Source of the DNA: a bacterium
Lineage (GTDB): Bacteria > KSB1 > UBA2214
Assembly: GCA_029560815.1 (NCBI GenBank)
Contig: JAKQKF010000046.1
Location: 1 to 64,000 of the forward strand
DNA length: 64,000 bases
Direction of reading: 5' to 3'
Made by a program: the position numbers and the translations under genes. The notes under the pieces were generated by a model. The model worked only from the letters and a program-made list of their open reading frames with translations, did not search any database and was not told the DNA's origin. Shown piece after piece: positions 1 to 64,000 of the stretch (the first letter of the stretch is position 1; every line of letters begins with the position of its first letter).

Positions 1-1
1 C

Positions 2-847
2 TTCGAGAACGGCGTGGAAAACTGGTGGCAGCCCTCCGCCAGCGGCACTACCACCGGCACCATTGCCGACAGCACCCGCTCCTATGGTTCGTCCGTGATC
101 GTCAACCCCCTCACCGGCAGCGCCCTCTCCTTCGCTATCGACTATGGCTGGAACACCGGTTCCTCCGCCTGGCTGCTGCGCGATTATCTTTTCGGCGGCC
201 CCGCCAAGGCGGTCACCTTTGACAAGAGCAGCTGCCTGCAGGTCTACCTCTTCGGCGACAACAGCGGCACCCTCTTCCGCTTTGCTGTGGATGACCGCGT
301 CCCTGTGGCCGCAGCAGAAAACCATGAAGTCAGCCCCTGGTATAAGGTCAACTGGTACGGCTGGCGCCTGATCAGCTGGGATATGAACAGTGAGGCCTCC
401 GGAAGCTGGCTCGGTGACGGGCAGCTCGATGGAACCCTCGCTTTTGACAGCATCCAGCTCGGCTTCGAGCCCGGCGGGAAAACATCGGGAACCCTCTATT
501 TTGACGATCTGCGTATCGCCGGCTATTCCGCCGTCGGAGTGGAGGAGGAGGCGACTGCTGTGCCGGCGACTTTCAGCCTGCGCCAGAACTATCCCAATCC
601 TTTCAACCCGTCGACGACCATCCTTTATGATCTGCCGGAGGGTGTGCACGAGGTTTCAGTGCGTATTTATGATCTGCTCGGCCGGCCGGTCCGTACCCTG
701 GTCGAGACCCGCCAGTCCGCCGGGCACTATTCGGTGCTCTGGGACGGACGCGATGACGGTGGCCATGCAGCTGCCAGCGGCGTATACCTCTACCGGATCA
801 ACACCCCCCGTTTCACCGCGGTCAAACGCATGCTCTTCATCAAATAG
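2..847 (+). CDS. Secreted protein with type IX-like C-terminal sorting domain (5' partial)
   Basis: The reading frame is open to the left edge, so the true start is outside the window; 281 residues are visible. The N-terminal two thirds (about residues 1-180) is a beta-rich, Trp/Tyr/Gly-rich module resembling carbohydrate-binding folds of secreted glycosidases, but I cannot name the family. About residues 195-281 form a FlgD-like Ig sorting module: YPNPFNPSTT, then VRIYDLLGRPVRTL, WDGRDD, SGVYLYRI and a terminal KRMLFIK. Such tails mark export through a type IX-like route and cell-surface attachment in FCB bacteria. A strong terminator follows. Function of the missing N-terminus is unknown. 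Confidence 0.85.
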   Translation, partial: FENGVENWWQPSASGTTTGTIADSTRSYGSSVIVNPLTGSALSFAIDYGWNTGSSAWLLRDYLFGGPAKAVTFDKSSCLQVYLFGDNSGTLFRFAVDDRVPVAAAENHEVSPWYKVNWYGWRLISWDMNSEASGSWLGDGQLDGTLAFDSIQLGFEPGGKTSGTLYFDDLRIAGYSAVGVEEEATAVPATFSLRQNYPNPFNPSTTILYDLPEGVHEVSVRIYDLLGRPVRTLVETRQSAGHYSVLWDGRDDGGHAAASGVYLYRINTPRFTAVKRMLFIK

Positions 848-890
848 AGCCTGCAGCACACCTCCAGACAATTGTTCAACTATTTAACGA

Positions 891-925
891 CGGCCGGCGC
901 ATTTCATGCGCCGGCCGTTTTGTTT
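891..925 (+). terminator. Rho-independent terminator
   Basis: An 11-bp perfect GC-rich stem (CGGCCGGCGCA / TGCGCCGGCCG) with a 5-base loop is followed by TTTTGTTT. It lies 43 bases after the stop of the upstream secreted protein gene. Confidence 0.9.
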
Positions 926-975
926 GTCACAAAACAGGTCAAAAATGGGCAAGTTGTCAAAAAAAATAATTGTTC

Positions 976-1004
976 TTGACTATTAATCGCCAAAAATGTA
1001 CATT
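976..1004 (+). promoter_or_regulatory. Sigma-70-type promoter candidate
   Basis: TTGACT (976-981) and TACATT (999-1004) are separated by 17 bases in an AT-rich stretch. The same layout recurs upstream of gdhA (TTGACA-17-TACATT), supporting a real promoter for the giant surface protein. It implies a 5' leader of more than 300 bases. Confidence 0.6.
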
Positions 1005-1348
1005 ATACAAGCCTCTTGAGCTCTGCTTCTTGTGTTGCAGCCGCGTCATATCAGCAATATGATCAGTTTTTGCGCAGTGTGTGGTTTGTGGATCCTGGGG
1101 AGTGGTATCTTTTCTGTCCAACCTATTTTAGAATTCCTGCAAGGGTAGTTCGGCTGCAAGTCGGGGCAATGGTACACTCAATTTGCCCTGCGGCTTTTTG
1201 CCAATACCGGTTTAATTTTCTTTACGAATGAGCTGCTATCCGGAGGGAGGAGCGTGTTCTTGCGCGATGTTCCCTTTCCGTGCAGAAATCTTTACTATTT
1301 TGCGTGATCGCAGGCTGGAATCAAATGAATGAATGATAGGAGTCATTG

Positions 1349-4300
1349 ATGATGGATCACAAGAGTGAAAGAGTTCGGCATAATGCTTGCCGGCAAGTAC
1401 TTTGGCCCTGTGCCGCGGTGAAGTGGGTGCTTGTTCTGGCCATCTTTTTCCTGCCGGCAATGGCGCATGCTGTGGTAAACCTCAAAATCACCAAGTTGGC
1501 AGATGAAAGCGCGATCGCTTCCGGCGCTACAATTACCTACCGGATTCAGTATACCGTCGCCAGTACGACTGAAAACGCCCTCAACGCGGTCATCACTGAC
1601 ATTCTGCCGGTTGAGCTCGCCTCTTCGGCAAGTGATATCACCCTGGAGGGCGATGATTTCGTCACCTCCGCCATCTATACAGCCGCGACACGAACCGCCC
1701 AGTTCCTCTTCGAGTCTCCACTGGCGGCCGGTACGACGGGAACCATCCTGGTCAAAGCCCGTTTTCCTCTCGGCACCACCCTGGATGGAACAATCGCGGA
1801 AAATACCGCCACTTTCACCGCTGACAATGGCACAACCGCTGTAAGCCCTCCTGCGACGGTGACCAGCACGGCCGGCTTCAGGATGACCCCGGTCAAGGAC
1901 CGGTCCACCGGCGGTGCGCTCGATCAGGCGACGACCTACCGCCTGCGGCTGCGCAATCCCAGCCCCAATGTGGGCGGTCTTGATCTGCTCAATACGGTCA
2001 TCGTCGACAGCCTGCCTGCGGGCACCGTCTTCGTCTCCGCCACCAGCGGCGGCGTCTATGACAGCACCGCCCACACGGTGACCTGGAACCTCGGCACTGT
2101 TGCCGTCGGCTCCTCCAGCACTTCCTATCCGGCCGAAGTGCGCGTGACTGTGATTTTCCCTTCCACCATTTTTGAATCCGGCCAGAGCATCGTCAACCAT
2201 ATGTACTTCTCGGGCACGCCACGCGGCGGGGAACCGGTCTCGGGCTCCACGACCGTGACCAATACCCTCACCAGCGCCTCAGCCGGACTGAACCTCTCCA
2301 AGTCGAACACAACGACCTCCAATCTCGCACCTATCGGTTCAAGCTATCTTTACCGGCTCAATATCTCCAACTCGGGCTATTTTCCGCTGGACAGTGTTGC
2401 CATCGCGGATGACGTCCCGCCGCTGCTCGAAGTCACTTCACTGCAGGCGAGGGGAGAGGTCTGGTTCCAGACCAATCTGAACAGCGCCTGGACCCGCTTC
2501 GGAACCGACGTTTACAGCAATTTAACCACCATCCCGGTCTCTTCGCTGGGTTTGACCGCCGGTGAATACCTCACTGCCGTGCGCTTCTATCTCGGCACCA
2601 TCCCCTATCCCTTCACCGGATGGTCTACCAGCGCCCAACCTGGCTATACGGCTACGGTTCTGGCCGTCGACCGCTCGGGAAATACCATTGTTCCCGGCAA
2701 CGCAATCGTCAATACCGCTTCTCTCTTTTACAAGTATGAGACGAGTTCCTATAGCAAAACTGCAAAAAATACCGTTCTGGTCTATGACGGAGACACGCGG
2801 CCGCGGATCGAAAAAAGCAATACTACGACTGCTGCCAATAAACCCGGTCAGATGGCGACCTATGAACTCTACCTGCGCAACATGCTGCCGGCCGTCGATC
2901 CACTCCAGAATCCGGTCATCGCCGATCTCCTCGAAGCCAATCTGACCTACGTCGAGGGCAGCTGGACGCTCCATTCCGCCCCGGCAGGCACTCCGGTGCC
3001 ACTGTTTGAAAAGATCGACAACTATAACGGCACCGGCCGCACCCTGCTGCGCTGGTCCTGGCAGGACGCATCGGCCTACAATCTCTCCCCCAACACTGGT
3101 ATTCGCATCCGCTTCAGCGCAACTCTTGGCTCTACGATGCTGCCGGGAACCAAGGTCAACAATACCGCCTACGTCGCCGGCTTTGATAATCAGTCCTTCG
3201 ATCTCGGCAGCGCGCAGCGGCAGCTTGCCGATAACTATGATCTGGATACCGATTATAATACTTCCGAGCTGTTCGCTGCAAGCAACGCAATAGTTATTAC
3301 CGTGGGACAACTGGCCACCCTGGAATCGGTGAAATGGGTCAGAGGGCAGTCCGACAGCGCCTGGACCCGCTATCCAGACACCGGCTGGACAGTCCCCGGC
3401 GGAACAGCCGATTACAAGTTGATTGTTAAAAATGTCGGCAATGTGCCCGCGACCAATCTGGTCGTCATCGATATCCTGCCTTTCATTGGCGATGCCGGGG
3501 TCATCGATCTCTCCCAGCGCGACAGCGAGTGGCGGCCCAATCTGACCGGTACAGTGAGCGGTCCCGGCGGCTTGACCGTCTATTACTCGACCAGCGGCAA
3601 TCCCACCCGGCCGGAAGTGGAACCCACCGGGCCTCCGGGCAGCGAACCGCCCAACTGGACCATCGATCCCCCCGCGGACATTACCTCCGTGCGCTCGCTC
3701 AAGATCGATTTCGGCAGCTTGATCCTGCAGCCGCAGGCGACGGTCGAGATCTCCTGGAGCATGCGCGCTCCGGTCGGTGCCCCGGATGACGGCGAAATCG
3801 CCTGGAACTCCTTCGGCTTTGTCGCTTATCGCACCGATGATAATACCCAGATTCTCCCCGCGGAACCCTTCAAGGTGGGTATCGCAATCAAACCGGGACT
3901 GGGCGCCGCTTATGGCGACTATGTCTGGCTCGACAACAACATCAACGGCACCCAGGATGAGGGTGAAACCGGCGTCAACGGTGTCGCCGTCAAACTCTAC
4001 GAGGCCGGCCCGGACGGCCAGCCCGGCACCCCCGACGACTATCTCATCGCCACCAACGTCACGGGTGATAATATGGAGGGAGCGCCCGGCTACTATCTCT
4101 TCCCGGAGCTCATTCCCGGCAACTATTTCACCCAGTTCACACTGCCCGCCGGCTATTATTTCACCCCCGGCATCGGCAGCGATCCAGCCACCAACTCGGA
4201 TGTCAATACGGCGACCGGCAGAACCCCGGCCACCCAGATCGTCCTCGCCGAAAAGGACACCACCTGGGACGCCGGTATCTACCGTGCCGATGCCTCCTAT

Positions 4301-7300
4301 GGCAACCGGGTCTGGCTTGACAGCGACCGCGACGGCGTCCAGGATGCAGGTGAGAATGGCGTCGCTGATGTGCGCGTCCTCCTCTTCAGCGGCAAGACGG
4401 TCATCGACTCCACCCTGACCGATGCCGATGGACTCTATCAGTTCAGCAATCTCCATCCTGGCAGCTATTACGCCCAGTTCCGCCTGCCCGATGGCTATCT
4501 CTTCAGCCCGGCCAACAGCGCCGCTGATGACAGCCTCGACAGCGATGCCAACCCCGCCATCGGCCGGACCGATTCGACCACCCTCGTGGCCAGCGAGAAG
4601 GACCCGACCTGGGATGCCGGCATCTATCTGAAACCGGCCACCATCGGCGATCACGTCTGGATTGATAACAACCGCAATGGTCTTCAGGATGCGGGCGAGC
4701 CCGGAATGCCCGGCATCGTCGTCTCCCTGCTCGATGCCAACGGTGCAGTCGTCGCTGTCGATACCACTGACAGCAACGGCAATTACCTCTTCGACGACCT
4801 CACGCCCGGTGACTATAGCATCCGTATCACCAAACCGGATGGCTTTGCCATTTCGCCCATCAACCAGGGCGGAAATGACGACGCCGACAGCGATCTGGAT
4901 CCGGCCACCGGTCAGAGCGCGGTCTATACGCTCTCGCCCGATGAAACCGATCTCAGCGCTGATGGCGGTCTCTATGAACTCGCCGCGCTGGGCGATTTTG
5001 TCTGGAATGACAGCGACCATGACGGCATCCAGGACAGCACCGAGACCGGCGTCATGGGCGTCACCGTGCGTTTGCTCAACGGTAACGGCATCCAGATCGC
5101 CGAAACCACGACTGATAACGACGGCTTTTATATCTTCCGCAATCTCGATCCGGGTACCTATCAGGTCGAGTTCGTAGCCCCGACCGATTACAAGTTCACT
5201 CTGGTCAATCAGGGGAGCGATGACGCCCTTGACAGCGATGCCGATCTTGCCACAGGCAGAACCGGTCAGGTGACCCTCACAGTCGGAGAAGAACGCCTCG
5301 ATCTTGATGCCGGCATCTTCAAGCCCGCCTCGGTCGGCGACCGCGTCTGGCTCGATAGCAACGGCAATGGCCTGCAGGATGCAGGGGAAACCGGCGTTGC
5401 CGGCGTGACGGTGCTGCTCTACGATGCGGATAACACGCTCAAAGGCAGCACAAGCACTACAGCCGACGGTATTTATCTCTTCGACGACCTGCTGCCCGGC
5501 ACCTACGAGATCCGCTTCCAGCTGCCCTCGGGCTATATCTTCAGCCCCGCCAACAGCGGCGATGACGCCGCCGACAGCGATGCTGACCGTATCACCGGCA
5601 GCACCGGCACCTTCACCCTCGCCGGTGGAGACCACATCCGCACCATGGATGCGGGCATCTTCCAGCCCGCCAGCGCCGGCAACCTGGTCTGGTATGACCT
5701 CGATCAGGACGGTCTCCAGGACGCTGGCGAGCCCGGCGTGCCCGGCATCATAGTCACCCTCTACGATGCCGCTGGAGCCGAGGTGGCTCTGGATACAACG
5801 GACGCGTCCGGCAACTATCTCTTCACTGAACTGATCGCAGGCAGCTACAGCATCGGCTTCGCCCTGCCCGACGGCACCATCTTCACTACCGCCAACACCG
5901 GCAGTGATGATGCGGCCGACAGCGATCCGGATCCCGTCACCAGCCGTACCCCGGCATTCACCCTTTCTCCCGGGGAAAACGACCTGACCCTCGACGCCGG
6001 CCTCATCCAGCTCGCCTCCATCGGCGACTATGTCTGGCAGGATGAGGACAACGACGGCATCCAGGATTCCGAGGAGCAGGGAATCGGTGGCATCCAGGTC
6101 ACCCTGTTCAGGACCAATGGCACCCAGGTCGCCCAGACGACAACTGACGGGACCGGTCATTACCATTTCACCGATCTGCTGCCCGGCAATTACTACCTCC
6201 GCTTCACTGCACCGCCACCAGTTATCTTCAGCCCGCTCGATCAGGGTGCTGATGATACCATGGACAGCGATGCCAGGAAAGCCAACGAGACCACAGCGTA
6301 TACGGATTCGACCACCCTGCTGCCTGGCGAGAACGACCCCTCATGGGATGCCGGTATCTACCTCCAGTTGGCTTCCCTCGGCAGCTATACCTGGTTTGAC
6401 AGTGACCGCGATGGCCTCTATGACGACGGTGAACTGCCGATGACCGGCGTAACTGTCCGTCTGCACGATGCCGCCGGAAATATTCTGTCGCAGCAGGTTA
6501 CGGCTGCGGATGGCGCTTTCCTCTTCAGCCGTCTGGCACCGGCTCCCTACTTCCTCAGCTTCGTGCCGCCGGCCGGATACGCACTGACCCTGTTCACGGC
6601 GGATACCACCAGCATGCTCAACAGCGACGCCGGCGAGGGCAACAGCCGCACCGCCCTGACGGTGCTGGGCCAGGGAGAGAACGATCTCACCTGGGGCGCC
6701 GGTTTCTATGAGCTCTCCTCGCTCGGCGACTATGTCTGGTATGATTTCAACATGAACGGTATCCAGGATGCGGATGAATCCCCGGTGGAAAATGTCTCTG
6801 TCATGCTGCTCGATGCAGACGGTATCGTCGTCGATTCGACCCGGACCGGAGCCGATGGATTCTACTACTTTCCGGATCTTGTCCCCGATGCCTATACGGT
6901 CAAATTCGTCCTGCCTGCGCACTATATCTTCACTCAGCCGGATGCAGGCAACAATAACGCTCTCGACAGCGACGCCGACCGGACCTCCGGCCTGACCACG
7001 GAAATCAGTCTGGGCCTGGCGGTCCATGATTCCACCTGGGATGCCGGCCTCATCAAACTGGCCTCCGTCGGCGACTATGTCTGGGAAGACAACAGTAACG
7101 ACGGGGTGCAGGATGCTGATGAAATGGGCCTGCCCGGCATCCGCGTCGTCCTCACCGATACCCTCGGCAATCCGGTCGCGGAGACAGTCACGGACGAAAA
7201 CGGCAACTATCTCTTCGATGATGTCGTGCCGGGCTGCTACATCGTCAGCGTCGATGAAACGACCCTGCCGCGCAGCTACGTCACCAGCACCTACAACAAT

Positions 7301-9922
7301 CCCATGACGCTCTGCCTGGCTCCGGATGAGCACCGCCGCGATGCCGATTTCGGCTACCGCTCCAACTATGGCAGCATCGGCGATTTCGTCTGGTTCGATA
7401 TCAACCGCGACGGCCTGCAGGATCCGGGCGAACCGGGAATCCCCAATGTTCTCCTGCGCCTCGAGGAGATCAACACCGGCGAGACCGCCAAGCAGCTCAC
7501 CAATGCCGAAGGCAAGTACCTCTTCAGAACGCTCCTGCCCGGCGAGTATCGCGTCTATGTCGATGTCTCGACCCTGCCTGAAGGGTATTTCCTGACCTCG
7601 GCTTTCAGCGAGTACATCGTCACTCTCGCCGATCAGCAGCACTACCGGGAGGCCGATTTCGGCTACTGGCGCGAGGATGCCGGCTGCGACAAACTCGTTC
7701 TGGCCTGGTATGAACCCTGGTACGACCGTGCCAACGCCGATTCCTCCCTGCGCCACTGGAAACCGGAGTATCTGGGCGGACAGGCCGACACCAGCCTCTT
7801 CGAATTCTTCTCGTCCCGCGATCCCCTGGTGTGGGAGTACGACATTCTCCTCGCCTGGGCATCCGGCATCGATGGCTTTGTCGTCGATTGGTTCGGACAC
7901 AAGTCGTATGAAAACATCGGTATCAACGGTCTTCTGGATACGGCGGACCGCCTGTGGGAGCGCTACAATGGTCAGGGCTTTAACTTCCAGATCATCTGCT
8001 CCTACAATGAACGCGCTATCGGCGCCATCGACTCCAATATGGTCTACGTCGCCGATTCGCTCATGACCCATCCCGCCTACTGGGGCACCCGCGAGGGACG
8101 CCGCCGGCCGCTCTGGATCTACAATCAGCCGGAGGTGACCATCCTGCCCGAGACCTACCGTGTCGTGGCGGATACCACGCTGCCCAAGGATGCCTTCCTC
8201 GCTTGGAACGGCGTCGAGGATGAGATCTTTGTCCCCATGGATGTGGTTTATCCCTGGGTGCAGACCCTGCCCGAAAAGTGGGACAACCTCACCGGCAAGG
8301 ATTGGGGCAAGCCCTATCTTGACCAGTTCTATGCACGGGCCAACTCGCCCGCCGCACAGGGTAATCTCCTCTTCGGCGTACGCAGTGTCTGGCCCGGCTA
8401 TGATGATCGCAGCTGGACAATCGGCGACAAACACTGGATGTCCCGTCGCGATACCCTCACCTACCGTTGGACCTGGGAAGAGGCCTTTGCTTACAAGGGC
8501 GCTCTGGATATGCCGTGGATCCTGATCGAAACCTGGAATGATCACAACCGCGGCAGCGCCATCCAGCCTTCGCTTGAATGGCATTACAATTTCATCGTCA
8601 AGACCCGCGACTATGTGCGCAAGCACAAGAACGACTGCCGCGAATATGACTTTGAAAACCTCGGTCTCCTGGTGCCACAGCATATCCACCAGGCCCGCAT
8701 CGCCGCCCGGCTGCGTCCGGACCAGGCCGCGGCCATCGAAGCCAAAGCGGAAAGGGCCATGGACCTCTTCTTCGCCCGCCGCCACCTCGATGCCATCTCC
8801 CTGGCAGACGATGCCGCCGGCATCGCACCGAACAAGGTCACCGTCATCGAAACCCCGCTCACCGGCATCAAGATCAGCTGGGAGCCCGCAGTCCACGCCT
8901 CCGGCTATGTGCTCTACACTGCCAAGGATCGCAGCCATTTCGAGCCCTGCTCCTTTATCCGGCCCGATTCGCTCTTCCTTGGCAACGTCACCGAGTACAC
9001 CCTGATGCGTCAGGACCGCGACAAGCTCTTCCTGGCCGTCGTGCCGGTCAATGACGCGATCAATCCCTACGCCAACGGGGCCTGGTTCCAGAACAACCTC
9101 ACCGGAGCCGACGTGACCAGCTCAGTCACTGCTGCTGCTGATGGGAAAGAGCTGAAACCCAACCAGCTTGTCTTCATCTCCGGCTCGCCCACCCACAGCA
9201 AGGAGGGCTGGGAGAAGGCAGTTGACGGCGTTACGGAAGGATGGGGCGGCACGGCAACAGCCCTCTCGCCTGAGTACGGTAACGCCCAGAAATCGCCGTG
9301 GGCCATCTACGGCTTTGCAGACGGAGGCCTCTACAAGTTCAACTACCTCGTCCTGCAGACCGACAATGGCAGCGATGATGACAGCGAATCAGGCCGTCAG
9401 GCTGCCCGTTTCAAGGTGCTGGTCTCCACTGCAAGCACCGAAGAGGCTGATTTCAAGGAGGTCTATACCTCCCGGATCAAGAGCGGCGATGAGACCTGGT
9501 ATGCGCTCGGCACCAACGTCAAGGCCCGCTACGTCAAGCTGGTCCTTCTGGAACCGGTCTACAGCCTCTACCGTCAGGTAGTGGAGTTCCAGGTCCAGAC
9601 CAAGAGCCGCCTCGGCGCCGTGCCGGCGAACGAAGCCGAAGAGGTCGCGGAGATTCCGCAGACCTTCAAGCTCGAAAACAATTATCCCAATCCCTTCAAC
9701 GGCACTACCAAGTTCCGCTACCAGCTGCCTGCGCAGGCCCGGGTCTCCCTCCGGATCTACGATGTCCTCGGCAGGGAGGTGGCGATTCTGGTCGATCAGG
9801 AACAGGCACCAGGCATTTACGAGACCGCCTGGCGTCCGCAGGAGATGGCGAGCGGTATTTACTTCTACCGTCTGGTCGCTGGCAGCTATACCAAAATCCA
9901 GCGCATGCTCTATCTCAAGTAG
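1349..9922 (+). CDS. Giant surface protein: DUF11-like, 11 SdrD_B repeats, GH99-like domain, sorting tail
   Basis: About 2,857 residues. GGAG at 1339-1342 favours this ATG over the TTG three bases upstream or the ATG three bases downstream. A signal peptide ends near AMAHA|VVN. About residues 45-840 are DUF11/isopeptide-like beta modules. Residues about 854-2111 are 11 SdrD_B (Cna_B-like) repeats of roughly 115 residues, each opening GDYVWxDxNxDGxQDxGE with Ca-binding-type Asp spacing. About 2115-2431 resemble GH99/GH71-type glycosidases (LAWYEPWY, GIDGFVVDWFG), then an FN3-like segment, an F5/8 type C-like domain (about 2594-2751), and a sorting tail (YPNPFNGTTKF ... YLK). Probably a stalked, surface-anchored adhesin or glycan-active protein. 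The GH99-like catalytic motif looks altered (see findings). Confidence 0.9.
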   Translation: MMDHKSERVRHNACRQVLWPCAAVKWVLVLAIFFLPAMAHAVVNLKITKLADESAIASGATITYRIQYTVASTTENALNAVITDILPVELASSASDITLEGDDFVTSAIYTAATRTAQFLFESPLAAGTTGTILVKARFPLGTTLDGTIAENTATFTADNGTTAVSPPATVTSTAGFRMTPVKDRSTGGALDQATTYRLRLRNPSPNVGGLDLLNTVIVDSLPAGTVFVSATSGGVYDSTAHTVTWNLGTVAVGSSSTSYPAEVRVTVIFPSTIFESGQSIVNHMYFSGTPRGGEPVSGSTTVTNTLTSASAGLNLSKSNTTTSNLAPIGSSYLYRLNISNSGYFPLDSVAIADDVPPLLEVTSLQARGEVWFQTNLNSAWTRFGTDVYSNLTTIPVSSLGLTAGEYLTAVRFYLGTIPYPFTGWSTSAQPGYTATVLAVDRSGNTIVPGNAIVNTASLFYKYETSSYSKTAKNTVLVYDGDTRPRIEKSNTTTAANKPGQMATYELYLRNMLPAVDPLQNPVIADLLEANLTYVEGSWTLHSAPAGTPVPLFEKIDNYNGTGRTLLRWSWQDASAYNLSPNTGIRIRFSATLGSTMLPGTKVNNTAYVAGFDNQSFDLGSAQRQLADNYDLDTDYNTSELFAASNAIVITVGQLATLESVKWVRGQSDSAWTRYPDTGWTVPGGTADYKLIVKNVGNVPATNLVVIDILPFIGDAGVIDLSQRDSEWRPNLTGTVSGPGGLTVYYSTSGNPTRPEVEPTGPPGSEPPNWTIDPPADITSVRSLKIDFGSLILQPQATVEISWSMRAPVGAPDDGEIAWNSFGFVAYRTDDNTQILPAEPFKVGIAIKPGLGAAYGDYVWLDNNINGTQDEGETGVNGVAVKLYEAGPDGQPGTPDDYLIATNVTGDNMEGAPGYYLFPELIPGNYFTQFTLPAGYYFTPGIGSDPATNSDVNTATGRTPATQIVLAEKDTTWDAGIYRADASYGNRVWLDSDRDGVQDAGENGVADVRVLLFSGKTVIDSTLTDADGLYQFSNLHPGSYYAQFRLPDGYLFSPANSAADDSLDSDANPAIGRTDSTTLVASEKDPTWDAGIYLKPATIGDHVWIDNNRNGLQDAGEPGMPGIVVSLLDANGAVVAVDTTDSNGNYLFDDLTPGDYSIRITKPDGFAISPINQGGNDDADSDLDPATGQSAVYTLSPDETDLSADGGLYELAALGDFVWNDSDHDGIQDSTETGVMGVTVRLLNGNGIQIAETTTDNDGFYIFRNLDPGTYQVEFVAPTDYKFTLVNQGSDDALDSDADLATGRTGQVTLTVGEERLDLDAGIFKPASVGDRVWLDSNGNGLQDAGETGVAGVTVLLYDADNTLKGSTSTTADGIYLFDDLLPGTYEIRFQLPSGYIFSPANSGDDAADSDADRITGSTGTFTLAGGDHIRTMDAGIFQPASAGNLVWYDLDQDGLQDAGEPGVPGIIVTLYDAAGAEVALDTTDASGNYLFTELIAGSYSIGFALPDGTIFTTANTGSDDAADSDPDPVTSRTPAFTLSPGENDLTLDAGLIQLASIGDYVWQDEDNDGIQDSEEQGIGGIQVTLFRTNGTQVAQTTTDGTGHYHFTDLLPGNYYLRFTAPPPVIFSPLDQGADDTMDSDARKANETTAYTDSTTLLPGENDPSWDAGIYLQLASLGSYTWFDSDRDGLYDDGELPMTGVTVRLHDAAGNILSQQVTAADGAFLFSRLAPAPYFLSFVPPAGYALTLFTADTTSMLNSDAGEGNSRTALTVLGQGENDLTWGAGFYELSSLGDYVWYDFNMNGIQDADESPVENVSVMLLDADGIVVDSTRTGADGFYYFPDLVPDAYTVKFVLPAHYIFTQPDAGNNNALDSDADRTSGLTTEISLGLAVHDSTWDAGLIKLASVGDYVWEDNSNDGVQDADEMGLPGIRVVLTDTLGNPVAETVTDENGNYLFDDVVPGCYIVSVDETTLPRSYVTSTYNNPMTLCLAPDEHRRDADFGYRSNYGSIGDFVWFDINRDGLQDPGEPGIPNVLLRLEEINTGETAKQLTNAEGKYLFRTLLPGEYRVYVDVSTLPEGYFLTSAFSEYIVTLADQQHYREADFGYWREDAGCDKLVLAWYEPWYDRANADSSLRHWKPEYLGGQADTSLFEFFSSRDPLVWEYDILLAWASGIDGFVVDWFGHKSYENIGINGLLDTADRLWERYNGQGFNFQIICSYNERAIGAIDSNMVYVADSLMTHPAYWGTREGRRRPLWIYNQPEVTILPETYRVVADTTLPKDAFLAWNGVEDEIFVPMDVVYPWVQTLPEKWDNLTGKDWGKPYLDQFYARANSPAAQGNLLFGVRSVWPGYDDRSWTIGDKHWMSRRDTLTYRWTWEEAFAYKGALDMPWILIETWNDHNRGSAIQPSLEWHYNFIVKTRDYVRKHKNDCREYDFENLGLLVPQHIHQARIAARLRPDQAAAIEAKAERAMDLFFARRHLDAISLADDAAGIAPNKVTVIETPLTGIKISWEPAVHASGYVLYTAKDRSHFEPCSFIRPDSLFLGNVTEYTLMRQDRDKLFLAVVPVNDAINPYANGAWFQNNLTGADVTSSVTAAADGKELKPNQLVFISGSPTHSKEGWEKAVDGVTEGWGGTATALSPEYGNAQKSPWAIYGFADGGLYKFNYLVLQTDNGSDDDSESGRQAARFKVLVSTASTEEADFKEVYTSRIKSGDETWYALGTNVKARYVKLVLLEPVYSLYRQVVEFQVQTKSRLGAVPANEAEEVAEIPQTFKLENNYPNPFNGTTKFRYQLPAQARVSLRIYDVLGREVAILVDQEQAPGIYETAWRPQEMASGIYFYRLVAGSYTKIQRMLYLK
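3909..7680 (+). repeat. Array of 11 SdrD_B coding repeats, period about 345 bp
   Basis: The GG(C)-GAY-TAY-GTC-TGG motif that opens each repeat recurs at about 3916, 4302, 4647, 4990, 5336, 5679, 6022, 6379, 6725, 7070 and 7379. The units are diverged but share long in-frame similarity such as 'LFDDLLPGTYxIRF' and 'DAGIYxPAS'. Copy number could vary by recombination. Confidence 0.9.
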
Positions 9923-9962
9923 AAGAGAAACGCAAAGCTGATCTTCTATCTCTGAATAAAAT

Positions 9963-9997
9963 GCCGGGAAAGCCGCAAGGCCTTCCCGGCGTTTTTT
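9963..9997 (+). terminator. Rho-independent terminator
   Basis: The stem GCCGGGAA / TTCCCGGC, extended by GCC/GGC inside, is followed by GTTTTTTAT, 40 bases after the giant gene stop. Confidence 0.88.
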
Positions 9998-10094
9998 ATG
10001 CATCCTTTTTCTCGCTCAATTTCCGCAGCGGCGGTGTATTGCCATTACATTTATTACCAAATAGTACCTTCATTCACTTCAGTGAGGAATCGCT

Positions 10095-10628
10095 ATGAAA
10101 AAGATCTGCGTTTTGGCCCTGTTGCTGATGGGGATGGCGCTAATGACCGGCTGCACACTCTCCAAGGATTTTATCGTCACACTGGAAAAAGAGTACACCG
10201 TCAATTATAATGGCACTTCCTACTCCAAGGCCGAACTCATCAATGCCACCTCGTTCAGCGACGATCTGGACAAGTTCGAGGACGATCTTAAATCGGTCAA
10301 TGTGACCAAAGTTACCTACATAGTGACCTATTTTAACGGTCCCGCCAGCCAGCAGATCAACAGCGCACTGCTTTCGGTCGCTCCTGCGGATGGAAGCTCT
10401 TTCACGACCCTGACCTCCTTTGCCAATGTCAATCTGGCGAGCGTTGCTGCAAAGGAGCAGGAAGTGGAAGTCGATGAAGCGGGTGAGGAGGTGGTGGAGG
10501 ATGAATTGCTCGGGGCTGACCACTCACTCCAGATGAAATTTGCCGGCACTGCAAACCAGGCGCCGCTCAACTTTAAGATAAAATTCAAGGTGACCTGCAA
10601 GGTCAAGTATGAGAAGAAGCTGATCTAA
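10095..10628 (+). CDS. Lipoprotein of unknown function
   Basis: 177 residues with a classic lipoprotein signal: MKKI start, hydrophobic core and lipobox LMTG|C (Cys20). The mature part is beta-rich with an acidic, glutamate-rich insert (about residues 115-140: VEVDEAGEEVVEDE) and a basic C-terminus. GAGG at 10084-10087 gives a good ribosome site. It is a single-gene unit between two terminators. No family recognised; periplasmic or outer-membrane anchoring is inferred from the signal only. Confidence 0.85.
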   Translation: MKKICVLALLLMGMALMTGCTLSKDFIVTLEKEYTVNYNGTSYSKAELINATSFSDDLDKFEDDLKSVNVTKVTYIVTYFNGPASQQINSALLSVAPADGSSFTTLTSFANVNLASVAAKEQEVEVDEAGEEVVEDELLGADHSLQMKFAGTANQAPLNFKIKFKVTCKVKYEKKLI

Positions 10629-10661
10629 TAAAAAAGGCCCCTGAAAAGGGGCCTTTTTTAT
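10629..10661 (+). terminator. Rho-independent terminator
   Basis: AAAAAGGCCCCT / AGGGGCCTTTTT with a 4-base loop lies directly after the lipoprotein stop. A-rich and T-rich flanks make it potentially bidirectional, facing the convergent pepF gene. Confidence 0.92.
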
Positions 10662-10781
10662 TGCCTTGACCTGTAACTGCTCTGCTTTCGACGCGCCGGC
10701 TTTCGTCCGCATTCTATAATCAGGAGATGGTGAACAGCCTGAAGATGCTCGTGTGCCGGGAAACGGGTGCTGCACGCTCTT

Positions 10782-12656
10782 CTATTTGCGCTTGTCGAGA
10801 ATCTTTTCGATTTCGTCCATGGTGCGGTTCATCGCCGCCATCGCCTGGGTGAAGGGTTCGGTGGTGGTCATATCCACGCCCGCCTTTTTCAGCAGCTCGA
10901 TCGGGTAATCCGAACCGCCTGCTGAAATGAATTCCAGGTAGGACTCTACGGCGCCTTTTTCATGATTGAGAATCTTCCGGGAAAGGGCCGTCGAAGCGGT
11001 AAAGGCTGTGGAGTATTGATATACATAAAAGTTGTAATAAAAATGGGGGATGAAAGCCCATTCCAGTGCGTAAAGGTCATCCACATCGCAGATCCCTTGA
11101 TCGGCTCCGTAATATTTCCTGAAAATCGCCCGGTAGAGCTCGGTCAGCTTGTCCCCGGTCAGGGTCTCACCGCGCTCCGCCGCCTCGTGGATGGCCAGCT
11201 CGAATTCGGCGAACTGGGTCTGGCGGAAAAGGGTTCCCTTGATGCCGTCCAGATGGCTCATCAGCAGGGAGAGCCGGATATCGTCATCCTTGATCGTTTT
11301 GAGAATGTGATCGATGAGAAGGGCTTCATTCAGGGTGCTGGCCACTTCAGCGACGAAGATGGGATAGTCGGCGAGCGGGTAGGGCTGGCTGCTGTTGGAA
11401 AAGTGGCTGTGCAGGGCATGGCCCAACTCGTGCGCCAGTGTGCTGACATCGTTGTACTGGCCGCTGTAGTTCATCAGGATGTAGGGGTGCACGTCATAGG
11501 CCGAGCCGTTGGAATAGGCGCCTGAGCGCTTGCCGGTTGTGGGATAGAGATCGATCCAGCGGGAACGAAAGGCCTCCTCAACCACTTTCTGGTAGTCACT
11601 GCCGAGGGGGGCGAGTGCAGTGAGAATCAGCTGCCGGGCCTCGTCATAGGCATAGTTCAGTTCTACCCCCTTGACGACCGGTGCGTAGAGGTCGTGGTAC
11701 TCCAGCTGTGGGACCCCGAGCATGCGCTGGCGCAGCTTGAGATATCGGTGGAAGGTGGGCAGATTCGTGTTGATGTTTCTGATCAGAGCGTGATAGACCT
11801 CGACCGGAATCGCATTGTCATCCAGGGCGGTGGAGAGACAATTCTCGTAGCGCCGCGCTCGCGCATAAAACATGTCACGTTTGACGTTGGCATAGAGCTG
11901 CGTGCCGAAAGTGCGGCGGAACTGCCCCAACGTTGTAAAAAAGGCCTGGAAGACCTTCTCCCGGTCTTCGCGGACGGGCAGGGTGCGATAGCGGCTGTAA
12001 CCCGCCTGATCTACCAGCACAGTGGTGCCATCGCTCAGCTTAACCTCGGGATAAGGCAGTTCGGCATTGCTGAAGATGGAATAGGTGGAATAGGCGGCAT
12101 CGGACATCAGGCCAGCCTCGGCGACGATCTTTTCCTCGGCGGCGGAGAGCTTGTGGGCTTTCCGGCGCAGCACATCCCGCAGATAAAAAGCATAGGTTTC
12201 CAGCCCTTCCTCCTGCGCGATGAACTGGTCGATCCGGGCAGAAGTGAGGGCGGCGATCTCGGGTTCGATAAAAGCCAGACGGCTGGATAGGTCGACGCCG
12301 AGCTGGCTGGTTTCCTGCTTCATCGCCAGGGCTTCGCTGTCCCGGGTATCCTGGTCGGAGAGCAGACCGGCATAGGTGGAGAGCCGGCCGAACCGGCGAG
12401 ATAGCTCGGTGCGCAGCTCGAGACAGGCGTAAAGATCGCGGGCGGAACTGGCTAGTTTCCCCTGGAAAGCGGCGATCTCGGGCACAAGATCGTTGAGCTG
12501 ATTCATGGCGTTCCGCCAGGCTGCTGCGTCCGGAAAAAGATCGGCTGTATTCCAGGTATACTCGGGCGCAACTTCTGTGCGCGGGCGGGTCTGGCTCTGC
12601 ACGACACCGGCGGTGGTTAAAAGCAGGATCATACACAGTACCTCGACAGGTTTCAT
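10782..12656 (-). CDS. pepF: Exported oligoendopeptidase F (M3 family)
   Basis: Zinc metallopeptidase of the M3B family, 624 residues, cleaving short to mid-size peptides. The zinc site HELGHALHSHF with a downstream glutamate in FVAEVASTLNE is intact, as is the typical C-terminal YQYSTAF region. Most PepF proteins are cytoplasmic; this one begins with MKPVEVLCMILLLTTAGVVQSQ, a signal peptide, so it probably acts in the periplasm. CTCCTT (12665-12670) is AAGGAG on the coding strand. Transcribed alone, divergent from the NagB-like fusion gene. Confidence 0.93.
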   Translation of the reverse strand: MKPVEVLCMILLLTTAGVVQSQTRPRTEVAPEYTWNTADLFPDAAAWRNAMNQLNDLVPEIAAFQGKLASSARDLYACLELRTELSRRFGRLSTYAGLLSDQDTRDSEALAMKQETSQLGVDLSSRLAFIEPEIAALTSARIDQFIAQEEGLETYAFYLRDVLRRKAHKLSAAEEKIVAEAGLMSDAAYSTYSIFSNAELPYPEVKLSDGTTVLVDQAGYSRYRTLPVREDREKVFQAFFTTLGQFRRTFGTQLYANVKRDMFYARARRYENCLSTALDDNAIPVEVYHALIRNINTNLPTFHRYLKLRQRMLGVPQLEYHDLYAPVVKGVELNYAYDEARQLILTALAPLGSDYQKVVEEAFRSRWIDLYPTTGKRSGAYSNGSAYDVHPYILMNYSGQYNDVSTLAHELGHALHSHFSNSSQPYPLADYPIFVAEVASTLNEALLIDHILKTIKDDDIRLSLLMSHLDGIKGTLFRQTQFAEFELAIHEAAERGETLTGDKLTELYRAIFRKYYGADQGICDVDDLYALEWAFIPHFYYNFYVYQYSTAFTASTALSRKILNHEKGAVESYLEFISAGGSDYPIELLKKAGVDMTTTEPFTQAMAAMNRTMDEIEKILDKRK

Positions 12657-12686
12657 AGAGACGGCTCCTTGGCATTATGATGCAGC

Positions 12687-12715
12687 AATATACGTAATTT
12701 TACGCTTGGCAGCAA
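12687..12715 (-). promoter_or_regulatory. Promoter candidate for pepF
   Basis: On the minus strand TTGCTG (12715-12710) and TATATT (12692-12687) are 17 bases apart, about 30 bases upstream of the pepF start. Confidence 0.5.
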
Positions 12716-12794
12716 GCTTCTTGATGCCGTGCGAAGCAGGAGGGAGGCCAGCAGCCAGCTCAGATGGCAGCGCCCGGTGGGACAAGAAATGCTT

Positions 12795-12823
12795 TTGAAT
12801 TATTCTTATTTTTGATATATTAC
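12795..12823 (+). promoter_or_regulatory. Promoter candidate for the NagB/PIG-L fusion gene
   Basis: TTGAAT (12795-12800) and TATTAC (12818-12823) are 17 bases apart in an AT-rich block. An overlapping TATATT at 12816 is an alternative -10 with shorter spacing. Confidence 0.35.
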
Positions 12824-12871
12824 TCTGAAATTGTCAATTTCACTTGAAACTCATTCTGGCGGATGTGAAAC

Positions 12872-15232
12872 ATGGACAAGAAACAGACAAAAACCGGATC
12901 TTCTAAGGTCGAAATGCTGGCCGTGGAGCGGAGCGGCCGCAAGTTCATCTATGCGCCGCAGGAGAAAATCGCCATCGTCGAGGTGGAGAACTTTCCCATG
13001 CTCGGCAAGCTGACTGCGCTTCGTTTCCTCGAATGGGTGCAGGAAAACCCCGAGGGCATCATCTCCCTGCCCACCGGAAAAACCCCCGAGCACTTTATCA
13101 AATGGGTGACCCGCTACCTGCGCGACTGGGAAACCCCCGACATCCGCAAGGATCTGGAAGCCAACGGCGTCGATGCCGGCAAAAAACCGCAGATGTCCGG
13201 CTTGCGCTTCGTGCAGATCGATGAATTCTACCCGATCAATCCCACCCAGGTCAACAGCTTTTACCACTATATCAATACCTTCTATATCCGCGGCTTCGGA
13301 CTCGATCCGAAAAAAGCCCTGCTCATCAACGCCTGGGGTCTCGGTGTGCCCGAAAGCAAGACACCAGCGGAGGCCTTTCCGGACGAAATCGTCGATCTCT
13401 CTCTTCGCACCCGTCAGCCCAAGACCCGCCTCGAAAAGATGCAGCAGAAAATTATCACCCGCGTGGATCAGTACTGCACCGAATACGAAGCCCAAATCCG
13501 CGCCATGGGCGGCATCGGCTTTTTTCTTGGCGGCATCGGACCGGACGGCCACATCGGCTTCAACGTCCGGGGTTCAGACCACTTTTCGACCACCCGTCTG
13601 ACCGCTACCAACTACGAAACCCAGGCCGCTGCCGCATCGGACCTCGGCGGCATCGAGGTCGCCCGCAACCGGCTGGTGATCACGATCGGTCTGGATACCA
13701 TCACCTATAATCCCCGCTCTGTGGCGATCATCATCGCCGCCGGCGAGGCCAAAGCACGTGTCATCAAGGACGCGGTCGAGCAGAAAGCGGACAATCAATA
13801 CCCCGCTTCCGCTCTCCATAAACTTCCAAACGCCCGCTTTTACCTCACGCATGGCGCCGCCATCCTGCTCACGGAAAGGCGCTATGAAAATGTCACCAGG
13901 ATGGACCCCATCCCCGAACACGAGGTCGAACATATCGTTGTTGACCTGGCCAGGGAGCGGAGAAAGCACCTCTGGGAACTCGACGAGCAAGATTACGCCT
14001 CGATCCGCTCATCGGCCCTGGTCCTGAAAAACAGCGGTATGACGCCCGTCCAGCTTGGTGACTATGTCTCCGCCAGACTTAAAAGCAAGATTGAGGAAGG
14101 GCTGGCGCCGCTTGAGGGCCATACTTTTCTCCATACCGCACCCCACCACGATGACATCATCCTGGGCTACTGGCCTTATATCATCCACCTGGTGCGCAGC
14201 GCCAAAAATTCGCATCACTTCACTTACCTGACCAGCGGCTTCAACGCCGTCACCAATACCTATGCCCGCGATCTGCTGGAAAACCTGCAGCGCTTCATTG
14301 ACACCCAGGAATTCCAGCGCCTGCTCAGTGAAGGCTATTTCGACCCTGCCAATGAACTGGGACGCAACCGGGACATGTACCAGTATCTGGACGGGGTGGC
14401 CGCCCACAGCGAGTACATGCGGGATGAGGGCGAGGCCCGCCGGCTTTTACGCAATATGATCCATATCTTCGAAGAGAGCAGCACCGGCCAGCTTAAAAAT
14501 CGCGTCGCCGAGCTCATACTCTACTTCAAGACCCAATATCCCGGCAAAAAAGACCTGCCCTATATCCAGCAGCTCAAGGGAATGATCCGCGAGTGGGAAT
14601 CGGACCTCAAATGGGGCCACCTCGGCTTTAATTCGAGCCACGTCCACCACCTCCGCCTCGGCTTTTACAAGGGTGAGATCTTTACCGAGAATCCGCAGGA
14701 AGACCGCGATGTGGTGCCGGTGCTGAATCTGCTCAAGCAGGTCCAGCCCTCCGTGGTCACCCTCGCCTTCGATCCGGAGGGGAGCGGACCCGATACCCAT
14801 TACAAGGTGCTGCAGACCCTGGCCCAGGCCTTGCAGATCTATGAGAAGGAAAGCGGCAAACACGACATCCAGGTATGGGGATACCGGAACGTCTGGTTCC
14901 GTTTTCATCCCTCTGAGGCGACCACCATGGTGCCGGTTTCGCTTAATTCCCTCTCCGTGCTTGAATCGGTGTTCGATGCCTGCTTTGGCTCCCAGCGCAC
15001 CGCGTCGTTCCCCAGCTACGAGTTCGACGGCCCCTTCTCCCAGCTCTCGCGTAAGGTGCTGGTTGAACAGTATCAGTGGATGAAACTCTGCCTCGGCAGG
15101 AGCTATTTCAACGAGAGCACGCATCCCCGGCTGCGCGGCGCTCATGGCATGGTTTATCTTAAAAAGATGTCGCTGCAAGAGTTCTACTCCCAGTCCATCG
15201 AGCTGCGCAAGCGCATGGAGAGCGCGGAGTAG
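12872..15232 (+). CDS. NagB-like glucosamine-6-phosphate deaminase fused to PIG-L/LmbE deacetylase-like domain
   Basis: 786 residues. About residues 20-345 are NagB-like (LPTGKTP, FVQIDEFYP, GIGPDGHIGFN); about 415-760 are PIG-L/LmbE-like with the zinc motif PHHDD (residues 424-428) and an HVHHL pair later. Such fusions occur in Bacteroidetes-type bacteria and suggest N-acetyl-glucosamine 6-phosphate deacetylation and deamination in one chain. The residue after FN in DGHIGFN is Val where E. coli NagB has the catalytic Glu148, so classical deaminase activity is uncertain. Weak ribosome site (GGCGGAT). The next gene is convergent beyond a shared terminator. Confidence 0.88.
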   Translation: MDKKQTKTGSSKVEMLAVERSGRKFIYAPQEKIAIVEVENFPMLGKLTALRFLEWVQENPEGIISLPTGKTPEHFIKWVTRYLRDWETPDIRKDLEANGVDAGKKPQMSGLRFVQIDEFYPINPTQVNSFYHYINTFYIRGFGLDPKKALLINAWGLGVPESKTPAEAFPDEIVDLSLRTRQPKTRLEKMQQKIITRVDQYCTEYEAQIRAMGGIGFFLGGIGPDGHIGFNVRGSDHFSTTRLTATNYETQAAAASDLGGIEVARNRLVITIGLDTITYNPRSVAIIIAAGEAKARVIKDAVEQKADNQYPASALHKLPNARFYLTHGAAILLTERRYENVTRMDPIPEHEVEHIVVDLARERRKHLWELDEQDYASIRSSALVLKNSGMTPVQLGDYVSARLKSKIEEGLAPLEGHTFLHTAPHHDDIILGYWPYIIHLVRSAKNSHHFTYLTSGFNAVTNTYARDLLENLQRFIDTQEFQRLLSEGYFDPANELGRNRDMYQYLDGVAAHSEYMRDEGEARRLLRNMIHIFEESSTGQLKNRVAELILYFKTQYPGKKDLPYIQQLKGMIREWESDLKWGHLGFNSSHVHHLRLGFYKGEIFTENPQEDRDVVPVLNLLKQVQPSVVTLAFDPEGSGPDTHYKVLQTLAQALQIYEKESGKHDIQVWGYRNVWFRFHPSEATTMVPVSLNSLSVLESVFDACFGSQRTASFPSYEFDGPFSQLSRKVLVEQYQWMKLCLGRSYFNESTHPRLRGAHGMVYLKKMSLQEFYSQSIELRKRMESAE

Positions 15233-15275
15233 GCAGCCGCTCAAGTCAGGGATGGAGGCCGCCCTCCACCACCAT

Positions 15276-15318
15276 AAAAAAATAGAGCCGGACAAACTTG
15301 TCCGGCTCTATTTTTTTT
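15276..15318. terminator. Bidirectional Rho-independent terminator
   Basis: A long perfect stem (AAATAGAGCCGGACA / TGTCCGGCTCTATTT) flanked by A7 and T8 separates the NagB-like gene from the convergent response-regulator gene. Confidence 0.92.
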
Positions 15319-15339
15319 ACCTCTGCCGCCCGATCCTGC

Positions 15340-16695
15340 CTAGCTGCGTTTCTTGCGCTTGAGCTGGTATCGCCTGATCTTGTTGTAAAGTGTCACCCTG
15401 TCGATCCCCAGCATTCTGGCGGCCTTGCTGATGTTCCAGTTTGCCTTGCCAAGCATGAGCGCAATATGATGCCTCTCCATCTCGGCAAGGGAATCCGATC
15501 CTTCATGCCGTTCGGCGCTCTCCTCGGCAAGCTGGAAGGGCAGATCGTGGGGCATGATGGCGGGCGCTTTGCCTACAACCATCGCCCTCTCGATGGCGTT
15601 CTCAAGCTCCCGGATATTGCCCGGCCATTGGTGCCGGATGAGCAGGTCAAGCGCCTGCGGTGAAATCTCGCGGATATCCTTGTTCATGCTCCGGCTGTAC
15701 TTGCGAATAAAATGGTCCACCAGCCCCGGGATATCTGATTTGCGCTCGCGCAGAGGAGGGAGGACGATCGTGAAGACATTGATGCGGTAATACAAATCCT
15801 CGCGGAACGAACCATCGGCAACAGCCTGCTCAAGATTTTTATTGGTTGCGCAGATCAAACGGATATCCACGTGGATGTTCTGGCTGCCGCCCACCCGGGT
15901 GAACTGCCGGCTTTCGAGCACCCGCAGCAGTTCCATCTGCATCTTCTGGCTGATATTGCCGATCTCGTCGAGAAAAAGCGTGCCCTTGTCAGCGAGCTCA
16001 AATTTGCCCTTCCGCCGGCTCTGCGCTCCTGTGAAAGCCCCTTTTTCATGGCCGAAAAGCTCGCTCTCCAGAAGGCTCTCAGACAGGGCGCCGCAGTTGA
16101 CCGCGATGATGGGGTGGTAACGGCGCTCGGAATGATCATGAATAGCGCGCGCGATCAGCTCCTTGCCGGTTCCACTTTCACCACGGATGACCACCGTCGC
16201 ATCCGATTGGGCGACGGTCTGCACCAGTTCCATTACCCGCCTGATCTGCGGACTATCGCCGATGATCTCTTCAGGTCCGGACAGCTGCTGCATGCTCTGC
16301 CGCAGCTCACTGTTTTCCTCCCGCAGTGAGATCCGTTCGGCGGCGTTTCGCACCATATGACTGAGTTCCTCCGGATTGAAGGGCTTGACGACATAGTCAT
16401 AAGCGCCCTCCTTGAGGCTCTGTACTGCTGTATCCACCGAAGCGAAGGCGGTCATGATGATGATGATCATCTCCTTGTGAAGCTCACGCACCCGGCGCTG
16501 CAGTTCTATCCCGCTCATCCCCGGCATGCGGACATCGAGCAGTATGATATCCCATGGCGACTTGTCAAGCGCTGCCAGAGCCTCAAAGGCATCTTTGGCG
16601 ATACCGACCTCGTAGCCCTCCTCCCGGAACCAGTTGAAAAGTGAGAGCCGTACGGACTCTTCATCGTCGACGATCAGAATGGATACTGAATTCAT
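15340..16695 (-). CDS. Sigma-54-dependent response regulator (NtrC family)
   Basis: 451 residues: receiver domain (phospho-acceptor Asp54 in LLDVRMPG), AAA+ sigma-54 activator domain (Walker A GESGTGKE, sigma-54 contact loop GAFTGA, then LRVLESRQFTRVGG), and a C-terminal Fis-type helix-turn-helix (NISKAARMLGIDRVTLYNKI). It lies 34 bases downstream of a histidine kinase gene in the same direction, so the two form a two-component pair. GAGGAA gives a good ribosome site. The probable target is the sigma-54 promoter at 22112-22127 ahead of the NrfD module (inference from position). Confidence 0.95.
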   Translation of the reverse strand: MNSVSILIVDDEESVRLSLFNWFREEGYEVGIAKDAFEALAALDKSPWDIILLDVRMPGMSGIELQRRVRELHKEMIIIIMTAFASVDTAVQSLKEGAYDYVVKPFNPEELSHMVRNAAERISLREENSELRQSMQQLSGPEEIIGDSPQIRRVMELVQTVAQSDATVVIRGESGTGKELIARAIHDHSERRYHPIIAVNCGALSESLLESELFGHEKGAFTGAQSRRKGKFELADKGTLFLDEIGNISQKMQMELLRVLESRQFTRVGGSQNIHVDIRLICATNKNLEQAVADGSFREDLYYRINVFTIVLPPLRERKSDIPGLVDHFIRKYSRSMNKDIREISPQALDLLIRHQWPGNIRELENAIERAMVVGKAPAIMPHDLPFQLAEESAERHEGSDSLAEMERHHIALMLGKANWNISKAARMLGIDRVTLYNKIRRYQLKRKKRS

Positions 16696-16729
16696 AATTC
16701 CTCGGTTTACTGTAAAATAGTGTCAGCTC

Positions 16730-18400
16730 TTACTGAATAACCTGGCTCGGATCCGCCGCTGGCGCCTTCGGGTCGATCTCTTTTCCTCCCTGTGCCCCTT
16801 TATCCGGCAAAGGGTGACGAGGCAGAGTGATGCTAAAAACTGTGCCCCCCGATGATCCGGCGTCAACCGCGATGATACCCTGATGGCGCTGGATGATGCC
16901 GTAGGTCACAGCCAGCCCCAGACCAACCCCTTTGCCCTCCTTTTTGGTCGAGAAAAAGGGATCAAAGATATGAGGCAGGACATCGTCTGGAATGCCTCCG
17001 CCGGTATCCGCAACCTCGATCATGATGGACTCCGGATTGCTTTTTGCGCTGGTGCGGACAGTCAAGGTGCCGCCGCTCTCCATCGCCTCGATGGCATTGA
17101 CGAAAAGGGCCACCAGAGCCTGGCGGATCTGCCCTGCATCACAGATCAAACGATCATCCGCGAGCTGCAGTTCATCGCAGTGAGCGATTCCCTTCAGCTC
17201 CATGTGATGATGGACCAGCTTCAGACTCGATGTGATCAGCTCGTGCAGATGGTCTTCTGCGAAATGGCCCCCGGATTGGCGCGCGAAGAGGAGCATGTTG
17301 TTGATAATATCTCCCGAACGGCCGATCTCGTTTTTGATGATCGTCAGATATTCCTGCAACCGCTGCCTGGCGGCAGGAGGCAGCGACTCATCCTGCAGCA
17401 AACGCAGGGCGAGGAAGGAGTAGTTCAGTGCGCCGGCGAGCGGATTGTTGATTTCATGGGCGACGGTGGCGGAGAGATGACCAAGAGAGGCCAGCCGTTC
17501 CATTTGCACCAGGTGCGATTCAGCCTCGGACAGTTCACGGCTTTTCTTCTCGACCTTATCTTCCAGATGGAGAGACCAGTCAGTGAGTTCACGCCGGGCT
17601 GCATCCAGATCAGCGTTCATCTGGTTGAAAGCCGCGGCGAGCTGGCCCAGTTCATCATTCCTGGCGGCCTCAATACGATAGGAGAGGTTGCCGGAGGCGA
17701 TCTCGTGCGTCCCCTTGATCAGAGCGCCGACGCGGCGGCGGACAAACCGGTCGATGAACCAGCCGGCGGAGAGGCCGCTCGCCAGAATCAGCAGGATGCC
17801 GAAGAAAATCAGCTGCCGGCGGTCCGCGCGCAGCTGCGCATCGACCCCTGCCAGAGACCACTGCACATCCAGAACCCCCAGTATTTTCTCCCCGGCACTG
17901 TGGGCGTGGCAGTCCGCGTTGGAGCAGTCGGGTTCGTTGGCAATGGGATTGACCATCCCCAGAATGCGGCGGCCGGCGTCGTCACGCAAAAGACGCTGAC
18001 CGTCTGCGGCCGGGATGACGGCTGGCTCCTTCCCCGCAGCATGGCAAGCGGAGCACGCTTCTGCAGCCGGATCGACGCTGCGGCCGATCTCCTCACGCCG
18101 GGAAGAGGAGACGATTCTGCCTTGCTTGTCGTAAACACGAATGGCGGCGATGCCGGAATCGGCCGCGAGCGTGCTGATGATCTGATGAATATCTTCCTTG
18201 CGGTTGATCAGCATGCCGTACCGCATCGACCCCTTGATAATGTCACTCACCCGGCCGGCGTTGACAGATGTGCTTTCAAGCAGCTGCCGGCTGTGGGTCT
18301 GCACAGAGCGGTGCGCATAAAGCCCGAAACCGCAGGTCGCGATGGCCATCATCAGGATGAAAATTCTGACACTGAGGGACTGGAATGCTTTTTTCAACAT
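16730..18400 (-). CDS. Membrane sensor histidine kinase with periplasmic heme-c motifs
   Basis: 556 residues. TM1 (about 11-30), a periplasmic sensor region to about residue 190, TM2 (LIFFGILLILASGLSAGWFI), HAMP, HisKA (His in SATVAHEINNPLAG) and HATPase_c (DTGGGIPDD, GLGLAVTYGI). The sensor contains CSACH (116-120), a standard heme-c motif, and CSNADCH (159-165), a CX4CH variant. That suggests covalent heme and sensing of redox state, O2 or NO. It pairs with the downstream sigma-54 regulator and sits beside a multiheme/NrfD module. No clear Shine-Dalgarno before the chosen ATG. Confidence 0.93.
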   Translation of the reverse strand: MLKKAFQSLSVRIFILMMAIATCGFGLYAHRSVQTHSRQLLESTSVNAGRVSDIIKGSMRYGMLINRKEDIHQIISTLAADSGIAAIRVYDKQGRIVSSSRREEIGRSVDPAAEACSACHAAGKEPAVIPAADGQRLLRDDAGRRILGMVNPIANEPDCSNADCHAHSAGEKILGVLDVQWSLAGVDAQLRADRRQLIFFGILLILASGLSAGWFIDRFVRRRVGALIKGTHEIASGNLSYRIEAARNDELGQLAAAFNQMNADLDAARRELTDWSLHLEDKVEKKSRELSEAESHLVQMERLASLGHLSATVAHEINNPLAGALNYSFLALRLLQDESLPPAARQRLQEYLTIIKNEIGRSGDIINNMLLFARQSGGHFAEDHLHELITSSLKLVHHHMELKGIAHCDELQLADDRLICDAGQIRQALVALFVNAIEAMESGGTLTVRTSAKSNPESIMIEVADTGGGIPDDVLPHIFDPFFSTKKEGKGVGLGLAVTYGIIQRHQGIIAVDAGSSGGTVFSITLPRHPLPDKGAQGGKEIDPKAPAADPSQVIQ

Positions 18401-18598
18401 ATGGGCAGGGAAAGGGTGAGCTGATCAGATGATATTTGCAGATAAAAATAGAGAATTATTCCGAATACCACAACCGGAATCGTAAATAATCTCGCCAATA
18501 TAAAGCAAAATACAACAAATGATGTTGAATTAATTCACAAAGAGGTGGGATGGTCGGGTGGGGTGGGCGGTCCGGGTCAGGTGCTCAAAAGAGCACAG

Positions 18599-19405
18599 TC
18601 ACCGCGCATAGAAGGGTGCCACGGTGCTGAAGTAGCGCTTGCTGCCCAGCAGTCCGGCGAGCGTGCCGGGAAGAAGAGGATCTTTCCCGCGTATTGTTTC
18701 CTGATCCGGTTGTTCAGCATCAAGCGTCTCGGTGAGGGCTTGCTGAAGTTCGAGGTATTGCGAGCGCAGAAAGGCCGACGCTTTCTCGGCCCTCAGTTTT
18801 CCGCTGGCTGCACTGCGGCTGGAGGTGACGCTGATCTCCATGAAAAAGGACTGAACCGGCATCTCCATTTTCTGCGCCAGTTCCTCCAGCACTCCGGGAT
18901 TGACGGCGCGCACCACACCGTCGCAGGGCGCAGTCAAACCCAGCGTACCTTCACTGGCAATGAGCCACATGGTCGGTTCCGAGGTCGTGAGGATGGCTCC
19001 CCGGCGGGGCAGGACGACTTCCCGTATGGGCGGCAGAAAAACGGTCCCGTTCTCGTTCAGGCCGATTTCAAATTTTTTTCCGCCCCGCGGGCGCATATAC
19101 CAAAAGCCGGCTCCATACCAGGTGGCGGCATCAAAATGAGGAGAAGGAAGGAGGGGATCCTTGATTTCCGCATCGGTCGGAAGAGAATGCTGCTGGTTGG
19201 GGCCTTCCAGAATCCGCCCTTCCACGGCAGGATGAGCTCTGCCGCTGCGCATCAGTTGATCGAAAGGGCAGCCGGCGCATGCAAAGGCGCGATCGCACAG
19301 CTTGAAAGCAACCAGACCCGCCTGCATCCAGACACAGGCGGCTTCGCCCTCCGGCCAGGCCTGGTTGGCCTGGCCGGAATATTTGGGGATGATTTTTTCC
19401 ATCAT
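18599..19405 (-). CDS. GcvH-like (lipoyl-fold) protein with N-terminal Cys cluster
   Basis: 268 residues. The N-terminus has Cys24, Cys37, Cys43 and Cys46 (CDRAFACAGCPFDQLMR), able to hold a metal or Fe-S centre. About residues 105-190 resemble the glycine-cleavage H-protein fold (EIGLNENGTVFLPPIREV, GLTAPCDGVVRAVNPGVLE). The lipoylated lysine expected in ESVK-type motifs is not there (IASEGTLGLTAP), so lipoylation is unlikely. It is the last gene of the NrfD module, suggesting a structural or electron-transfer accessory role. Two adjacent ATGs at the start; no good ribosome site. Function unproven. Confidence 0.7.
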   Translation of the reverse strand: MMEKIIPKYSGQANQAWPEGEAACVWMQAGLVAFKLCDRAFACAGCPFDQLMRSGRAHPAVEGRILEGPNQQHSLPTDAEIKDPLLPSPHFDAATWYGAGFWYMRPRGGKKFEIGLNENGTVFLPPIREVVLPRRGAILTTSEPTMWLIASEGTLGLTAPCDGVVRAVNPGVLEELAQKMEMPVQSFFMEISVTSSRSAASGKLRAEKASAFLRSQYLELQQALTETLDAEQPDQETIRGKDPLLPGTLAGLLGSKRYFSTVAPFYAR

Positions 19406-19463
19406 TTTGACCGCGTCACGAGAGCATCGAAGGGTCCAGGCAGGAACTGCTCTGCCTCGCCCC

Positions 19464-21020
19464 TTATTCCGAACTCATGTGACAGCCATCGCAGCTCTCT
19501 TCATAGTTGAATGCTTTTTCACCATTGTGACAGGTGCCGCACTGATCGTGACCGATCGCAGGGCTCTTGCTGACGGCTCCCGCTTTGCTGGCGCGAATCG
19601 AAAAAAGTCCGGCGTGACAGCTCGAGCAGTTCGGCTCGCTGGTATCCACATGCGATTCGTGGTTGAAAGTGACCTGGCCTGGACTGTCTTCCGACGGCGT
19701 AAAAGTGATCGGGGCGGGAAAGTTGAGGGTTTCGGCGGCGATGGCCCGGGCGGCTTCCGGCACTGCAGCCGGCTGATTGGGCTTTTGCGTGGCCAGGGAG
19801 TAACCGAAGCCGGCAAGGAGAAATACCAGCAGTCCGGCAAGCAGGCCCATGACCAGCTTGCCTTTGCGGCCGGCCTCAACCAGAGGCGGCTGGTGGTCAC
19901 CGAGCTTTTCCTCGCGCGGAAAGACGGGCAGATATTTGGCTGCCAGCCGGAACAGGACCAGTCCGGCGGCAATGATGGAGAGGGTTATCGCAACTTCCAT
20001 CCAGCTGGGCAGATAGTCAACGCCAGCGGAACGCGCCATGCCCGTGATTGCAACATTCAGGCGATTCATGACCAGGCCGAAAAGCGTTAATACCGCGGCG
20101 AAAAAGAGCCCGGCCTTGCTGGCACGGACCTTCGCATTGAAGAAGAGAATCATGGGCGTGATGTAGCCGAGGATGATCTCGATCAGGAAAAAGAAGCTCT
20201 CTCTGGAGCCATCGAAAGCATATTTGATCGATCCGCGCTCGATCATATTCTGCAGCCGCAGCACCAGGTAGATCATGAGAACGACGCCAATCACACGGCT
20301 GATATTCGCTAATAAACGCTGTTCGATCCCCTTGCCAAAAGCGCGCGCACTCAGATAGGATTCAAAGATGACCATCGCCAGGCCGCCCGCAAGCGCACTG
20401 ATGAAGAAAAAGACCGGCAGCATCCCAGAATACCAGATGGGATGCAGCTTGCTCGGGACGATCAGATAGAGCGAGCCCAGAGAGGACTGGTGCAGGGTCG
20501 AGAGGACGACGCCGGCTATGACCAGCGGGATCAGGATGCGATGGAAGAGATCCTGCCAGAACACCATGCGGAACCTCTCAAAGAAGGCCGGCAGAAATTC
20601 GAGAAAGAGGACGGTGGTGTAAAGCATGACGCACCAGCCCACCTCGAACATGACGGAATGGTGATTCCACATCGTGATGACATGCCAGACGTTATAGGGC
20701 TTGCCGAGATCGATGAGCAGAGCCACGATCACCAGAACATAGCCCAAAAAGGCGGTCAGGACAGTGGGACGGCCGATCGGCCGGTACTCCTTGAGATTGA
20801 AAATGTAGATGGTCGCGCAGACGGCAAATCCGCCCGCAGCAAGCGCGACCCCGATCAGAATGTCAAAACCGATCCAGATTCCCCAGGGGTAGGCATCCGA
20901 GAGATTGGTGGCGGCACCCAATCCGTTATAAAATCGATAGATGACAGAAAAGAGGCCCGCAGCCCAGATCACGGCCAGGGTGACGAGCCAGAAACTCGGT
21001 TTGGGAAGTTTAAATTTCAT
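19464..21020 (-). CDS. NrfD/HybB-like quinone-interacting membrane protein fused to triheme cytochrome c domain
   Basis: 518 residues. The N-terminal 400 or so carry about ten membrane helices of the NrfD/HybB family (YPWGIWIGFDILIGVALAAGG, FLGYVLVIVALLIDLGKPYNVW). The C-terminal 75 residues are a cytochrome c3/c7-like segment with CSSCH (465-469), CGTCH (494-498) and CDGCH (510-514), preceded by FNHESH. It should exchange electrons between membrane quinone and periplasmic hemes, with the upstream ferredoxin subunit. Good GAGGAA ribosome site. The fusion removes the need for a separate cytochrome subunit. Confidence 0.92.
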   Translation of the reverse strand: MKFKLPKPSFWLVTLAVIWAAGLFSVIYRFYNGLGAATNLSDAYPWGIWIGFDILIGVALAAGGFAVCATIYIFNLKEYRPIGRPTVLTAFLGYVLVIVALLIDLGKPYNVWHVITMWNHHSVMFEVGWCVMLYTTVLFLEFLPAFFERFRMVFWQDLFHRILIPLVIAGVVLSTLHQSSLGSLYLIVPSKLHPIWYSGMLPVFFFISALAGGLAMVIFESYLSARAFGKGIEQRLLANISRVIGVVLMIYLVLRLQNMIERGSIKYAFDGSRESFFFLIEIILGYITPMILFFNAKVRASKAGLFFAAVLTLFGLVMNRLNVAITGMARSAGVDYLPSWMEVAITLSIIAAGLVLFRLAAKYLPVFPREEKLGDHQPPLVEAGRKGKLVMGLLAGLLVFLLAGFGYSLATQKPNQPAAVPEAARAIAAETLNFPAPITFTPSEDSPGQVTFNHESHVDTSEPNCSSCHAGLFSIRASKAGAVSKSPAIGHDQCGTCHNGEKAFNYEESCDGCHMSSE

Positions 21021-21077
21021 AGGTTCCTCAACAGGGTGAGCATTTTTTGTAAGAGACCGGGCCTTCAGGAGGCCGTT

Positions 21078-21818
21078 CTAGACCGTTTCGTCAGGCTTTT
21101 CCTGCAGCTTGATTCTCCTGTTCACAATCCACCACAAGCCGGCCAGAAATGCCGTACCGGTCGTCACGATGCCGGGGATCTTGTTGAGCACTTTCCAGGT
21201 CAGATTGGGATAGGACTCCTCGATGATATTGGCGGGGAATCCCAGTTCAGCAAAGGGGAGGGCGGAGAGATAGAGCACCGAGGTGCCGCCCGCCTCTTTC
21301 AAACCATAGATGTGGGGCTGATATTTTTCCGGACTCTCGGCGATGCGCCGCCGGGCCTCGGCGATCAACTCCTCACGATCGCCGAAAATTGTCGCACCGG
21401 TCGGGCATGCCGCCGTACAGGCGGGCTGCTCACCGATCTTGAGAGCTTTTTCATAGCAGAAAATGCACTTTTGAATGACCGGGATCGGCTTGTCCCACTG
21501 GTATTTGGGAATGCCGAAGGGGCAGGCGATCATGCAGTAGCGGCAGCCAATACATTTGTGGCCATCATAGATCACGGCGCCCTCGGGCGTCTTGGTGAGC
21601 GCTCCCACCGGGCACGCAGAGGCGCAGGCGGGCTCTTCGCAGTGCATGCATTGCCGCCGGATGTTCACACCGTTGCGGTGCTCCATCGAACTCCAGGTGT
21701 AGGCGGTCAGCATGTGGTTGGCTGAATCCCGGGGCAGGTCGTTGATCTCTTTGCACGCCAGGGCACAGGCTTCGCACCCCACACATTTGGTTAAATCCGT
21801 TAGAATTGCGGCCTTCAT
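21078..21818 (-). CDS. HybA/HmcB-like 4Fe-4S ferredoxin subunit with C-terminal membrane anchor
   Basis: 246 residues from the start chosen because AGGAGG lies 6 bases before it; an in-frame ATG six bases upstream abuts the Shine-Dalgarno. Cys clusters CVGCEACALAC, CMHCEEPACASAC, CIGCRYCMIAC and CIFCYEKA...CTAAC fit four [4Fe-4S] centres. A C-terminal helix (IVTTGTAFLAGLWWIV) anchors it. No Tat signal is visible, unlike classic HybA, so the ferredoxin domain may face the cytoplasm. It partners with the NrfD-cytochrome fusion encoded next. Confidence 0.92.
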   Translation of the reverse strand: MKAAILTDLTKCVGCEACALACKEINDLPRDSANHMLTAYTWSSMEHRNGVNIRRQCMHCEEPACASACPVGALTKTPEGAVIYDGHKCIGCRYCMIACPFGIPKYQWDKPIPVIQKCIFCYEKALKIGEQPACTAACPTGATIFGDREELIAEARRRIAESPEKYQPHIYGLKEAGGTSVLYLSALPFAELGFPANIIEESYPNLTWKVLNKIPGIVTTGTAFLAGLWWIVNRRIKLQEKPDETV

Positions 21819-21852
21819 CCGCATCCTCCTGTTGGGTTATCTGCAGAGCGTT

Positions 21853-21942
21853 CTAAGATTTCTTTTTGGCCTGGCGCAGCTGGACCACATAATCCGTCAG
21901 AATGAAAGCCAGCGCCAGCGAGAGCAGAAGCAGTACGGCCAT
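21853..21942 (-). CDS. 29-residue single-span membrane peptide of the NrfD module
   Basis: Short frame MAVLLLLSLALAFILTDYVV followed by QLRQAKKKS: one hydrophobic helix and a positively charged tail, typical of a small oxidoreductase-complex subunit (compare small proteins in Hmc/CydX-type complexes). GAGGAA lies 7 bases upstream of the ATG, and the stop is 34 bases before the ferredoxin gene start. It is first in the operon after the sigma-54 promoter. Confidence 0.65.
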   Translation of the reverse strand: MAVLLLLSLALAFILTDYVVQLRQAKKKS

Positions 21943-21976
21943 AACGGGTTCCTCGGTTGAATGAGTTATGATTTCA

Positions 21977-22018
21977 GGAGTGCTCGGGCTGATCCTGTGA
22001 ATATAAGGGGAGCACTCC
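21977..22018 (-). promoter_or_regulatory. Leader inverted repeat in the NrfD operon
   Basis: GGAGTGCTC (21977-21985) and GAGCACTCC (22010-22018) are a perfect 9-bp inverted repeat with a 24-base spacer. It sits between the sigma-54 promoter and the small membrane peptide start. It could be a 5'-UTR hairpin or an operator. Confidence 0.45.
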
Positions 22019-22111
22019 AGCCCGCATCTTTTCCGCCGGCGACGAGGGCTATCCCTCGCGGCGGTGCCACAAGCACAGGGCAGTGCCCATGGCTGCGGGA
22101 CGCTCGGTCTT

Positions 22112-22127
22112 TGCAACTTGTGTGCCA
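22112..22127 (-). promoter_or_regulatory. Sigma-54 (-24/-12) promoter
   Basis: On the minus strand the sequence reads TGGCAC-ACAAG-TTGCA, matching the sigma-54 consensus TGGCAC-N5-TTGC(A/T) with GG and GC exactly 12 bases apart. Transcription would start near 22100 and read into the small membrane peptide, HybA-like, NrfD and GcvH-like genes. A sigma-54 activator with a heme-motif kinase is encoded just beyond that operon. Confidence 0.85.
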
Positions 22128-22250
22128 AAATGCACCGGATAGTAGATGGAGGGTTAAGTCACTGAATATCAATAACGAAAGCTAGATAATTATGAAGACA
22201 TAATGAACAGTGTGGCATAGCAGTTGATTAAATATTCAACATAATGCAAA

Positions 22251-22312
22251 GCAATTATACTAAATTGCGCTAAATATAGTATAGTTAGCTATAAATAACT
22301 GCTTAATATAGC
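22251..22312. promoter_or_regulatory. Overlapping inverted repeats, candidate activator sites
   Basis: GCAATT-N6-AATTGC (22251-22268), GCTAA-N11-TTAGC (22269-22289) and GCTATA-N13-TATAGC (22288-22312) follow one another. They lie about 125-185 bases upstream of the -24 element at 22122-22127, a normal distance for enhancer sites of NtrC-type activators. Confidence 0.45.
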
Positions 22313-22403
22313 AACAAGATCGATAGTTTGACTCCCTTTGGATTGTAGATTTCCTGAACAGGTTGCGGCGTGCAATTCAACCCCTTTCTTCCGTTAATTA
22401 CTG

Positions 22404-22432
22404 TTGACAAAATAAGTGCTTATTCCTATATT
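22404..22432 (+). promoter_or_regulatory. Sigma-70-type promoter
   Basis: TTGACA (22404-22409), 17 bases, TATATT (22427-22432): a consensus-like promoter about 100 bases ahead of the transglutaminase-like gene. Confidence 0.8.
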
Positions 22433-22534
22433 TAATCAAACTAAAGGTTCCTGGGTCTCGTCGCCGGCTGATTTTTCCTCTGCTGCATGGGCGCCATGCC
22501 TGTGACAACCAGCTCCACTGCGTGAGGTAAAAGT

Positions 22535-24244
22535 ATGAGAAGATACGTCGCTGCAATCGGCCTGCTTTTCGGCTGGATCGCCACCGGTCTGGCGGAGGAT
22601 TATTTGATCAATGGCGGACAGTATTCCGAGATCACCTACGAAATGGTACAGCGAGTCGCACCCGCCCCGGGCACCCAGAAGCTGGTTTTAAGCTACGTTC
22701 TGCCGGAAAGTTTCTCTTCGCCCACCTACCGGCAGTCCATCAGTGCCTTCCGCCTCGATTTCTCGGTTCCGCCCTCCAGCCAGGATGAAAAAGTGGACGA
22801 ACGCGGCAACCGGATCGTGCGCGCCATCTGGAACAAGCCCCAGTCCATGGTTCAGTCGACCTTGCGCTTCAAAGCGGGCAACAGCACGGAGCTGAAACCA
22901 CTGCGCACCAATGCCCCCTTTCCCCTCAGCCAGATCGGCCGCGGTGAGGAGGTCTACCTGAAATCAACCGAGCAGGCGCCGGCCGCCAATGAAGAGATCG
23001 CCAGTCTGGCCTCCCGGCTGACCGCCGGCAGCAAGACCGAATATGACGCCGTCAAACGCATCCTCACCTATGTCGTCGACAATCTGCGCTACGTCCTGGC
23101 CCCGCCCAGCTATGACGCCCTCTACTCACTGCGCACCGGCAAGGGCAACTGCCAGAACTATTCCCATCTGAGCGCCGCCCTGATGCGCGCCGTCGGCATC
23201 CCCTGCCGCATTGTCAACGGCGTCACCCTCAAGGAACCCTACGACGTCGAATTGACCAATGGCACCCTCACCCTGCGCATGGCCCAGGGACGCCACTCCT
23301 GGATCGAGGTCTGGTTCCCCGACCTGGGCTGGGTCCCCTTCGATCCCCAGCAGACCGCCCTCTACGTCAGCAACCGCTTCATCCGCGTCGAGATCGGCCT
23401 CGATAACGAGGAGACTTGCAACGACGGTCTTATCCGCTGGTCCCAGTCCCAGGGCGCCGAGGGCAGCCCCCAGTTCGAAGAGACTATCCAGTACGTTCTC
23501 GCTTCGGATCGTGTCAACCTGCGTGCGGAAAAACAGAATCATGGTCCGCAAAAACTGCTCTTCTTTCCGCCCGTCGAGGCCGGCTTCACCCCGGTGGCGG
23601 TAAGGTCAGCACTGCCGCCGGCACCCAAGCCCAAGCTCACCGAACAAAAGATCATGCGCCGTATCGCCTACAGCCAGCCCTTCAGCCAGGGCAACACGGA
23701 ATTCCCCCAGAATACCGATTTCCTCTCCGCGCGCGGCCCCGCACGCCTGGCAGAGAGCGGTGAAATGGAGATGCGCAAGAATTTTATGGTCGAAACCGCC
23801 GAATATGTCACCACCCAGGGCAATCAGTACGCCCAGACCTTCATCCTCGAAAAACCCCTCAAGCTCACACAAATAGGCCTCGCCCTGCACAAATTCGGCG
23901 GTTCGGGACAGCTCTGGCTCGAAATTCTCCGCGATGACGGCTCGGGCAAACCCGGTGAGTATATCGCCACCAGCAAGTATCTCGCCCTCGAGGAGATCAA
24001 ATATTCGCCCGGATATGACTGGGTCGATTTTGACTGCAGCGCGGACGAACTGCTGCTGCCCCCCGGCCGCTACTGGATGGCCCTCGGCTTCACCGGCAGC
24101 CCGATCATCAACTGGTTTTTCTCGTACGGCAAACCCGTGGGGCCGGAAGACGGCACCCGCTATAAAACCCTCTTCGACGAAACCTGGAGTCGAAGTCTCG
24201 CCTACGAATTCAATTACCGCATCACCGGTCTGACAGGGGAGTAG
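22535..24244 (+). CDS. Secreted transglutaminase-like protein
   Basis: 569 residues with a signal peptide (MRRYVAAIGLLFGWIATGLA|ED). The transglutaminase-like core (about residues 165-275) has the papain-type triad in family positions: Cys in GKGNCQNYSH, His in GRHSWIEVWFPDLGW and Asp in VPFDPQQ. The C-terminal 170 residues form a separate beta-sandwich-like region (FILEKPLKLTQIGLAL ... NWFFSYGKP) resembling accessory binding modules. A periplasmic or exported cysteine peptidase or transglutaminase is likely; the substrate is unknown. It has its own promoter and no obvious partner gene. Confidence 0.85.
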   Translation: MRRYVAAIGLLFGWIATGLAEDYLINGGQYSEITYEMVQRVAPAPGTQKLVLSYVLPESFSSPTYRQSISAFRLDFSVPPSSQDEKVDERGNRIVRAIWNKPQSMVQSTLRFKAGNSTELKPLRTNAPFPLSQIGRGEEVYLKSTEQAPAANEEIASLASRLTAGSKTEYDAVKRILTYVVDNLRYVLAPPSYDALYSLRTGKGNCQNYSHLSAALMRAVGIPCRIVNGVTLKEPYDVELTNGTLTLRMAQGRHSWIEVWFPDLGWVPFDPQQTALYVSNRFIRVEIGLDNEETCNDGLIRWSQSQGAEGSPQFEETIQYVLASDRVNLRAEKQNHGPQKLLFFPPVEAGFTPVAVRSALPPAPKPKLTEQKIMRRIAYSQPFSQGNTEFPQNTDFLSARGPARLAESGEMEMRKNFMVETAEYVTTQGNQYAQTFILEKPLKLTQIGLALHKFGGSGQLWLEILRDDGSGKPGEYIATSKYLALEEIKYSPGYDWVDFDCSADELLLPPGRYWMALGFTGSPIINWFFSYGKPVGPEDGTRYKTLFDETWSRSLAYEFNYRITGLTGE

Positions 24245-24295
24245 AACCGCTGATGTTCCTCACTCCATCCATGTTAAAGGCAGCCGGGACAATGA

Positions 24296-25906
24296 ATGAC
24301 TGAAAAGTACATCCTCACTCACGATCTTGGAACGAGTTCCAACAAAGCCGTTCTCTTCAACCTTTACGGGCGCTTGATCGCCGAAGCCAGACACGACTAT
24401 ACGGTTCATTATCCGCAAGCCAACTACGCGGAACAGGACCCCTACGATTGGCTCCACGCCGTCTACACTTCCACCCATAAGGCGATGCAAATGGCGGGTA
24501 TTTCCCCCGACCAGATCGCCGGCATCACTTTCAGCTGCCAGATGCAGACCGTGGTCGCGGTCGATGAAAAGGGCGTCCCTGTCATGCCTGCGATTTCGTG
24601 GCTCGATACCAGAGGCCAGGAGATCCTCTATGACAAGCTCTGGACCTGGCCGCGCATTATCGGCTACCAGCCTCTCCGTCTGCTCCGCTTCCTCCGCGTC
24701 ACCGGGGGCGCGCCGGGCCACACCGGCAAGGATCCTATCGCCAAGATCATCTGGCTGAAAGAAAAAAAGCCCGAGCTTTTCGCCAAAACGGCCAAATTTC
24801 TCGATGTCAAGGATTTCGTCATTTACCATCTCACCGGCAACTGGTGCAAGTCGGTCGATCTGGCCGCAGTCTGGTGGCTTCTCGATACCCGTAAAAACCG
24901 CAACCGCTGGGACGAAAAGCTCTGCCGCCTGGCTGGCATCGACCCGAACAAGCTGCCGCCAGCGCTGCCCAGCGCCGCAGTCGTCGGCACTCTCCAGGAT
25001 GAGCCCGCCCGTCTGATGGGACTGAAGCCGGGCATCCCGGTGATCAACGGCTCAGGCGATATCCCCGCCGCCGCGGTCGGTTCCGGCGCTCTTCACGAAG
25101 GTGAACTCAGCATCCGCCTCGGCACCAGCGGCGGCATTGCCGGCCATTTCACCCGACGCAAAATCGATCTCGCCCACTACGCCGGCTGCATCGGCAGTAC
25201 CTATCCGGAAAAATATTACCTGGCACTTGCCCACCAGGAGACCATCGGCATCTGCCTCGAATGGCTGGCCAACCGCATCCTCTATCACAAACAGCGCCTT
25301 TCGGAAGAAACCCTCTTCGAGGATGTCTATCAACTCCTCGACCATCTCGCCGCCCAGGCCCCTCCCGGCTCCGCCGGCCTGATCTTCACGCCGTGGATGT
25401 TCGGGGAACGCTGCCCGATCGACGATCATAACGTCCGCGCAGGTCTTTTCAACCTCCGCCTCGAACACGGACGCGAACACCTCATCCGCGCTGTCCTCGA
25501 GGGCATCGCCTTCAATCTGCGCTGGGGACTGGAAGTCCTTGAGAAACTCTATCACCCCGTCGAAAAGCTTCACATCATCGGCGGCGGGGCCAAAAGTGAC
25601 ATCTGGTGCCAGATCATCGCCGACATCACCAACCGCACCATCTGCCAGGCCGACAATCCCCAGCAGGCCAACGCACGCGGCGCGGCGATGCTGGCGAGCC
25701 TGTCACTCGGCTATATCAAGAACTTTGAAGCCATCAGCGATCATATTGTCATCCGCCAACGCTATACACCGGATCCGCAGAACCGCCAGCTCTACGACCA
25801 CCTCTTCAGGGAGTTTAAAAAGCTCTACAAACAGAACAAGAAATGGTACGCCCGCATGAACGGCGAAAAAGGATGGGCGATCACCAGCCGCGCGATGAAA
25901 CCGTAA
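24296..25906 (+). CDS. FGGY-family carbohydrate kinase (xylulokinase-like)
   Basis: 536 residues with both FGGY/ASKHA phosphate motifs: DLGTSSNKAVLF at the N-terminus and the glycine-rich IRLGTSGGIAGHF plus IIGGGAKSDIWCQIIAD in the C-terminal half. Family members phosphorylate pentoses, hexoses or polyols; xylulokinase is the nearest resemblance but substrate cannot be fixed. The WLDTRGQE motif is typical of xylulokinases. The ribosome site is weak (AAGG about 15 bases upstream). It starts 51 bases after the transglutaminase gene and may be cotranscribed. Confidence 0.88.
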   Translation: MTEKYILTHDLGTSSNKAVLFNLYGRLIAEARHDYTVHYPQANYAEQDPYDWLHAVYTSTHKAMQMAGISPDQIAGITFSCQMQTVVAVDEKGVPVMPAISWLDTRGQEILYDKLWTWPRIIGYQPLRLLRFLRVTGGAPGHTGKDPIAKIIWLKEKKPELFAKTAKFLDVKDFVIYHLTGNWCKSVDLAAVWWLLDTRKNRNRWDEKLCRLAGIDPNKLPPALPSAAVVGTLQDEPARLMGLKPGIPVINGSGDIPAAAVGSGALHEGELSIRLGTSGGIAGHFTRRKIDLAHYAGCIGSTYPEKYYLALAHQETIGICLEWLANRILYHKQRLSEETLFEDVYQLLDHLAAQAPPGSAGLIFTPWMFGERCPIDDHNVRAGLFNLRLEHGREHLIRAVLEGIAFNLRWGLEVLEKLYHPVEKLHIIGGGAKSDIWCQIIADITNRTICQADNPQQANARGAAMLASLSLGYIKNFEAISDHIVIRQRYTPDPQNRQLYDHLFREFKKLYKQNKKWYARMNGEKGWAITSRAMKP

Positions 25907-25951
25907 CCATGCACCTCTTGGCAGCAACATCATTTTCCGGGAGTGAATGAG

Positions 25952-26992
25952 ATGTCTCAGCGGGCACCAGGCACCCTTCTTATCGTCGATGATGAGGCCA
26001 TCATTCGCGATTCCCTTCGCCAATGGCTTGAAATGGAGGGATTCCGCGTCTTCACGGCCGAAAACGGCGACAGGGCGCTGCAGCTGTGCAAATTCGAAGA
26101 GCTGGACGTCGGTATTTTCGATATTCGTATGCCCGGTATGGACGGCATCACCCTGCTCAGCCGGACCCGCATCTGCCGCCCGGAAATGGATGTAATCATG
26201 ATGACCGCTTTCGCCAGCATCGAGGATGCGGTCCGCTGCATGAGTGAGGGCGCCCATGACTATATCATCAAGCCCTTTCCGCCGGAAAAACTCAGCAAGT
26301 CAATCCACCATCTCCTTGAGGCCCGGAAACTCCACGCTGCGCAGCGCGACCTGATCAGCCAGCAGGGGATGCTCAACCGCTTTTTCGACGCCTGCACACC
26401 GTTTCTCGCCCTGGGCACGGCCACAGCCGCTCTCTCCGGGCCGTCCTGGGCCGGAGCAGGCACCGGACAGGAGAGCGAACAGGAGCCCGCGCTTCTCCGG
26501 GAGTTGGTTGACCGGGCACTGGCCATCGGCCTCACCGCGCAGCAGGCCTCTTCACGCGATCTCCGCACCCTGGTGGAGACCGCCCTGCTGCTGGCCGATA
26601 TGCAGCCGGATGGCCGGTCACGGCCGAGCCTCGCTGCCTCCGCAGCAGGGGAGAGGCCGGCCGGCTTGCCCAGCGTGCCGGCCATTCTCGCTCTGCAGCT
26701 GCTCTTCGATCACCTTATCCGGAATGGCCATACCGATCCCCTGCTCTCCCTTGAGGTTGTGCCGGGAACACCCGCGCGGACTCGACTGAGCATCGGCCTC
26801 CGCAAACCCTTGTCCGAGCGCGATCGCGCTCTCCTGCTCGCCCGGCAGGAGGGGAGTGATCCCGATGCAGCCCGGCTCCGGCTCGCTGTACTTTTACTCC
26901 GGCTTCTGGACGCTACACTCGCCTTCACTCCCCGCCGCGAAGAGGGTGAAACCATCCTGATCACCTTTCCCGCTGCTGCAAAGAGCGAGTAG
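25952..26992 (+). CDS. Response regulator with unusual C-terminal domain
   Basis: 346 residues from an ATG with GGGAG 8 bases upstream; an in-frame GTG 9 bases earlier lacks a ribosome site. The receiver domain is complete (DDE, Asp57 in IFDIRMPG, Thr/Lys switch in MMTAFAS and IIKPFPPEK). The remaining 200 residues are not an AAA+ or DNA-binding domain. They look like a degraded histidine-kinase phosphotransfer/ATPase region (LQLLFDHLIRNGHTDPLLSLEVV ... ETILITFPAA) without G-box motifs. It lies just upstream of a sigma-54 regulator gene (9-base gap), so the two are cotranscribed. Confidence 0.85.
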   Translation: MSQRAPGTLLIVDDEAIIRDSLRQWLEMEGFRVFTAENGDRALQLCKFEELDVGIFDIRMPGMDGITLLSRTRICRPEMDVIMMTAFASIEDAVRCMSEGAHDYIIKPFPPEKLSKSIHHLLEARKLHAAQRDLISQQGMLNRFFDACTPFLALGTATAALSGPSWAGAGTGQESEQEPALLRELVDRALAIGLTAQQASSRDLRTLVETALLLADMQPDGRSRPSLAASAAGERPAGLPSVPAILALQLLFDHLIRNGHTDPLLSLEVVPGTPARTRLSIGLRKPLSERDRALLLARQEGSDPDAARLRLAVLLLRLLDATLAFTPRREEGETILITFPAAAKSE

Positions 26993-27001
26993 GCTGACCA
27001 C

Positions 27002-28366
27002 ATGGAAAACGCCGTGAAAATCCTCATCGTTGACGACGAAGAGCTTTTACGCGAGGGCTGCCGGCGGCTGCTGGATATGTCCGGTTATGACGTCAAGACT
27101 GCTGGAGAGGCCGAATCGGGCCTGCGACTGGCTGCCGCTGAGGTCTTTGAGATCGCCTTTGTCGACTTCCGCATGCCGGGGATGAGCGGGATCGATTTTA
27201 TCCGCAGGATGCAGGAGATCAGCCCGTCAACCGATGTGGTGATGATGACCGGCTATGCGAGCATTGAAATGGCGGTGGAGGCGATGAAGAACGGTGCGCG
27301 TGACTATGTCGCCAAACCTTTTGAAGCGGAACAGATCCTCGAGATCGTCCGCAAACTCTTGCAGCACCGCCAGGCTCCCAAAGTTGCCGACTCCGCAGGA
27401 TTCGCCTTTACATTTAACGACCGGCCGATGCAGATCATCGGCGCGGGCAGCCGCATGCAGGAACTTTACGCCCTCATCCGTAAAGTCGCTCCCACCGACA
27501 GCACCGTTCTTGTCCAGGGGGAGAGCGGCACCGGCAAGGAACTTGTCGCCAAAGCCGTCCATGCCTTCAGTCCACGCAAGCACAAACCCTTTTTCGCGAT
27601 GGATTGCGGATCACTGGTCGAATCACTTTTTGAAAGTGAACTCTTCGGGCATGTTAGAGGCTCCTTCACCGGCGCCACCGCCACCAAACATGGCGCTTTT
27701 GAGCTCGCCCAGGGCGGCACCTTTTTTTTTGATGAGATCGGCAATATCTCTCTCAACGTCCAGGCCAAGATCTTGCGCGCCATCCAGGAACGGGAGATCC
27801 GCAGAGTCGGCTCCTCTCAGACCATTCCTGTGGATGTCCGCGTTATCGCTGCGACCAACCTCGACCTCAAAGACGCAGTGAGCGGGGGACAGTTTCGCGA
27901 AGATCTCTACTACCGCATCAGCGTCATTCCAATTGTGCTACCTCCTCTACGCGAAAGGCTTGAAGATATCGAGCTTTTGATGGATCACTTCATCCAAAAG
28001 CATAACAAACGGCGCCGCCACAATCCCATCGGCAAGGTCGCTGAACCCGTCCGCGAACTGTTTCAACGCTACTCCTGGCCCGGCAATATCAGGGAGCTGG
28101 AAAACATGATCGAACGGGCCGCCGTCATCGAGGAGAGCTCCGAACTCACCCTGCAGAGTCTTCCCCCGCATATCCAGTTCTTCAACGAGCGGGCAGGCGA
28201 AAAAAACTCCGGCGCTCCCCTCTCCCTGGCGGAGGTTGAAAAAGAACATATCCATAAAATCCTTCAGGAAGAGGAGTACAATATCAGCCGGGCCGCCCGA
28301 TGCCTCGGCATCGACCGCAAGACCCTCTATGACAAGATCCGCCGCTACGGACTCTCCCTGCCCTGA
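27002..28366 (+). CDS. Sigma-54-dependent response regulator (NtrC family)
   Basis: 454 residues: receiver (Asp55 in FVDFRMPG), AAA+ activator domain with GESGTGKE, the sigma-54 loop GSFTGA (Ser replacing the usual Ala) and FFDEIGNISL, and a Fis-type helix-turn-helix (NISRAARCLGIDRKTLYDKI). No kinase lies directly beside it; the kinases in the hydrogenase island just downstream are candidate partners. A 20-bp dyad at 28545-28564 and a -24/-12-like element at 28654-28668 lie between it and that island. Confidence 0.95.
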   Translation: MENAVKILIVDDEELLREGCRRLLDMSGYDVKTAGEAESGLRLAAAEVFEIAFVDFRMPGMSGIDFIRRMQEISPSTDVVMMTGYASIEMAVEAMKNGARDYVAKPFEAEQILEIVRKLLQHRQAPKVADSAGFAFTFNDRPMQIIGAGSRMQELYALIRKVAPTDSTVLVQGESGTGKELVAKAVHAFSPRKHKPFFAMDCGSLVESLFESELFGHVRGSFTGATATKHGAFELAQGGTFFFDEIGNISLNVQAKILRAIQEREIRRVGSSQTIPVDVRVIAATNLDLKDAVSGGQFREDLYYRISVIPIVLPPLRERLEDIELLMDHFIQKHNKRRRHNPIGKVAEPVRELFQRYSWPGNIRELENMIERAAVIEESSELTLQSLPPHIQFFNERAGEKNSGAPLSLAEVEKEHIHKILQEEEYNISRAARCLGIDRKTLYDKIRRYGLSLP

Positions 28367-28544
28367 TCTCACACTCATACCGTCTCTCCTAATGCCTGGT
28401 GCTTCTCTGGAGGAAAAGGCTCCGCAGCCGACTACCCTGACGGAATTTCTTTCACAAGCCCCACTCGCAGCCTATCGTCCAGGGCCTGTAACGCCTCGGC
28501 CGGCTTTTTTAACTGTGCTTAGTGTGGAGTTTCGCCACATATGA

Positions 28545-28564
28545 TTCTATCAATTATGATAGAA
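28545..28564. promoter_or_regulatory. Perfect 20-bp dyad, candidate activator site
   Basis: TTCTATCA-ATTA-TGATAGAA is perfectly symmetric and lies about 90 bases upstream of the -24/-12-like element, a normal position for an NtrC-type enhancer. A half-site-like ATTCTATCG recurs at 28627-28635. Confidence 0.55.
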
Positions 28565-28653
28565 CTTGTGCTATTTCGTACAGCTGAATTTACTTCGGTA
28601 CTGTAATTCAATAATAATCAATGTAATATTCTATCGCTCCGAATCCCGGTTTG

Positions 28654-28668
28654 TGGCATGCTATTTGA
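28654..28668 (+). promoter_or_regulatory. Sigma-54-like promoter element with non-consensus -12
   Basis: TGGCATG-CTAT-TTGA matches TGGCACG-N4-TTGC at the -24 box and spacing, but the -12 reads TTGA rather than TTGC. It would drive the degenerate receiver gene and HydCBA set 1. Confidence 0.4.
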
Positions 28669-28707
28669 CCTGTTGAGCGCAAAGGAACTATCATTCGGCT
28701 TGATGTC

Positions 28708-29082
28708 ATGAATTGTCTCATCGTCGCAAATCCACACAAGAGCATTACGCAGGAGCTGGACCACTTTCTCCGCACCAATGCAATCGCCACATTTATGGTC
28801 GAGGACGCCGTCAAGGCCCTCGAACAGGTGCAGCGCCAGCATTTCGACCTCATCGTCCTTGACGCCCGGACCCATGGTCTGAAAATCGACCAAGCCATCC
28901 GGCTCCTCAAGGGGTGTGATCCCTCGATGCGCATTATCGTGCGGACAGAGGAGAATACGCGCAGCCTCGAGGGCAAGGTCCGCCGGGAACAAGTTTTTTA
29001 TTACCATGTGGATTCACTCGGCATGCAAGATCTGCAACTGGCCGTCACTGCGGCGCTGGGCATCGATACTCTCAAACACTAA
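28708..29082 (+). CDS. Degenerate receiver-domain protein
   Basis: 124 residues with the beta/alpha pattern of a CheY-like receiver and a preserved acceptor (Asp52 in LIVLDARTHG). The N-terminal acidic pair that binds Mg is replaced (LIVANPHKS). The Thr and Lys switch residues are also unclear. It may bind partners without phosphorylation. No good ribosome site directly before the ATG (AAAGGA is 21 bases away). It precedes the hydrogenase gamma-subunit gene by 31 bases. Confidence 0.7.
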   Translation: MNCLIVANPHKSITQELDHFLRTNAIATFMVEDAVKALEQVQRQHFDLIVLDARTHGLKIDQAIRLLKGCDPSMRIIVRTEENTRSLEGKVRREQVFYYHVDSLGMQDLQLAVTAALGIDTLKH

Positions 29083-29113
29083 ATCAACAAAAGTCATATC
29101 GCAAGAGGACAGC

Positions 29114-29578
29114 ATGGAAATTCAAGAGGTCTACGCAAAGTATCCCCAAAATGATCCCTCGATCCTCATTCCGATCCTCCAGGATATTCAGGAGGTAAGC
29201 GGCTATCTCTCCGAGGACGATCTGGAGCACGTCGCCGAACACACCAGGCTGCCAGTCAGCCGTGTTTATGGGGTGGCGACCTTTTACAACCAGTTCCGTC
29301 TGCGGCCGCTGGGCAAGCACGTCATTCGCGTCTGCCGCGGCACGGCCTGCCATGTCAAGGGATCATTTGATATTCTGACCACACTCGAAAATGAACTGGG
29401 TATCAAGGCCGGTCAGACCAGCAAAGACCTCCAGTTTTCAATCGAAACTGTTGCCTGCATCGGCGCCTGCAGCATTGCCCCGGTGATCACCATCGATGAC
29501 GAATTTCACGGCGGACTGACGGTCAAGGCTGTGCAAAAGTTGATTGCTTCAATGAAAAAGACTACTAATGAAGAATGA
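29114..29578 (+). CDS. hydC: NuoE-like [2Fe-2S] subunit of [FeFe]-hydrogenase (HydC), set 1
   Basis: 154 residues. Thioredoxin-like [2Fe-2S] fold with four ligand cysteines in CRGTACH and CIGACSIAP, plus the family signature VYGVATFYNQF. It is the NuoE/HydC subunit that passes electrons between the flavin-bearing subunit and the hydrogenase catalytic subunit. AGAGGA lies 5 bases before the ATG. It overlaps or abuts the HydB gene, so coupled translation is likely. Confidence 0.93.
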   Translation: MEIQEVYAKYPQNDPSILIPILQDIQEVSGYLSEDDLEHVAEHTRLPVSRVYGVATFYNQFRLRPLGKHVIRVCRGTACHVKGSFDILTTLENELGIKAGQTSKDLQFSIETVACIGACSIAPVITIDDEFHGGLTVKAVQKLIASMKKTTNEE

Positions 29579-29585
29579 GGCTGGT

Positions 29586-31583
29586 ATGAATTCATATGCG
29601 CAGATATTTGCCAACTGCTGGCACACCACTGAAAAACCTTGCGTCCATTACATAGATTGCATCAACGAAGGACAAAAGTGCCACCAGTCCGCAGAAAGCA
29701 AGAAACAGCTTGACGCCTTTAAATCCGAAATCCTGCTGCAGAACCACAAGGAACCGGTGATCCTCATTGGCATGGGGACCTGCGGCCTCGCCAACGGCGC
29801 CAACCGGGTGCATGCGGCGATCCTGAGTGAACTGGAGAGGCTGAACCTCGAGATCAAGGTCGTGCCTACCGGATGCGTTGGCTACTGCTCCAAAGAGGTG
29901 ATCGTCGACATTAAAATCCCGGGCCGTGCCCGACTCTGTTACTGCAAGGTCAAACCGGAAGATGTCCCCCTGCTCCTGCAAAAAACCCTGGTTGAGAACG
30001 AGGTGGTTGAGGAGAAACTGCTCGGCATCTATGAATCGGCCAACGGCAAGACCGGCTGGAAAGAGCTGCCCTTCCTCAATCAGGTGCCCTTTTTCGCCAA
30101 ACAGAAAAAGCTGGTGCTCGAGAACTGCGGTGTCATTGATCCCGAGAGCATCGACCAGTATCTTGCCCGCGGTGGCTACAGGGGCCTCTCCCGCGCTATC
30201 AGTAAAATGACCCCAGCCGAGGTGGTCAAGGAGATCCTCAAATCGGGTCTGCGCGGCCGTGGCGGCGGCGGTTTTCCGACCGGGAAAAAATGGGAATTCG
30301 CCCTCAATCAGCCCGCTGAACAGAAATATATCGTCTGCAACGCAGACGAGGGCGATCCGGGCGCTTTCATGGACCGTGCCGTGATGGAGAGCGATCCTCA
30401 CCGTGTCATCGAAGGCATGATCATCGGCGCCTATGCCATCGGAGCCAGCGAAGGCTACATCTACTGCCGTGCAGAGTATCCCCTCGCCATCAAGCGGCTG
30501 GAAAAGACCATCGCCGACGCGAAAGCCTATGGCCTGCTCGGACAGAACATCCTCGGCAGCGGCTTTAATCTGAACCTCAAGATCAAAAAAGGCGCCGGTG
30601 CATTTGTCTGCGGCGAAGAAACCGCTCTCCTGCACTCCATCGAAGGCAAGCGCGGTATGCCGCGGCCCCGTCCGCCTTTCCCGGCGGTCTCGGGCCTTTT
30701 CGGCAAACCGACGGTCATCAACAATGTCGAAACCTTCGCCAATGTGCCAAACATCATGCGCGATGGCGCCGACAAGTACGCCGCCATCGGCACCGAGGGC
30801 TCCAAGGGGACCAAGATCTTTGCCCTCTCCGGCAAGATCACCAACACCGGGCTGGTGGAAGTGCCGATGGGCGTGACCCTCCGTGAAGTGGTCTATGATA
30901 TCGGCGCCGGCTGCCCGGATGGTAAAAAATTCAAGGCCGTTCAGATCGGCGGCCCCTCCGGCGGCGCTCTGCCGGAACAGGTCATCGATACCCAGATAGA
31001 TTATGAAAACCTCAAAAAGGTCGGCGCCATGATGGGCTCGGGCGGCCTGGTGGTCATGGATGAAACCACCTGTATGGTTGACGTCGCCAAGTATTTTATG
31101 ACCTTCATCCAGTCCGAATCCTGCGGCAAGTGCATCCCCTGCCGTGAAGGCACCAAGCGGCTGCTGGAGATCCTCGAACGGCTGACCCAGAGCTACCGCA
31201 GCGAAAAGTCTCCGGACGAGGCTTTGCTGCGCTTTCAGGGCATGGTCTACCTGGAGCGCCTCTCAGAGGTGATCCGGGATACCTCCCTCTGCGGGTTGGG
31301 ACAGACTGCGGCCAACCCGGTCATGAGTACCTTGCGCTATTTCCGCGATGAATACGAAGCTCATCTCTACGATCGCAAGTGCCCGGCCGGCAGCTGCCGC
31401 GAGCTGCTCACCTACCATATCGACACCGACAAATGCACCGGCTGCACGGTCTGTGCGCGCAAATGTCCCCAGAACGCCATCCTGGGCGAGAAGGGTAAAG
31501 CCCATTATATCATCGACGAAAAGTGCATCCGCTGTGATCAGTGCCGCGCCAACTGCAAATTCGATGCGATCTTTGTAGAGTAA
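29586..31583 (+). CDS. hydB: NuoF-like flavin subunit of [FeFe]-hydrogenase (HydB), set 1
   Basis: 665 residues. The ATG preceded by GAGG is chosen over an in-frame ATG 18 bases upstream. N-terminal thioredoxin-like [2Fe-2S] domain (MGTCGLA, TGCVGYC), the NuoF core with FMN/NAD motif GRGGGGFPTGKKWEFA and NADEGDPGAF, the [4Fe-4S] motif ESCGKCIPCREGT, and a C-terminal 2x[4Fe-4S] ferredoxin (CTGCTVCARKC, CIRCDQCRANC). It oxidises or reduces NAD(P) and, in bifurcating enzymes, ferredoxin. Complete HydB architecture. Confidence 0.95.
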   Translation: MNSYAQIFANCWHTTEKPCVHYIDCINEGQKCHQSAESKKQLDAFKSEILLQNHKEPVILIGMGTCGLANGANRVHAAILSELERLNLEIKVVPTGCVGYCSKEVIVDIKIPGRARLCYCKVKPEDVPLLLQKTLVENEVVEEKLLGIYESANGKTGWKELPFLNQVPFFAKQKKLVLENCGVIDPESIDQYLARGGYRGLSRAISKMTPAEVVKEILKSGLRGRGGGGFPTGKKWEFALNQPAEQKYIVCNADEGDPGAFMDRAVMESDPHRVIEGMIIGAYAIGASEGYIYCRAEYPLAIKRLEKTIADAKAYGLLGQNILGSGFNLNLKIKKGAGAFVCGEETALLHSIEGKRGMPRPRPPFPAVSGLFGKPTVINNVETFANVPNIMRDGADKYAAIGTEGSKGTKIFALSGKITNTGLVEVPMGVTLREVVYDIGAGCPDGKKFKAVQIGGPSGGALPEQVIDTQIDYENLKKVGAMMGSGGLVVMDETTCMVDVAKYFMTFIQSESCGKCIPCREGTKRLLEILERLTQSYRSEKSPDEALLRFQGMVYLERLSEVIRDTSLCGLGQTAANPVMSTLRYFRDEYEAHLYDRKCPAGSCRELLTYHIDTDKCTGCTVCARKCPQNAILGEKGKAHYIIDEKCIRCDQCRANCKFDAIFVE

Positions 31584-31599
31584 AACCAAGAGGACGATC

Positions 31600-33306
31600 A
31601 TGAAGGTAACGATTAATAATAAAGAGTGCTGGGCTAATCCGGGCGAAACCATCCTCACTGTCGCACAGCGCGAGGGCATCCAGATTCCCACCCTCTGCTA
31701 TCTCAAGGGTTTTAGCCCCACCGGCTCATGCCGGGTTTGCGTGGTCGAGGTCGAGGGACAGCGCAATCTGATTCCCGCTTGCGCCTACCCGGTAACCGAG
31801 GGTATGGTGGTTCTGACCAATTCACCCCGTGTGCGGCGTTCCCGCAAGACCATCGTCGAGCTGCTTATCGCCAACCATCCCCAGGACTGCCTCACCTGCG
31901 TGCGCAATGGCAACTGCGAGCTGCAGGATCTGGCGGCGCAGTACGGCGTTCGCGATGTCCGCTATGCCGGTGAGATTCGCGGCGGCAAGATCGACGTGGC
32001 CAGCCCTTCGATCGAACGCGACCCTGAAAAATGCATCCTCTGCGGCCGCTGCGTGCGCGTTTGCCATGAGGTCCAGAATGTGGGCGCCATCGATTTTGTC
32101 CGCCGCGGCTTCAAGACTGCAGTCGCTCCGGCCATGGACGGCAGCCTCAATGCCATCGCCTGCGTCTTCTGCGGCCAGTGCATCACGGTCTGCCCGGTTG
32201 GCGCACTGCGCGAAAAGAGCAACGAAAAAATCGCCTGGGAGGCGATCAATAATCCCAAAAAGCATGTCGTCGCCCAGATCGCACCGGCCGTACGCGTCGC
32301 CCTCGGCGAGGAGTTCGGCATGGAACCGGGCAGCGTGGTCACTGGCAAGATTGTCGCCGCCCTGCGCCGGCTCGGGGTGGACCGGGTATTCGATACCAAC
32401 TTTGGCGCCGACCTGACCATCATCGAAGAGGCCTCCGAACTGCTGCATCGGGTCAATAACGGCGGCAAGCTGCCGCTGCTGACCTCCTGCAGTCCGGGCT
32501 GGGTCAAGTATATTGAACATTTTTATCCTGATCTGCTCCCGCATGTCTCCTCCTGCAAGTCGCCGCACGAGATGGAGGGGGCGCTGATCAAATCCTACTA
32601 CGCCGAAAAGACCGGCATTCCTGCCAGGGACATCTATGTCATCTCGATCATGCCCTGTATCGCCAAAAAGTTCGAGGCCCAGCGCCCGGAACTGAAAGAG
32701 GAATTCAGCGATGTCGATGCGGTGCTCACTACACGCGAGCTGGCGCGCATGATCAAGAACGCCGGCATCGATTTCACCAAGCTCGCTGACGAACATTTCG
32801 ATGATCCGATGGGCGAGTCGACTGGTGCCGCGGTCATTTTCGGCGCCGCCGGCGGGGTCATGGAAGCTGCTCTGCGCACCGCCCACTTTTTCCTCACCGG
32901 CAAGGAGATGGATAATGTCGAGTTCACGCCGGTGCGTGGTCTGCAGGGAGTAAAGGAGGGCGAGGTCACCATCGCCAACCTGACCATCAAGGTAGCCGCC
33001 GTCAGCGGACTGAAGAATATCGGCACCATCCTTGACAAGATCCGCTCCGGCGAGAACACCTATCACTTCATCGAGGTCATGGCCTGCCCGAACGGCTGCA
33101 TCAATGGCGGCGGCCAGCCCATCAACAGCGACCCGGACCGGGTGCGCAAGCGCATGGAGGCTATCTATGCCATCGATCGCACCTTGCCCAAACGCGCTTC
33201 ACACCAGAATGAAGCGGTGATGCGCCTTTATAAGGAATTCCTCGGCGAGCCCAACGGCCACAAGGCCCATGAACTGCTCCACACCCACTATGTGGAACGC
33301 GCCTAA
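31600..33306 (+). CDS. hydA: Catalytic subunit of NAD-linked [FeFe]-hydrogenase (HydA), set 1
   Basis: 568 residues: N-terminal [2Fe-2S] (LCYLKGFSPTGSCRVC), His/Cys [4Fe-4S] (HPQDCLTCVRNGNC), two [4Fe-4S] (CILCGRCVRVC, CVFCGQCITVC), then the H-cluster domain with L1 TSCSPGW, L2 MPCIAKKFE and L3 EVMACPNGCINGGGQP, and the small-subunit-like tail HKAHELLHTHY. These mark an H2-producing or H2-oxidising enzyme working with HydB and HydC. Maturases HydE, HydF and HydG are not in this window. AAGAGGA gives the ribosome site. Confidence 0.96.
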   Translation: MKVTINNKECWANPGETILTVAQREGIQIPTLCYLKGFSPTGSCRVCVVEVEGQRNLIPACAYPVTEGMVVLTNSPRVRRSRKTIVELLIANHPQDCLTCVRNGNCELQDLAAQYGVRDVRYAGEIRGGKIDVASPSIERDPEKCILCGRCVRVCHEVQNVGAIDFVRRGFKTAVAPAMDGSLNAIACVFCGQCITVCPVGALREKSNEKIAWEAINNPKKHVVAQIAPAVRVALGEEFGMEPGSVVTGKIVAALRRLGVDRVFDTNFGADLTIIEEASELLHRVNNGGKLPLLTSCSPGWVKYIEHFYPDLLPHVSSCKSPHEMEGALIKSYYAEKTGIPARDIYVISIMPCIAKKFEAQRPELKEEFSDVDAVLTTRELARMIKNAGIDFTKLADEHFDDPMGESTGAAVIFGAAGGVMEAALRTAHFFLTGKEMDNVEFTPVRGLQGVKEGEVTIANLTIKVAAVSGLKNIGTILDKIRSGENTYHFIEVMACPNGCINGGGQPINSDPDRVRKRMEAIYAIDRTLPKRASHQNEAVMRLYKEFLGEPNGHKAHELLHTHYVERA

Positions 33307-33330
33307 AGAGCCGCCGGAAAGGATGGCTGT

Positions 33331-35382
33331 ATGTCCGTCATATGGACCATAGAGGAACGTTGTAAAAGCTGCTATTCCTGCATCCGCGAGTGCCCCGCCA
33401 AAGCCATCATGGTCGTCAAAGGCCAGGCGAAGGTAGTGGAGGAGCTTTGTCTGGGCTGCGGACATTGCGTCACCGTCTGCACCCAGGGGGCCAAAGCGGT
33501 GAAGAGCGGGGTGGAGGCGGTCGAGCGCTTTCTCAAGAGCGGCCATCCTGTCGTCGCCATGATCGCTCCCTCTTTTCCGGCCGGCCTGCCGGATCTGGAG
33601 GGGGAACAGATTGCCGGGGCCCTGCACAAGGCGGGTTTTCAGCACGTGGTCGAGGTCGCCTACGGTGCGGATCTGATCAATCGTGAATACTACCGTCTGG
33701 TCAACTCCAAACAGACTCTGGACGGCCAGGAGATCGCCCTGCCGCTGATTACCAGCTCCTGTCCGGTTATCTATGAACTGGTCGAACGCACGGCTCCCGA
33801 ACTGGTGCCCAATCTGGCCCCGATAGTCAGCCCCATGGTCGCTATGGGAAGGGTTGTCCGCCGCTGCTATGGCGAAGAGGTCAGGACGGTCTTCATCGGT
33901 CCCTGCACGGCTAAAAAAGTCGAGATGCTCGACCCCGAGGTCTCGGACGCCGTGGACGAGGTGCTCACCTACGCAGAACTGAAGGAACTCTGGAAACGCC
34001 GCGGGATCGACCCCGCCCAGGCTGAGCCGGTCGCCTTTGATCCGCCTCATGCCTATCTCGGACGCCTCTATCCGGTCTCTGGAGGGCTGTTGCGCAGTGC
34101 CGGCCTGCCTTTCGATTTGATGAACAACGAAGTGGTCGTCACCGAAGGCAAACAGCGCGTGCTCAAATTGCTGGAAAGCCTGAAAAACCATCAGGTCAAG
34201 GCGAGTCTGGTTGATATCCTCTTCTGCGAGGGGTGTATCAGCGGGCCTTTCACGGACACCTCGCTGAATTTTTTCACCCGCAAACAAAAGATCGTCGCCT
34301 ATACCGATTCGCTGCGCATGCAGACCAACTATGCGGAATGGAAAAAGGCCATCCTCCAGTATCAGGATGTCGTGATCCACCGCTCCTTCAAACCCGCGGT
34401 CAAGGAAAAACCTGAACCCACGGAGGACGAGATCAGGCTGATCCTCAAGGAGATCAAGAAAGCCATCTCCTCCGACGAACTGAACTGCGGAGCCTGCGGC
34501 TATGAAACCTGCCGCGAATACGCCAAAGCGGTCTTTCAGGGCTTTGCTGAGGAAGAGATGTGTCTTCCTTACGTTATCGAGGAACTGCAGCACACCCAGA
34601 AAGAGCTGCAGGAATCTCTGGGCGATCTGGCAGACGCCCAGGAGCAGCTCATTCAGCATGAGAAACTGGCCTCGATCGGACAGCTGGCAGCCGGGGTTGC
34701 CCATGAGGTCAATAATCCCCTCGGTTCGATCATGCTTTACGCTCATCTCCTCCTGCAACAGTTGAAGGAGGACGACCAGAAGAGCAAGGATTTGCACTTC
34801 ATCATGGATGAAGCCAAGCGGTGTCAAAAGATCGTCGCCGGGCTGCTCAACTTCGCCCGTCAGGGCAAACTCAATTTGCGCAAGGTGACTCTGCAGGAGA
34901 TCCTCGACAAGCTCATCTCTGTCGCCTTCAATCAGCCGCTTTTTCAGATGACCCATGTTGTCGCCAGGCTTGACCCTGATCTTCCTCTCATCGAGGTCGA
35001 TTTTGATCAGATTTATCAGGTTTTTCTCAACCTGGCGGTCAACGCCGCTGAAGCCATGCCTGAGGGAGGCACACTGACCATCCAGGCCACAGTCACAGCC
35101 GACGGGCAGCAAATGCGCATCGCCTTTATCGATACCGGCGGGGGCATCCCGGTTGAAAATATGAACAAACTCTTCACACCTTTCTTCACCACCAAGCAGA
35201 TCGGCAAGGGGACCGGCCTCGGGCTGGCCATCGCCTATGGCATCATTAAAATGCATCGCGGCAGCATCACCGTCAAGAGTGAAGTCGATCATGGATCGAC
35301 ATTCACGGTGGAATTGCCGGTTCAGAATGCAGTCCATGCCGCTGCTTTCGATTTCAAAGCTGTGCAGGAGAGCATGCAATGA
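33331..35382 (+). CDS. Sensory [FeFe]-hydrogenase fused to histidine kinase
   Basis: 683 residues. Two [4Fe-4S] clusters (Cys11/14/17/21 and 40/43/46/50), an H-cluster-like domain (L1 TSSCP about 141-145, L2 GPCTAKKVE near 190, L3 CEGCISGP near 299), a further Fe-S motif C386-x2-C389-x4-C394-x16-C411, a coiled linker, then HisKA (His in GVAHEVNNPLGS) and HATPase_c (DTGGGIPVEN, GTGLGLAIAYG). L3 lacks the GGG(Q)P tail and L1 has Ser before Cys, as in group C/D sensory hydrogenases. It likely converts H2 or redox state into phosphorylation of the CheY protein whose gene overlaps its stop by 4 bases. Confidence 0.93.
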   Translation: MSVIWTIEERCKSCYSCIRECPAKAIMVVKGQAKVVEELCLGCGHCVTVCTQGAKAVKSGVEAVERFLKSGHPVVAMIAPSFPAGLPDLEGEQIAGALHKAGFQHVVEVAYGADLINREYYRLVNSKQTLDGQEIALPLITSSCPVIYELVERTAPELVPNLAPIVSPMVAMGRVVRRCYGEEVRTVFIGPCTAKKVEMLDPEVSDAVDEVLTYAELKELWKRRGIDPAQAEPVAFDPPHAYLGRLYPVSGGLLRSAGLPFDLMNNEVVVTEGKQRVLKLLESLKNHQVKASLVDILFCEGCISGPFTDTSLNFFTRKQKIVAYTDSLRMQTNYAEWKKAILQYQDVVIHRSFKPAVKEKPEPTEDEIRLILKEIKKAISSDELNCGACGYETCREYAKAVFQGFAEEEMCLPYVIEELQHTQKELQESLGDLADAQEQLIQHEKLASIGQLAAGVAHEVNNPLGSIMLYAHLLLQQLKEDDQKSKDLHFIMDEAKRCQKIVAGLLNFARQGKLNLRKVTLQEILDKLISVAFNQPLFQMTHVVARLDPDLPLIEVDFDQIYQVFLNLAVNAAEAMPEGGTLTIQATVTADGQQMRIAFIDTGGGIPVENMNKLFTPFFTTKQIGKGTGLGLAIAYGIIKMHRGSITVKSEVDHGSTFTVELPVQNAVHAAAFDFKAVQESMQ

Positions 35383-35768
35383 GTAAAAAGATTTTACTGA
35401 TCGACGATGACATCGATATCGTCGAACTGAACCGCGCCCTTCTCACCATGGCCGGCTATGAGGTTGTGGCCGCTTTCAGCGGAGCCGAAGGACTGGAAAA
35501 GGTGATCGCGGAACGGCCGGATCTGGTCATTCTGGACGTAATGATGAGCACGGTCGGTGAAGGATTCGAGGTGGCACGGCAGATTCGCAAGCATGAGGCG
35601 ATCCGCCACACCCCCATCCTGATGCTGACCGGTGTAAACCGGGAACATCCCTTCAATCTGCGCATTGGCCCCGATGTCGAGTGGAATCCTGTGGACAGTT
35701 TTATCGAAAAACCTGTCCAGAAGGAACTTCTTCTCGCCAAGGTACACGCCATGCTGCAGGATAAATAA
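35379..35768 (+). CDS. CheY-like single-domain response regulator
   Basis: 129 residues, receiver only: acidic pair DDD at 9-11, acceptor Asp53 (LVILDVMM), Lys near FIEKPVQK. The ATG overlaps the stop of the hydrogenase-kinase gene (ATGA), indicating coupled expression and probable cognate partnership. It has no output domain, so it must act through protein contacts or a phosphorelay. Confidence 0.93.
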   Translation: MSKKILLIDDDIDIVELNRALLTMAGYEVVAAFSGAEGLEKVIAERPDLVILDVMMSTVGEGFEVARQIRKHEAIRHTPILMLTGVNREHPFNLRIGPDVEWNPVDSFIEKPVQKELLLAKVHAMLQDK

Positions 35769-35795
35769 AACCTGACAAAGGAAGATACCAGCGCC

Positions 35796-36209
35796 ATGAA
35801 GAAAAAAATCATGATGGTCGATGACGACTATGATCTGCTTCAGATCTACGTGCCGGTCCTCGAAAAGGCCGGTTTTGAAGTGGCCACAGCCAACACAGCC
35901 GCCGAAGGACTTGAACTGTTTAAAACCTATCTCCCCGATCTGGTGATGGTCGATCTGGCCATGGAGCACTTTGACTCGGGCTTTGTCCTCTGTCACCGCA
36001 TCAAGAGCCTGCCCGAGGGCGTCAGTGTTCCGGTGGTGATCATGACCGCTGCGAGCCACGAGACCGGCATCCGCTTCTCCACCCAGACAGAGGAGGAGCG
36101 TAAATGGATCCAGGCCGACGAATACCTGGATAAACCGATTCCACCGCGTGAACTGCTCGCGTTTATCAAGGAACGTTTTTTTGATACTCCTGAAGCTCCC
36201 CGGCACTGA
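35796..36209 (+). CDS. CheY-like single-domain response regulator
   Basis: 137 residues, receiver only (DDDYD at 9-13, Asp53 in MVDLAMEH, Lys in YLDKPIPPRE). It lies 27 bases after the first CheY gene and diverges well from it, so it is not a recent duplicate. It probably belongs to the same phosphorelay as the sensory hydrogenase-kinase and the downstream hybrid kinase. Confidence 0.93.
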   Translation: MKKKIMMVDDDYDLLQIYVPVLEKAGFEVATANTAAEGLELFKTYLPDLVMVDLAMEHFDSGFVLCHRIKSLPEGVSVPVVIMTAASHETGIRFSTQTEEERKWIQADEYLDKPIPPRELLAFIKERFFDTPEAPRH

Positions 36210-36227
36210 GCGTACGTATACTGCAGG

Positions 36228-36251
36228 CTCACCGGTCGCACGACCGGTGAG
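36228..36251. promoter_or_regulatory. Intercistronic hairpin
   Basis: CTCACCGGTCG / CGACCGGTGAG is an 11-bp perfect inverted repeat with a 2-base centre. No T-run follows, so it may be a processing or stability element or an operator rather than a terminator. Confidence 0.5.
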
Positions 36252-36299
36252 AGCGCTGTCTCTTCCGCAGCACATTTACACCACTCAAATCGGGCAGCT

Positions 36300-37778
36300 A
36301 TGAAGATCGAACGGGCAAATATCCTCGTCGTCGATGACGAATTCGGCATGCGGGAGGGCATTCGGCGCCTCTTTGAGGCGCAAGGCCATCGGGTCGAAAC
36401 CGCCGAAACCGGACGGCTTGGTATCGACAAAGGCACTGCTGAAGAGTTCGATATCTACTTTCTCGACCTCAAAATCGGCGATATCGATGGGGTGGAGGTG
36501 CTCGGCGCCATCAAGGCCAGGTTCCCGGAGGCGATATGCGTCATCTGCACGGCCTATGCCTCCATCGAAACAGCCGTCGAGACCACCAGGCTGGGCGCCT
36601 ACCACTATATCGCCAAGCCCTTCGCGCCTGAGGAGATCCAGCTGGTTTTTGACCGCGCTGTTGAAAGGCGCTGGTATATCCTTGAAGCGCGCCAGCTTAG
36701 AATCGAACAGGAGAGACGCCTGCTCGAGATCGTGCAGGAAAAGTCCCGCATCCGCACCATCATCAATTCGATCGCCGACGGCATCGTTGTGCTCAATCAG
36801 GATGAGGAGGTGGTCCTCTTTAACCCCCAGTTTCCCCGCCTGCTCGAACTTGAAAAGGAGCTGGTCATCGGCCGCTCCATCCGCGAGGTGCTGCCGGAAC
36901 AATTTCAGGAGCTGATCGCTGACATTTTCAGGCAGAAAGACAGCCTCCAGGCTCTGCAGCAGGAGTTCGTGATCCATCCGCCGGCAAAACTGGTCGTGAT
37001 GGCCAATACCACGACCATCCGTGATGATCAAAACCGCCTGATCGGCTACGTCTCTGTTCTCCGTGATATATCCGAGCTCAAGCAGCTGGAACTGCTCAAG
37101 TCCCAGTTCGTCAACATGGCTGCCCATGAACTCAAGGCGCCATTGTCCGCCATCCAGGGCTACCTCGAAATGGTTGTCGATAAAACGCTGGGTGATGAAC
37201 CCGAGACCTACGACAGCTATCTTCGCCGCTCCCTTGAGCGCAGTAAAAGCCTGATTACCCTCATCAATGACCTGCTCAATATCTCCCGTATCCAGGCCGG
37301 CAAGGTCCGCCGCGAGATCGAACGGCTGGATCTCTCTCTCATGACCCAATCTGTGGCCGATTTCTTCACCAATGAGATCGAAAAGAATGGACTGACCCTT
37401 GAGACTGAGCTCACCGAGGCCTTGCTGATCGACGCCGACAAGGAAGAGATCCAGCGGCTCCTCACCAACCTGATCTCCAATGCCGTCAAGTATAACCGGC
37501 CTCAGGGCTCAATAACCCTGCATACCAGCCGGGAAAAGGGCTATGCCAAGCTGGTCGTACGCGATACCGGCATCGGCATGAAGCCTGAAGAGAAAGAACG
37601 GCTTTTCGAGGAGTTTTTCCGCGCCAAAAATGCCCACACCCGCAGCATCACCGGCACCGGACTGGGGCTTACCTTGGTCAAAAAGATCGTCGACAGCTAT
37701 GCCGGCCGCATTGAAGCTGAATCGGAATACGAGGTTGGAACTACATTTACCCTTTTCCTTCCGCTCGCTGAACGATAA
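36300..37778 (+). CDS. Receiver-PAS-histidine kinase
   Basis: 492 residues: N-terminal receiver (DDE, Asp56 in FLDLKIGD), a PAS-like segment (about 145-255: IINSIADGIVVLNQDEEVVLFNP ... YVSVLRDISELKQLE), HisKA (His in NMAAHELKAPLSAIQGY) and HATPase_c (NLISNAVKYN, DTGIGMKPEE, GTGLGLTLVKKIV). It has no membrane helix, so it is cytoplasmic. The receiver-first order suggests it receives phosphate or regulatory input from another kinase, plausibly the hydrogenase-linked one. Confidence 0.93.
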   Translation: MKIERANILVVDDEFGMREGIRRLFEAQGHRVETAETGRLGIDKGTAEEFDIYFLDLKIGDIDGVEVLGAIKARFPEAICVICTAYASIETAVETTRLGAYHYIAKPFAPEEIQLVFDRAVERRWYILEARQLRIEQERRLLEIVQEKSRIRTIINSIADGIVVLNQDEEVVLFNPQFPRLLELEKELVIGRSIREVLPEQFQELIADIFRQKDSLQALQQEFVIHPPAKLVVMANTTTIRDDQNRLIGYVSVLRDISELKQLELLKSQFVNMAAHELKAPLSAIQGYLEMVVDKTLGDEPETYDSYLRRSLERSKSLITLINDLLNISRIQAGKVRREIERLDLSLMTQSVADFFTNEIEKNGLTLETELTEALLIDADKEEIQRLLTNLISNAVKYNRPQGSITLHTSREKGYAKLVVRDTGIGMKPEEKERLFEEFFRAKNAHTRSITGTGLGLTLVKKIVDSYAGRIEAESEYEVGTTFTLFLPLAER

Positions 37779-37904
37779 AAGGAGACCTGCCGATTTATTT
37801 TCTTTCTTCTTTTCAAAAATTTATGTATTTTCCTTTCTGAACGGTTCGATCGGAGCCGGTTCCGCCTGCTCCATACTGGTTAACCCTAACGGTGAATTCA
37901 AAGT

Positions 37905-39101
37905 ATGACCATGATGCTTGATCAGGCCATCGCTGGTGCTGAAGCATATCGTGTCCATCTGACTTTTCCATTCATCGCTATTTCAGGCAGCAATGGCAAG
38001 ACGACGACCAGGTCCATGCTCGCCCATATCCTGCGCCAGGCCGGCCGCGTTTACGAGTTTTCCTGCAACTCCGATACCGCGGCAGAGATCGGCCGGGAAC
38101 TCACCACCATCCACCCGCCGCTGGACTGGGCGGTCCTGAAAATCGGCGCCGCCATCCCGGGGGAAAGCCGCACCGCCGCCCACCTGATCAAACCCCATAT
38201 GGCGATCATCACCAATGTCGGTGAAGCTCACCTCTCTCACTATGACAAGATCGATGATATCGCCGCTGCCAAGCTTGAACTGCTCACCGCCCTTGACCCG
38301 GACGGCATCGCCATCCTCAATCGCGACAATGAATTCACGCGTATGATGGGGCTGAATCTGGCCGGCAGAGTGCTCTATTACGGTCTGAGTTCGGTATCGG
38401 ACTATTACGCCGATTCCATTCGACATCTCGGGCCGGAAGGCACCAGCTTCACCATCCACAGGCACGGTACTGAAGAAGTGCACCTCAGGATGGCTCTCTA
38501 TTCCCTCGGCGATGTCTACAATGCCCTCGCCGCCTACGCCGCCGCTTCGGAACTCGGTGTGCCACGCGAAACCATTAAAAATGCCCTTGAAAACGGTTTC
38601 ACCCTTCCCGACGGACGCGGCAGATTGCACGCCTTCCCTGGCTTTTACATCCTCGACGACACCCATGACGCTACTCCCCAGTCATTCTACAAATCAACAA
38701 AATCATTGATCAACTTTCGCCGCCATGCCAGACGGCTTATCTTCGTCATGGGGAATTTGACTGAGATCGGGGGACAAACCCGGGTGATGCATACCATGAT
38801 GGGCCATTATATCGCCGGCATGCCAATCGATATCGCCGTCCTGGTCGGAGATTACGCCGGCGCCGCTGCATCGGCCATCACCACCGCCACCAGCCGCCGC
38901 AAACGGGTCATAACCTGTTCCACCGTCGAGGAGGCCGGCAACTGGCTTAAAAAAAACCTCAGAACCGGCGATGTCGTCCTCGTGGAAGGAGGGGAGACCA
39001 TCGATATGGGCGCCATCGTGATCGACCTGGTGCAGTTTGGCAAGGATACCGGCGGAAGTTTCACTGCCGTGAACTCATTACCCCACACGCCAAGAGAGTA
39101 A
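37905..39101 (+). CDS. MurF-like Mur ligase lacking the N-terminal substrate domain
   Basis: 398 residues. ATP motif GSNGKTTTRSML, central-domain NVGEAHLSHYD and AAKLELLTAL, and a C-terminal domain motif DDTHDATPQS (MurF: DDxYNANPxS). It begins directly with the ATPase domain, so the UDP-sugar-binding N-terminal domain of MurF is missing. Free-standing Mur-ligase relatives attach amino acids or ammonia to cofactors (CfbE for F430, MurT in GatD/MurT). Its place between signalling genes of a hydrogenase island is unexplained. No strong ribosome site. Confidence 0.85.
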   Translation: MTMMLDQAIAGAEAYRVHLTFPFIAISGSNGKTTTRSMLAHILRQAGRVYEFSCNSDTAAEIGRELTTIHPPLDWAVLKIGAAIPGESRTAAHLIKPHMAIITNVGEAHLSHYDKIDDIAAAKLELLTALDPDGIAILNRDNEFTRMMGLNLAGRVLYYGLSSVSDYYADSIRHLGPEGTSFTIHRHGTEEVHLRMALYSLGDVYNALAAYAAASELGVPRETIKNALENGFTLPDGRGRLHAFPGFYILDDTHDATPQSFYKSTKSLINFRRHARRLIFVMGNLTEIGGQTRVMHTMMGHYIAGMPIDIAVLVGDYAGAAASAITTATSRRKRVITCSTVEEAGNWLKKNLRTGDVVLVEGGETIDMGAIVIDLVQFGKDTGGSFTAVNSLPHTPRE

Positions 39102-39110
39102 AGACAGGCC

Positions 39111-39455
39111 ATGGAATTTATAAAAATACTTGAAGAAATCCCTCTAAATTGCCTTACAATGGCTAATTCCAAAGAACGGGATGTATCTTCTGCATGCATT
39201 TCCGACATCCTCAGCGATGTGATGGCCAGAGTGCCGCGCGATGCCATCTGGATCACCAATCAGGCCCATGAGAATGTCATCGCGATCGCTTTTTTCAAGG
39301 AGCTGACCGCGGTCATCTTCACCAACGGCGCCGTGCCCGCCATGGACGCGATCGACAAAGCCAACATCAAAAAGATCGCCCTCTATAGCTGCGACCAGAA
39401 TGCCTTTGATATTGCGGGCCGGCTCTATGCCCTGGGTCTACGCGGGAGCAATTGA
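39111..39455 (+). CDS. DRTGG-domain-like protein
   Basis: 114 residues. The alpha/beta pattern (SACISDILSDVMARVPRDAIWITNQAHENVIAIAFFKELTAVIFTNG) matches small DRTGG-type proteins that neighbour [FeFe]-hydrogenase genes in anaerobes, together with PHP and HATPase genes as here. Biochemical role unknown; a ligand-binding or regulatory role is presumed. It stops one base before the PHP gene start. Confidence 0.75.
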   Translation: MEFIKILEEIPLNCLTMANSKERDVSSACISDILSDVMARVPRDAIWITNQAHENVIAIAFFKELTAVIFTNGAVPAMDAIDKANIKKIALYSCDQNAFDIAGRLYALGLRGSN

Positions 39456-40247
39456 ATGCTGCGCTGGTATGTTGGTGACCTCCATATTCATACCGTGCTG
39501 TCACCCTGCTCTGAATTGACCATGGGGCCGCAGGATATTGTCCGGACCGCCATCCACCAGGGGCTGGATTTTATTGCGATTACTGATCACAATTCGGCGG
39601 AGAATGTCCCCGCCGTCCAGCGCGCCGCTCAGGGAACCCGGCTCCAGGTCTTTCCGGGCATCGAGGTATCCACACGGGAGGAGATCCACATGATCACACT
39701 CTTCCCCGCACTGGAACAGCTCTTTGATTTTCAGGAGTGGCTCTACAGTCAGCTGCAGGAGGGGGAAAACGACCCATCCTTGTGGGGACCGCAGCTTGTC
39801 GTCGATGAGCGGGAAAATATCGTCGCCGAAAATATGCGCTTGCTAGGTCTGCCCATACATGCGCCCTATGATCAGGTTGTGCGTGAGACCGTCGCCAGGG
39901 AGGGTATCATCTATCCCGTTCATATTGACCGGCGCGCCAACAGTATGGTGCGAACTCTGGGCTTCCTGCCCGCCGATCTGCCCTTCAGGATCGTCGAACT
40001 CTCCCGCCGCGCCAACCTGGCCGACGCGGTGGAACGTTACAGCGGCAGCGGGATGCAGCTGATCACTGCTTCTGATGCCCATGACGTCGAACAGATCGGC
40101 ACTGCACGAAGCTGGTTCAGGATGTCAGAACCCTCTTTCCCCGAGCTTCTGCTGGCTTGCCGGGGGGAGAACGGCCGTCAGATCGCTGTCCTTGAACCGG
40201 AAGAGGCCGGCCGCAGCGGCGCCTCATGTGCGGCAGCTGTGCACTGA
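39456..40247 (+). CDS. PHP-domain phosphoesterase
   Basis: 263 residues with the four PHP motifs: DLHIHTVLSPCSE, TDHNSAEN, PVHIDR and SDAHDVEQIG, the metal ligands of a trinuclear phosphoesterase site. PHP proteins of this kind are common neighbours of hydrogenase and DRTGG genes. The substrate is unknown; nucleotide or phosphorylated cofactor hydrolysis is possible. Start codon directly follows the DRTGG stop. The C-terminus is short and Cys-poor. Confidence 0.9.
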   Translation: MLRWYVGDLHIHTVLSPCSELTMGPQDIVRTAIHQGLDFIAITDHNSAENVPAVQRAAQGTRLQVFPGIEVSTREEIHMITLFPALEQLFDFQEWLYSQLQEGENDPSLWGPQLVVDERENIVAENMRLLGLPIHAPYDQVVRETVAREGIIYPVHIDRRANSMVRTLGFLPADLPFRIVELSRRANLADAVERYSGSGMQLITASDAHDVEQIGTARSWFRMSEPSFPELLLACRGENGRQIAVLEPEEAGRSGASCAAAVH

Positions 40248-40268
40248 AACAGAGAATAAGGACAGCTT

Positions 40269-40817
40269 GTGCGCGAACTCTCCCTGCATATTCTGGATAT
40301 CGTCACCAACTCGATCGAGGCGAAGGCCAGCCGTGTTATCCTCTGGATAGAAGAGTCAGTAGAGAAAAATCAGTTTTCGATTACCATCCGTGATAACGGA
40401 CGCGGCATGAGCCAGGAGATGATCGATGCGGTCATTGATCCCTTTGTGACAACGCGGACCACCCGTCCTGTCGGCATGGGGCTCCCTCTTCTCAGGCAGG
40501 CGGCGACCAGCTGCGGCGGGACGCTCAGGATCAAATCCAGACTCGGCAAAGGCACCACGCTGACCGCCTCTTTTCACCACAACAGCCTGAACCGCTCTCC
40601 ACTTGGCGGAATTGCCGAGACCGTGGTCAATCTGATCATCGGCGCACCGGATGTCCATTTTGTCTACGGCCACCGGACAGACACGGGCTGTTTTGCTTTT
40701 GATTCCTACTGGATCTATGCCCGTATGGCCGAGCTGGATTGTTCTCAGTACATGCTGGTCGAACCGGCGCAAAAATGGATTGAGGAGAAGCTGCTGTCGA
40801 TTGGCTCGACCGCCTGA
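40269..40817 (+). CDS. HATPase (anti-sigma/kinase-like ATP-binding) protein
   Basis: 182 residues starting with GTG, AAGGA 6 bases upstream. It holds a compact GHKL ATPase: N-box HILDIVTNSIEAKAS, G1 RDNGRGMS, G2 VGMGLPLLRQAA and GKGTTLTASF. There is no phospho-acceptor domain. The same type of stand-alone ATPase lies between PHP and NuoE genes in other [FeFe]-hydrogenase clusters. It may act as a Ser kinase, anti-sigma factor or relay component. Confidence 0.88.
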   Translation: MRELSLHILDIVTNSIEAKASRVILWIEESVEKNQFSITIRDNGRGMSQEMIDAVIDPFVTTRTTRPVGMGLPLLRQAATSCGGTLRIKSRLGKGTTLTASFHHNSLNRSPLGGIAETVVNLIIGAPDVHFVYGHRTDTGCFAFDSYWIYARMAELDCSQYMLVEPAQKWIEEKLLSIGSTA

Positions 40818-40885
40818 TCCTGCCCCCCGCGCCGGCCCGATATTGAATTTTTGCGGTATATTTTACTTAATCAACAGCTCCACAT

Positions 40886-40912
40886 CGGCGGAATCATCTC
40901 CACGCTCCGCCG
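40886..40912 (+). promoter_or_regulatory. Small hairpin ahead of the HndB-like gene
   Basis: CGGCGGA (40886-40892) and TCCGCCG (40906-40912) form a 7-bp stem 17 bases before the Shine-Dalgarno. It could modulate translation. The preceding 40843-40870 is AT-rich (TTGAAT, TATATT), so an internal promoter is possible. Confidence 0.35.
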
Positions 40913-40941
40913 GTGAAACACAACTGCAGGAGGAATACCGA

Positions 40942-41307
40942 GTGAAAAGTCTGTCAGATCTTCGCGCCATCAAGGAAAAGGCCAAAAAAGAGATGGCGGC
41001 CCGTGAACAATCGGCCAAATACCGCATCGTCATCGCCATGGGGACCTGCGGGATTGCCGCCGGCGCACGCGCGGTCATGTCCGCTATACTTGATGAGATA
41101 AACAAGAGAAGTGTCACCGACGTCGTCGTCACCCAGACCGGCTGCCTTGGTTTCTGCGATCAGGAACCCCTCGTTCAGGTGGTGCAGACCGACAAGGGGG
41201 TGACCACCACTTACGGCAAGATCAATCCGGAAATTGCCCGCAAAATAATCGATGAGCATGTCCTGGCCGATCGTATCGTCTCCAGCCATGTCTTTTCGCA
41301 TGAATAA
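40942..41307 (+). CDS. Free thioredoxin-like [2Fe-2S] subunit (HndB-like), set 2
   Basis: 121 residues from a GTG preceded by GGAGGA (7 bases). Ligand cysteines in MGTCGIAAGA and QTGCLGFCDQEP match the N-terminal [2Fe-2S] domain of HydB set 1. In Desulfovibrio Hnd hydrogenase a comparable separate subunit (HndB) is present. Here it probably supplies the cluster that the N-terminal domain of the set 2 HydB has lost. Confidence 0.9.
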   Translation: MKSLSDLRAIKEKAKKEMAAREQSAKYRIVIAMGTCGIAAGARAVMSAILDEINKRSVTDVVVTQTGCLGFCDQEPLVQVVQTDKGVTTTYGKINPEIARKIIDEHVLADRIVSSHVFSHE

Positions 41308-41371
41308 TGCCGGCAGCTCCATTCCGGGTTGAGCTAATGTACGTAACTTGCCGAGTTTTATGGAGGAACCT

Positions 41372-41848
41372 ATGACGGATTACACTGCAGTAGATAAAAT
41401 CATCACTTCCTATGCGGCGACCAAAACGCCGCTCATCTACGTCCTCAAGGATGTGCAGAAGGAGTATGGTCACCTCTCCGAGGAACTTCTCACCCGCATC
41501 GCCAAAAAGATCGATATCCCCCTCAGCGAAATCTATGGCGTCGCCACTTTTTACTCTCTTTTCACCACCAAGCCCAAGGGCAAACACATCGTGCGCTGCT
41601 GCAACAATGCCCCCTGCTATGTCAAGGATTCCAAGGAGGTTCTCGCCCAGATCAAGAGCTATCTCGGCATTGAAACCGGCGAGACCACCCCGGACGGACT
41701 CTTCACCCTCGAGTTTACCAGCTGCCTCGGGCTCTGCGCTGTCGCCCCGGTGATGATGATCGACAGTGAGGTTTATGGCAATCTCACCCCCGAGAAAGCG
41801 ATCGCGATATTGAAAGACTACAAAGTGAAAGGATCCTCCAATGCATAG
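41372..41848 (+). CDS. hydC: NuoE-like [2Fe-2S] subunit (HydC/HndA-like), set 2
   Basis: 158 residues. Cysteines in CNNAPC and CLGLCAVAP, signature IYGVATFYSLF. The ATG is chosen because GGAGG lies 5 bases upstream. It overlaps the next gene by 8 bases. The first ligand motif (CCNNAPC) has an extra Cys compared with set 1. Confidence 0.93.
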   Translation: MTDYTAVDKIITSYAATKTPLIYVLKDVQKEYGHLSEELLTRIAKKIDIPLSEIYGVATFYSLFTTKPKGKHIVRCCNNAPCYVKDSKEVLAQIKSYLGIETGETTPDGLFTLEFTSCLGLCAVAPVMMIDSEVYGNLTPEKAIAILKDYKVKGSSNA

Positions 41849-43469
41849 AATCCATATTCTGGTCGCAATGGATGCCCATACCATATCCCAGGGTGCCCGC
41901 TCGGTCAAAGACGCCCTGGTCAAGGAAGTAGCCCTGGCCGGACTGGCCGATGATGTGCGCGTGGTCGAAACGGGCAGCCTCGGCATCTACGACAAGGGCG
42001 TTGTGCTGGTTATTTTTCCTGATGCCGTCTACTACGTCGGCGTCAAGATGGAGGATGTCTCCGAGATCATCGCCGAGCATCTGCTCAAGGGCCGCATTGT
42101 CGAACGCCTGCACTATCTCGATATTCCGTCGGCTGAGGGCGAGATGGGGGAAAAGTCGGCGCGCATTTGTAAACAGGAGCGCGTGGTGCTCAGAAACGCC
42201 GGCGTGATCGATCCTGAAAGCATCGAGGAATACATCGCCCATGACGGCTACGAGGCCCTCGGCAAGGCCCTCACGGAGATGACCCCGGAAGCGGTCATGG
42301 AGGAGGTGAAAAAGTCGGGGATGCAGGGCCGCGGCGGCGCCTTCTTCCCGACCGGCCTCAAATGGAGCTTTGCGGCCAAGGAAAAATCGGAAGAAAAATA
42401 TATCATTTGCAACGCCGATGAGGGCGAGCCCGGCACCTTCAAGGACCGCCTCATCCTTGAAGGCGATCCCCACGCCGTCATCGAAGGGATGATCCTGGCC
42501 GGCTATGCCGTCGGGGCCCATCAGGGCTACGTCTACATCCGCGGAGAATATCACATGTCCATCGCCCGGGTCAAGCGCGCCATCGAACAGGCCCGCGCCC
42601 ACGGCCTGCTCGGCAAGAGCATTTTCGGCACCCCCTTCTCCTTCGATCTCGAGATCCGTGAAGGGGCCGGGGCCTATATCTGCGGCGAGGAAACCGCTTT
42701 GATCGAATCGATCGAAGGCAAGCGCGGGGAGCCGCGCAACAAGCCGCCCTTCCCGCCCTCCGTAGGCCTCTGGGGAAAGCCGACGATTGTCAACAATGTC
42801 GAGACCCTCGCCAATGTGCCCCAGATCATCCGCAAGGGGGCGGAGTGGTACAAGGGCATCGGCACGGCCAAGAGTCCCGGCACCAAGGTCTTTACGATGG
42901 TCGGCAATATTAACAATCCCGGCCTCATCGAGGTGCCGATGGGCATCACCCTCCGCGAAATCATCTATGACATCGGCCACGGTATCCCGAATGGCAAAGG
43001 CTTCAAGCTTGCCCAGCTGGGCGGCACCACCGGCGGCATCCTGACCAGTGAGCATCTCGATCTGCCTCTGAGCGTCGAGTCCCTGCGCGAGATCGGCGCG
43101 GGCATGGGCTCCGGCGCCCTGCTCGTGGTCGACGACAGCCAGTGCGTTGTCGGTTTGGTCAAAAACTTTGTCGAATTTTTTGTGCATGAGTCGTGCGGCA
43201 TCTGCACCCTCTGCCGGGAGGGCAACGGCCGCCTGCTCGAGATCCTCGAGCGCCTGACCTCCGGCCATGGCACAGCCAGGGATCTCGAACTGATGGAGGA
43301 GCTCGCCAATACCATGACCAAGGGCGCTTTCTGCGGCCTGGGTCAGGCGGCTCCGATTCCCATCATCGGCTGCCTGCGTTACTTCAGAGAGGAGTTCGAA
43401 CAGCATCTGGAAAAGAAATGCAAGTCCGGCAAGTGCACCTTTGAGGCCGCCGATACGGCCGCCGCTTGA
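41841..43469 (+). CDS. hydB: NuoF-like flavin subunit (HydB/HndC-like), set 2
   Basis: 542 residues. The N-terminal thioredoxin-like domain keeps the fold (ILVAMDAHTISQGARSVKDAL, VVETGSLGIYDKG) but all [2Fe-2S] cysteines are gone (MGTC to MDAH, TGCVGYC to TGSLGIY). The NuoF core follows: GRGGAFFPTGLKW (Phe where Gly is usual), NADEGEPGTF, and ESCGICTLCREG. It ends after that [4Fe-4S] motif with a short tail (KKCKSGKCTFEAADTAAA), lacking the C-terminal 2x[4Fe-4S] domain of set 1. AAAGGA ribosome site. Confidence 0.94.
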   Translation: MHRIHILVAMDAHTISQGARSVKDALVKEVALAGLADDVRVVETGSLGIYDKGVVLVIFPDAVYYVGVKMEDVSEIIAEHLLKGRIVERLHYLDIPSAEGEMGEKSARICKQERVVLRNAGVIDPESIEEYIAHDGYEALGKALTEMTPEAVMEEVKKSGMQGRGGAFFPTGLKWSFAAKEKSEEKYIICNADEGEPGTFKDRLILEGDPHAVIEGMILAGYAVGAHQGYVYIRGEYHMSIARVKRAIEQARAHGLLGKSIFGTPFSFDLEIREGAGAYICGEETALIESIEGKRGEPRNKPPFPPSVGLWGKPTIVNNVETLANVPQIIRKGAEWYKGIGTAKSPGTKVFTMVGNINNPGLIEVPMGITLREIIYDIGHGIPNGKGFKLAQLGGTTGGILTSEHLDLPLSVESLREIGAGMGSGALLVVDDSQCVVGLVKNFVEFFVHESCGICTLCREGNGRLLEILERLTSGHGTARDLELMEELANTMTKGAFCGLGQAAPIPIIGCLRYFREEFEQHLEKKCKSGKCTFEAADTAAA

Positions 43470-43520
43470 TCTTCTCCACCGGAAATAGTTACACCCATTT
43501 ATTATTTTAGGAGGATTCCC

Positions 43521-45251
43521 TTGGATACTGTCAATTTGACCATAGATGGACGCAAGGTTACCGTGCCGGCAGATGCCACGGTTCTTGAAGCCGCCGAGAA
43601 GGCTCTGATCAACATCCCCCGCCTCTGCTATCACCCCGATCTGCCCCCGATCTCCGCATGCCGCCTCTGCGTCGTCGAGATCAAGGGTGATCGTCTCCTG
43701 CGCACCGCCTGTTCCTGGAAGGTCGCAGAGGGGATGGAGGTGATCACCAACTCGAAGGTGGTACGCGAATCGCGCAAGATTGCCATGGAACTGCTGCTCT
43801 CCCGCCATCCCATGCGCTGCACCGAATGCGTCCGCAACGGCTCCTGTGAACTGCGCGCCGTTGCCGACCAGCTCGGCATCCGCGAAATCTCTTTCGAATA
43901 CCGCGAACGCAAGGGCGAGCTGGATACCTCCAGTCCCTCCGTCGTCCGCGACCCCTCGAAATGCATCCTCTGCCGCCGCTGCGTCCAGACCTGCACCATG
44001 GTCCAGAGCGTCAGCGCCCTCGGCATGGAGAGCCGCGGATATGATGTCTGGGTTGACACCCCGTTCGGCAAGGGGCTGAGCGAGGTCGCCTGCGTCGCCT
44101 GCGGCCAGTGCATCGACCGCTGCCCGGTTGGGGCCCTGTACGAGAACAGCCATATCCAGCGGGTCTGGGACGCCCTCGACAATCCCGACCTGCATGTTGT
44201 CGTCCAGACCGCGCCGGCCGTCCGCGTCGCCATCGGCGAAGAATTCGGCATGCCCGCCGGCTCGCTGGTCACCGACAAGCTGGTCGCCGGCCTGCGTCGT
44301 CTTGGCTTCGACAAGGTCTTCGACACCGACTTTACTGCCGATCTGACCATCATGGAGGAGGGCTATGAGCTGCTCAACCGGCTGAAAAACGGCGGCACCC
44401 TGCCCCTGTTGACCTCCTGCAGCCCGGGATGGATCAATTTCATTGAACATTTCTATCCCGAACTCCTGCCGCACGTCTCTTCCTGCAAATCCCCGCAGCA
44501 GATGTTCGGCGCCCTCGCCAAGACCTACTATGCGCAAAAAATCGGCGCCGATCCGAAAAACATCTTTTCGGTCTCGGTCATGCCCTGCACAGCGAAAAAG
44601 TACGAGAGCGACCGCGCCGAGATGAGCAGCAGCGGCTTCAAGGATGTCGATGCCGTTCTCACCACCAGAGAAGCAGCCACAATGATGAAGCAGATCGGCA
44701 TCCATCTGCCCGACCTGCCGGATGAAGAGTATGATGCGCCGCTGGGAATTTCGACCGGCGCCGCGGTCATCTTCGGCAACACCGGTGGCGTCATGGAGGC
44801 CGCCCTGCGCACGGTTTACGAGGTGGTCACCGGCAAGACTCTGGAAGAGGTCGAAATCAAGGCTGTCCGCGGCCTGGAAGGCGTCCGCGAAGCGGAGGTT
44901 CAGGTCGGCGATCTCACCGTTCGGGCTGCCGTCGCCAACGGCCTCGCCAACGCCCGCCAGCTCATGAAAAAGATCGTTGCCGGCGAGGCCCACTATCACT
45001 TTATCGAAATTATGGCTTGCCCCGGCGGCTGCATCGGCGGCGGTGGTCAGCCGGTTCCCACCTCGATGGAGATCAGGAAAAAACGCGCTGCAGCCATCTA
45101 TCGTGCCGATCAGGCCAAGACCATCCGCAAATCGCACGAGAATCCGGCCGTGCAGCAGCTCTATAAGGAATTCCTGGGCGAACCCAACAGCCACAAGGCC
45201 CATGAACTCCTTCATACCCATTATATCAAAAAAACGGTGTATCAGGAATAG
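43521..45251 (+). CDS. hydA: Catalytic subunit of NAD-linked [FeFe]-hydrogenase (HydA/HndD-like), set 2
   Basis: 576 residues, TTG start with TAGGAGGA 6 bases upstream. N-terminal [2Fe-2S] (LCYHPDLPPISACRLC), His/Cys [4Fe-4S] (HPMRCTECVRNGSC), two [4Fe-4S] (CILCRRCVQTC, CVACGQCIDRC), H-cluster L1 TSCSPGW, L2 MPCTAKKYE, L3 EIMACPGGCIGGGGQP, and tail HKAHELLHTHY. All H-cluster motifs are intact. It is clearly paralogous to set 1 but well diverged, so the two sets are not a recent duplication. Confidence 0.96.
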   Translation: MDTVNLTIDGRKVTVPADATVLEAAEKALINIPRLCYHPDLPPISACRLCVVEIKGDRLLRTACSWKVAEGMEVITNSKVVRESRKIAMELLLSRHPMRCTECVRNGSCELRAVADQLGIREISFEYRERKGELDTSSPSVVRDPSKCILCRRCVQTCTMVQSVSALGMESRGYDVWVDTPFGKGLSEVACVACGQCIDRCPVGALYENSHIQRVWDALDNPDLHVVVQTAPAVRVAIGEEFGMPAGSLVTDKLVAGLRRLGFDKVFDTDFTADLTIMEEGYELLNRLKNGGTLPLLTSCSPGWINFIEHFYPELLPHVSSCKSPQQMFGALAKTYYAQKIGADPKNIFSVSVMPCTAKKYESDRAEMSSSGFKDVDAVLTTREAATMMKQIGIHLPDLPDEEYDAPLGISTGAAVIFGNTGGVMEAALRTVYEVVTGKTLEEVEIKAVRGLEGVREAEVQVGDLTVRAAVANGLANARQLMKKIVAGEAHYHFIEIMACPGGCIGGGGQPVPTSMEIRKKRAAAIYRADQAKTIRKSHENPAVQQLYKEFLGEPNSHKAHELLHTHYIKKTVYQE

Positions 45252-45260
45252 CACCAGTGC

Positions 45261-45292
45261 ACTCCGCCCGGCGCTCTTGCTCCGGGCGGAGT
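45261..45292 (+). promoter_or_regulatory. Perfect 11-bp intercistronic hairpin
   Basis: ACTCCGCCCGG / CCGGGCGGAGT with a 10-base loop lies between hydA set 2 and buk1. There is no T-run; it ends 4 bases before the buk1 Shine-Dalgarno. Likely an mRNA stability or translation-control element. Confidence 0.6.
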
Positions 45293-45310
45293 CTTCAGGA
45301 GGGTGGCATC

Positions 45311-46387
45311 ATGACGGATAGCCTTTCGCCCCTCATTTTGGTGGTTAATCCGGGCTCCACCTCGACCAAGGTGGGGCTCTTCACCGGCAAAAAAAAGGTT
45401 TCGGAAGAGAATCTCGTCCATTCCCGGGAGGAGCTGGCGCGCTACCAGAGCCTCTGGGACCAGTTCGATTACCGCACCGACCTCGTCATCGAATTTCTCA
45501 ACCGGCAGAACCTCAAGGCTTTCTCCCTCGATGCGGTCGTCGGCAGAGGGGGTATGCTCAAGCCCCTGAGCCGCGGCACCTATGTCGTCGATGAGACCAT
45601 GATCGAGGATGCCAGAAGGGGAGTTCAGGGCCAACACAGCTCCAACATGGGTTGCGCCATCGCCCAAAAGATCGCCCAACTCTACGGCTGTGTTGCCTTT
45701 ATCGTCGATCCGGTCTCGGTCGACGAGTTCGACGTCCTCGCCCGCTACTCCGGCCACCCGAGGATTGCACGGCGCTCCCTGTCGCATGCCCTCAGCCTGC
45801 GCGCAGCCGCGATCTGGGCTGCGGAATCCATGAAAATGGATCCGAACAAGCGCAATTTTATCGTCGCCCATCTCGGCGGGGGCATCTCCATTGCCCCTGT
45901 CAAGGGCGGCCACATCATTGATGTCAACGACGCCTCCAGCGACGGCCCCTTCTCCCCGGAACGGACGGGAAGCCTGCCCCTGCAACCCTTCATTGACCTC
46001 TGCTTCTCCGGCGAGTTCACAAAAAAGGAGGTTCAGCAGATGGTGATGGGCAAGGGCGGATTGCTCGCTTACCTGGGGACCACTGACGCGCGCGAGATTG
46101 AAAGACGCATTGCGGCCGGCGACAGCACCGCCGGCGAGGTTTTTGCCGCCATGGCCTATCAAATCGCCAAGGAGATCGCCGCCATGGCCAGCGTGCTCTG
46201 CGGAGAGGTCGCCGCTATCGTTCTCACCGGCGGACTCGCCCGTTCAGCCCTGCTGGTGGATTTGATCAGCACGCGCATCAAATTTATCGCTCCGATCAAG
46301 GTCATACCAGGCGAACTCGAAATGGAAGCCCTGGCTGCCGGGGCATTGCGCGTGCTCACCGGTCAGGAGAAAGCCCGGCGCTACTGA
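45311..46387 (+). CDS. buk: Butyrate kinase (copy 1)
   Basis: 358 residues; ATG with AGGAGGG 7 bases upstream. ASKHA kinase motifs of the acetate/butyrate kinase family: VVNPGSTSTKVGLF, VVGRGGMLKPL, AHLGGGISIAPVKGG, DGPFSPERTGSLP and VLTGGLARS. It makes ATP from butyryl- or branched-acyl-phosphate. The phosphate acyltransferase gene follows 33 bases later. Confidence 0.93.
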   Translation: MTDSLSPLILVVNPGSTSTKVGLFTGKKKVSEENLVHSREELARYQSLWDQFDYRTDLVIEFLNRQNLKAFSLDAVVGRGGMLKPLSRGTYVVDETMIEDARRGVQGQHSSNMGCAIAQKIAQLYGCVAFIVDPVSVDEFDVLARYSGHPRIARRSLSHALSLRAAAIWAAESMKMDPNKRNFIVAHLGGGISIAPVKGGHIIDVNDASSDGPFSPERTGSLPLQPFIDLCFSGEFTKKEVQQMVMGKGGLLAYLGTTDAREIERRIAAGDSTAGEVFAAMAYQIAKEIAAMASVLCGEVAAIVLTGGLARSALLVDLISTRIKFIAPIKVIPGELEMEALAAGALRVLTGQEKARRY

Positions 46388-46420
46388 ACCACATGCAGAT
46401 AGGCCAAACAGGAGTCCCCC

Positions 46421-47329
46421 ATGATTACCTCCTTCGATGACCTGCTCGACAGGATGCGGCAGGGCCCCAGGGTGACAGTGGCCGTCGCCGCTGCCGATGA
46501 CGAGGCCGCACTGGGCGCCGTGGCGGCCGCCCACGAGCTGGGCATAGCGGATGCCCTCCTCTTCGGCGATGGCACCAGGATCAGCGCCGTGTATAAAGAA
46601 ATGACCGGCTCCCCCGATTTGCCTTTCGAAATCCGTGAAGCCGCGGAGGAACAGGCAGCCCGGACGGCGGTTGCGGCGGTGCGCAGCGGCGCGGCTCAAA
46701 TCCTGCTCAAGGGCAAGATCAAGACCGCCGCGCTGCTCAAGGCGGTGCTGGACAGTGAACACGGGCTGCGCTCCAGCCGCCAGCTCAGCGACCTCTTCAT
46801 CTTTGAGGATCCCTCGCGCGCCGGCAACAAATTGGTAATGATCACCGACGGCGGTGTGACCCTCAAGCCCGATCTGAAGCAGAAAATCGAGATTATCGAG
46901 AATGCCGTCGCAGTGGCCCGCGCCCTCGGCAATGACTCGCCGCGCGTGGCCGTGCTCTCTGCCGTGGAGACAGTCAATCCCGCCCTGCCGGCCACTATCG
47001 ATGCCGCTGTCCTGACCAAGATGAACCAGCGCGGCCAGATCAAGGGCTGCATCATCGATGGACCCCTCGCGCTCGACAATGCGATCTCCGCCGAAGCCGC
47101 AGCACTCAAGGGAATCGAATCCCCTGTGGCTGGAAAGGCCGATATCCTGCTCTGTCCGGAGATCGAATCGGCCAACATGCTGGCCAAATCGACCACCTAT
47201 TTCGCCCGCATGCGCCTGGGCCATGTCATCATGGGATCGACCGCACCGGTGCTGATCCCCTCACGCGCCGACAGCACGGACAGCAAACTGCTCTCCATCG
47301 CCATCGGCAAGCTGATTTGTACCAGATAG
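46421..47329 (+). CDS. ptb: Phosphate butyryltransferase (copy 1)
   Basis: 302 residues. Family motifs ADALLFGDGT, AQILLKGKIKTAALLKAVLD, MITDGGVTLKPDLKQKIEIIENAV, GCIIDGPLALDNAIS and AGKADILLCPEIESANML. It exchanges CoA of butyryl-CoA (or branched acyl-CoA) for phosphate, feeding butyrate kinase. With buk1 it directly follows the hydrogenase island, linking acyl-CoA fermentation and H2 metabolism. Confidence 0.94.
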   Translation: MITSFDDLLDRMRQGPRVTVAVAAADDEAALGAVAAAHELGIADALLFGDGTRISAVYKEMTGSPDLPFEIREAAEEQAARTAVAAVRSGAAQILLKGKIKTAALLKAVLDSEHGLRSSRQLSDLFIFEDPSRAGNKLVMITDGGVTLKPDLKQKIEIIENAVAVARALGNDSPRVAVLSAVETVNPALPATIDAAVLTKMNQRGQIKGCIIDGPLALDNAISAEAAALKGIESPVAGKADILLCPEIESANMLAKSTTYFARMRLGHVIMGSTAPVLIPSRADSTDSKLLSIAIGKLICTR

Positions 47330-47370
47330 GGCCCGGCTGAGAGGGCGGGGCGCAGGACCAGGAGTACTGA

Positions 47371-49359
47371 ATGAATTTGCTGCACAATGAGAACAGGAAT
47401 TCCAATCGCCATAAACCCAGAATGGAGAAAAAACTCCATTTTTCCATCTGGTATGTGCTTTTTGCCATCATGACTCTCTTCCTCTTCAACGACCTCTTCT
47501 TCTCCTCCCATACACAGGAGGTACCCTACAGCACCTTCAAGGAGCTTCTCCGACAGAGCCGGGTTTTTGAAGCCGGGGTTTCGACCGACAGAATTGAGGG
47601 ATTCTATTTCATCGGCGATTCCACCAACCTGGCCGCACGCCGTGCCCGTTATGATTCTCTGCAGGCGACGGCTTCGCGGCGCAGCGGTTTTAATATCCGG
47701 GAGATTTTTACCTCCGCCAAGGATAGGGAACTCTTCGTGGAGAAGAATCTCCAGTCTTTTTTCACCCGGCGCATCGATGACGGCGATCTGGTCAAGGAAC
47801 TGGAAGCCTATCGCGTCGCTTACCGCGGGGTGGAGGGAGAGGACTGGCTGCGCTCACTGCTTCTGGGCTGGATTCTGCCCTTCGCCATCCTCTTCGCCAT
47901 CTGGGGCTATATTTTCAAACGCATGAATCCCAGCGGTGGCATGATGTCCATCGGCAAGAGCAAGGCCAAGATCTACGTCGAGGGGCAAACCAAGGTCACT
48001 TTCAAGGATGTCGCCGGCATCGACGAAGCTCTTGAAGAGGTGAGCGAAATCGTCGAGTTTCTCAAAAATCCGGAGAAATTCCAGCGCCTTGGCGGCCGGA
48101 TTCCAAAAGGGGTTCTTCTGGTAGGACCCCCGGGCACCGGCAAGACCCTGCTTGCCAAGGCCGTGGCAGGAGAGGCTCAGGTTCCTTTTTTCAGCATATC
48201 CGGCTCCGATTTCGTCGAGATGTTCGTCGGCGTCGGAGCCGCGCGCGTCCGCGACCTCTTTCAGCAGGCCTCGCAAAAAGCCCCCTGCATCATCTTCATC
48301 GATGAACTCGATGCCCTCGGCAAGGCCCGCGGCGTCAATGTCTATGGGGGGCACGACGAGCGCGAGCAGACCCTCAATCAGCTCCTCTCCGAAATGGACG
48401 GTTTTGAGTCCAACACCGGCGTCATCATCATGGCTGCCACCAACCGCCCTGAAATCCTCGACATCGCCCTGCTCCGGCCCGGGCGCTTCGACCGCCAGAT
48501 CGTCGTCGACCGCCCCGATATCAACGGCCGGGAGGCGATCCTCAGGGTCCATGCCCGTCAGGTCAAGCTCGCCCGCGAGGTCGATTTAAAGGTGATCGCC
48601 GCCAGAACCCCGGGCTTTGTCGGGGCTGACCTCGCCAACCTCCTCAACGAAGCCGCGCTCATCGCCGCCCGCCACAACCAGAAGAAGGTGGAGATGCATG
48701 ATCTGGAGGAGGCCATCGACCGGGTCATCGCCGGCCTTGAAAAGAAGAGCCGGGTGATGAACAAACGGGAGAAAGAGACCGTCGCCTATCATGAAGCCGG
48801 CCATGCCATCGTCGCCTCGGCCGTCCCGGGCAGCGATCCCGTCCACCGCGTGTCGATCATCCCGCGCGGAGTTGCCGCGCTTGGCTACACCCTGCAGCTC
48901 CCGACCGAGGACCGCTATCTCATGACCCGTTCCGAACTGATCGGCAGGATCACGGTCCTGCTCGGCGGCCGGGTTGCCGAAGAACTCAAGTACGGCCAGG
49001 TCTCGACCGGGGGACAGAATGACCTCGAGCGCGCCACCGATATCGCCCGCAGCATGGTGGCCGAATACGGGATGAGCGACCAGATCGGTCCGGTCTCCTA
49101 CGGCCGCGGCGGCCGCACGCTCTTCCTGGGCGCCGAGATCCCCGAGAGCAGGGTCTACAGCGAAAGCCTGGCGGCCAAAATCGATGCCGAGATCAGAATC
49201 CTCCTCGAGGAGGCTGAAACCCGGGTCCACACCATCCTCAACCAGAAGCGGCAGCAGCTTGAAACCCTCGCCCAGAGACTGCTGGAAAAAGAGCTGGTGG
49301 AGAAAAATGAGCTGGCCGCCATCCTGGATGGAAACGGAGCGAAGGACGATGGAAAGTAA
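47371..49359 (+). CDS. ftsH: ATP-dependent membrane zinc protease FtsH
   Basis: 662 residues; AGGAG 6 bases before the ATG. TM1 (about residues 25-45, [20 protein letters not shown]), a periplasmic loop, TM2 ([20 protein letters not shown]), AAA domain with [25 protein letters not shown], the SRH region [20 protein letters not shown], and the zinc site HEAGH. It degrades misassembled membrane and regulatory proteins. The stop overlaps the next gene by 11 bases. Confidence 0.97.
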
Positions 49360-49774
49360 TCCCGTCCCCATTATGGCGACGCAGCGTCTGGACAAATGGC
49401 TGAAAATCGCCCGTCTGTTCAAGACCCGCTCCCAGGCGACGGAAGCCTGTGATGAGCGTCGGGTCAAGGTCAACGGCCAGGTCGCCAAACCAGCCAAGGA
49501 GATCCGCATCGGGGACACCTTGACTATCCGCCACCACGGCGGCACCTATATCGAACTGGAGGTCGTGCAGCTCTGCAGCAAAAGCATCGCCGCCGCCCTG
49601 GCCCGCCAGCTCTACACCCTGCATGTTCGCGAGACCACCCCGGAGGAGCAGGAGCTGATGAAGCTCTTCAGCGAGGCGGTCAAACGGGTCAGGCCAGCCT
49701 ACAAGGGCAGGCCCACCAAGAAGGAACGCCGCAGACTCGAGCAGCACCGCCGCGACAGCAATCCCTGGCGGTGA
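49349..49774 (+). CDS. S4-domain RNA-binding protein (Hsp15-like)
   Basis: 141 residues. An N-terminal S4 fold ([31 protein letters not shown]) binds RNA; the C-terminus is highly basic ([17 protein letters not shown]). Hsp15 recycles stalled 50S-peptidyl-tRNA complexes. The ATG lies inside ftsH with GGAG 9 bases upstream, so translation is probably coupled. An internal ATG at 49373 lacks a ribosome site. Confidence 0.9.
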
Positions 49775-50111
49775 CGGAGGGCGATTTATCCCTTGACAAT
49801 CATTTTTATATTACCTACATTAGCCAGCGCTTTACAGGATGCCTGGCATCCCGGTTGTCATCCAAATGGCCTATTGCAGTTATCAATTCCCCTTATGCCT
49901 TTAAAGTACCCCATACCGAATTTTACAGGCATCCTGAAAGCCGGCTTTATGCCGGGGTGCCCGATTTGCTCGATCTGGTGTCTGATCCTGTTGACCGTTT
50001 TATTATAGCCCTCTTCCATGTGTCGGAACAGGGCTTTATTTTTGCCCGTAAATTGAGGTTTCACTCTAAACCAACAAGCGGTACAGCTGTCTTAAATGAT
50101 GGGAGTGTATT
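49775..50111 (+). other. Gene-free interval with gdhA promoter and leader
   Basis: A 337-bp region holding the strong promoter at 49793-49821 and a leader of nearly 290 bases before gdhA. I see no conserved riboswitch or gene in it. The overlapping frame at 49771 lacks a ribosome site and family similarity. Confidence 0.55.
49793..49821 (+). promoter_or_regulatory. Sigma-70-type promoter for gdhA
   Basis: TTGACA (49793-49798), 17 bases, TACATT (49816-49821). The sequence between is AT-rich. The same -10 occurs ahead of the giant surface protein. Confidence 0.75.
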
Positions 50112-51371
50112 ATGGAAAAAGCTGATGTATTCGCCATGGCACTGGAACAGCTCGACTCCGCTGCGCGGCTGCTCAAACTCGATGCCAATACGCATCGCGT
50201 TCTCGCCCACGCAGAGCGGGCCTTGACTGTCGCACTTCCGGTCGTCATGGATGATGGTCACATCGAGGTTTTCGAAGGTCATCGCGTGCAGCATTCGAGC
50301 GCCCGCGGTCCCTGCAAGGGTGGTATCCGCTTTCATCAGAACGTAACCCTCGATGAGGTGACCGCGCTGTCGATGTGGATGACCTGGAAATGCGCCACGG
50401 TCAATATCCCCTACGGCGGCGGCAAGGGCGGTGTCAAGGTCGATCCGACCGAGCTGAGCAAGGATGAGATCCGCCACCTCACCCGGCGCTACACCGTCGC
50501 GATCATGCCCATTATCGGCTCGCACAGCGACATTCCGGCTCCCGATGTCAATACCAGCGCCGAAACCATGGGCTGGATCATGGATACGGTCAGCATGTTC
50601 CGCGGCAGCACAGTACTCGATATCGTCACCGGCAAGGCGATCGAACTCGGCGGCTCACTCGGACGGCGCGAGGCGACCGGCCGCGGCGTCATGTTCAACA
50701 CGATCGAACTGCTCAAGCGGCTGGACAAGGATCCGGCCAAGACCCGCGTCGTCGTCCAGGGCTTTGGTAATGTCGGCAGCGTCAGCGCCGACCTCCTCCA
50801 GAAAAGGGGCTGCAAGATCATCGCCGTCAGCGACGTCAGCGGCGCCTATTACAATCCGGCCGGTCTGCCAATCAGCGACATGATCCGCTACTGTTCAACT
50901 TCGAAAAACCGGCTGCTCGAGGGCTTCGATGCCCCCGGCATCAGCAAAGTCTCCAATGCCGAGCTGCTCGAACTCGATACCGATATCCTGGTTCCTGCTG
51001 CGCTGGAGAAGCAGATCACGATCGAAAATGCCGACCGGATCAAGGCTTACGCCATCGTCGAAGGGGCCAACGGACCGACAACCCCCGAAGCCGAACGCCT
51101 GCTGGTCAGCAAGGGCAAGTACGTCGTTCCCGATATCCTCGCCAACAGCGGCGGCGTGGTCGTCTCCTATTTCGAATGGGTGCAGTCGATCCAGTCCTTC
51201 TTCTGGACTGAGGAGGAGGTCAACAAAAACCTGGAACGCGTCATCGAGAATGCCTTCGCGGCTGTCTGGGATCTTGCCAGGCGTGAAAAGCAGGATCTCC
51301 GCAACGGAGCGATGATGATCGCCGTGGACCGGGTGGCCAAGGCGGTCCAGTCCCGCGGTATCTGGCCGTGA
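50112..51371 (+). CDS. gdhA: Glutamate dehydrogenase
   Basis: 419 residues; GGGAG 6 bases upstream. Family motifs: substrate lysines in GPCKGGIRFH and GGGKGGVKVDP, PAPDVNTSAETMGWI, GGSLGRREATGRGV, and the dinucleotide fold VVVQGFGNVGSVSADLL. It interconverts glutamate and 2-oxoglutarate with ammonia. Length and motifs match the hexameric, amino-acid-fermenter/archaeal-like class. Monocistronic, bounded by promoter and terminator. Confidence 0.96.
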   Translation: MEKADVFAMALEQLDSAARLLKLDANTHRVLAHAERALTVALPVVMDDGHIEVFEGHRVQHSSARGPCKGGIRFHQNVTLDEVTALSMWMTWKCATVNIPYGGGKGGVKVDPTELSKDEIRHLTRRYTVAIMPIIGSHSDIPAPDVNTSAETMGWIMDTVSMFRGSTVLDIVTGKAIELGGSLGRREATGRGVMFNTIELLKRLDKDPAKTRVVVQGFGNVGSVSADLLQKRGCKIIAVSDVSGAYYNPAGLPISDMIRYCSTSKNRLLEGFDAPGISKVSNAELLELDTDILVPAALEKQITIENADRIKAYAIVEGANGPTTPEAERLLVSKGKYVVPDILANSGGVVVSYFEWVQSIQSFFWTEEEVNKNLERVIENAFAAVWDLARREKQDLRNGAMMIAVDRVAKAVQSRGIWP

Positions 51372-51390
51372 TCTTGTGGTCATCCAGACA

Positions 51391-51417
51391 AAGCCCCCGC
51401 AAGGGGGCTTTTTTTTC
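51391..51417 (+). terminator. Rho-independent terminator of gdhA
   Basis: AAGCCCCC / GGGGGCTT with a GCAA loop, followed by T6 and C; 19 bases after the gdhA stop. Confidence 0.92.
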
Positions 51418-51537
51418 TTGATATTTTATAACAAATATAATAAATTTAATAGGATATATAATCCGTTCCTTCCTCGGCTTCGGAGGGATGTTCAATATTT
51501 ACCATAACTTCAGCATCGGGGCAGAAAGGAGGCCGCC

Positions 51538-52188
51538 ATGAGACTTTCGGCGTGGCCCATACGGATCGTCATGATCCTTCTTTTCTTCAGCCTCACCGCC
51601 ACGGCACAGGTCAACTCCTCATCGATCATCGAGGCCAAGGTCTATCCGGACTCTTCGAAACCGGCGGTAACCGTCAAAAATCTGCAGCTTGAGTTTGTTT
51701 TCGCCGGCTATGGGGTCTATCTGCCTTCAGATTACCCGACGGTAACCCATTTTCCGCTCGAATCCGGCGAGCGCGTGTTGATGGAAAATGTGGCTGAAAT
51801 CACCTGCTTCCCCGTGCGCGTGGAGTGGAAGAAATATCTTGAACCCGACCAGCGCAGCCGCAGCGTGCCGGTCGATGCCCAGGGATACCGCCACTGGAGC
51901 GACGTCGAGGTTGAGGTGCTCATCAAGGACTGGAATGGCAACCAGGTGAAGTCGCGTCTCTACAGGCCGGAAATCTCGGATGTTTACCTCATTGGCCGGA
52001 CCGATCGCGGTGATTTTCGCCTGCAGCTGGACCAGGAAAATGGTAAAACCGTTCGCATCGAGTTTGAACCCCTCTTCATCATGCAGTGCTCGGGTGACAT
52101 CAACCACCTCTTTCCCAACATGAAGTGGAAATATTGTCCTCTTTGCGGCGCTTCGCTGAAGAAAGTGACCAAGAAGAAGGGGATGTGA
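51538..52188 (+). CDS. Exported protein of unknown function with C-terminal Cys motif
   Basis: 216 residues; AAAGGAGG upstream. Signal peptide ending near TATAQ|VNSS. The body is beta-rich with charged turns. The C-terminus carries KYCPLCGASLKK, a half zinc-ribbon CxxC, with one more Cys at IMQCSGDIN; zinc-ribbon half-motifs are unusual in exported proteins. It starts an apparent transcription unit ending in housekeeping genes. No family recognised. Confidence 0.8.
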   Translation: MRLSAWPIRIVMILLFFSLTATAQVNSSSIIEAKVYPDSSKPAVTVKNLQLEFVFAGYGVYLPSDYPTVTHFPLESGERVLMENVAEITCFPVRVEWKKYLEPDQRSRSVPVDAQGYRHWSDVEVEVLIKDWNGNQVKSRLYRPEISDVYLIGRTDRGDFRLQLDQENGKTVRIEFEPLFIMQCSGDINHLFPNMKWKYCPLCGASLKKVTKKKGM

Positions 52189-52227
52189 GCCGGGCACAAC
52201 CGATCATTGTCCCCGCGGAGTATCCTG

Positions 52228-52752
52228 ATGGGCCAGGTGAAAATTGCACCTAAGGTGCAGCTGATATGCGCAGTCTGCTGTCGGGACGAGGAGAGCAGCG
52301 TGCAGGCCTGCGAGCAACTCACGCAGCTTTGCGGGCCGATCGCTTCGCGCACCGAACCCTTCGCCTTCATCCATACCCGCTATTACCAGAAGGAGATGGG
52401 TGACCGGCTGCAAAAGTTCTTCTGCGCCTTCAGCCGTTCCGTCGATCCGATGCAGATAGTCGGCATCAAACTCGCCACTAATCGGATCGAGGAGGAACTG
52501 GCCTGGGAGGGGCGCCGGCGCGTCAACCTCGATCCGGGCTATATCGAGGCGGCCAAGCTGGTGCTGGCAACCACCAAGAATTTCGGCCACCGCATCTATC
52601 TCGGCCAGGGCATCTACGGTGATGTCCAGCTTTTCTGGCGCAAGGGCCGATTTCAGTCCAATCCATGGACCTATCCCGACTATCTCGAAGCCAAATCTCT
52701 GGAATTTTTCAGTGCGTTGCGACAGGATTATCTCAAGGAAGGAAAGCACTAG
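52228..52752 (+). CDS. DUF4416-family protein
   Basis: 174 residues; ATG with GCGGAG 7 bases upstream (an earlier in-frame TTG has no site). Matches the compact DUF4416 pattern (YYQKEMGD, KLATNRIEEEL, VNLDPGYIEAAKLVLATTKNF, RIYLGQGIYGDVQLFW, WTYPDY). Function unknown; often beside purine or translation genes. Its TAG stop overlaps the purM GTG by one base. Confidence 0.88.
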   Translation: MGQVKIAPKVQLICAVCCRDEESSVQACEQLTQLCGPIASRTEPFAFIHTRYYQKEMGDRLQKFFCAFSRSVDPMQIVGIKLATNRIEEELAWEGRRRVNLDPGYIEAAKLVLATTKNFGHRIYLGQGIYGDVQLFWRKGRFQSNPWTYPDYLEAKSLEFFSALRQDYLKEGKH

Positions 52753-53759
52753 TGTCCATCACCTATCAGGCGGCTGGGGTCAACCTCGAGGCGGCGGAAG
52801 AGGCGACCCATCAGATTGCGGCTCTGGCCAAATCGACCTTTAACAGCCAGGTGCTCAGGGAGATCGGGCTTTTCGCCGGCTTTTTTGCCCTCGATCTGAA
52901 AAAATACAGCGATCCGGTCATCGTTTCCAGCATCGATGGGGTCGGCACCAAACTCAAGATTGCCTTCGCCACCGGACGCCATGAGTCGGTCGGCCAGGAC
53001 CTGGTCAACCACTGCGTCAACGACATCATGACCTGCGGGGCTGATCCCCTGTTCTTCCTCGATTACCTCGGCGTCGGCGTGCTTGATCCCGCCGCAGCAA
53101 CCGCCCTGGTGGGGGGGATGGCCAATGCCTGCCGGGAGAACGGCTGCGCCCTGATTGGAGGCGAAACCGCCGAAATGCCGGGATTTTACGCCGCCGGGGA
53201 GTATGACCTGGCCGGGACCATCATCGGAGCGGTCAACCGCGACAGCATCATCGACGGCGGCAAGATTGCAGCAGGAGACCTGCTCGTCGGCCTGCCCTCG
53301 ACCGGCCTGCATACCAACGGCTACTCGCTGGCCCGCAAGGTGCTTTTCGAAATGGCAAAGATCGATCTCGCCGCGTACGTTGAACCGCTCGGCATGACCT
53401 GGTCGGAGGCCTTGCTTCAGATCCATCGCAGCTATCAAAAACCTATCAGCCTGGTGCGCAGCCACCCCGCCCTGACCGGAATCAGCCACATTACCGGCGG
53501 GGGCATCGAGGGCAACACCCGCCGGCTGCTGCGCGATGGGCTCAACCTTGCGGTGGAGTGGGGAAGCTGGAGCGTGCCGCCCCTCTTCAGGCTCATCCAG
53601 GAGTACGGCGGGATCGCCGACGAAGAGATGCGCCGGGTCTTCAATCTCGGCATCGGCATGGTGCTGGTCGCCCGCGCCGATGGAGCGGAGGAACTCCTCA
53701 GGCTGCTGGAAATCGAGGGCGGGGAGAGAGCGCAGGTCATCGGCAAGATCGTCCAGTAG
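52752..53759 (+). CDS. purM: Phosphoribosylformylglycinamidine cyclo-ligase (AIR synthetase)
   Basis: 335 residues, GTG start sharing a base with the upstream stop. PurM motifs: SSIDGVGTKLKIA, NDIMTCGADPLFFLDY, GGETAEMPGFYAAGEYDLAGT, GLPSTGLHTNGYSL, and HITGGGIEGN. It makes aminoimidazole ribotide in purine synthesis. The rest of the pur pathway is not in this window; apt, a salvage gene, lies 3.4 kb downstream. Confidence 0.96.
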   Translation: MSITYQAAGVNLEAAEEATHQIAALAKSTFNSQVLREIGLFAGFFALDLKKYSDPVIVSSIDGVGTKLKIAFATGRHESVGQDLVNHCVNDIMTCGADPLFFLDYLGVGVLDPAAATALVGGMANACRENGCALIGGETAEMPGFYAAGEYDLAGTIIGAVNRDSIIDGGKIAAGDLLVGLPSTGLHTNGYSLARKVLFEMAKIDLAAYVEPLGMTWSEALLQIHRSYQKPISLVRSHPALTGISHITGGGIEGNTRRLLRDGLNLAVEWGSWSVPPLFRLIQEYGGIADEEMRRVFNLGIGMVLVARADGAEELLRLLEIEGGERAQVIGKIVQ

Positions 53760-53776
53760 CGGAGAGGAAGGAAATC

Positions 53777-54787
53777 ATGAGAAGAATCTGCGTTCTCGGC
53801 GCAGGGGGATGGGGCATAACCCTGGCCAACTACAGCCGCCACCTGGGTCATGCGGTGACACTATGGGAATTCGATCCGGCCGAGGCGGTACGGCTGGATC
53901 GCGAACGCGTGCGGCCTGCCGTGCTCCCCGGCAGTGAAATTGACCGCTCCATCCTGATCACCGCCGAACTGGAACGCGCGCTGCACGGGGCCGAGGTCAT
54001 CCTGCAGGTCGTACCTTCCCATTTCGCGCGCGGTGTGCTCCGCCAGATTGCTCCTTTGGGACTCTCGCGCGAGGTGCTGCTGGTCAACTGCGCCAAGGGC
54101 ATTGAAAATGACACCCAGCTGCGCATCTCCGAGATCGTGCGCCAGGAGCTGCCGGACTTTCCGGACGAGAACTATGCAGTGCTCTCGGGGCCAAGCCATG
54201 CCGAAGAGGTCAGCCGGGGAATCCCCTCCGCAGTCGTCATCGCCTCCAGCTCCGAAGAGGTCGCGATCGCCCTGCAGGAGGAGCTGAACAGCCGCACCCT
54301 GCGCTGCTATCGCAGCCACGACGTCGTCGGAGTGGAGCTGGGCGGAGCCCTGAAAAATGTCATCGCCATCGCCGCCGGCATCTGTGATGGCGCCGGCTTT
54401 GGCGACAACACCAAGGCCGCCCTTCAGCCGCGCGGACTGGCCGAAATTGCCAGACTGGGGAGGAAGCTGGGGGCCAATCTGCTCACCTTCGCCGGGCTTT
54501 CGGGAATGGGCGATCTGATCGTCACCTGCATGAGCCGCCACAGCCGCAACCGCTATGTCGGCGAGCAAATCGGCCGGGGCCAAACCCTCGAGGAGATCCT
54601 CTCCTCCATGGTTATGGTGGCGGAGGGAGTCCGGACCAGTAAATCAGCCGTCGCCCTTGCCCGCCAGTGCGAGGTCGAGATGCCAATCTGCGAACAGGTC
54701 TATCAGGCACTCTTCGAACACAAGGATCCCCGCGCTGCCCTGGAGGAGTTGATGAACCGCGAGGCGAAACCTGAACTCTGGCACTGA
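53777..54787 (+). CDS. gpsA: NAD(P)-dependent glycerol-3-phosphate dehydrogenase
   Basis: 336 residues; AAGGAA before the ATG. Rossmann motif VLGAGGWGITLANY, SGPSHAEEV, the lysine of GVELGGALKNVIAIAAGI and GLSGMGDLIVTC. It forms sn-glycerol 3-phosphate for phospholipid synthesis. It starts 18 bases after purM and is probably cotranscribed. Confidence 0.96.
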   Translation: MRRICVLGAGGWGITLANYSRHLGHAVTLWEFDPAEAVRLDRERVRPAVLPGSEIDRSILITAELERALHGAEVILQVVPSHFARGVLRQIAPLGLSREVLLVNCAKGIENDTQLRISEIVRQELPDFPDENYAVLSGPSHAEEVSRGIPSAVVIASSSEEVAIALQEELNSRTLRCYRSHDVVGVELGGALKNVIAIAAGICDGAGFGDNTKAALQPRGLAEIARLGRKLGANLLTFAGLSGMGDLIVTCMSRHSRNRYVGEQIGRGQTLEEILSSMVMVAEGVRTSKSAVALARQCEVEMPICEQVYQALFEHKDPRAALEELMNREAKPELWH

Positions 54788-54798
54788 GAGCGTTAAAA

Positions 54799-54842
54799 TC
54801 GCTGGCGATTGGGCTTGCATGCACCAGCCCGCTGCCAGGCGA
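54799..54842 (+). promoter_or_regulatory. Intergenic stem-loop after gpsA
   Basis: TCGCTGGC pairs with GCCAGGCGA (one bulge) and GGGCT with AGCCC inside, around TGCATGCA. No T-run. It may stabilise the gpsA mRNA end or be a weak terminator. Confidence 0.4.
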
Positions 54843-54903
54843 TCCCTGCTTTCCCCGCCGGAGTTGGAGCAGAAGACGAGTGGTCGAGAGGAGGGAGGAG
54901 AAG

Positions 54904-55740
54904 ATGTTTAAAAATATCCTGCTGGCTGTCGACGGCTCCGCCTATACCGATTCAGTGCTTTCGCACGGCATCGAACTCGCCGGACGCTTCGGCAGCCGTC
55001 TGAACCTGCTCACAGTCGCCGATGTGCGCATTTTCGAATGGGCCTCGGCAGTCGGCAGTGACGGCTTTATCTCCATCGTTCCCTCCAGTTCCTACCAGGA
55101 GGCCTCCCGCAGCCTGCTCGAGGAAAAGTGCGACAAGATTCTTGCCAAATGCACGCACCTTCTGCGCGAGAGTGGGATCCCCTTCTCGGCGCAAAAAAGT
55201 ATCGGCGCCCCGGTGGATCTCATTCTCGAGCATGCCCTGGTGGCGGACCTGCTGGTGTTGGGAAAACGGGGCGAATTTGCCCGCTGGGATGCCAGGGCCC
55301 TCGGCGCCACTGTGGAAGCGGTGAGCCGACTGGTGCGCAAGCCCCTGCTGGCCGTGGGTCAGGAGTTTTCACCCATCCGGGACATCCTCGTGGGTTATGA
55401 CGGCTCTGACCATGCCAACCGCGCCCTGCAATATGCGGCACATCTTGCCGAGGCCGCCGGCGGCAGGGTGGGGGTGCTCTGCGTCAGCGATGACAGCGAA
55501 CTCGCCGGCTATTATCTCGGGCTGGCCTCCACTTATCTGGCCGGCTACAAGGTTGGGGTGAACACCCTCGCCCTCACCGGTCGGCCGGACGAGATTCTGG
55601 TCAGACATGCCGCAGCAGAGGGTTACGGCATGATCGCCATCGGAGCCTATGGCCACTCAAGGATTCGTGAAACCCTGCTTGGCAGCACGACAGACCATAT
55701 CCTCCGGCAGGCGGAAACCCCGCTTCTGTTGGCCAAATAA
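54904..55740 (+). CDS. Tandem universal stress protein
   Basis: 278 residues; GGGAGG upstream. Two UspA domains: residues 1-150 ([22 protein letters not shown]) and 155-278 ([18 protein letters not shown]) with an ATP-type motif [21 protein letters not shown] in the second. The first domain's equivalent motif is only partly kept ([17 protein letters not shown]). A cytoplasmic stress or signalling protein, gene standing between gpsA and asnS. Confidence 0.92.
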
Positions 55741-55790
55741 TCCATCCGGATCGATCATCATCACTCTTGCACGGAAAGGAAATCAAGAGC

Positions 55791-57083
55791 ATGCCAAAAG
55801 TCTATATCGATGAAATCGCCAAATTCCAGGGGCAGGAGGTAACCCTGCAGGGGTGGGTCTATAACAAGACCGCGAAGGGGAAACTGATATTTCTGATGCT
55901 CCGCGATGGCACCGGATTGATCCAGGCGGTGATGTTCAGGGACACCGTTGGCGATGCCCTCTTCGAGAGCACACTGGCACTTACACAGGAAAGTTCGGTT
56001 CGGATCACTGGTACCGTCAGCGAGGACAAGCGCGCCAAGGGCGGCTTTGAGCTGCAGGTCTCCACTCTCGAAGTGGTCCATCTCGCCGCCGAATATCCGA
56101 TCAGCCCCAAGGAACACGGGATCGATTTTCTCATGGAGCACCGCCACCTCTGGCTGCGCTCGTCATTGCAGCACGCCGTTCTTAAAGTAAGACACGAGAT
56201 TATCAGTGCATGTCGCGATTATTTAGATAATATGAATTTTACACTCATAGATGCCCCCATCTTCACACCCGCTGCTGCCGAAGGGACCAGCACCCTTTTC
56301 GAGACCAACTATTTTGAGGACAAGGCCTATCTCACCCAGAGCGGCCAGCTTTACATGGAGGCCGCCGCCATGGCCTTCGGCAAGGTCTACTGCTTCGGTC
56401 CCACCTTCCGAGCAGAAAAATCCAAGACCCGGCGCCATCTTACCGAGTTTTGGATGATCGAGCCCGAAGTGGCCTTTTGCGATCTTGAAGGGGATATGGA
56501 ATTGGCCGAAGGGCTCATCTGCGCCATCGTCGAGCGCGTGCTCGACAAACGACGGGAGGAGCTCAAGCGGCTCGAACGTGACCTCAGCAAGCTCGAGTGC
56601 ATCCGCAAACCCTTTCCGCGCCTGGACTACGAGGATGCAGCTCAGATCCTCAAGGAGGAGAACAGCCAGTTCGTCTACGGTGACGATCTCGGCGCCCCGG
56701 ATGAGACCATAATCTCCGCCAAATACGACCGACCGGTTATGGTGACTCACTATCCTGCCGGCGTCAAGGCCTTTTACATGAAGCGCGATCCTGAGCGGCC
56801 CGATCGCGCCCTCTGCGTCGATCTCCTTGCCCCCGAGGGCTACGGTGAAATCATCGGCGGAGGACAGCGCGAGGACGATCTTGACACCCTGCTCAGCCGC
56901 ATTCATGAGCACCAGCTCCCGGTCGAAAATTATGACTGGTATCTCGATCTGCGCAAGTTCGGTTCGGTGCCCCATGCCGGATTCGGATTGGGGCTCGAAC
57001 GCACCGTCACCTGGATCTGCGGACTGCAGCATATCCGCGAAACCATCCCGTTTCCGAGAACCATCTCGCGCATCTACCCCTGA
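55791..57083 (+). CDS. asnS: Asparaginyl-tRNA synthetase
   Basis: 430 residues from the ATG of [12 protein letters not shown]; an upstream in-frame TTG is less likely. OB-fold anticodon domain ([23 protein letters not shown]), class II motif 2 [21 protein letters not shown], motif 3 [20 protein letters not shown]. It charges tRNA-Asn. The motif 2 wording and IREPFPR-like end favour AsnRS over AspRS. Confidence 0.95.
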
Positions 57084-57175
57084 ACCAGATCCTCCCGCAA
57101 GGGAACAGATTCTGCACCGGAGTGGGAGGGATGGTGCGTCGGCAGTAACGCCGCTCAATCGTGAAAGGAAATGAC

Positions 57176-57697
57176 ATGGATCTCGCCGCCCGAATTCGCA
57201 GCATACCGGATTTTCCCAAACCGGGGATTGTCTTCAAGGATATAACCACCTTGCTCGGTGATGGCCCCGCCCTGCGCGAGACCATGGCCGAGCTGCGCAA
57301 ACGCTTTGACGGGGAGACCGTCGACGCCGTGATCGGTATCGAGTCGCGCGGGTTCATTTTCGCCGCCATCCTCGCTCACGAGCTCGGAGTCGGTATGGTA
57401 CCGGTGCGCAAGCCCGGCAAGCTGCCTTTCACGACCATCGCGGAGAGCTATGCCCTCGAATACGGCAGCGACAGCCTCGAGATGCACGTCGATGCCCTCA
57501 AACCCGGTCAGCGAGTCGTGATCGTCGACGATCTGCTCGCCACCGGCGGAACGGTGGAGGCCGCCCTCCGGCTTGCCCGCAAGCTCGGAGCCGAAGTGAT
57601 TGGCTGCGCCTTTGTCATCGAGCTGGACTTTCTTGGCGCGCGCCAACGCCTCGCCCCGATGCGTCTGGAATCCCTCATTCACGTCGAATCTGAATAA
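57176..57697 (+). CDS. apt: Adenine phosphoribosyltransferase
   Basis: 173 residues; AAAGGAA 5 bases before the ATG (a GTG 15 bases earlier is in frame). PRPP motif VIVDDLLATGGTVEA, and the APT pattern PDFPKPGIVFKDITTLL and GIESRGFIFAA. Salvages adenine to AMP. Confidence 0.96.
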   Translation: MDLAARIRSIPDFPKPGIVFKDITTLLGDGPALRETMAELRKRFDGETVDAVIGIESRGFIFAAILAHELGVGMVPVRKPGKLPFTTIAESYALEYGSDSLEMHVDALKPGQRVVIVDDLLATGGTVEAALRLARKLGAEVIGCAFVIELDFLGARQRLAPMRLESLIHVESE

Positions 57698-57707
57698 CGG
57701 AGGCTGT

Positions 57708-58775
57708 GTGTTCACCATCCTGGTCATCAATCCCGGTTCGACCTCGACCAAGATCGCCCTCTTCCGGGACGAAACCCCGCTCTTTACGGCGAGCCTGCCC
57801 CACTCCAGCGAGGAGCTGGCATCTTTTCCCACCATCTACAGTCAGTTCGCGTTTCGGCGTCTGGCTATTCTGAAAATACTTGAAGAAAAAAACGTAAAAA
57901 TTGAAGAAATCGACGCCTTTGTCGGTCGTGGCGGCCTGCTCCATCCAGTCACCAGTGGGACCTTCCGGGTGGGGCCGGCAATGCTGGCCCAGCTTGAAAA
58001 AGCCAACTTTGGCGAACACGCCTCCAATCTCGGCGCCATCCTCGCCCATGAGTTGGCCGCCATGTACGATCGGCCGGCCTTTATCGTCGATCCTGTGGTC
58101 GTCGATGAACTGGAACCCGAGGCGCGTCTCACCGGTCATCCCATGCTGCCCAAGCAGTGCATCTTTCACGCCCTCAATCACAAGGCCGTGGGCCGTAAGG
58201 CGGCCGGGCAGTTGGGCAAACCCTATGAAGCGCTCAATCTGATTATTGCTCATCTCGGCGGCGGTATCTCCGTGGCCGCCCATCAGCGCGGCCGGGTCGT
58301 TGATGTCAACAATGCCCTTAACGGCGACGGGCCTTTCTCTCCGGAGCGCAGTGGCACCCTGCCGGCCGGCGCTCTGGTCAGGCTCTCCTTCTCAGGCGAA
58401 TACAGCGAGCGCGAGATCAGCCGTATGATCACAGGAAAGGGTGGGGTGGTCGCTTATCTGGGCGTCAACGACATGCGCCTGGTCACAGAGATGATTAGGG
58501 CGGGGGATGCCAAAGCCCTGCTCGTCTATCGCGCCATGGCTGGACAAGTCGCCAAGGAGATCGGCAGCATGGCCGCCGTGCTGAGTGGAGAGGTGGATGC
58601 CGTTGTCCTCACCGGCGGCATTGCCTATGATGAAGAGTTCACCAGACTCATCAGCATGCGTGTTGGTTTTATCGCTCCCGTGCTCCTTTTCCCCGGGGAG
58701 GAGGAGATGGAGGCCCTGGCTCTGGGTGGGATGCGGGTGCTGCGCGGTGAGGAGCAGGCCAGGGAGTACGACTAG
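57708..58775 (+). CDS. buk: Butyrate kinase (copy 2)
   Basis: 355 residues, GTG start with CGGAGG 4 bases upstream. Motifs VINPGSTSTKIALF, FVGRGGLLHPV, AHLGGGISVAAHQRG, DGPFSPERSGTLP, VLTGGIAYD. It resembles copy 1 throughout but the two differ widely, so they are old paralogues. A terminator follows, separating it from ptb2. Confidence 0.93.
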   Translation: MFTILVINPGSTSTKIALFRDETPLFTASLPHSSEELASFPTIYSQFAFRRLAILKILEEKNVKIEEIDAFVGRGGLLHPVTSGTFRVGPAMLAQLEKANFGEHASNLGAILAHELAAMYDRPAFIVDPVVVDELEPEARLTGHPMLPKQCIFHALNHKAVGRKAAGQLGKPYEALNLIIAHLGGGISVAAHQRGRVVDVNNALNGDGPFSPERSGTLPAGALVRLSFSGEYSEREISRMITGKGGVVAYLGVNDMRLVTEMIRAGDAKALLVYRAMAGQVAKEIGSMAAVLSGEVDAVVLTGGIAYDEEFTRLISMRVGFIAPVLLFPGEEEMEALALGGMRVLRGEEQAREYD

Positions 58776-58813
58776 ACTGGCTGCGGTGTCCATTCGCTCC
58801 CTGCAACGATCTG

Positions 58814-58847
58814 AACGGCTGGAACTGAAAATGTCCGGCCGTTTTTT
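58814..58847 (+). terminator. Rho-independent terminator after buk2
   Basis: AACGGCTGG / CCGGCCGTT (9-bp stem with one G-T pair), then TTTTTT. It isolates buk2 from the toxin-antitoxin/ptb2 unit. Confidence 0.85.
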
Positions 58848-58869
58848 ATGCGTTAACTTCAATTTTTAC

Positions 58870-58898
58870 TTGACAAATGCTGCAAAATGTCGTATATT
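58870..58898 (+). promoter_or_regulatory. Sigma-70-type promoter of the vapBC-ptb2 unit
   Basis: TTGACA (58870-58875), 17 bases, TATATT (58893-58898): the best consensus match in the window, 42 bases before the antitoxin ATG. Confidence 0.85.
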
Positions 58899-58905
58899 CC
58901 ATTAT

Positions 58906-58922
58906 GGTTCCAAATCAGAACC
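58906..58922. promoter_or_regulatory. Operator candidate for the antitoxin
   Basis: GGTTC-CAAATCA-GAACC is a perfect 5-bp inverted repeat just downstream of the -10 box, overlapping the expected start of transcription, where ribbon-helix-helix antitoxins usually bind. Confidence 0.55.
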
Positions 58923-58939
58923 GTTCAGGAGTGGTTTTA

Positions 58940-59182
58940 ATGCAGACCATCACCGTTAAAAAAATACCTCCCGACCTCTACAAAAAGCTCAAGCAGCTCG
59001 CCAAGGAAAATCGCCGCAGCATCAACAGCGAGATCATCGTGTGTATAGAGCGCGCGATTTGCAGCCAGCGGATTGATTCGGACACCTTTCTGAAGCGGAT
59101 CGAACAATTGCAAAAGGGATTGGACCTGCCTGCCATCGCCCAATCCGGTCTTGAAAAGGCGAGGGATGAGGGACGCTCATGA
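58940..59182 (+). CDS. VapB/FitA-like antitoxin
   Basis: 80 residues; AGGAG 8 bases before the ATG. N-terminal ribbon-helix-helix pattern (ITVKKIPPDLYKKLKQLAKENRRSINSEIIVCIERAI), followed by a helical toxin-binding tail. Its stop overlaps the PIN toxin start (ATGA). It should repress its own promoter with the toxin. Confidence 0.9.
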   Translation: MQTITVKKIPPDLYKKLKQLAKENRRSINSEIIVCIERAICSQRIDSDTFLKRIEQLQKGLDLPAIAQSGLEKARDEGRS

Positions 59183-59619
59183 TTGTGGTCGATTCACAGC
59201 TGATCGCCGCACTCCTGCTCAACAATGAAAAAACCGATCTGGCCCGGGAGGTCCTGCGCAGGGATGATGAATGGATCGCGCCGCTGTTGTGGCGCAGTGA
59301 GTTCCGTCAGCTGCTCGCCTTCTACCTGCGTAAAAAAGTCCTGACCCTCCGCCAGGCCAGCCTGATCATGCAGGAGGCTGAAAGCCTCATGCAGGGCGGC
59401 CAGTTCGAAATTCCCTCCCTGGACATTCTCACCGTGACTGAAAAATATGACTGCTCCGCCTATGCCGCGGAATATATCGCCCTCGCCCAGGAACAGGGGG
59501 TGCCGCTTGTCACTATGGATAAGATGTATCTACGCAAGTTTCCAGCGGTTACAATGAATGCTGAAAGTTTTATTTCCATGAAAATCACTCAGGAACAGGT
59601 CCATCCGGAGATGCTATGA
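59179..59619 (+). CDS. vapC: VapC-type PIN-domain toxin
   Basis: 146 residues with the PIN acidic residues: Asp5 (VVDSQLI), Glu in LLWRSEFRQL, Asp in KYDCSAYAAEYIALA and Asp in VTMDKM. Such toxins cleave RNA, often tRNA or rRNA. The start overlaps the antitoxin stop and its stop overlaps the ptb2 start, both as ATGA. Confidence 0.92.
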   Translation: MIVVDSQLIAALLLNNEKTDLAREVLRRDDEWIAPLLWRSEFRQLLAFYLRKKVLTLRQASLIMQEAESLMQGGQFEIPSLDILTVTEKYDCSAYAAEYIALAQEQGVPLVTMDKMYLRKFPAVTMNAESFISMKITQEQVHPEML

Positions 59620-60521
59620 TCGCTTCGTTCGAGGATTTGCTTCGTCTCGTCACCGGACAGGTCAAGCGGACCATTGCCGTCGCGATGGCCGAGGATGAGG
59701 ATATCCTCGAAGCCCTTTGCCTTGCCCACAGCCGGGGCATCGCGGATGCCGTCCTGGTCGGCAATAAAACCGCCATCCTCGAAATGGCCCGGAAGGGCAG
59801 CCTTGATCTCTCTCCCTTTGATATCATCCAGGCTGACAGCGAACAGCAATCGGTTTCTGTAGCCATACAGTTGGTGCGCCAGCAAATGGCCAACGCGCTG
59901 ATGAAAGGCAAGTGCACCACCGCCACCCTGCTCAAGGGTGTGCTCGACAAGGAGGCAGGCTTGCGCGCTGGCAAACTCCTCAGCCATCTCGCTGCTTTCA
60001 CTGTCCCCGCCTACCACAAGCTCCTCCTGATGTCAGATGCGGCCATGAATATCGCTCCTGACCTTGCCGGCAAGATCGCCATCACAGAGAACGCCGTCCA
60101 CACCGCCCATCAGCTTGGCATCGCGCAGCCCCGGGTGGCGATGATCGCGGCGGTGGAAAAGGTCAATCACGACTCCATGCCCTGCACGGTGGATGCTGCC
60201 GCTCTCGCTCAGATGGGTGCTCGCGGCCAAATCAAGGGCGCAATTATTGACGGCCCCCTCGCCGTTGATAATGCCGTCTGCCGGAGGGCCTGCGAAGTCA
60301 AGGGGATCTCGAGCGAGGTAGGAGGTGAGGCCGATATCCTGATCATGCCGGATATTGAGGCTGCCAATGTATTTTACAAAACCATGACCTATCTCGGAGG
60401 TTCCAGGACGGCCGGGATCATCGTCGGCGCGCAGTGCCCGGTCATCCTGACCAGCCGGGCGGACAGCGAGGAGACCAAATTCTATTCCATCGCTCTGGCC
60501 ATGGCCACGGGTGCAAGATGA
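59616..60521 (+). CDS. ptb: Phosphate butyryltransferase (copy 2)
   Basis: 301 residues; CGGAG 5 bases before an ATG overlapping the toxin stop. Motifs ADAVLVGNKT, NALMKGKCTTATLLKGVLD, GAIIDGPLAVDNAV and GEADILIMPDIEAANVF. Forms butyryl- or acyl-phosphate, partner of buk2, from which it is separated by the toxin-antitoxin pair and a terminator. Its expression should follow the antitoxin promoter. Confidence 0.94.
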   Translation: MIASFEDLLRLVTGQVKRTIAVAMAEDEDILEALCLAHSRGIADAVLVGNKTAILEMARKGSLDLSPFDIIQADSEQQSVSVAIQLVRQQMANALMKGKCTTATLLKGVLDKEAGLRAGKLLSHLAAFTVPAYHKLLLMSDAAMNIAPDLAGKIAITENAVHTAHQLGIAQPRVAMIAAVEKVNHDSMPCTVDAAALAQMGARGQIKGAIIDGPLAVDNAVCRRACEVKGISSEVGGEADILIMPDIEAANVFYKTMTYLGGSRTAGIIVGAQCPVILTSRADSEETKFYSIALAMATGAR

Positions 60522-60625
60522 TCATCCGCCGGCGCTGGATGGTTCTCCCGCCGCCGGTCTGACCACCAGCCGCAGCAGAGGCATATGGGCTTGCGAGCCC
60601 GCTGTTCCAGACGCTCTCTTTTTTT

Positions 60626-60655
60626 TTGACTGCTCAAGTAAATAATTAATTATCA
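60626..60655 (+). promoter_or_regulatory. Promoter candidate for the NHL-propeller gene
   Basis: TTGACT (60626-60631) with TTATCA (60650-60655) 18 bases on, in an AT-rich stretch after a T9 run. A small GGGCT-TGCG-AGCCC hairpin lies about 20 bases upstream of the T-run. Confidence 0.35.
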
Positions 60656-60691
60656 ACCGCATCATTTCGGATTAAAAGGACGGAATGAATC

Positions 60692-63610
60692 ATGAAAAAT
60701 GGCTCTCTCTTTCAACGCCATGTCGCGTCGGCCATCGCCCTCCTCCTGCTGCTGCCTCTTTCACTTATGGCACAGGTTACAAGCGGCGATTTTACGGATG
60801 GCGATCCCCTTTTCACCAAAACCATCGAGGGTCCGGGCACCATGCTGAGCGATATCGGCACATTGGAACCCCTCTACGCATTATCCGGCGAGGATTCGAC
60901 GCTCGATTATCGCCTCTCCGGCCTGGAGTGGAGCTATCCCTATCGCGAATCGATCACCGCTGCCGAGGACATCGACAGCCGCATCCTTAATGGTCAGAAT
61001 CTCTATCTCATCACCGATGGTTTGGGCAGGCGGGTTTTCGAATACAACGACAATACCGCCGTCGAGACCTGGTCCTTTCCGCCCCCGCAAAGCGCCACCA
61101 ACCCGACCGATGAGAAATACCTCAACAAACCGGTCGATGCCTTCATCTATCGGGACAACGCCACCGGTTATTTCAAGGTGGTGATCACCGACCAGGACCG
61201 CAACCGGGTCATCACGGTGGACAAGGAGACCAGCAAAATCGACTGGAAATACGGGGATCCCCTCTACCGGGAAGGAAGCGGCTTCAATCAGCTGCGTCAG
61301 CCAGAGGATGCCGAAAAAATCCCCAACACCAATGAGTATATCATCGCCGACAAGGGCAATAATCGCGTCATCATTGTTGACGGCAACACCAACAATGTCA
61401 TCTGGGAATTGGGCTCGGATGTGCTCAAATCACCGATGGACATCCAGTATATCGATGGCAGCGATCATATCCTCATCACCGACGGCGGCAACCACCGCGT
61501 CATCCTCGTCGATCGCGCTGCCAAAACCATCCTCTGGCAGTTCGGACGCACCGGCATCGCCGACAGCGGCGCTGTCGGACTGAAACTTCCGACAGATGCC
61601 GATCTGATTCCCTCTTCTCAGAATGTCATCATTGCTGATGCCGGCAATGAACGCATTATCGAGGTCAACCCCTCCGGTCAGATCGTCTGGCAGTACCACC
61701 GCCGCCTGAAAGGGCTTCGCGACGCCGACCGGATCGAGGAGGGACGCACCCTCGCCGTCTTTGAGAATTATCCCTTCCGCGTCGCCTACACCGAAGCCTT
61801 TGGGGTCTCCGGAAAATACGACCTCGGCGAATTGCACGCTTCTGTCTTCGATTCCCTCTTCTGGACAGCCGACACCGTCGCCGGTGTCACTTCCGCCTGG
61901 TTCCAGATGCGGACAGCAGAGTCCGATTTTGCACTCGACGGCGCCACCTGGTACGGCCCGACTGGCAAGGAAAGCTATTACACCTTTTCGGGCTGCGCCC
62001 TCAACCAGGTCCACACCGGCGGACGCTGGTACCAGTTCCGCGTCCTGCTCAGGACCAGCGATCCCCTCCAGACCCCGATCATCAGGCAGGTTGTGGTGAA
62101 ACATCATTATTATCAGGTGAATCAGCCCAACACCTATTTCTATACCCCGATTATCACCGAGGAGGCCGGGAAGCTGATCTCGCAGTGGAACCGGCTCACC
62201 TTCAGGACCATTTTGCCCAAAGAGGTGGAAAAGCGGGCCGCGGTCGACATCGAAGTCCAAATCCTTAATGGCAAAAACTCGGAGGTGCTCGAACGCTTCA
62301 CGGCGAGCAAACTTAACGAGTCCAACGAGATCACCCTCTCCTCGCTGGCCTCGCTCAGGGGCATCCAGTCCATTGCCCTCGTCGCCAAACTCTCAACTGG
62401 CAACTCCTCGATGACTCCGATCATGGACAATTGGAGGGTCACCTGGGATGCCATCCCGACGGCCAACTCCTCCATTGCCTTTACGGATAAAAATGCCAAT
62501 GCGAAGGAGTACTACCGCGCCACGACCACGGTGCCTTCCAGCGAGAACCTGGTCGACAGTCTTTATATCCTGCTGCGGGATCCGGATCTCGAACCCTTCA
62601 AGCAGTCCCACCGGGTCACCGTCCACGCCCTCGGCACCCGCGATTCGGTCAACGTCGATCTCAAGCTGTTGACGCTCGGGGGCTTTTTCTCAGCCAAAGC
62701 CATCCCTATCCTGATCAACTCTGCAGCGGTCAAGGGCAACAATATCATGGAAGTCCAGGACCGCGATTACCTCGTGGTCGGCTACCAGGACTCGCTCACC
62801 GCACTCGATACCGCCAGCGACACCATCCAGGTGGTTAAAAACTCGGCTGGGGCGATGACCATAGAAAACGCCCGCAAGGTTGAACTCACCAAGGCATGGT
62901 TCGGAGACACCCTCTACATCCGCATTAAAAACGAAACCGATCATAACCTCGATCCCGACCTCGCGGAAACCTTGCACATCTCGGTGTTCGACAATGTCAC
63001 CCAGGACAAGGAAGATGTGATCCTGACCGAGCTTCCCTCGCCCACAACCGGCCGTTTTAATACCGGAGAGTTCTTCTCCCAGACCGGCCTGGTCGTCAAC
63101 CGCAACAATAACGGCGTTCGCGGCAACGGTCAGATCGAGACCCAGCCCGGCCACACCGTTGCAGCGGAATACATCGACAATCTGACCCTGACCCGATACG
63201 TCCTCATCCCGGTTGAGAGCGACACCAGCGCACGCGACAGCATCTACATTTTTTACGGCCGCAGACCCGACGGGGTGGAGATCGGACCCAATCCCTACTC
63301 GCCGCGCCGGGACCGCAAGTTCAGGATGCGTGTCGGCTTCAGTACCGATTCACTCGCGGTCACCTCTATCGAAATCTTCAATCTTGCAGGCGAAAAAGTG
63401 CGCATGCTGCTGGCGGGAAGAGATATCAATTTCGTCACTGAAAACAATGTCAGTCTGAACAACAGTGACATGTGGTGGGATATGCGCAACGAGAGCGGAC
63501 AGGAGGTCGCAAGCGGGACCTACTGGGCCAAAGTCAATGCGGAACTGCGTGCTGCCACAACGCTTTCACGGCAGGTCAATTTTATCCGCAAGTTTGTCAT
63601 CGTACGCTAG
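60692..63610 (+). CDS. Secreted NHL-repeat propeller protein with C-terminal sorting domain
   Basis: 972 residues, AAAAGGA upstream. Signal peptide (ALLLLLPLSLMAQ|V). About residues 85-345 carry NHL/PQQ-like propeller repeats (EYIIADKGNNRVIIVDGNTN, HILITDGGNHRVILVDRAA, NVIIADAGNERIIEVNPSG). The middle is Ig-like. The C-terminal 110 residues are FlgD-like (IGPNPYSPRRDRKF ... VTSIEIFNLAGEKVRML ... VASGTYWAKV), a sorting-tail variant. Probably surface-exposed; ligand unknown. The next gene is a PorV-like protein 63 bases downstream. Confidence 0.9.
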   Translation: MKNGSLFQRHVASAIALLLLLPLSLMAQVTSGDFTDGDPLFTKTIEGPGTMLSDIGTLEPLYALSGEDSTLDYRLSGLEWSYPYRESITAAEDIDSRILNGQNLYLITDGLGRRVFEYNDNTAVETWSFPPPQSATNPTDEKYLNKPVDAFIYRDNATGYFKVVITDQDRNRVITVDKETSKIDWKYGDPLYREGSGFNQLRQPEDAEKIPNTNEYIIADKGNNRVIIVDGNTNNVIWELGSDVLKSPMDIQYIDGSDHILITDGGNHRVILVDRAAKTILWQFGRTGIADSGAVGLKLPTDADLIPSSQNVIIADAGNERIIEVNPSGQIVWQYHRRLKGLRDADRIEEGRTLAVFENYPFRVAYTEAFGVSGKYDLGELHASVFDSLFWTADTVAGVTSAWFQMRTAESDFALDGATWYGPTGKESYYTFSGCALNQVHTGGRWYQFRVLLRTSDPLQTPIIRQVVVKHHYYQVNQPNTYFYTPIITEEAGKLISQWNRLTFRTILPKEVEKRAAVDIEVQILNGKNSEVLERFTASKLNESNEITLSSLASLRGIQSIALVAKLSTGNSSMTPIMDNWRVTWDAIPTANSSIAFTDKNANAKEYYRATTTVPSSENLVDSLYILLRDPDLEPFKQSHRVTVHALGTRDSVNVDLKLLTLGGFFSAKAIPILINSAAVKGNNIMEVQDRDYLVVGYQDSLTALDTASDTIQVVKNSAGAMTIENARKVELTKAWFGDTLYIRIKNETDHNLDPDLAETLHISVFDNVTQDKEDVILTELPSPTTGRFNTGEFFSQTGLVVNRNNNGVRGNGQIETQPGHTVAAEYIDNLTLTRYVLIPVESDTSARDSIYIFYGRRPDGVEIGPNPYSPRRDRKFRMRVGFSTDSLAVTSIEIFNLAGEKVRMLLAGRDINFVTENNVSLNNSDMWWDMRNESGQEVASGTYWAKVNAELRAATTLSRQVNFIRKFVIVR

Positions 63611-63673
63611 AACAATGCGCTTGCCCTAAATATGGCGGTTCATTCTATTCATCGACTTGGCAATGGAGCTAAA

Positions 63674-64000
63674 ATGAGATACTATTCAGCCTTTACACGC
63701 AAACGGGCGCATCTTCTCGGCCGCCTCTGGCTCGCGATTGCGGTGTTCCTGCTCGCAGGCGCCGCTCTCGCATCCGCGCAGGATAACAAGGGAATCGGTT
63801 TTCATGGCGCACCCTTCCTGCGCGTCAGCTCGGTGGCACGTGCAGTCGGCATGGGGGAGGCTTACTCCGTCCCCGGCGCTGGCGAGATCACCGGCCTGCG
63901 CTACAATCCGGCGGGAACCGGTCTGATCGAGAAGAGCCAGCTCGCTTTCAATGTCCACAACTGGATCGATGATACCAAACAGGGTGGCATCGCCGCCGCC
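63674..64000 (+). CDS. PorV/PorQ-like outer-membrane protein (3' partial)
   Basis: The frame runs off the right edge after 109 codons. TGGAG lies 5 bases before the ATG. Signal peptide (LAIAVFLLAGAALASAQ). The start of the mature protein, GAPFLRVSSVARAVGMGEAYSV...GLRYNPAGTGLIEK, is the PorV/PorQ (UPF0164) signature of FadL-like barrels that serve type IX secretion. Partnership with the sorting-tail proteins in this window is plausible. Confidence 0.85.
   Translation, partial: MRYYSAFTRKRAHLLGRLWLAIAVFLLAGAALASAQDNKGIGFHGAPFLRVSSVARAVGMGEAYSVPGAGEITGLRYNPAGTGLIEKSQLAFNVHNWIDDTKQGGIAAA

What the first reader, a model, noticed from the sequence alone, without database searches (positions are those of the whole stretch)
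28708..45251. 16.5-kb hydrogen-sensing and hydrogen-metabolism island with two HydABC sets around a signalling core
Two diverged NAD-linked [FeFe]-hydrogenase gene sets flank a kinase-linked sensory hydrogenase, two CheY proteins, a receiver-PAS kinase, a MurF-like ligase, and DRTGG, PHP and HATPase genes, nearly all in one direction with tight spacing. DRTGG/PHP/HATPase genes near hydrogenases are known from anaerobes; this combination with a Mur ligase and a full phosphorelay is new to me. It could be one integrated H2-responsive electron-disposal system.
Basis: partly seen in the sequence, partly recalled or inferred. Interest (0 to 1): 0.85.

Follow-up and report, generated by a model that had tools for sequence, protein, structure and literature searches.

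The report
Two-hydrogenase operon with built-in hydrogen sensor
An uncultured bacterium, probably a fermenter, carries in what looks like one conserved operon two different hydrogen-making enzymes, a protein that probably senses hydrogen, its control genes, and a relative of a cell-wall enzyme that seems to have been turned to another job.

Summary
The genes are real, on one strand, in the order reported. The lineage is KSB1/Calditrichota-like. In 9 of 9 relatives with an unbroken contig, both hydrogenase sets flank the same signalling core. Four points sharpen the finding. (1) The HydABC sets differ in kind: set 1 meets the published sequence criteria for electron bifurcation, set 2 those for the non-bifurcating NADH-only type. 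(2) The kinase-fused hydrogenase keeps the H-cluster cysteines but lost the proton-transfer cysteine, as in putative sensors; such kinase-linked sensors beside bifurcating HydABC are published (BfuT, sub-type V). (3) Between an NtrC-type activator gene and the cluster lie a conserved palindrome (28522-28540) and a sigma-54-like site (28654-28668), so one regulated operon is likely. (4) The MurF-like protein is not MurF: it lacks the UDP-substrate domain, and a glutamate found in 36 of 36 MurF-type rows is lysine in 37 of 37 relatives. It is under purifying selection and follows set 2 rather than the sensor, but is optional (10 of 82 genomes). H2 sensing, phosphotransfer, co-transcription and MurL's role are inferred. 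New variant of a known kind.

The parts
27002..28366 (+). NtrC-type sigma-54 activator (REC, AAA+, Fis HTH)
   Evidence: Pfam; adjacent to the cluster in several relatives
28522..28540 (.). palindrome, GTGTGGA-N5-TCCACAC with 2 mismatches; putative activator site
   Evidence: only place in the window with <=2 mismatches
28654..28668 (+). sigma-54-like -24/-12 site TGGCATGCTATTTGA (non-canonical -12 half)
   Evidence: only + strand match of the pattern in the window
28708..29082 (+). pseudo-receiver (no acidic pair, no conserved Lys)
29114..29578 (+). HydC1 (NuoE-like)
29568..31583 (+). HydB1 (NuoF-like), bifurcating-type
31600..33306 (+). HydA1, catalytic [FeFe] subunit
33331..35382 (+). HydHK: putative sensory [FeFe]-hydrogenase fused to histidine kinase
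35379..35768 (+). CheY-like receiver RR1
35796..36209 (+). CheY-like receiver RR2
36300..37778 (+). REC-PAS-histidine kinase
37905..39101 (+). MurL: MurF-derived protein without the UDP-substrate domain, Glu to Lys at 79
39111..39455 (+). DRTGG-domain protein
39456..40247 (+). PHP-domain protein
40269..40817 (+). HATPase-domain protein
40942..41307 (+). thioredoxin-like [2Fe-2S] protein (HydD-like)
41348..41848 (+). HydC2 (NuoE-like)
41841..43469 (+). HydB2 (NuoF-like), non-bifurcating type
43521..45251 (+). HydA2, catalytic [FeFe] subunit
45257..46387 (+). butyrate kinase, probable continuation of the cluster
46421..47329 (+). phosphate acyl (Ptb-like) transferase, possible continuation

Best explanation
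One sigma-54-dependent operon for H2-responsive electron disposal. Shown by sequence: conserved gene order; HydABC1 of bifurcating type and HydABC2 of non-bifurcating NADH type; a sensor-type [FeFe]-hydrogenase fused to a histidine kinase; an NtrC-type activator gene with a conserved palindrome and a -24/-12-like site before the first gene. Inferred: H2 or redox state at the HydHK H-cluster sets its kinase activity, which acts on the NtrC-type activator and the CheY-like proteins, so that transcription follows H2. The cell then has two gears: NADH-only H2 release at very low H2, and NADH plus ferredoxin at higher H2. MurL is a MurF-derived, still selected protein that probably binds a nucleotide and does not make murein precursors; whether it is a regulator or a retooled ligase is open.
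For: Order on one strand in 9 of 9 unbroken relatives. HydHK and HydB1 of this class occur in the same 13 of 82 genomes, all 13 with set 2. Bifurcating motif and C-terminal clusters in 11 of 11 set-1, the other motif and no such clusters in 13 of 13 set-2 relatives; window also fits the FMN and SLBB criteria. Sensor signature in 13 of 13 HydHK. Palindrome and promoter-like site in 10 of 10 NtrC-to-pseudo-receiver gaps examined; 10 of 14 genome-wide palindromes (<=1 mismatch, 22 genomes) stand before hydrogenase-cluster genes. HydHK kinase part is closest to AtoS and ZraS models, whose partners are NtrC-type regulators (recalled).
Against: The -12 half is TTTG[AT], not the canonical TTGC[AT]; the canonical consensus alone is not significant in the window (matched in 23% of shuffles). 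The palindrome was found in the sequences it was scored on. G018 has the cluster but no palindrome (<=2 mismatches in L050) and no NtrC gene beside it; G009 and G010 have the palindrome without an NtrC gene in the fetched stretch, G009 also without the promoter pattern. The palindrome at <=1 mismatch is absent from 11 of 22 genomes and its total (14) is only about twice the reversed control (6; places of the control not shown). Set 2 lives without set 1 in several genomes, so it can have its own control; gaps of 126 and 124 nt before MurL and the [2Fe-2S] gene could hold promoters. MurL is missing from most island genomes, and G034 has MurL without visible hydrogenase genes.
Confidence: 0.6

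Rival explanations
1. A stable neighbourhood rather than one system: two independently regulated hydrogenase operons side by side, the signalling genes serving set 1 only.
For: Set-2 HydB occurs in 25 of 82 genomes, 12 of them without HydB1 of this class. In G022 and G017 the palindrome stands directly before PHP-HATPase-set 2. Gaps of 126 and 124 nt lie inside the cluster.
Against: Order and single strand are kept in 9 of 9 unbroken genomes of three families; the same palindrome precedes set-2-only operons, which points to common control rather than separate control.
Confidence: 0.25
2. MurL is a working ligase with a new substrate: it couples an amino acid or small acid to a cofactor or metabolite that the hydrogenase set 2 or its regulators need.
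For: P-loop, His109, Lys123, Asn206, Arg238 and Asp252 are kept in nearly all of 37 MurL rows; the fold is a complete Mur middle plus C domain; purifying selection.
Against: The Glu that is kept in 36 of 36 MurF-type rows is Lys in 37 of 37; the substrate domain is gone; no substrate is suggested by the neighbours.
Confidence: 0.35
3. HydHK does not sense H2 but another signal (cell redox state, CO or O2) through its H-cluster or its other Fe-S clusters.
For: Proton-transfer cysteine absent and several extra Fe-S motifs; in the passages I read, the sensory role of group C and D enzymes is called putative.
Against: H-cluster ligand cysteines kept in 13 of 13 orthologues; the gene or its paralogue lies beside H2 enzymes: with bifurcating-type HydB in 21 of 21 genomes that have it, allowing for two contig breaks, or with a 49-kDa-subunit membrane complex in 5 of 6 genomes looked at.
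Confidence: 0.2

Closest known systems
BfuTABC sub-type V (Hydrogenedentota, Caldithrix abyssi); PMC11406978, section 7 part 1 and passages
   Same: Bifurcating-type HydABC with a downstream [FeFe] sensor fused to a histidine kinase
   Different: No second, NADH-only HydABC, activator, receivers or Mur-like gene described in what I read; Caldithrix cluster is reported with Rex (PMC5317091, passages)
[quoted passage not shown] PMC7311640, section 17 and passages
   Same: Set 2 has the same diagnostic residues and no C-terminal clusters
   Different: Here it shares a conserved cluster with a bifurcating set and a sensor
Putative sensory hydrogenases Tm HydS and Tam HydS (groups C, D); PMC8163306, passages
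   Same: Two N-terminal 4Fe-4S motifs, Cx2Cx4Cx16C motif, loss of the C299 equivalent
   Different: HydHK carries its own histidine kinase instead of PAS (Tm HydS) or nothing (Tam HydS)
MurF
   Different: No UDP-substrate domain; Glu to Lys at 79; separate clade
Mur-like subunit of the plastid RNA polymerase (9epc_Q, 8r6s_Q)
   Different: Plant protein, not MurF-derived; its identity as PAP11 is recalled and from a search listing; an analogy only

Membership tests
Electron-bifurcating HydABC (set 1) | HydB residues A/E232, M234, F367, GGPSG (T. maritima numbering) | tested here: met
   Window DEGDPGAFMDR, GAGAF, GGPSG; first motif in 11 of 11 relatives; criteria
[quoted passage not shown]
Electron-bifurcating HydABC (set 1) | Needs NADH and reduced ferredoxin together | not testable with these tools
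   enzyme assay
Non-bifurcating NADH-dependent HydABC (set 2) | T/S232, K/S/A234, Y367, no GGPSG | tested here: met
   Window DEGEPGTFKDR, GAGAY, GGTTG; first motif in 13 of 13 relatives
Non-bifurcating NADH-dependent HydABC (set 2) | No C-terminal 4Fe-4S domain in HydB | tested here: met
Kinase-linked sensory [FeFe]-hydrogenase (group C, BfuT) | H-cluster domain fused to histidine kinase, C299 equivalent lost, Cx2Cx4Cx16C motif | tested here: met
   (13 of 13 for the Cys loss; the Cx2Cx4Cx16C motif read in the window protein only)
Kinase-linked sensory [FeFe]-hydrogenase (group C, BfuT) | HydDB class (C1 or C3) by its classifier | not tested
   classifier not on hand
MurF | PF01225 N-terminal domain | tested here: not met
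   N-terminal domain absent in model alignment
MurF | Conserved Glu of the ATP-Mg site | tested here: not met
   Lys in 37 of 37; Mg role of the MurC equivalent from PMC3060825 passages, equivalence partly recalled
MurF | NCBIfam murF cut-off (288.6 bits) | tested here: not met
   212.1 bits
NtrC-controlled sigma-54 operon | Activator with REC, AAA+ and Fis HTH domains | tested here: met
NtrC-controlled sigma-54 operon | Upstream palindrome and canonical -24/-12 promoter | tested here: inconclusive
   Palindrome and -24 half conserved; -12 half not canonical

The most novel reading that the evidence does not exclude
MurL is a cell-wall-ligase pseudoenzyme recruited as a nucleotide-dependent regulatory or assembly factor of hydrogen metabolism, in an operon that lets the cell switch between a bifurcating and an NADH-only hydrogenase according to the H2 it senses.
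Probability: 0.25. Interest if true: 0.8.

Novelty: new variant of a known kind. Interest (0 to 1): 0.6.

Why it matters
How fermenters tune H2 release to ambient H2, and how putative sensory [FeFe]-hydrogenases signal, are open. Here sensor, activator, a predicted binding site and both enzyme types lie together and give concrete targets: one palindrome, one kinase-activator pair, and two enzymes with opposite predictions for ferredoxin. The MurF-derived protein would be a new example of a cell-wall enzyme turned to another task.

Tried and rejected
Housekeeping MurF: rejected. MurL plus its sister group is separated from MurF-type rows with 100/100 support, and 40 of 40 relatives also or only hold matches of the MurF kind at lower identity.

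Ordinary sigma-70 promoters and terminators: 13 promoter-like sites against 8.3 (sd 3.3) in shuffles, 15 terminator-like against 17.8 (sd 4.3); uninformative.

I used none of them to place MurL, so the neighbourhood of sister group 2 (Calditrichota names) is unknown.

Defence system: PADLOC gave only weak PHP matches and none for MurL or the HATPase protein. DRTGG profile against the PDB: no match.

First tree: held 15 loci rows picked by a script; three outside rows (L058, L089, L133) fell on a very long branch and were probably wrong picks. I dropped them and rebuilt with a stricter filter, which kept 8 of 14 phylum loci. MurL alone has only 85/64 support there (90/76).

MurL tied to the sensor: rejected. 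In G004, G007, G024 and G029 it lies with set-2 genes while these genomes have no HydHK of this class. Counter-case to the set-2 link too: G034 has MurL on a 3.4-kb contig with a DUF3078 and a butyrate kinase gene but no hydrogenase gene, and no set-2 HydB at E 1e-200 in an 85% complete assembly.

Papers: searches listed nothing that I could see on a Mur ligase in a hydrogenase operon or on both hydrogenase kinds in one operon; this covers only the held open-licence library, mostly by titles and abstract starts.

Full report
WHAT IS THERE. Names attached to protein relatives of the Mur gene, where given, include candidate division KSB1 and Calditrichaeota, so the window is probably from that lineage. 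Its own assembly is not held; the nearest held genome, G001, shares 21% of sampled words.

CONSERVATION. Among the 82 genomes of the phylum, HydHK of this class (59-91% identity) occurs in 13, and HydB1 of this class (71-95%) in the same 13. The two share a contig in 11; in G014 and G010 they lie at contig ends. Eight further genomes have a HydB1-like protein of 59-61%, each with a HydHK paralogue a few kb away on the same contig. Set-2 HydB at E 1e-200 occurs in 25 of 82, including all 13. In 9 of the 13, HydHK and set 2 share a contig, and in all 9 the order on one strand is HydC1-HydB1-HydA1-HydHK-RR1-RR2-REC-PAS-kinase-(MurL)-DRTGG-PHP-HATPase-[2Fe-2S]-HydC2-HydB2-HydA2. G014's contig starts inside HydA1, and its NtrC-pseudo-receiver-HydC1-HydB1 part ends another contig; several 20-kb stretches end inside HydA2. 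In the other four (G001, G002, G003, G010) the island contig ends before set 2. Some genomes have one or two extra signalling genes before HydC1 (L045, L046, L048, L159). Butyrate kinase follows HydA2 in 5 of 8 loci with at least 1 kb read beyond it (present in L022, L023, L025, L026, L046; not found in L028, L029, L048), and a Ptb-like gene lies after it in three (L022, L025, L026).

TWO KINDS OF HYDROGENASE. Losey et al. (PMC7311640, section 17 read) name residues that separate bifurcating from NADH-only beta subunits. HydB1 has the bifurcating pattern (DEGDPGAFMDR, GAGAF, GGPSG, two C-terminal 4Fe-4S motifs); HydB2 has the other (DEGEPGTFKDR, GAGAY, GGTTG, none). The first motif and the C-terminal clusters sort the same way in 11 of 11 set-1 and 13 of 13 set-2 relatives; the other two criteria were read in the window only. 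HydB2 of the window also lacks the N-terminal cysteines of HydB1, while the separate gene at 40942-41307 carries a cysteine-bearing domain. The C-terminal domain is described as absent in non-bifurcating multimeric enzymes (PMC9499530, passages). Both catalytic subunits keep the H-cluster motifs and pass the NCBIfam group A6 model, which does not separate the kinds. Both kinds in one genome is published for Hydrogenedentota (PMC11406978, passages); I saw no report of both in one operon.

SENSOR. HydHK carries two N-terminal 4Fe-4S motifs, an H-cluster domain, a Cx2Cx4Cx16C motif (C386, C389, C394, C411) and HisKA+HATPase. In 13 of 13 relatives of its class the residue before the first ligand cysteine is Ser or Ala and MPC is GPC; in six paralogue rows it is Pro. 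Loss of that proton-transfer cysteine and the C-terminal motif are described for putative sensors (PMC8163306, passages). HydDB lists kinase-linked group C1 as putative (PMC5037454, passages); PMC11406978 puts BfuT in C3. A paralogue followed by REC, REC, REC-PAS-kinase and DRTGG (L055, L056, L057; without DRTGG in L052; with NtrC-type genes instead in L053, L054) lies on the same contig, about 5-7 kb or more from a 49-kDa-subunit gene, in 5 of 6 genomes looked at, with antiporter-like and NuoH-like subunits where scanned (L052, L053, L057) and hypF in L052. The cassette thus looks like a portable regulator of H2 enzymes.

CONTROL. In the 10 gaps between the NtrC-type gene and the pseudo-receiver that I scored (window and nine relatives), a palindrome GTGTGGA-N5-TCCACAC (11-14 of 14 positions) and a TGGCA-N5-TTTG[AT]-like site recur; the second lies 50-60 nt before the pseudo-receiver in nine and 134 nt in L049. 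The palindrome score was reached in 0-0.4% of 500 shuffles, the derived promoter motif in 0-3.8%, but both were drawn from these sequences. The independent canonical sigma-54 consensus was reached in 0-23% of shuffles, the window being the weakest. G014 is a further positive; G010 has both sites but no NtrC gene in the stretch; G009 has the palindrome only; G018 has neither. Genome-wide with at most one mismatch, 14 places lie in 11 of 22 genomes of the order: eight at the head of the cluster (G007's has set 2 only), two before PHP-HATPase-[2Fe-2S]-set 2 in G022 and G017 (no promoter pattern there), one inside island coding sequence, three away from these genes; the reversed control has six places, not listed.

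HOW IT MAY WORK. Inferred: sensor kinase to NtrC-type activator to sigma-54 promoter, controlling both hydrogenases. Thermodynamics give a reason for two gears: purified NADH-only HydAB produced 2.2-40.2 Pa H2 (PMC7311640 abstract), while a bifurcating enzyme is argued to work at higher H2 in Caldithrix, whose low-H2 enzyme is a [NiFe] one (PMC5317091, passages). Which gear runs may be set by H2 itself rather than by regulation. Butyrate kinase and Ptb would fit a fermentative ATP-forming path. For the HATPase and [2Fe-2S] genes, PMC9304861 (passages) notes hisK and hydD genes in a related operon that are not part of the holoenzyme. The roles of MurL, DRTGG, PHP, HATPase and the CheY-like proteins are unknown; a nucleotide-linked regulatory step is my guess for MurL.

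LIMITS. Relatives share ancestry, so counts are not independent events. The genomes are mostly fragmentary. No transcript, binding or enzyme data were available.

Noticed in passing
L052, L053, L054, L055, L056, L057: A HydHK paralogue with its own receivers, REC-PAS-kinase and often DRTGG (or NtrC-type genes) lies near a complex I-like/group 4 [NiFe]-like membrane module.
   Followed up: partly
proteins P0037-P0050: A sister group of MurL with Calditrichota names, also without the N-terminal domain, has different lost active-site residues (Asp252 to His/Tyr, Lys123 often lost). Its gene neighbours are unknown.
   Followed up: partly
window 28708-29082: A conserved pseudo-receiver stands as first gene of the cluster; 12 of 12 aligned copies lack the acidic pair.
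   Followed up: partly
L028 13543-17827, L027 436-1428: In one family MurL and set 2 come with a DUF3078 gene and, after HydA2, a radical SAM/BATS protein that may be HydG (name recalled).
   Followed up: no
L045 3957-5859, L046 15820-17763, L159: Some relatives carry an extra CheY plus REC-PAS-kinase pair between the pseudo-receiver and HydC1.
   Followed up: no
window 22535-26992: Transglutaminase-like, FGGY kinase and REC genes upstream also keep their place in some close relatives (L044, and L021 and L030 in part).
   Followed up: no
window 1346-9922: A 2858-residue ORF with SdrD_B repeats and a Por secretion tail, probably a giant surface protein.
   Followed up: no
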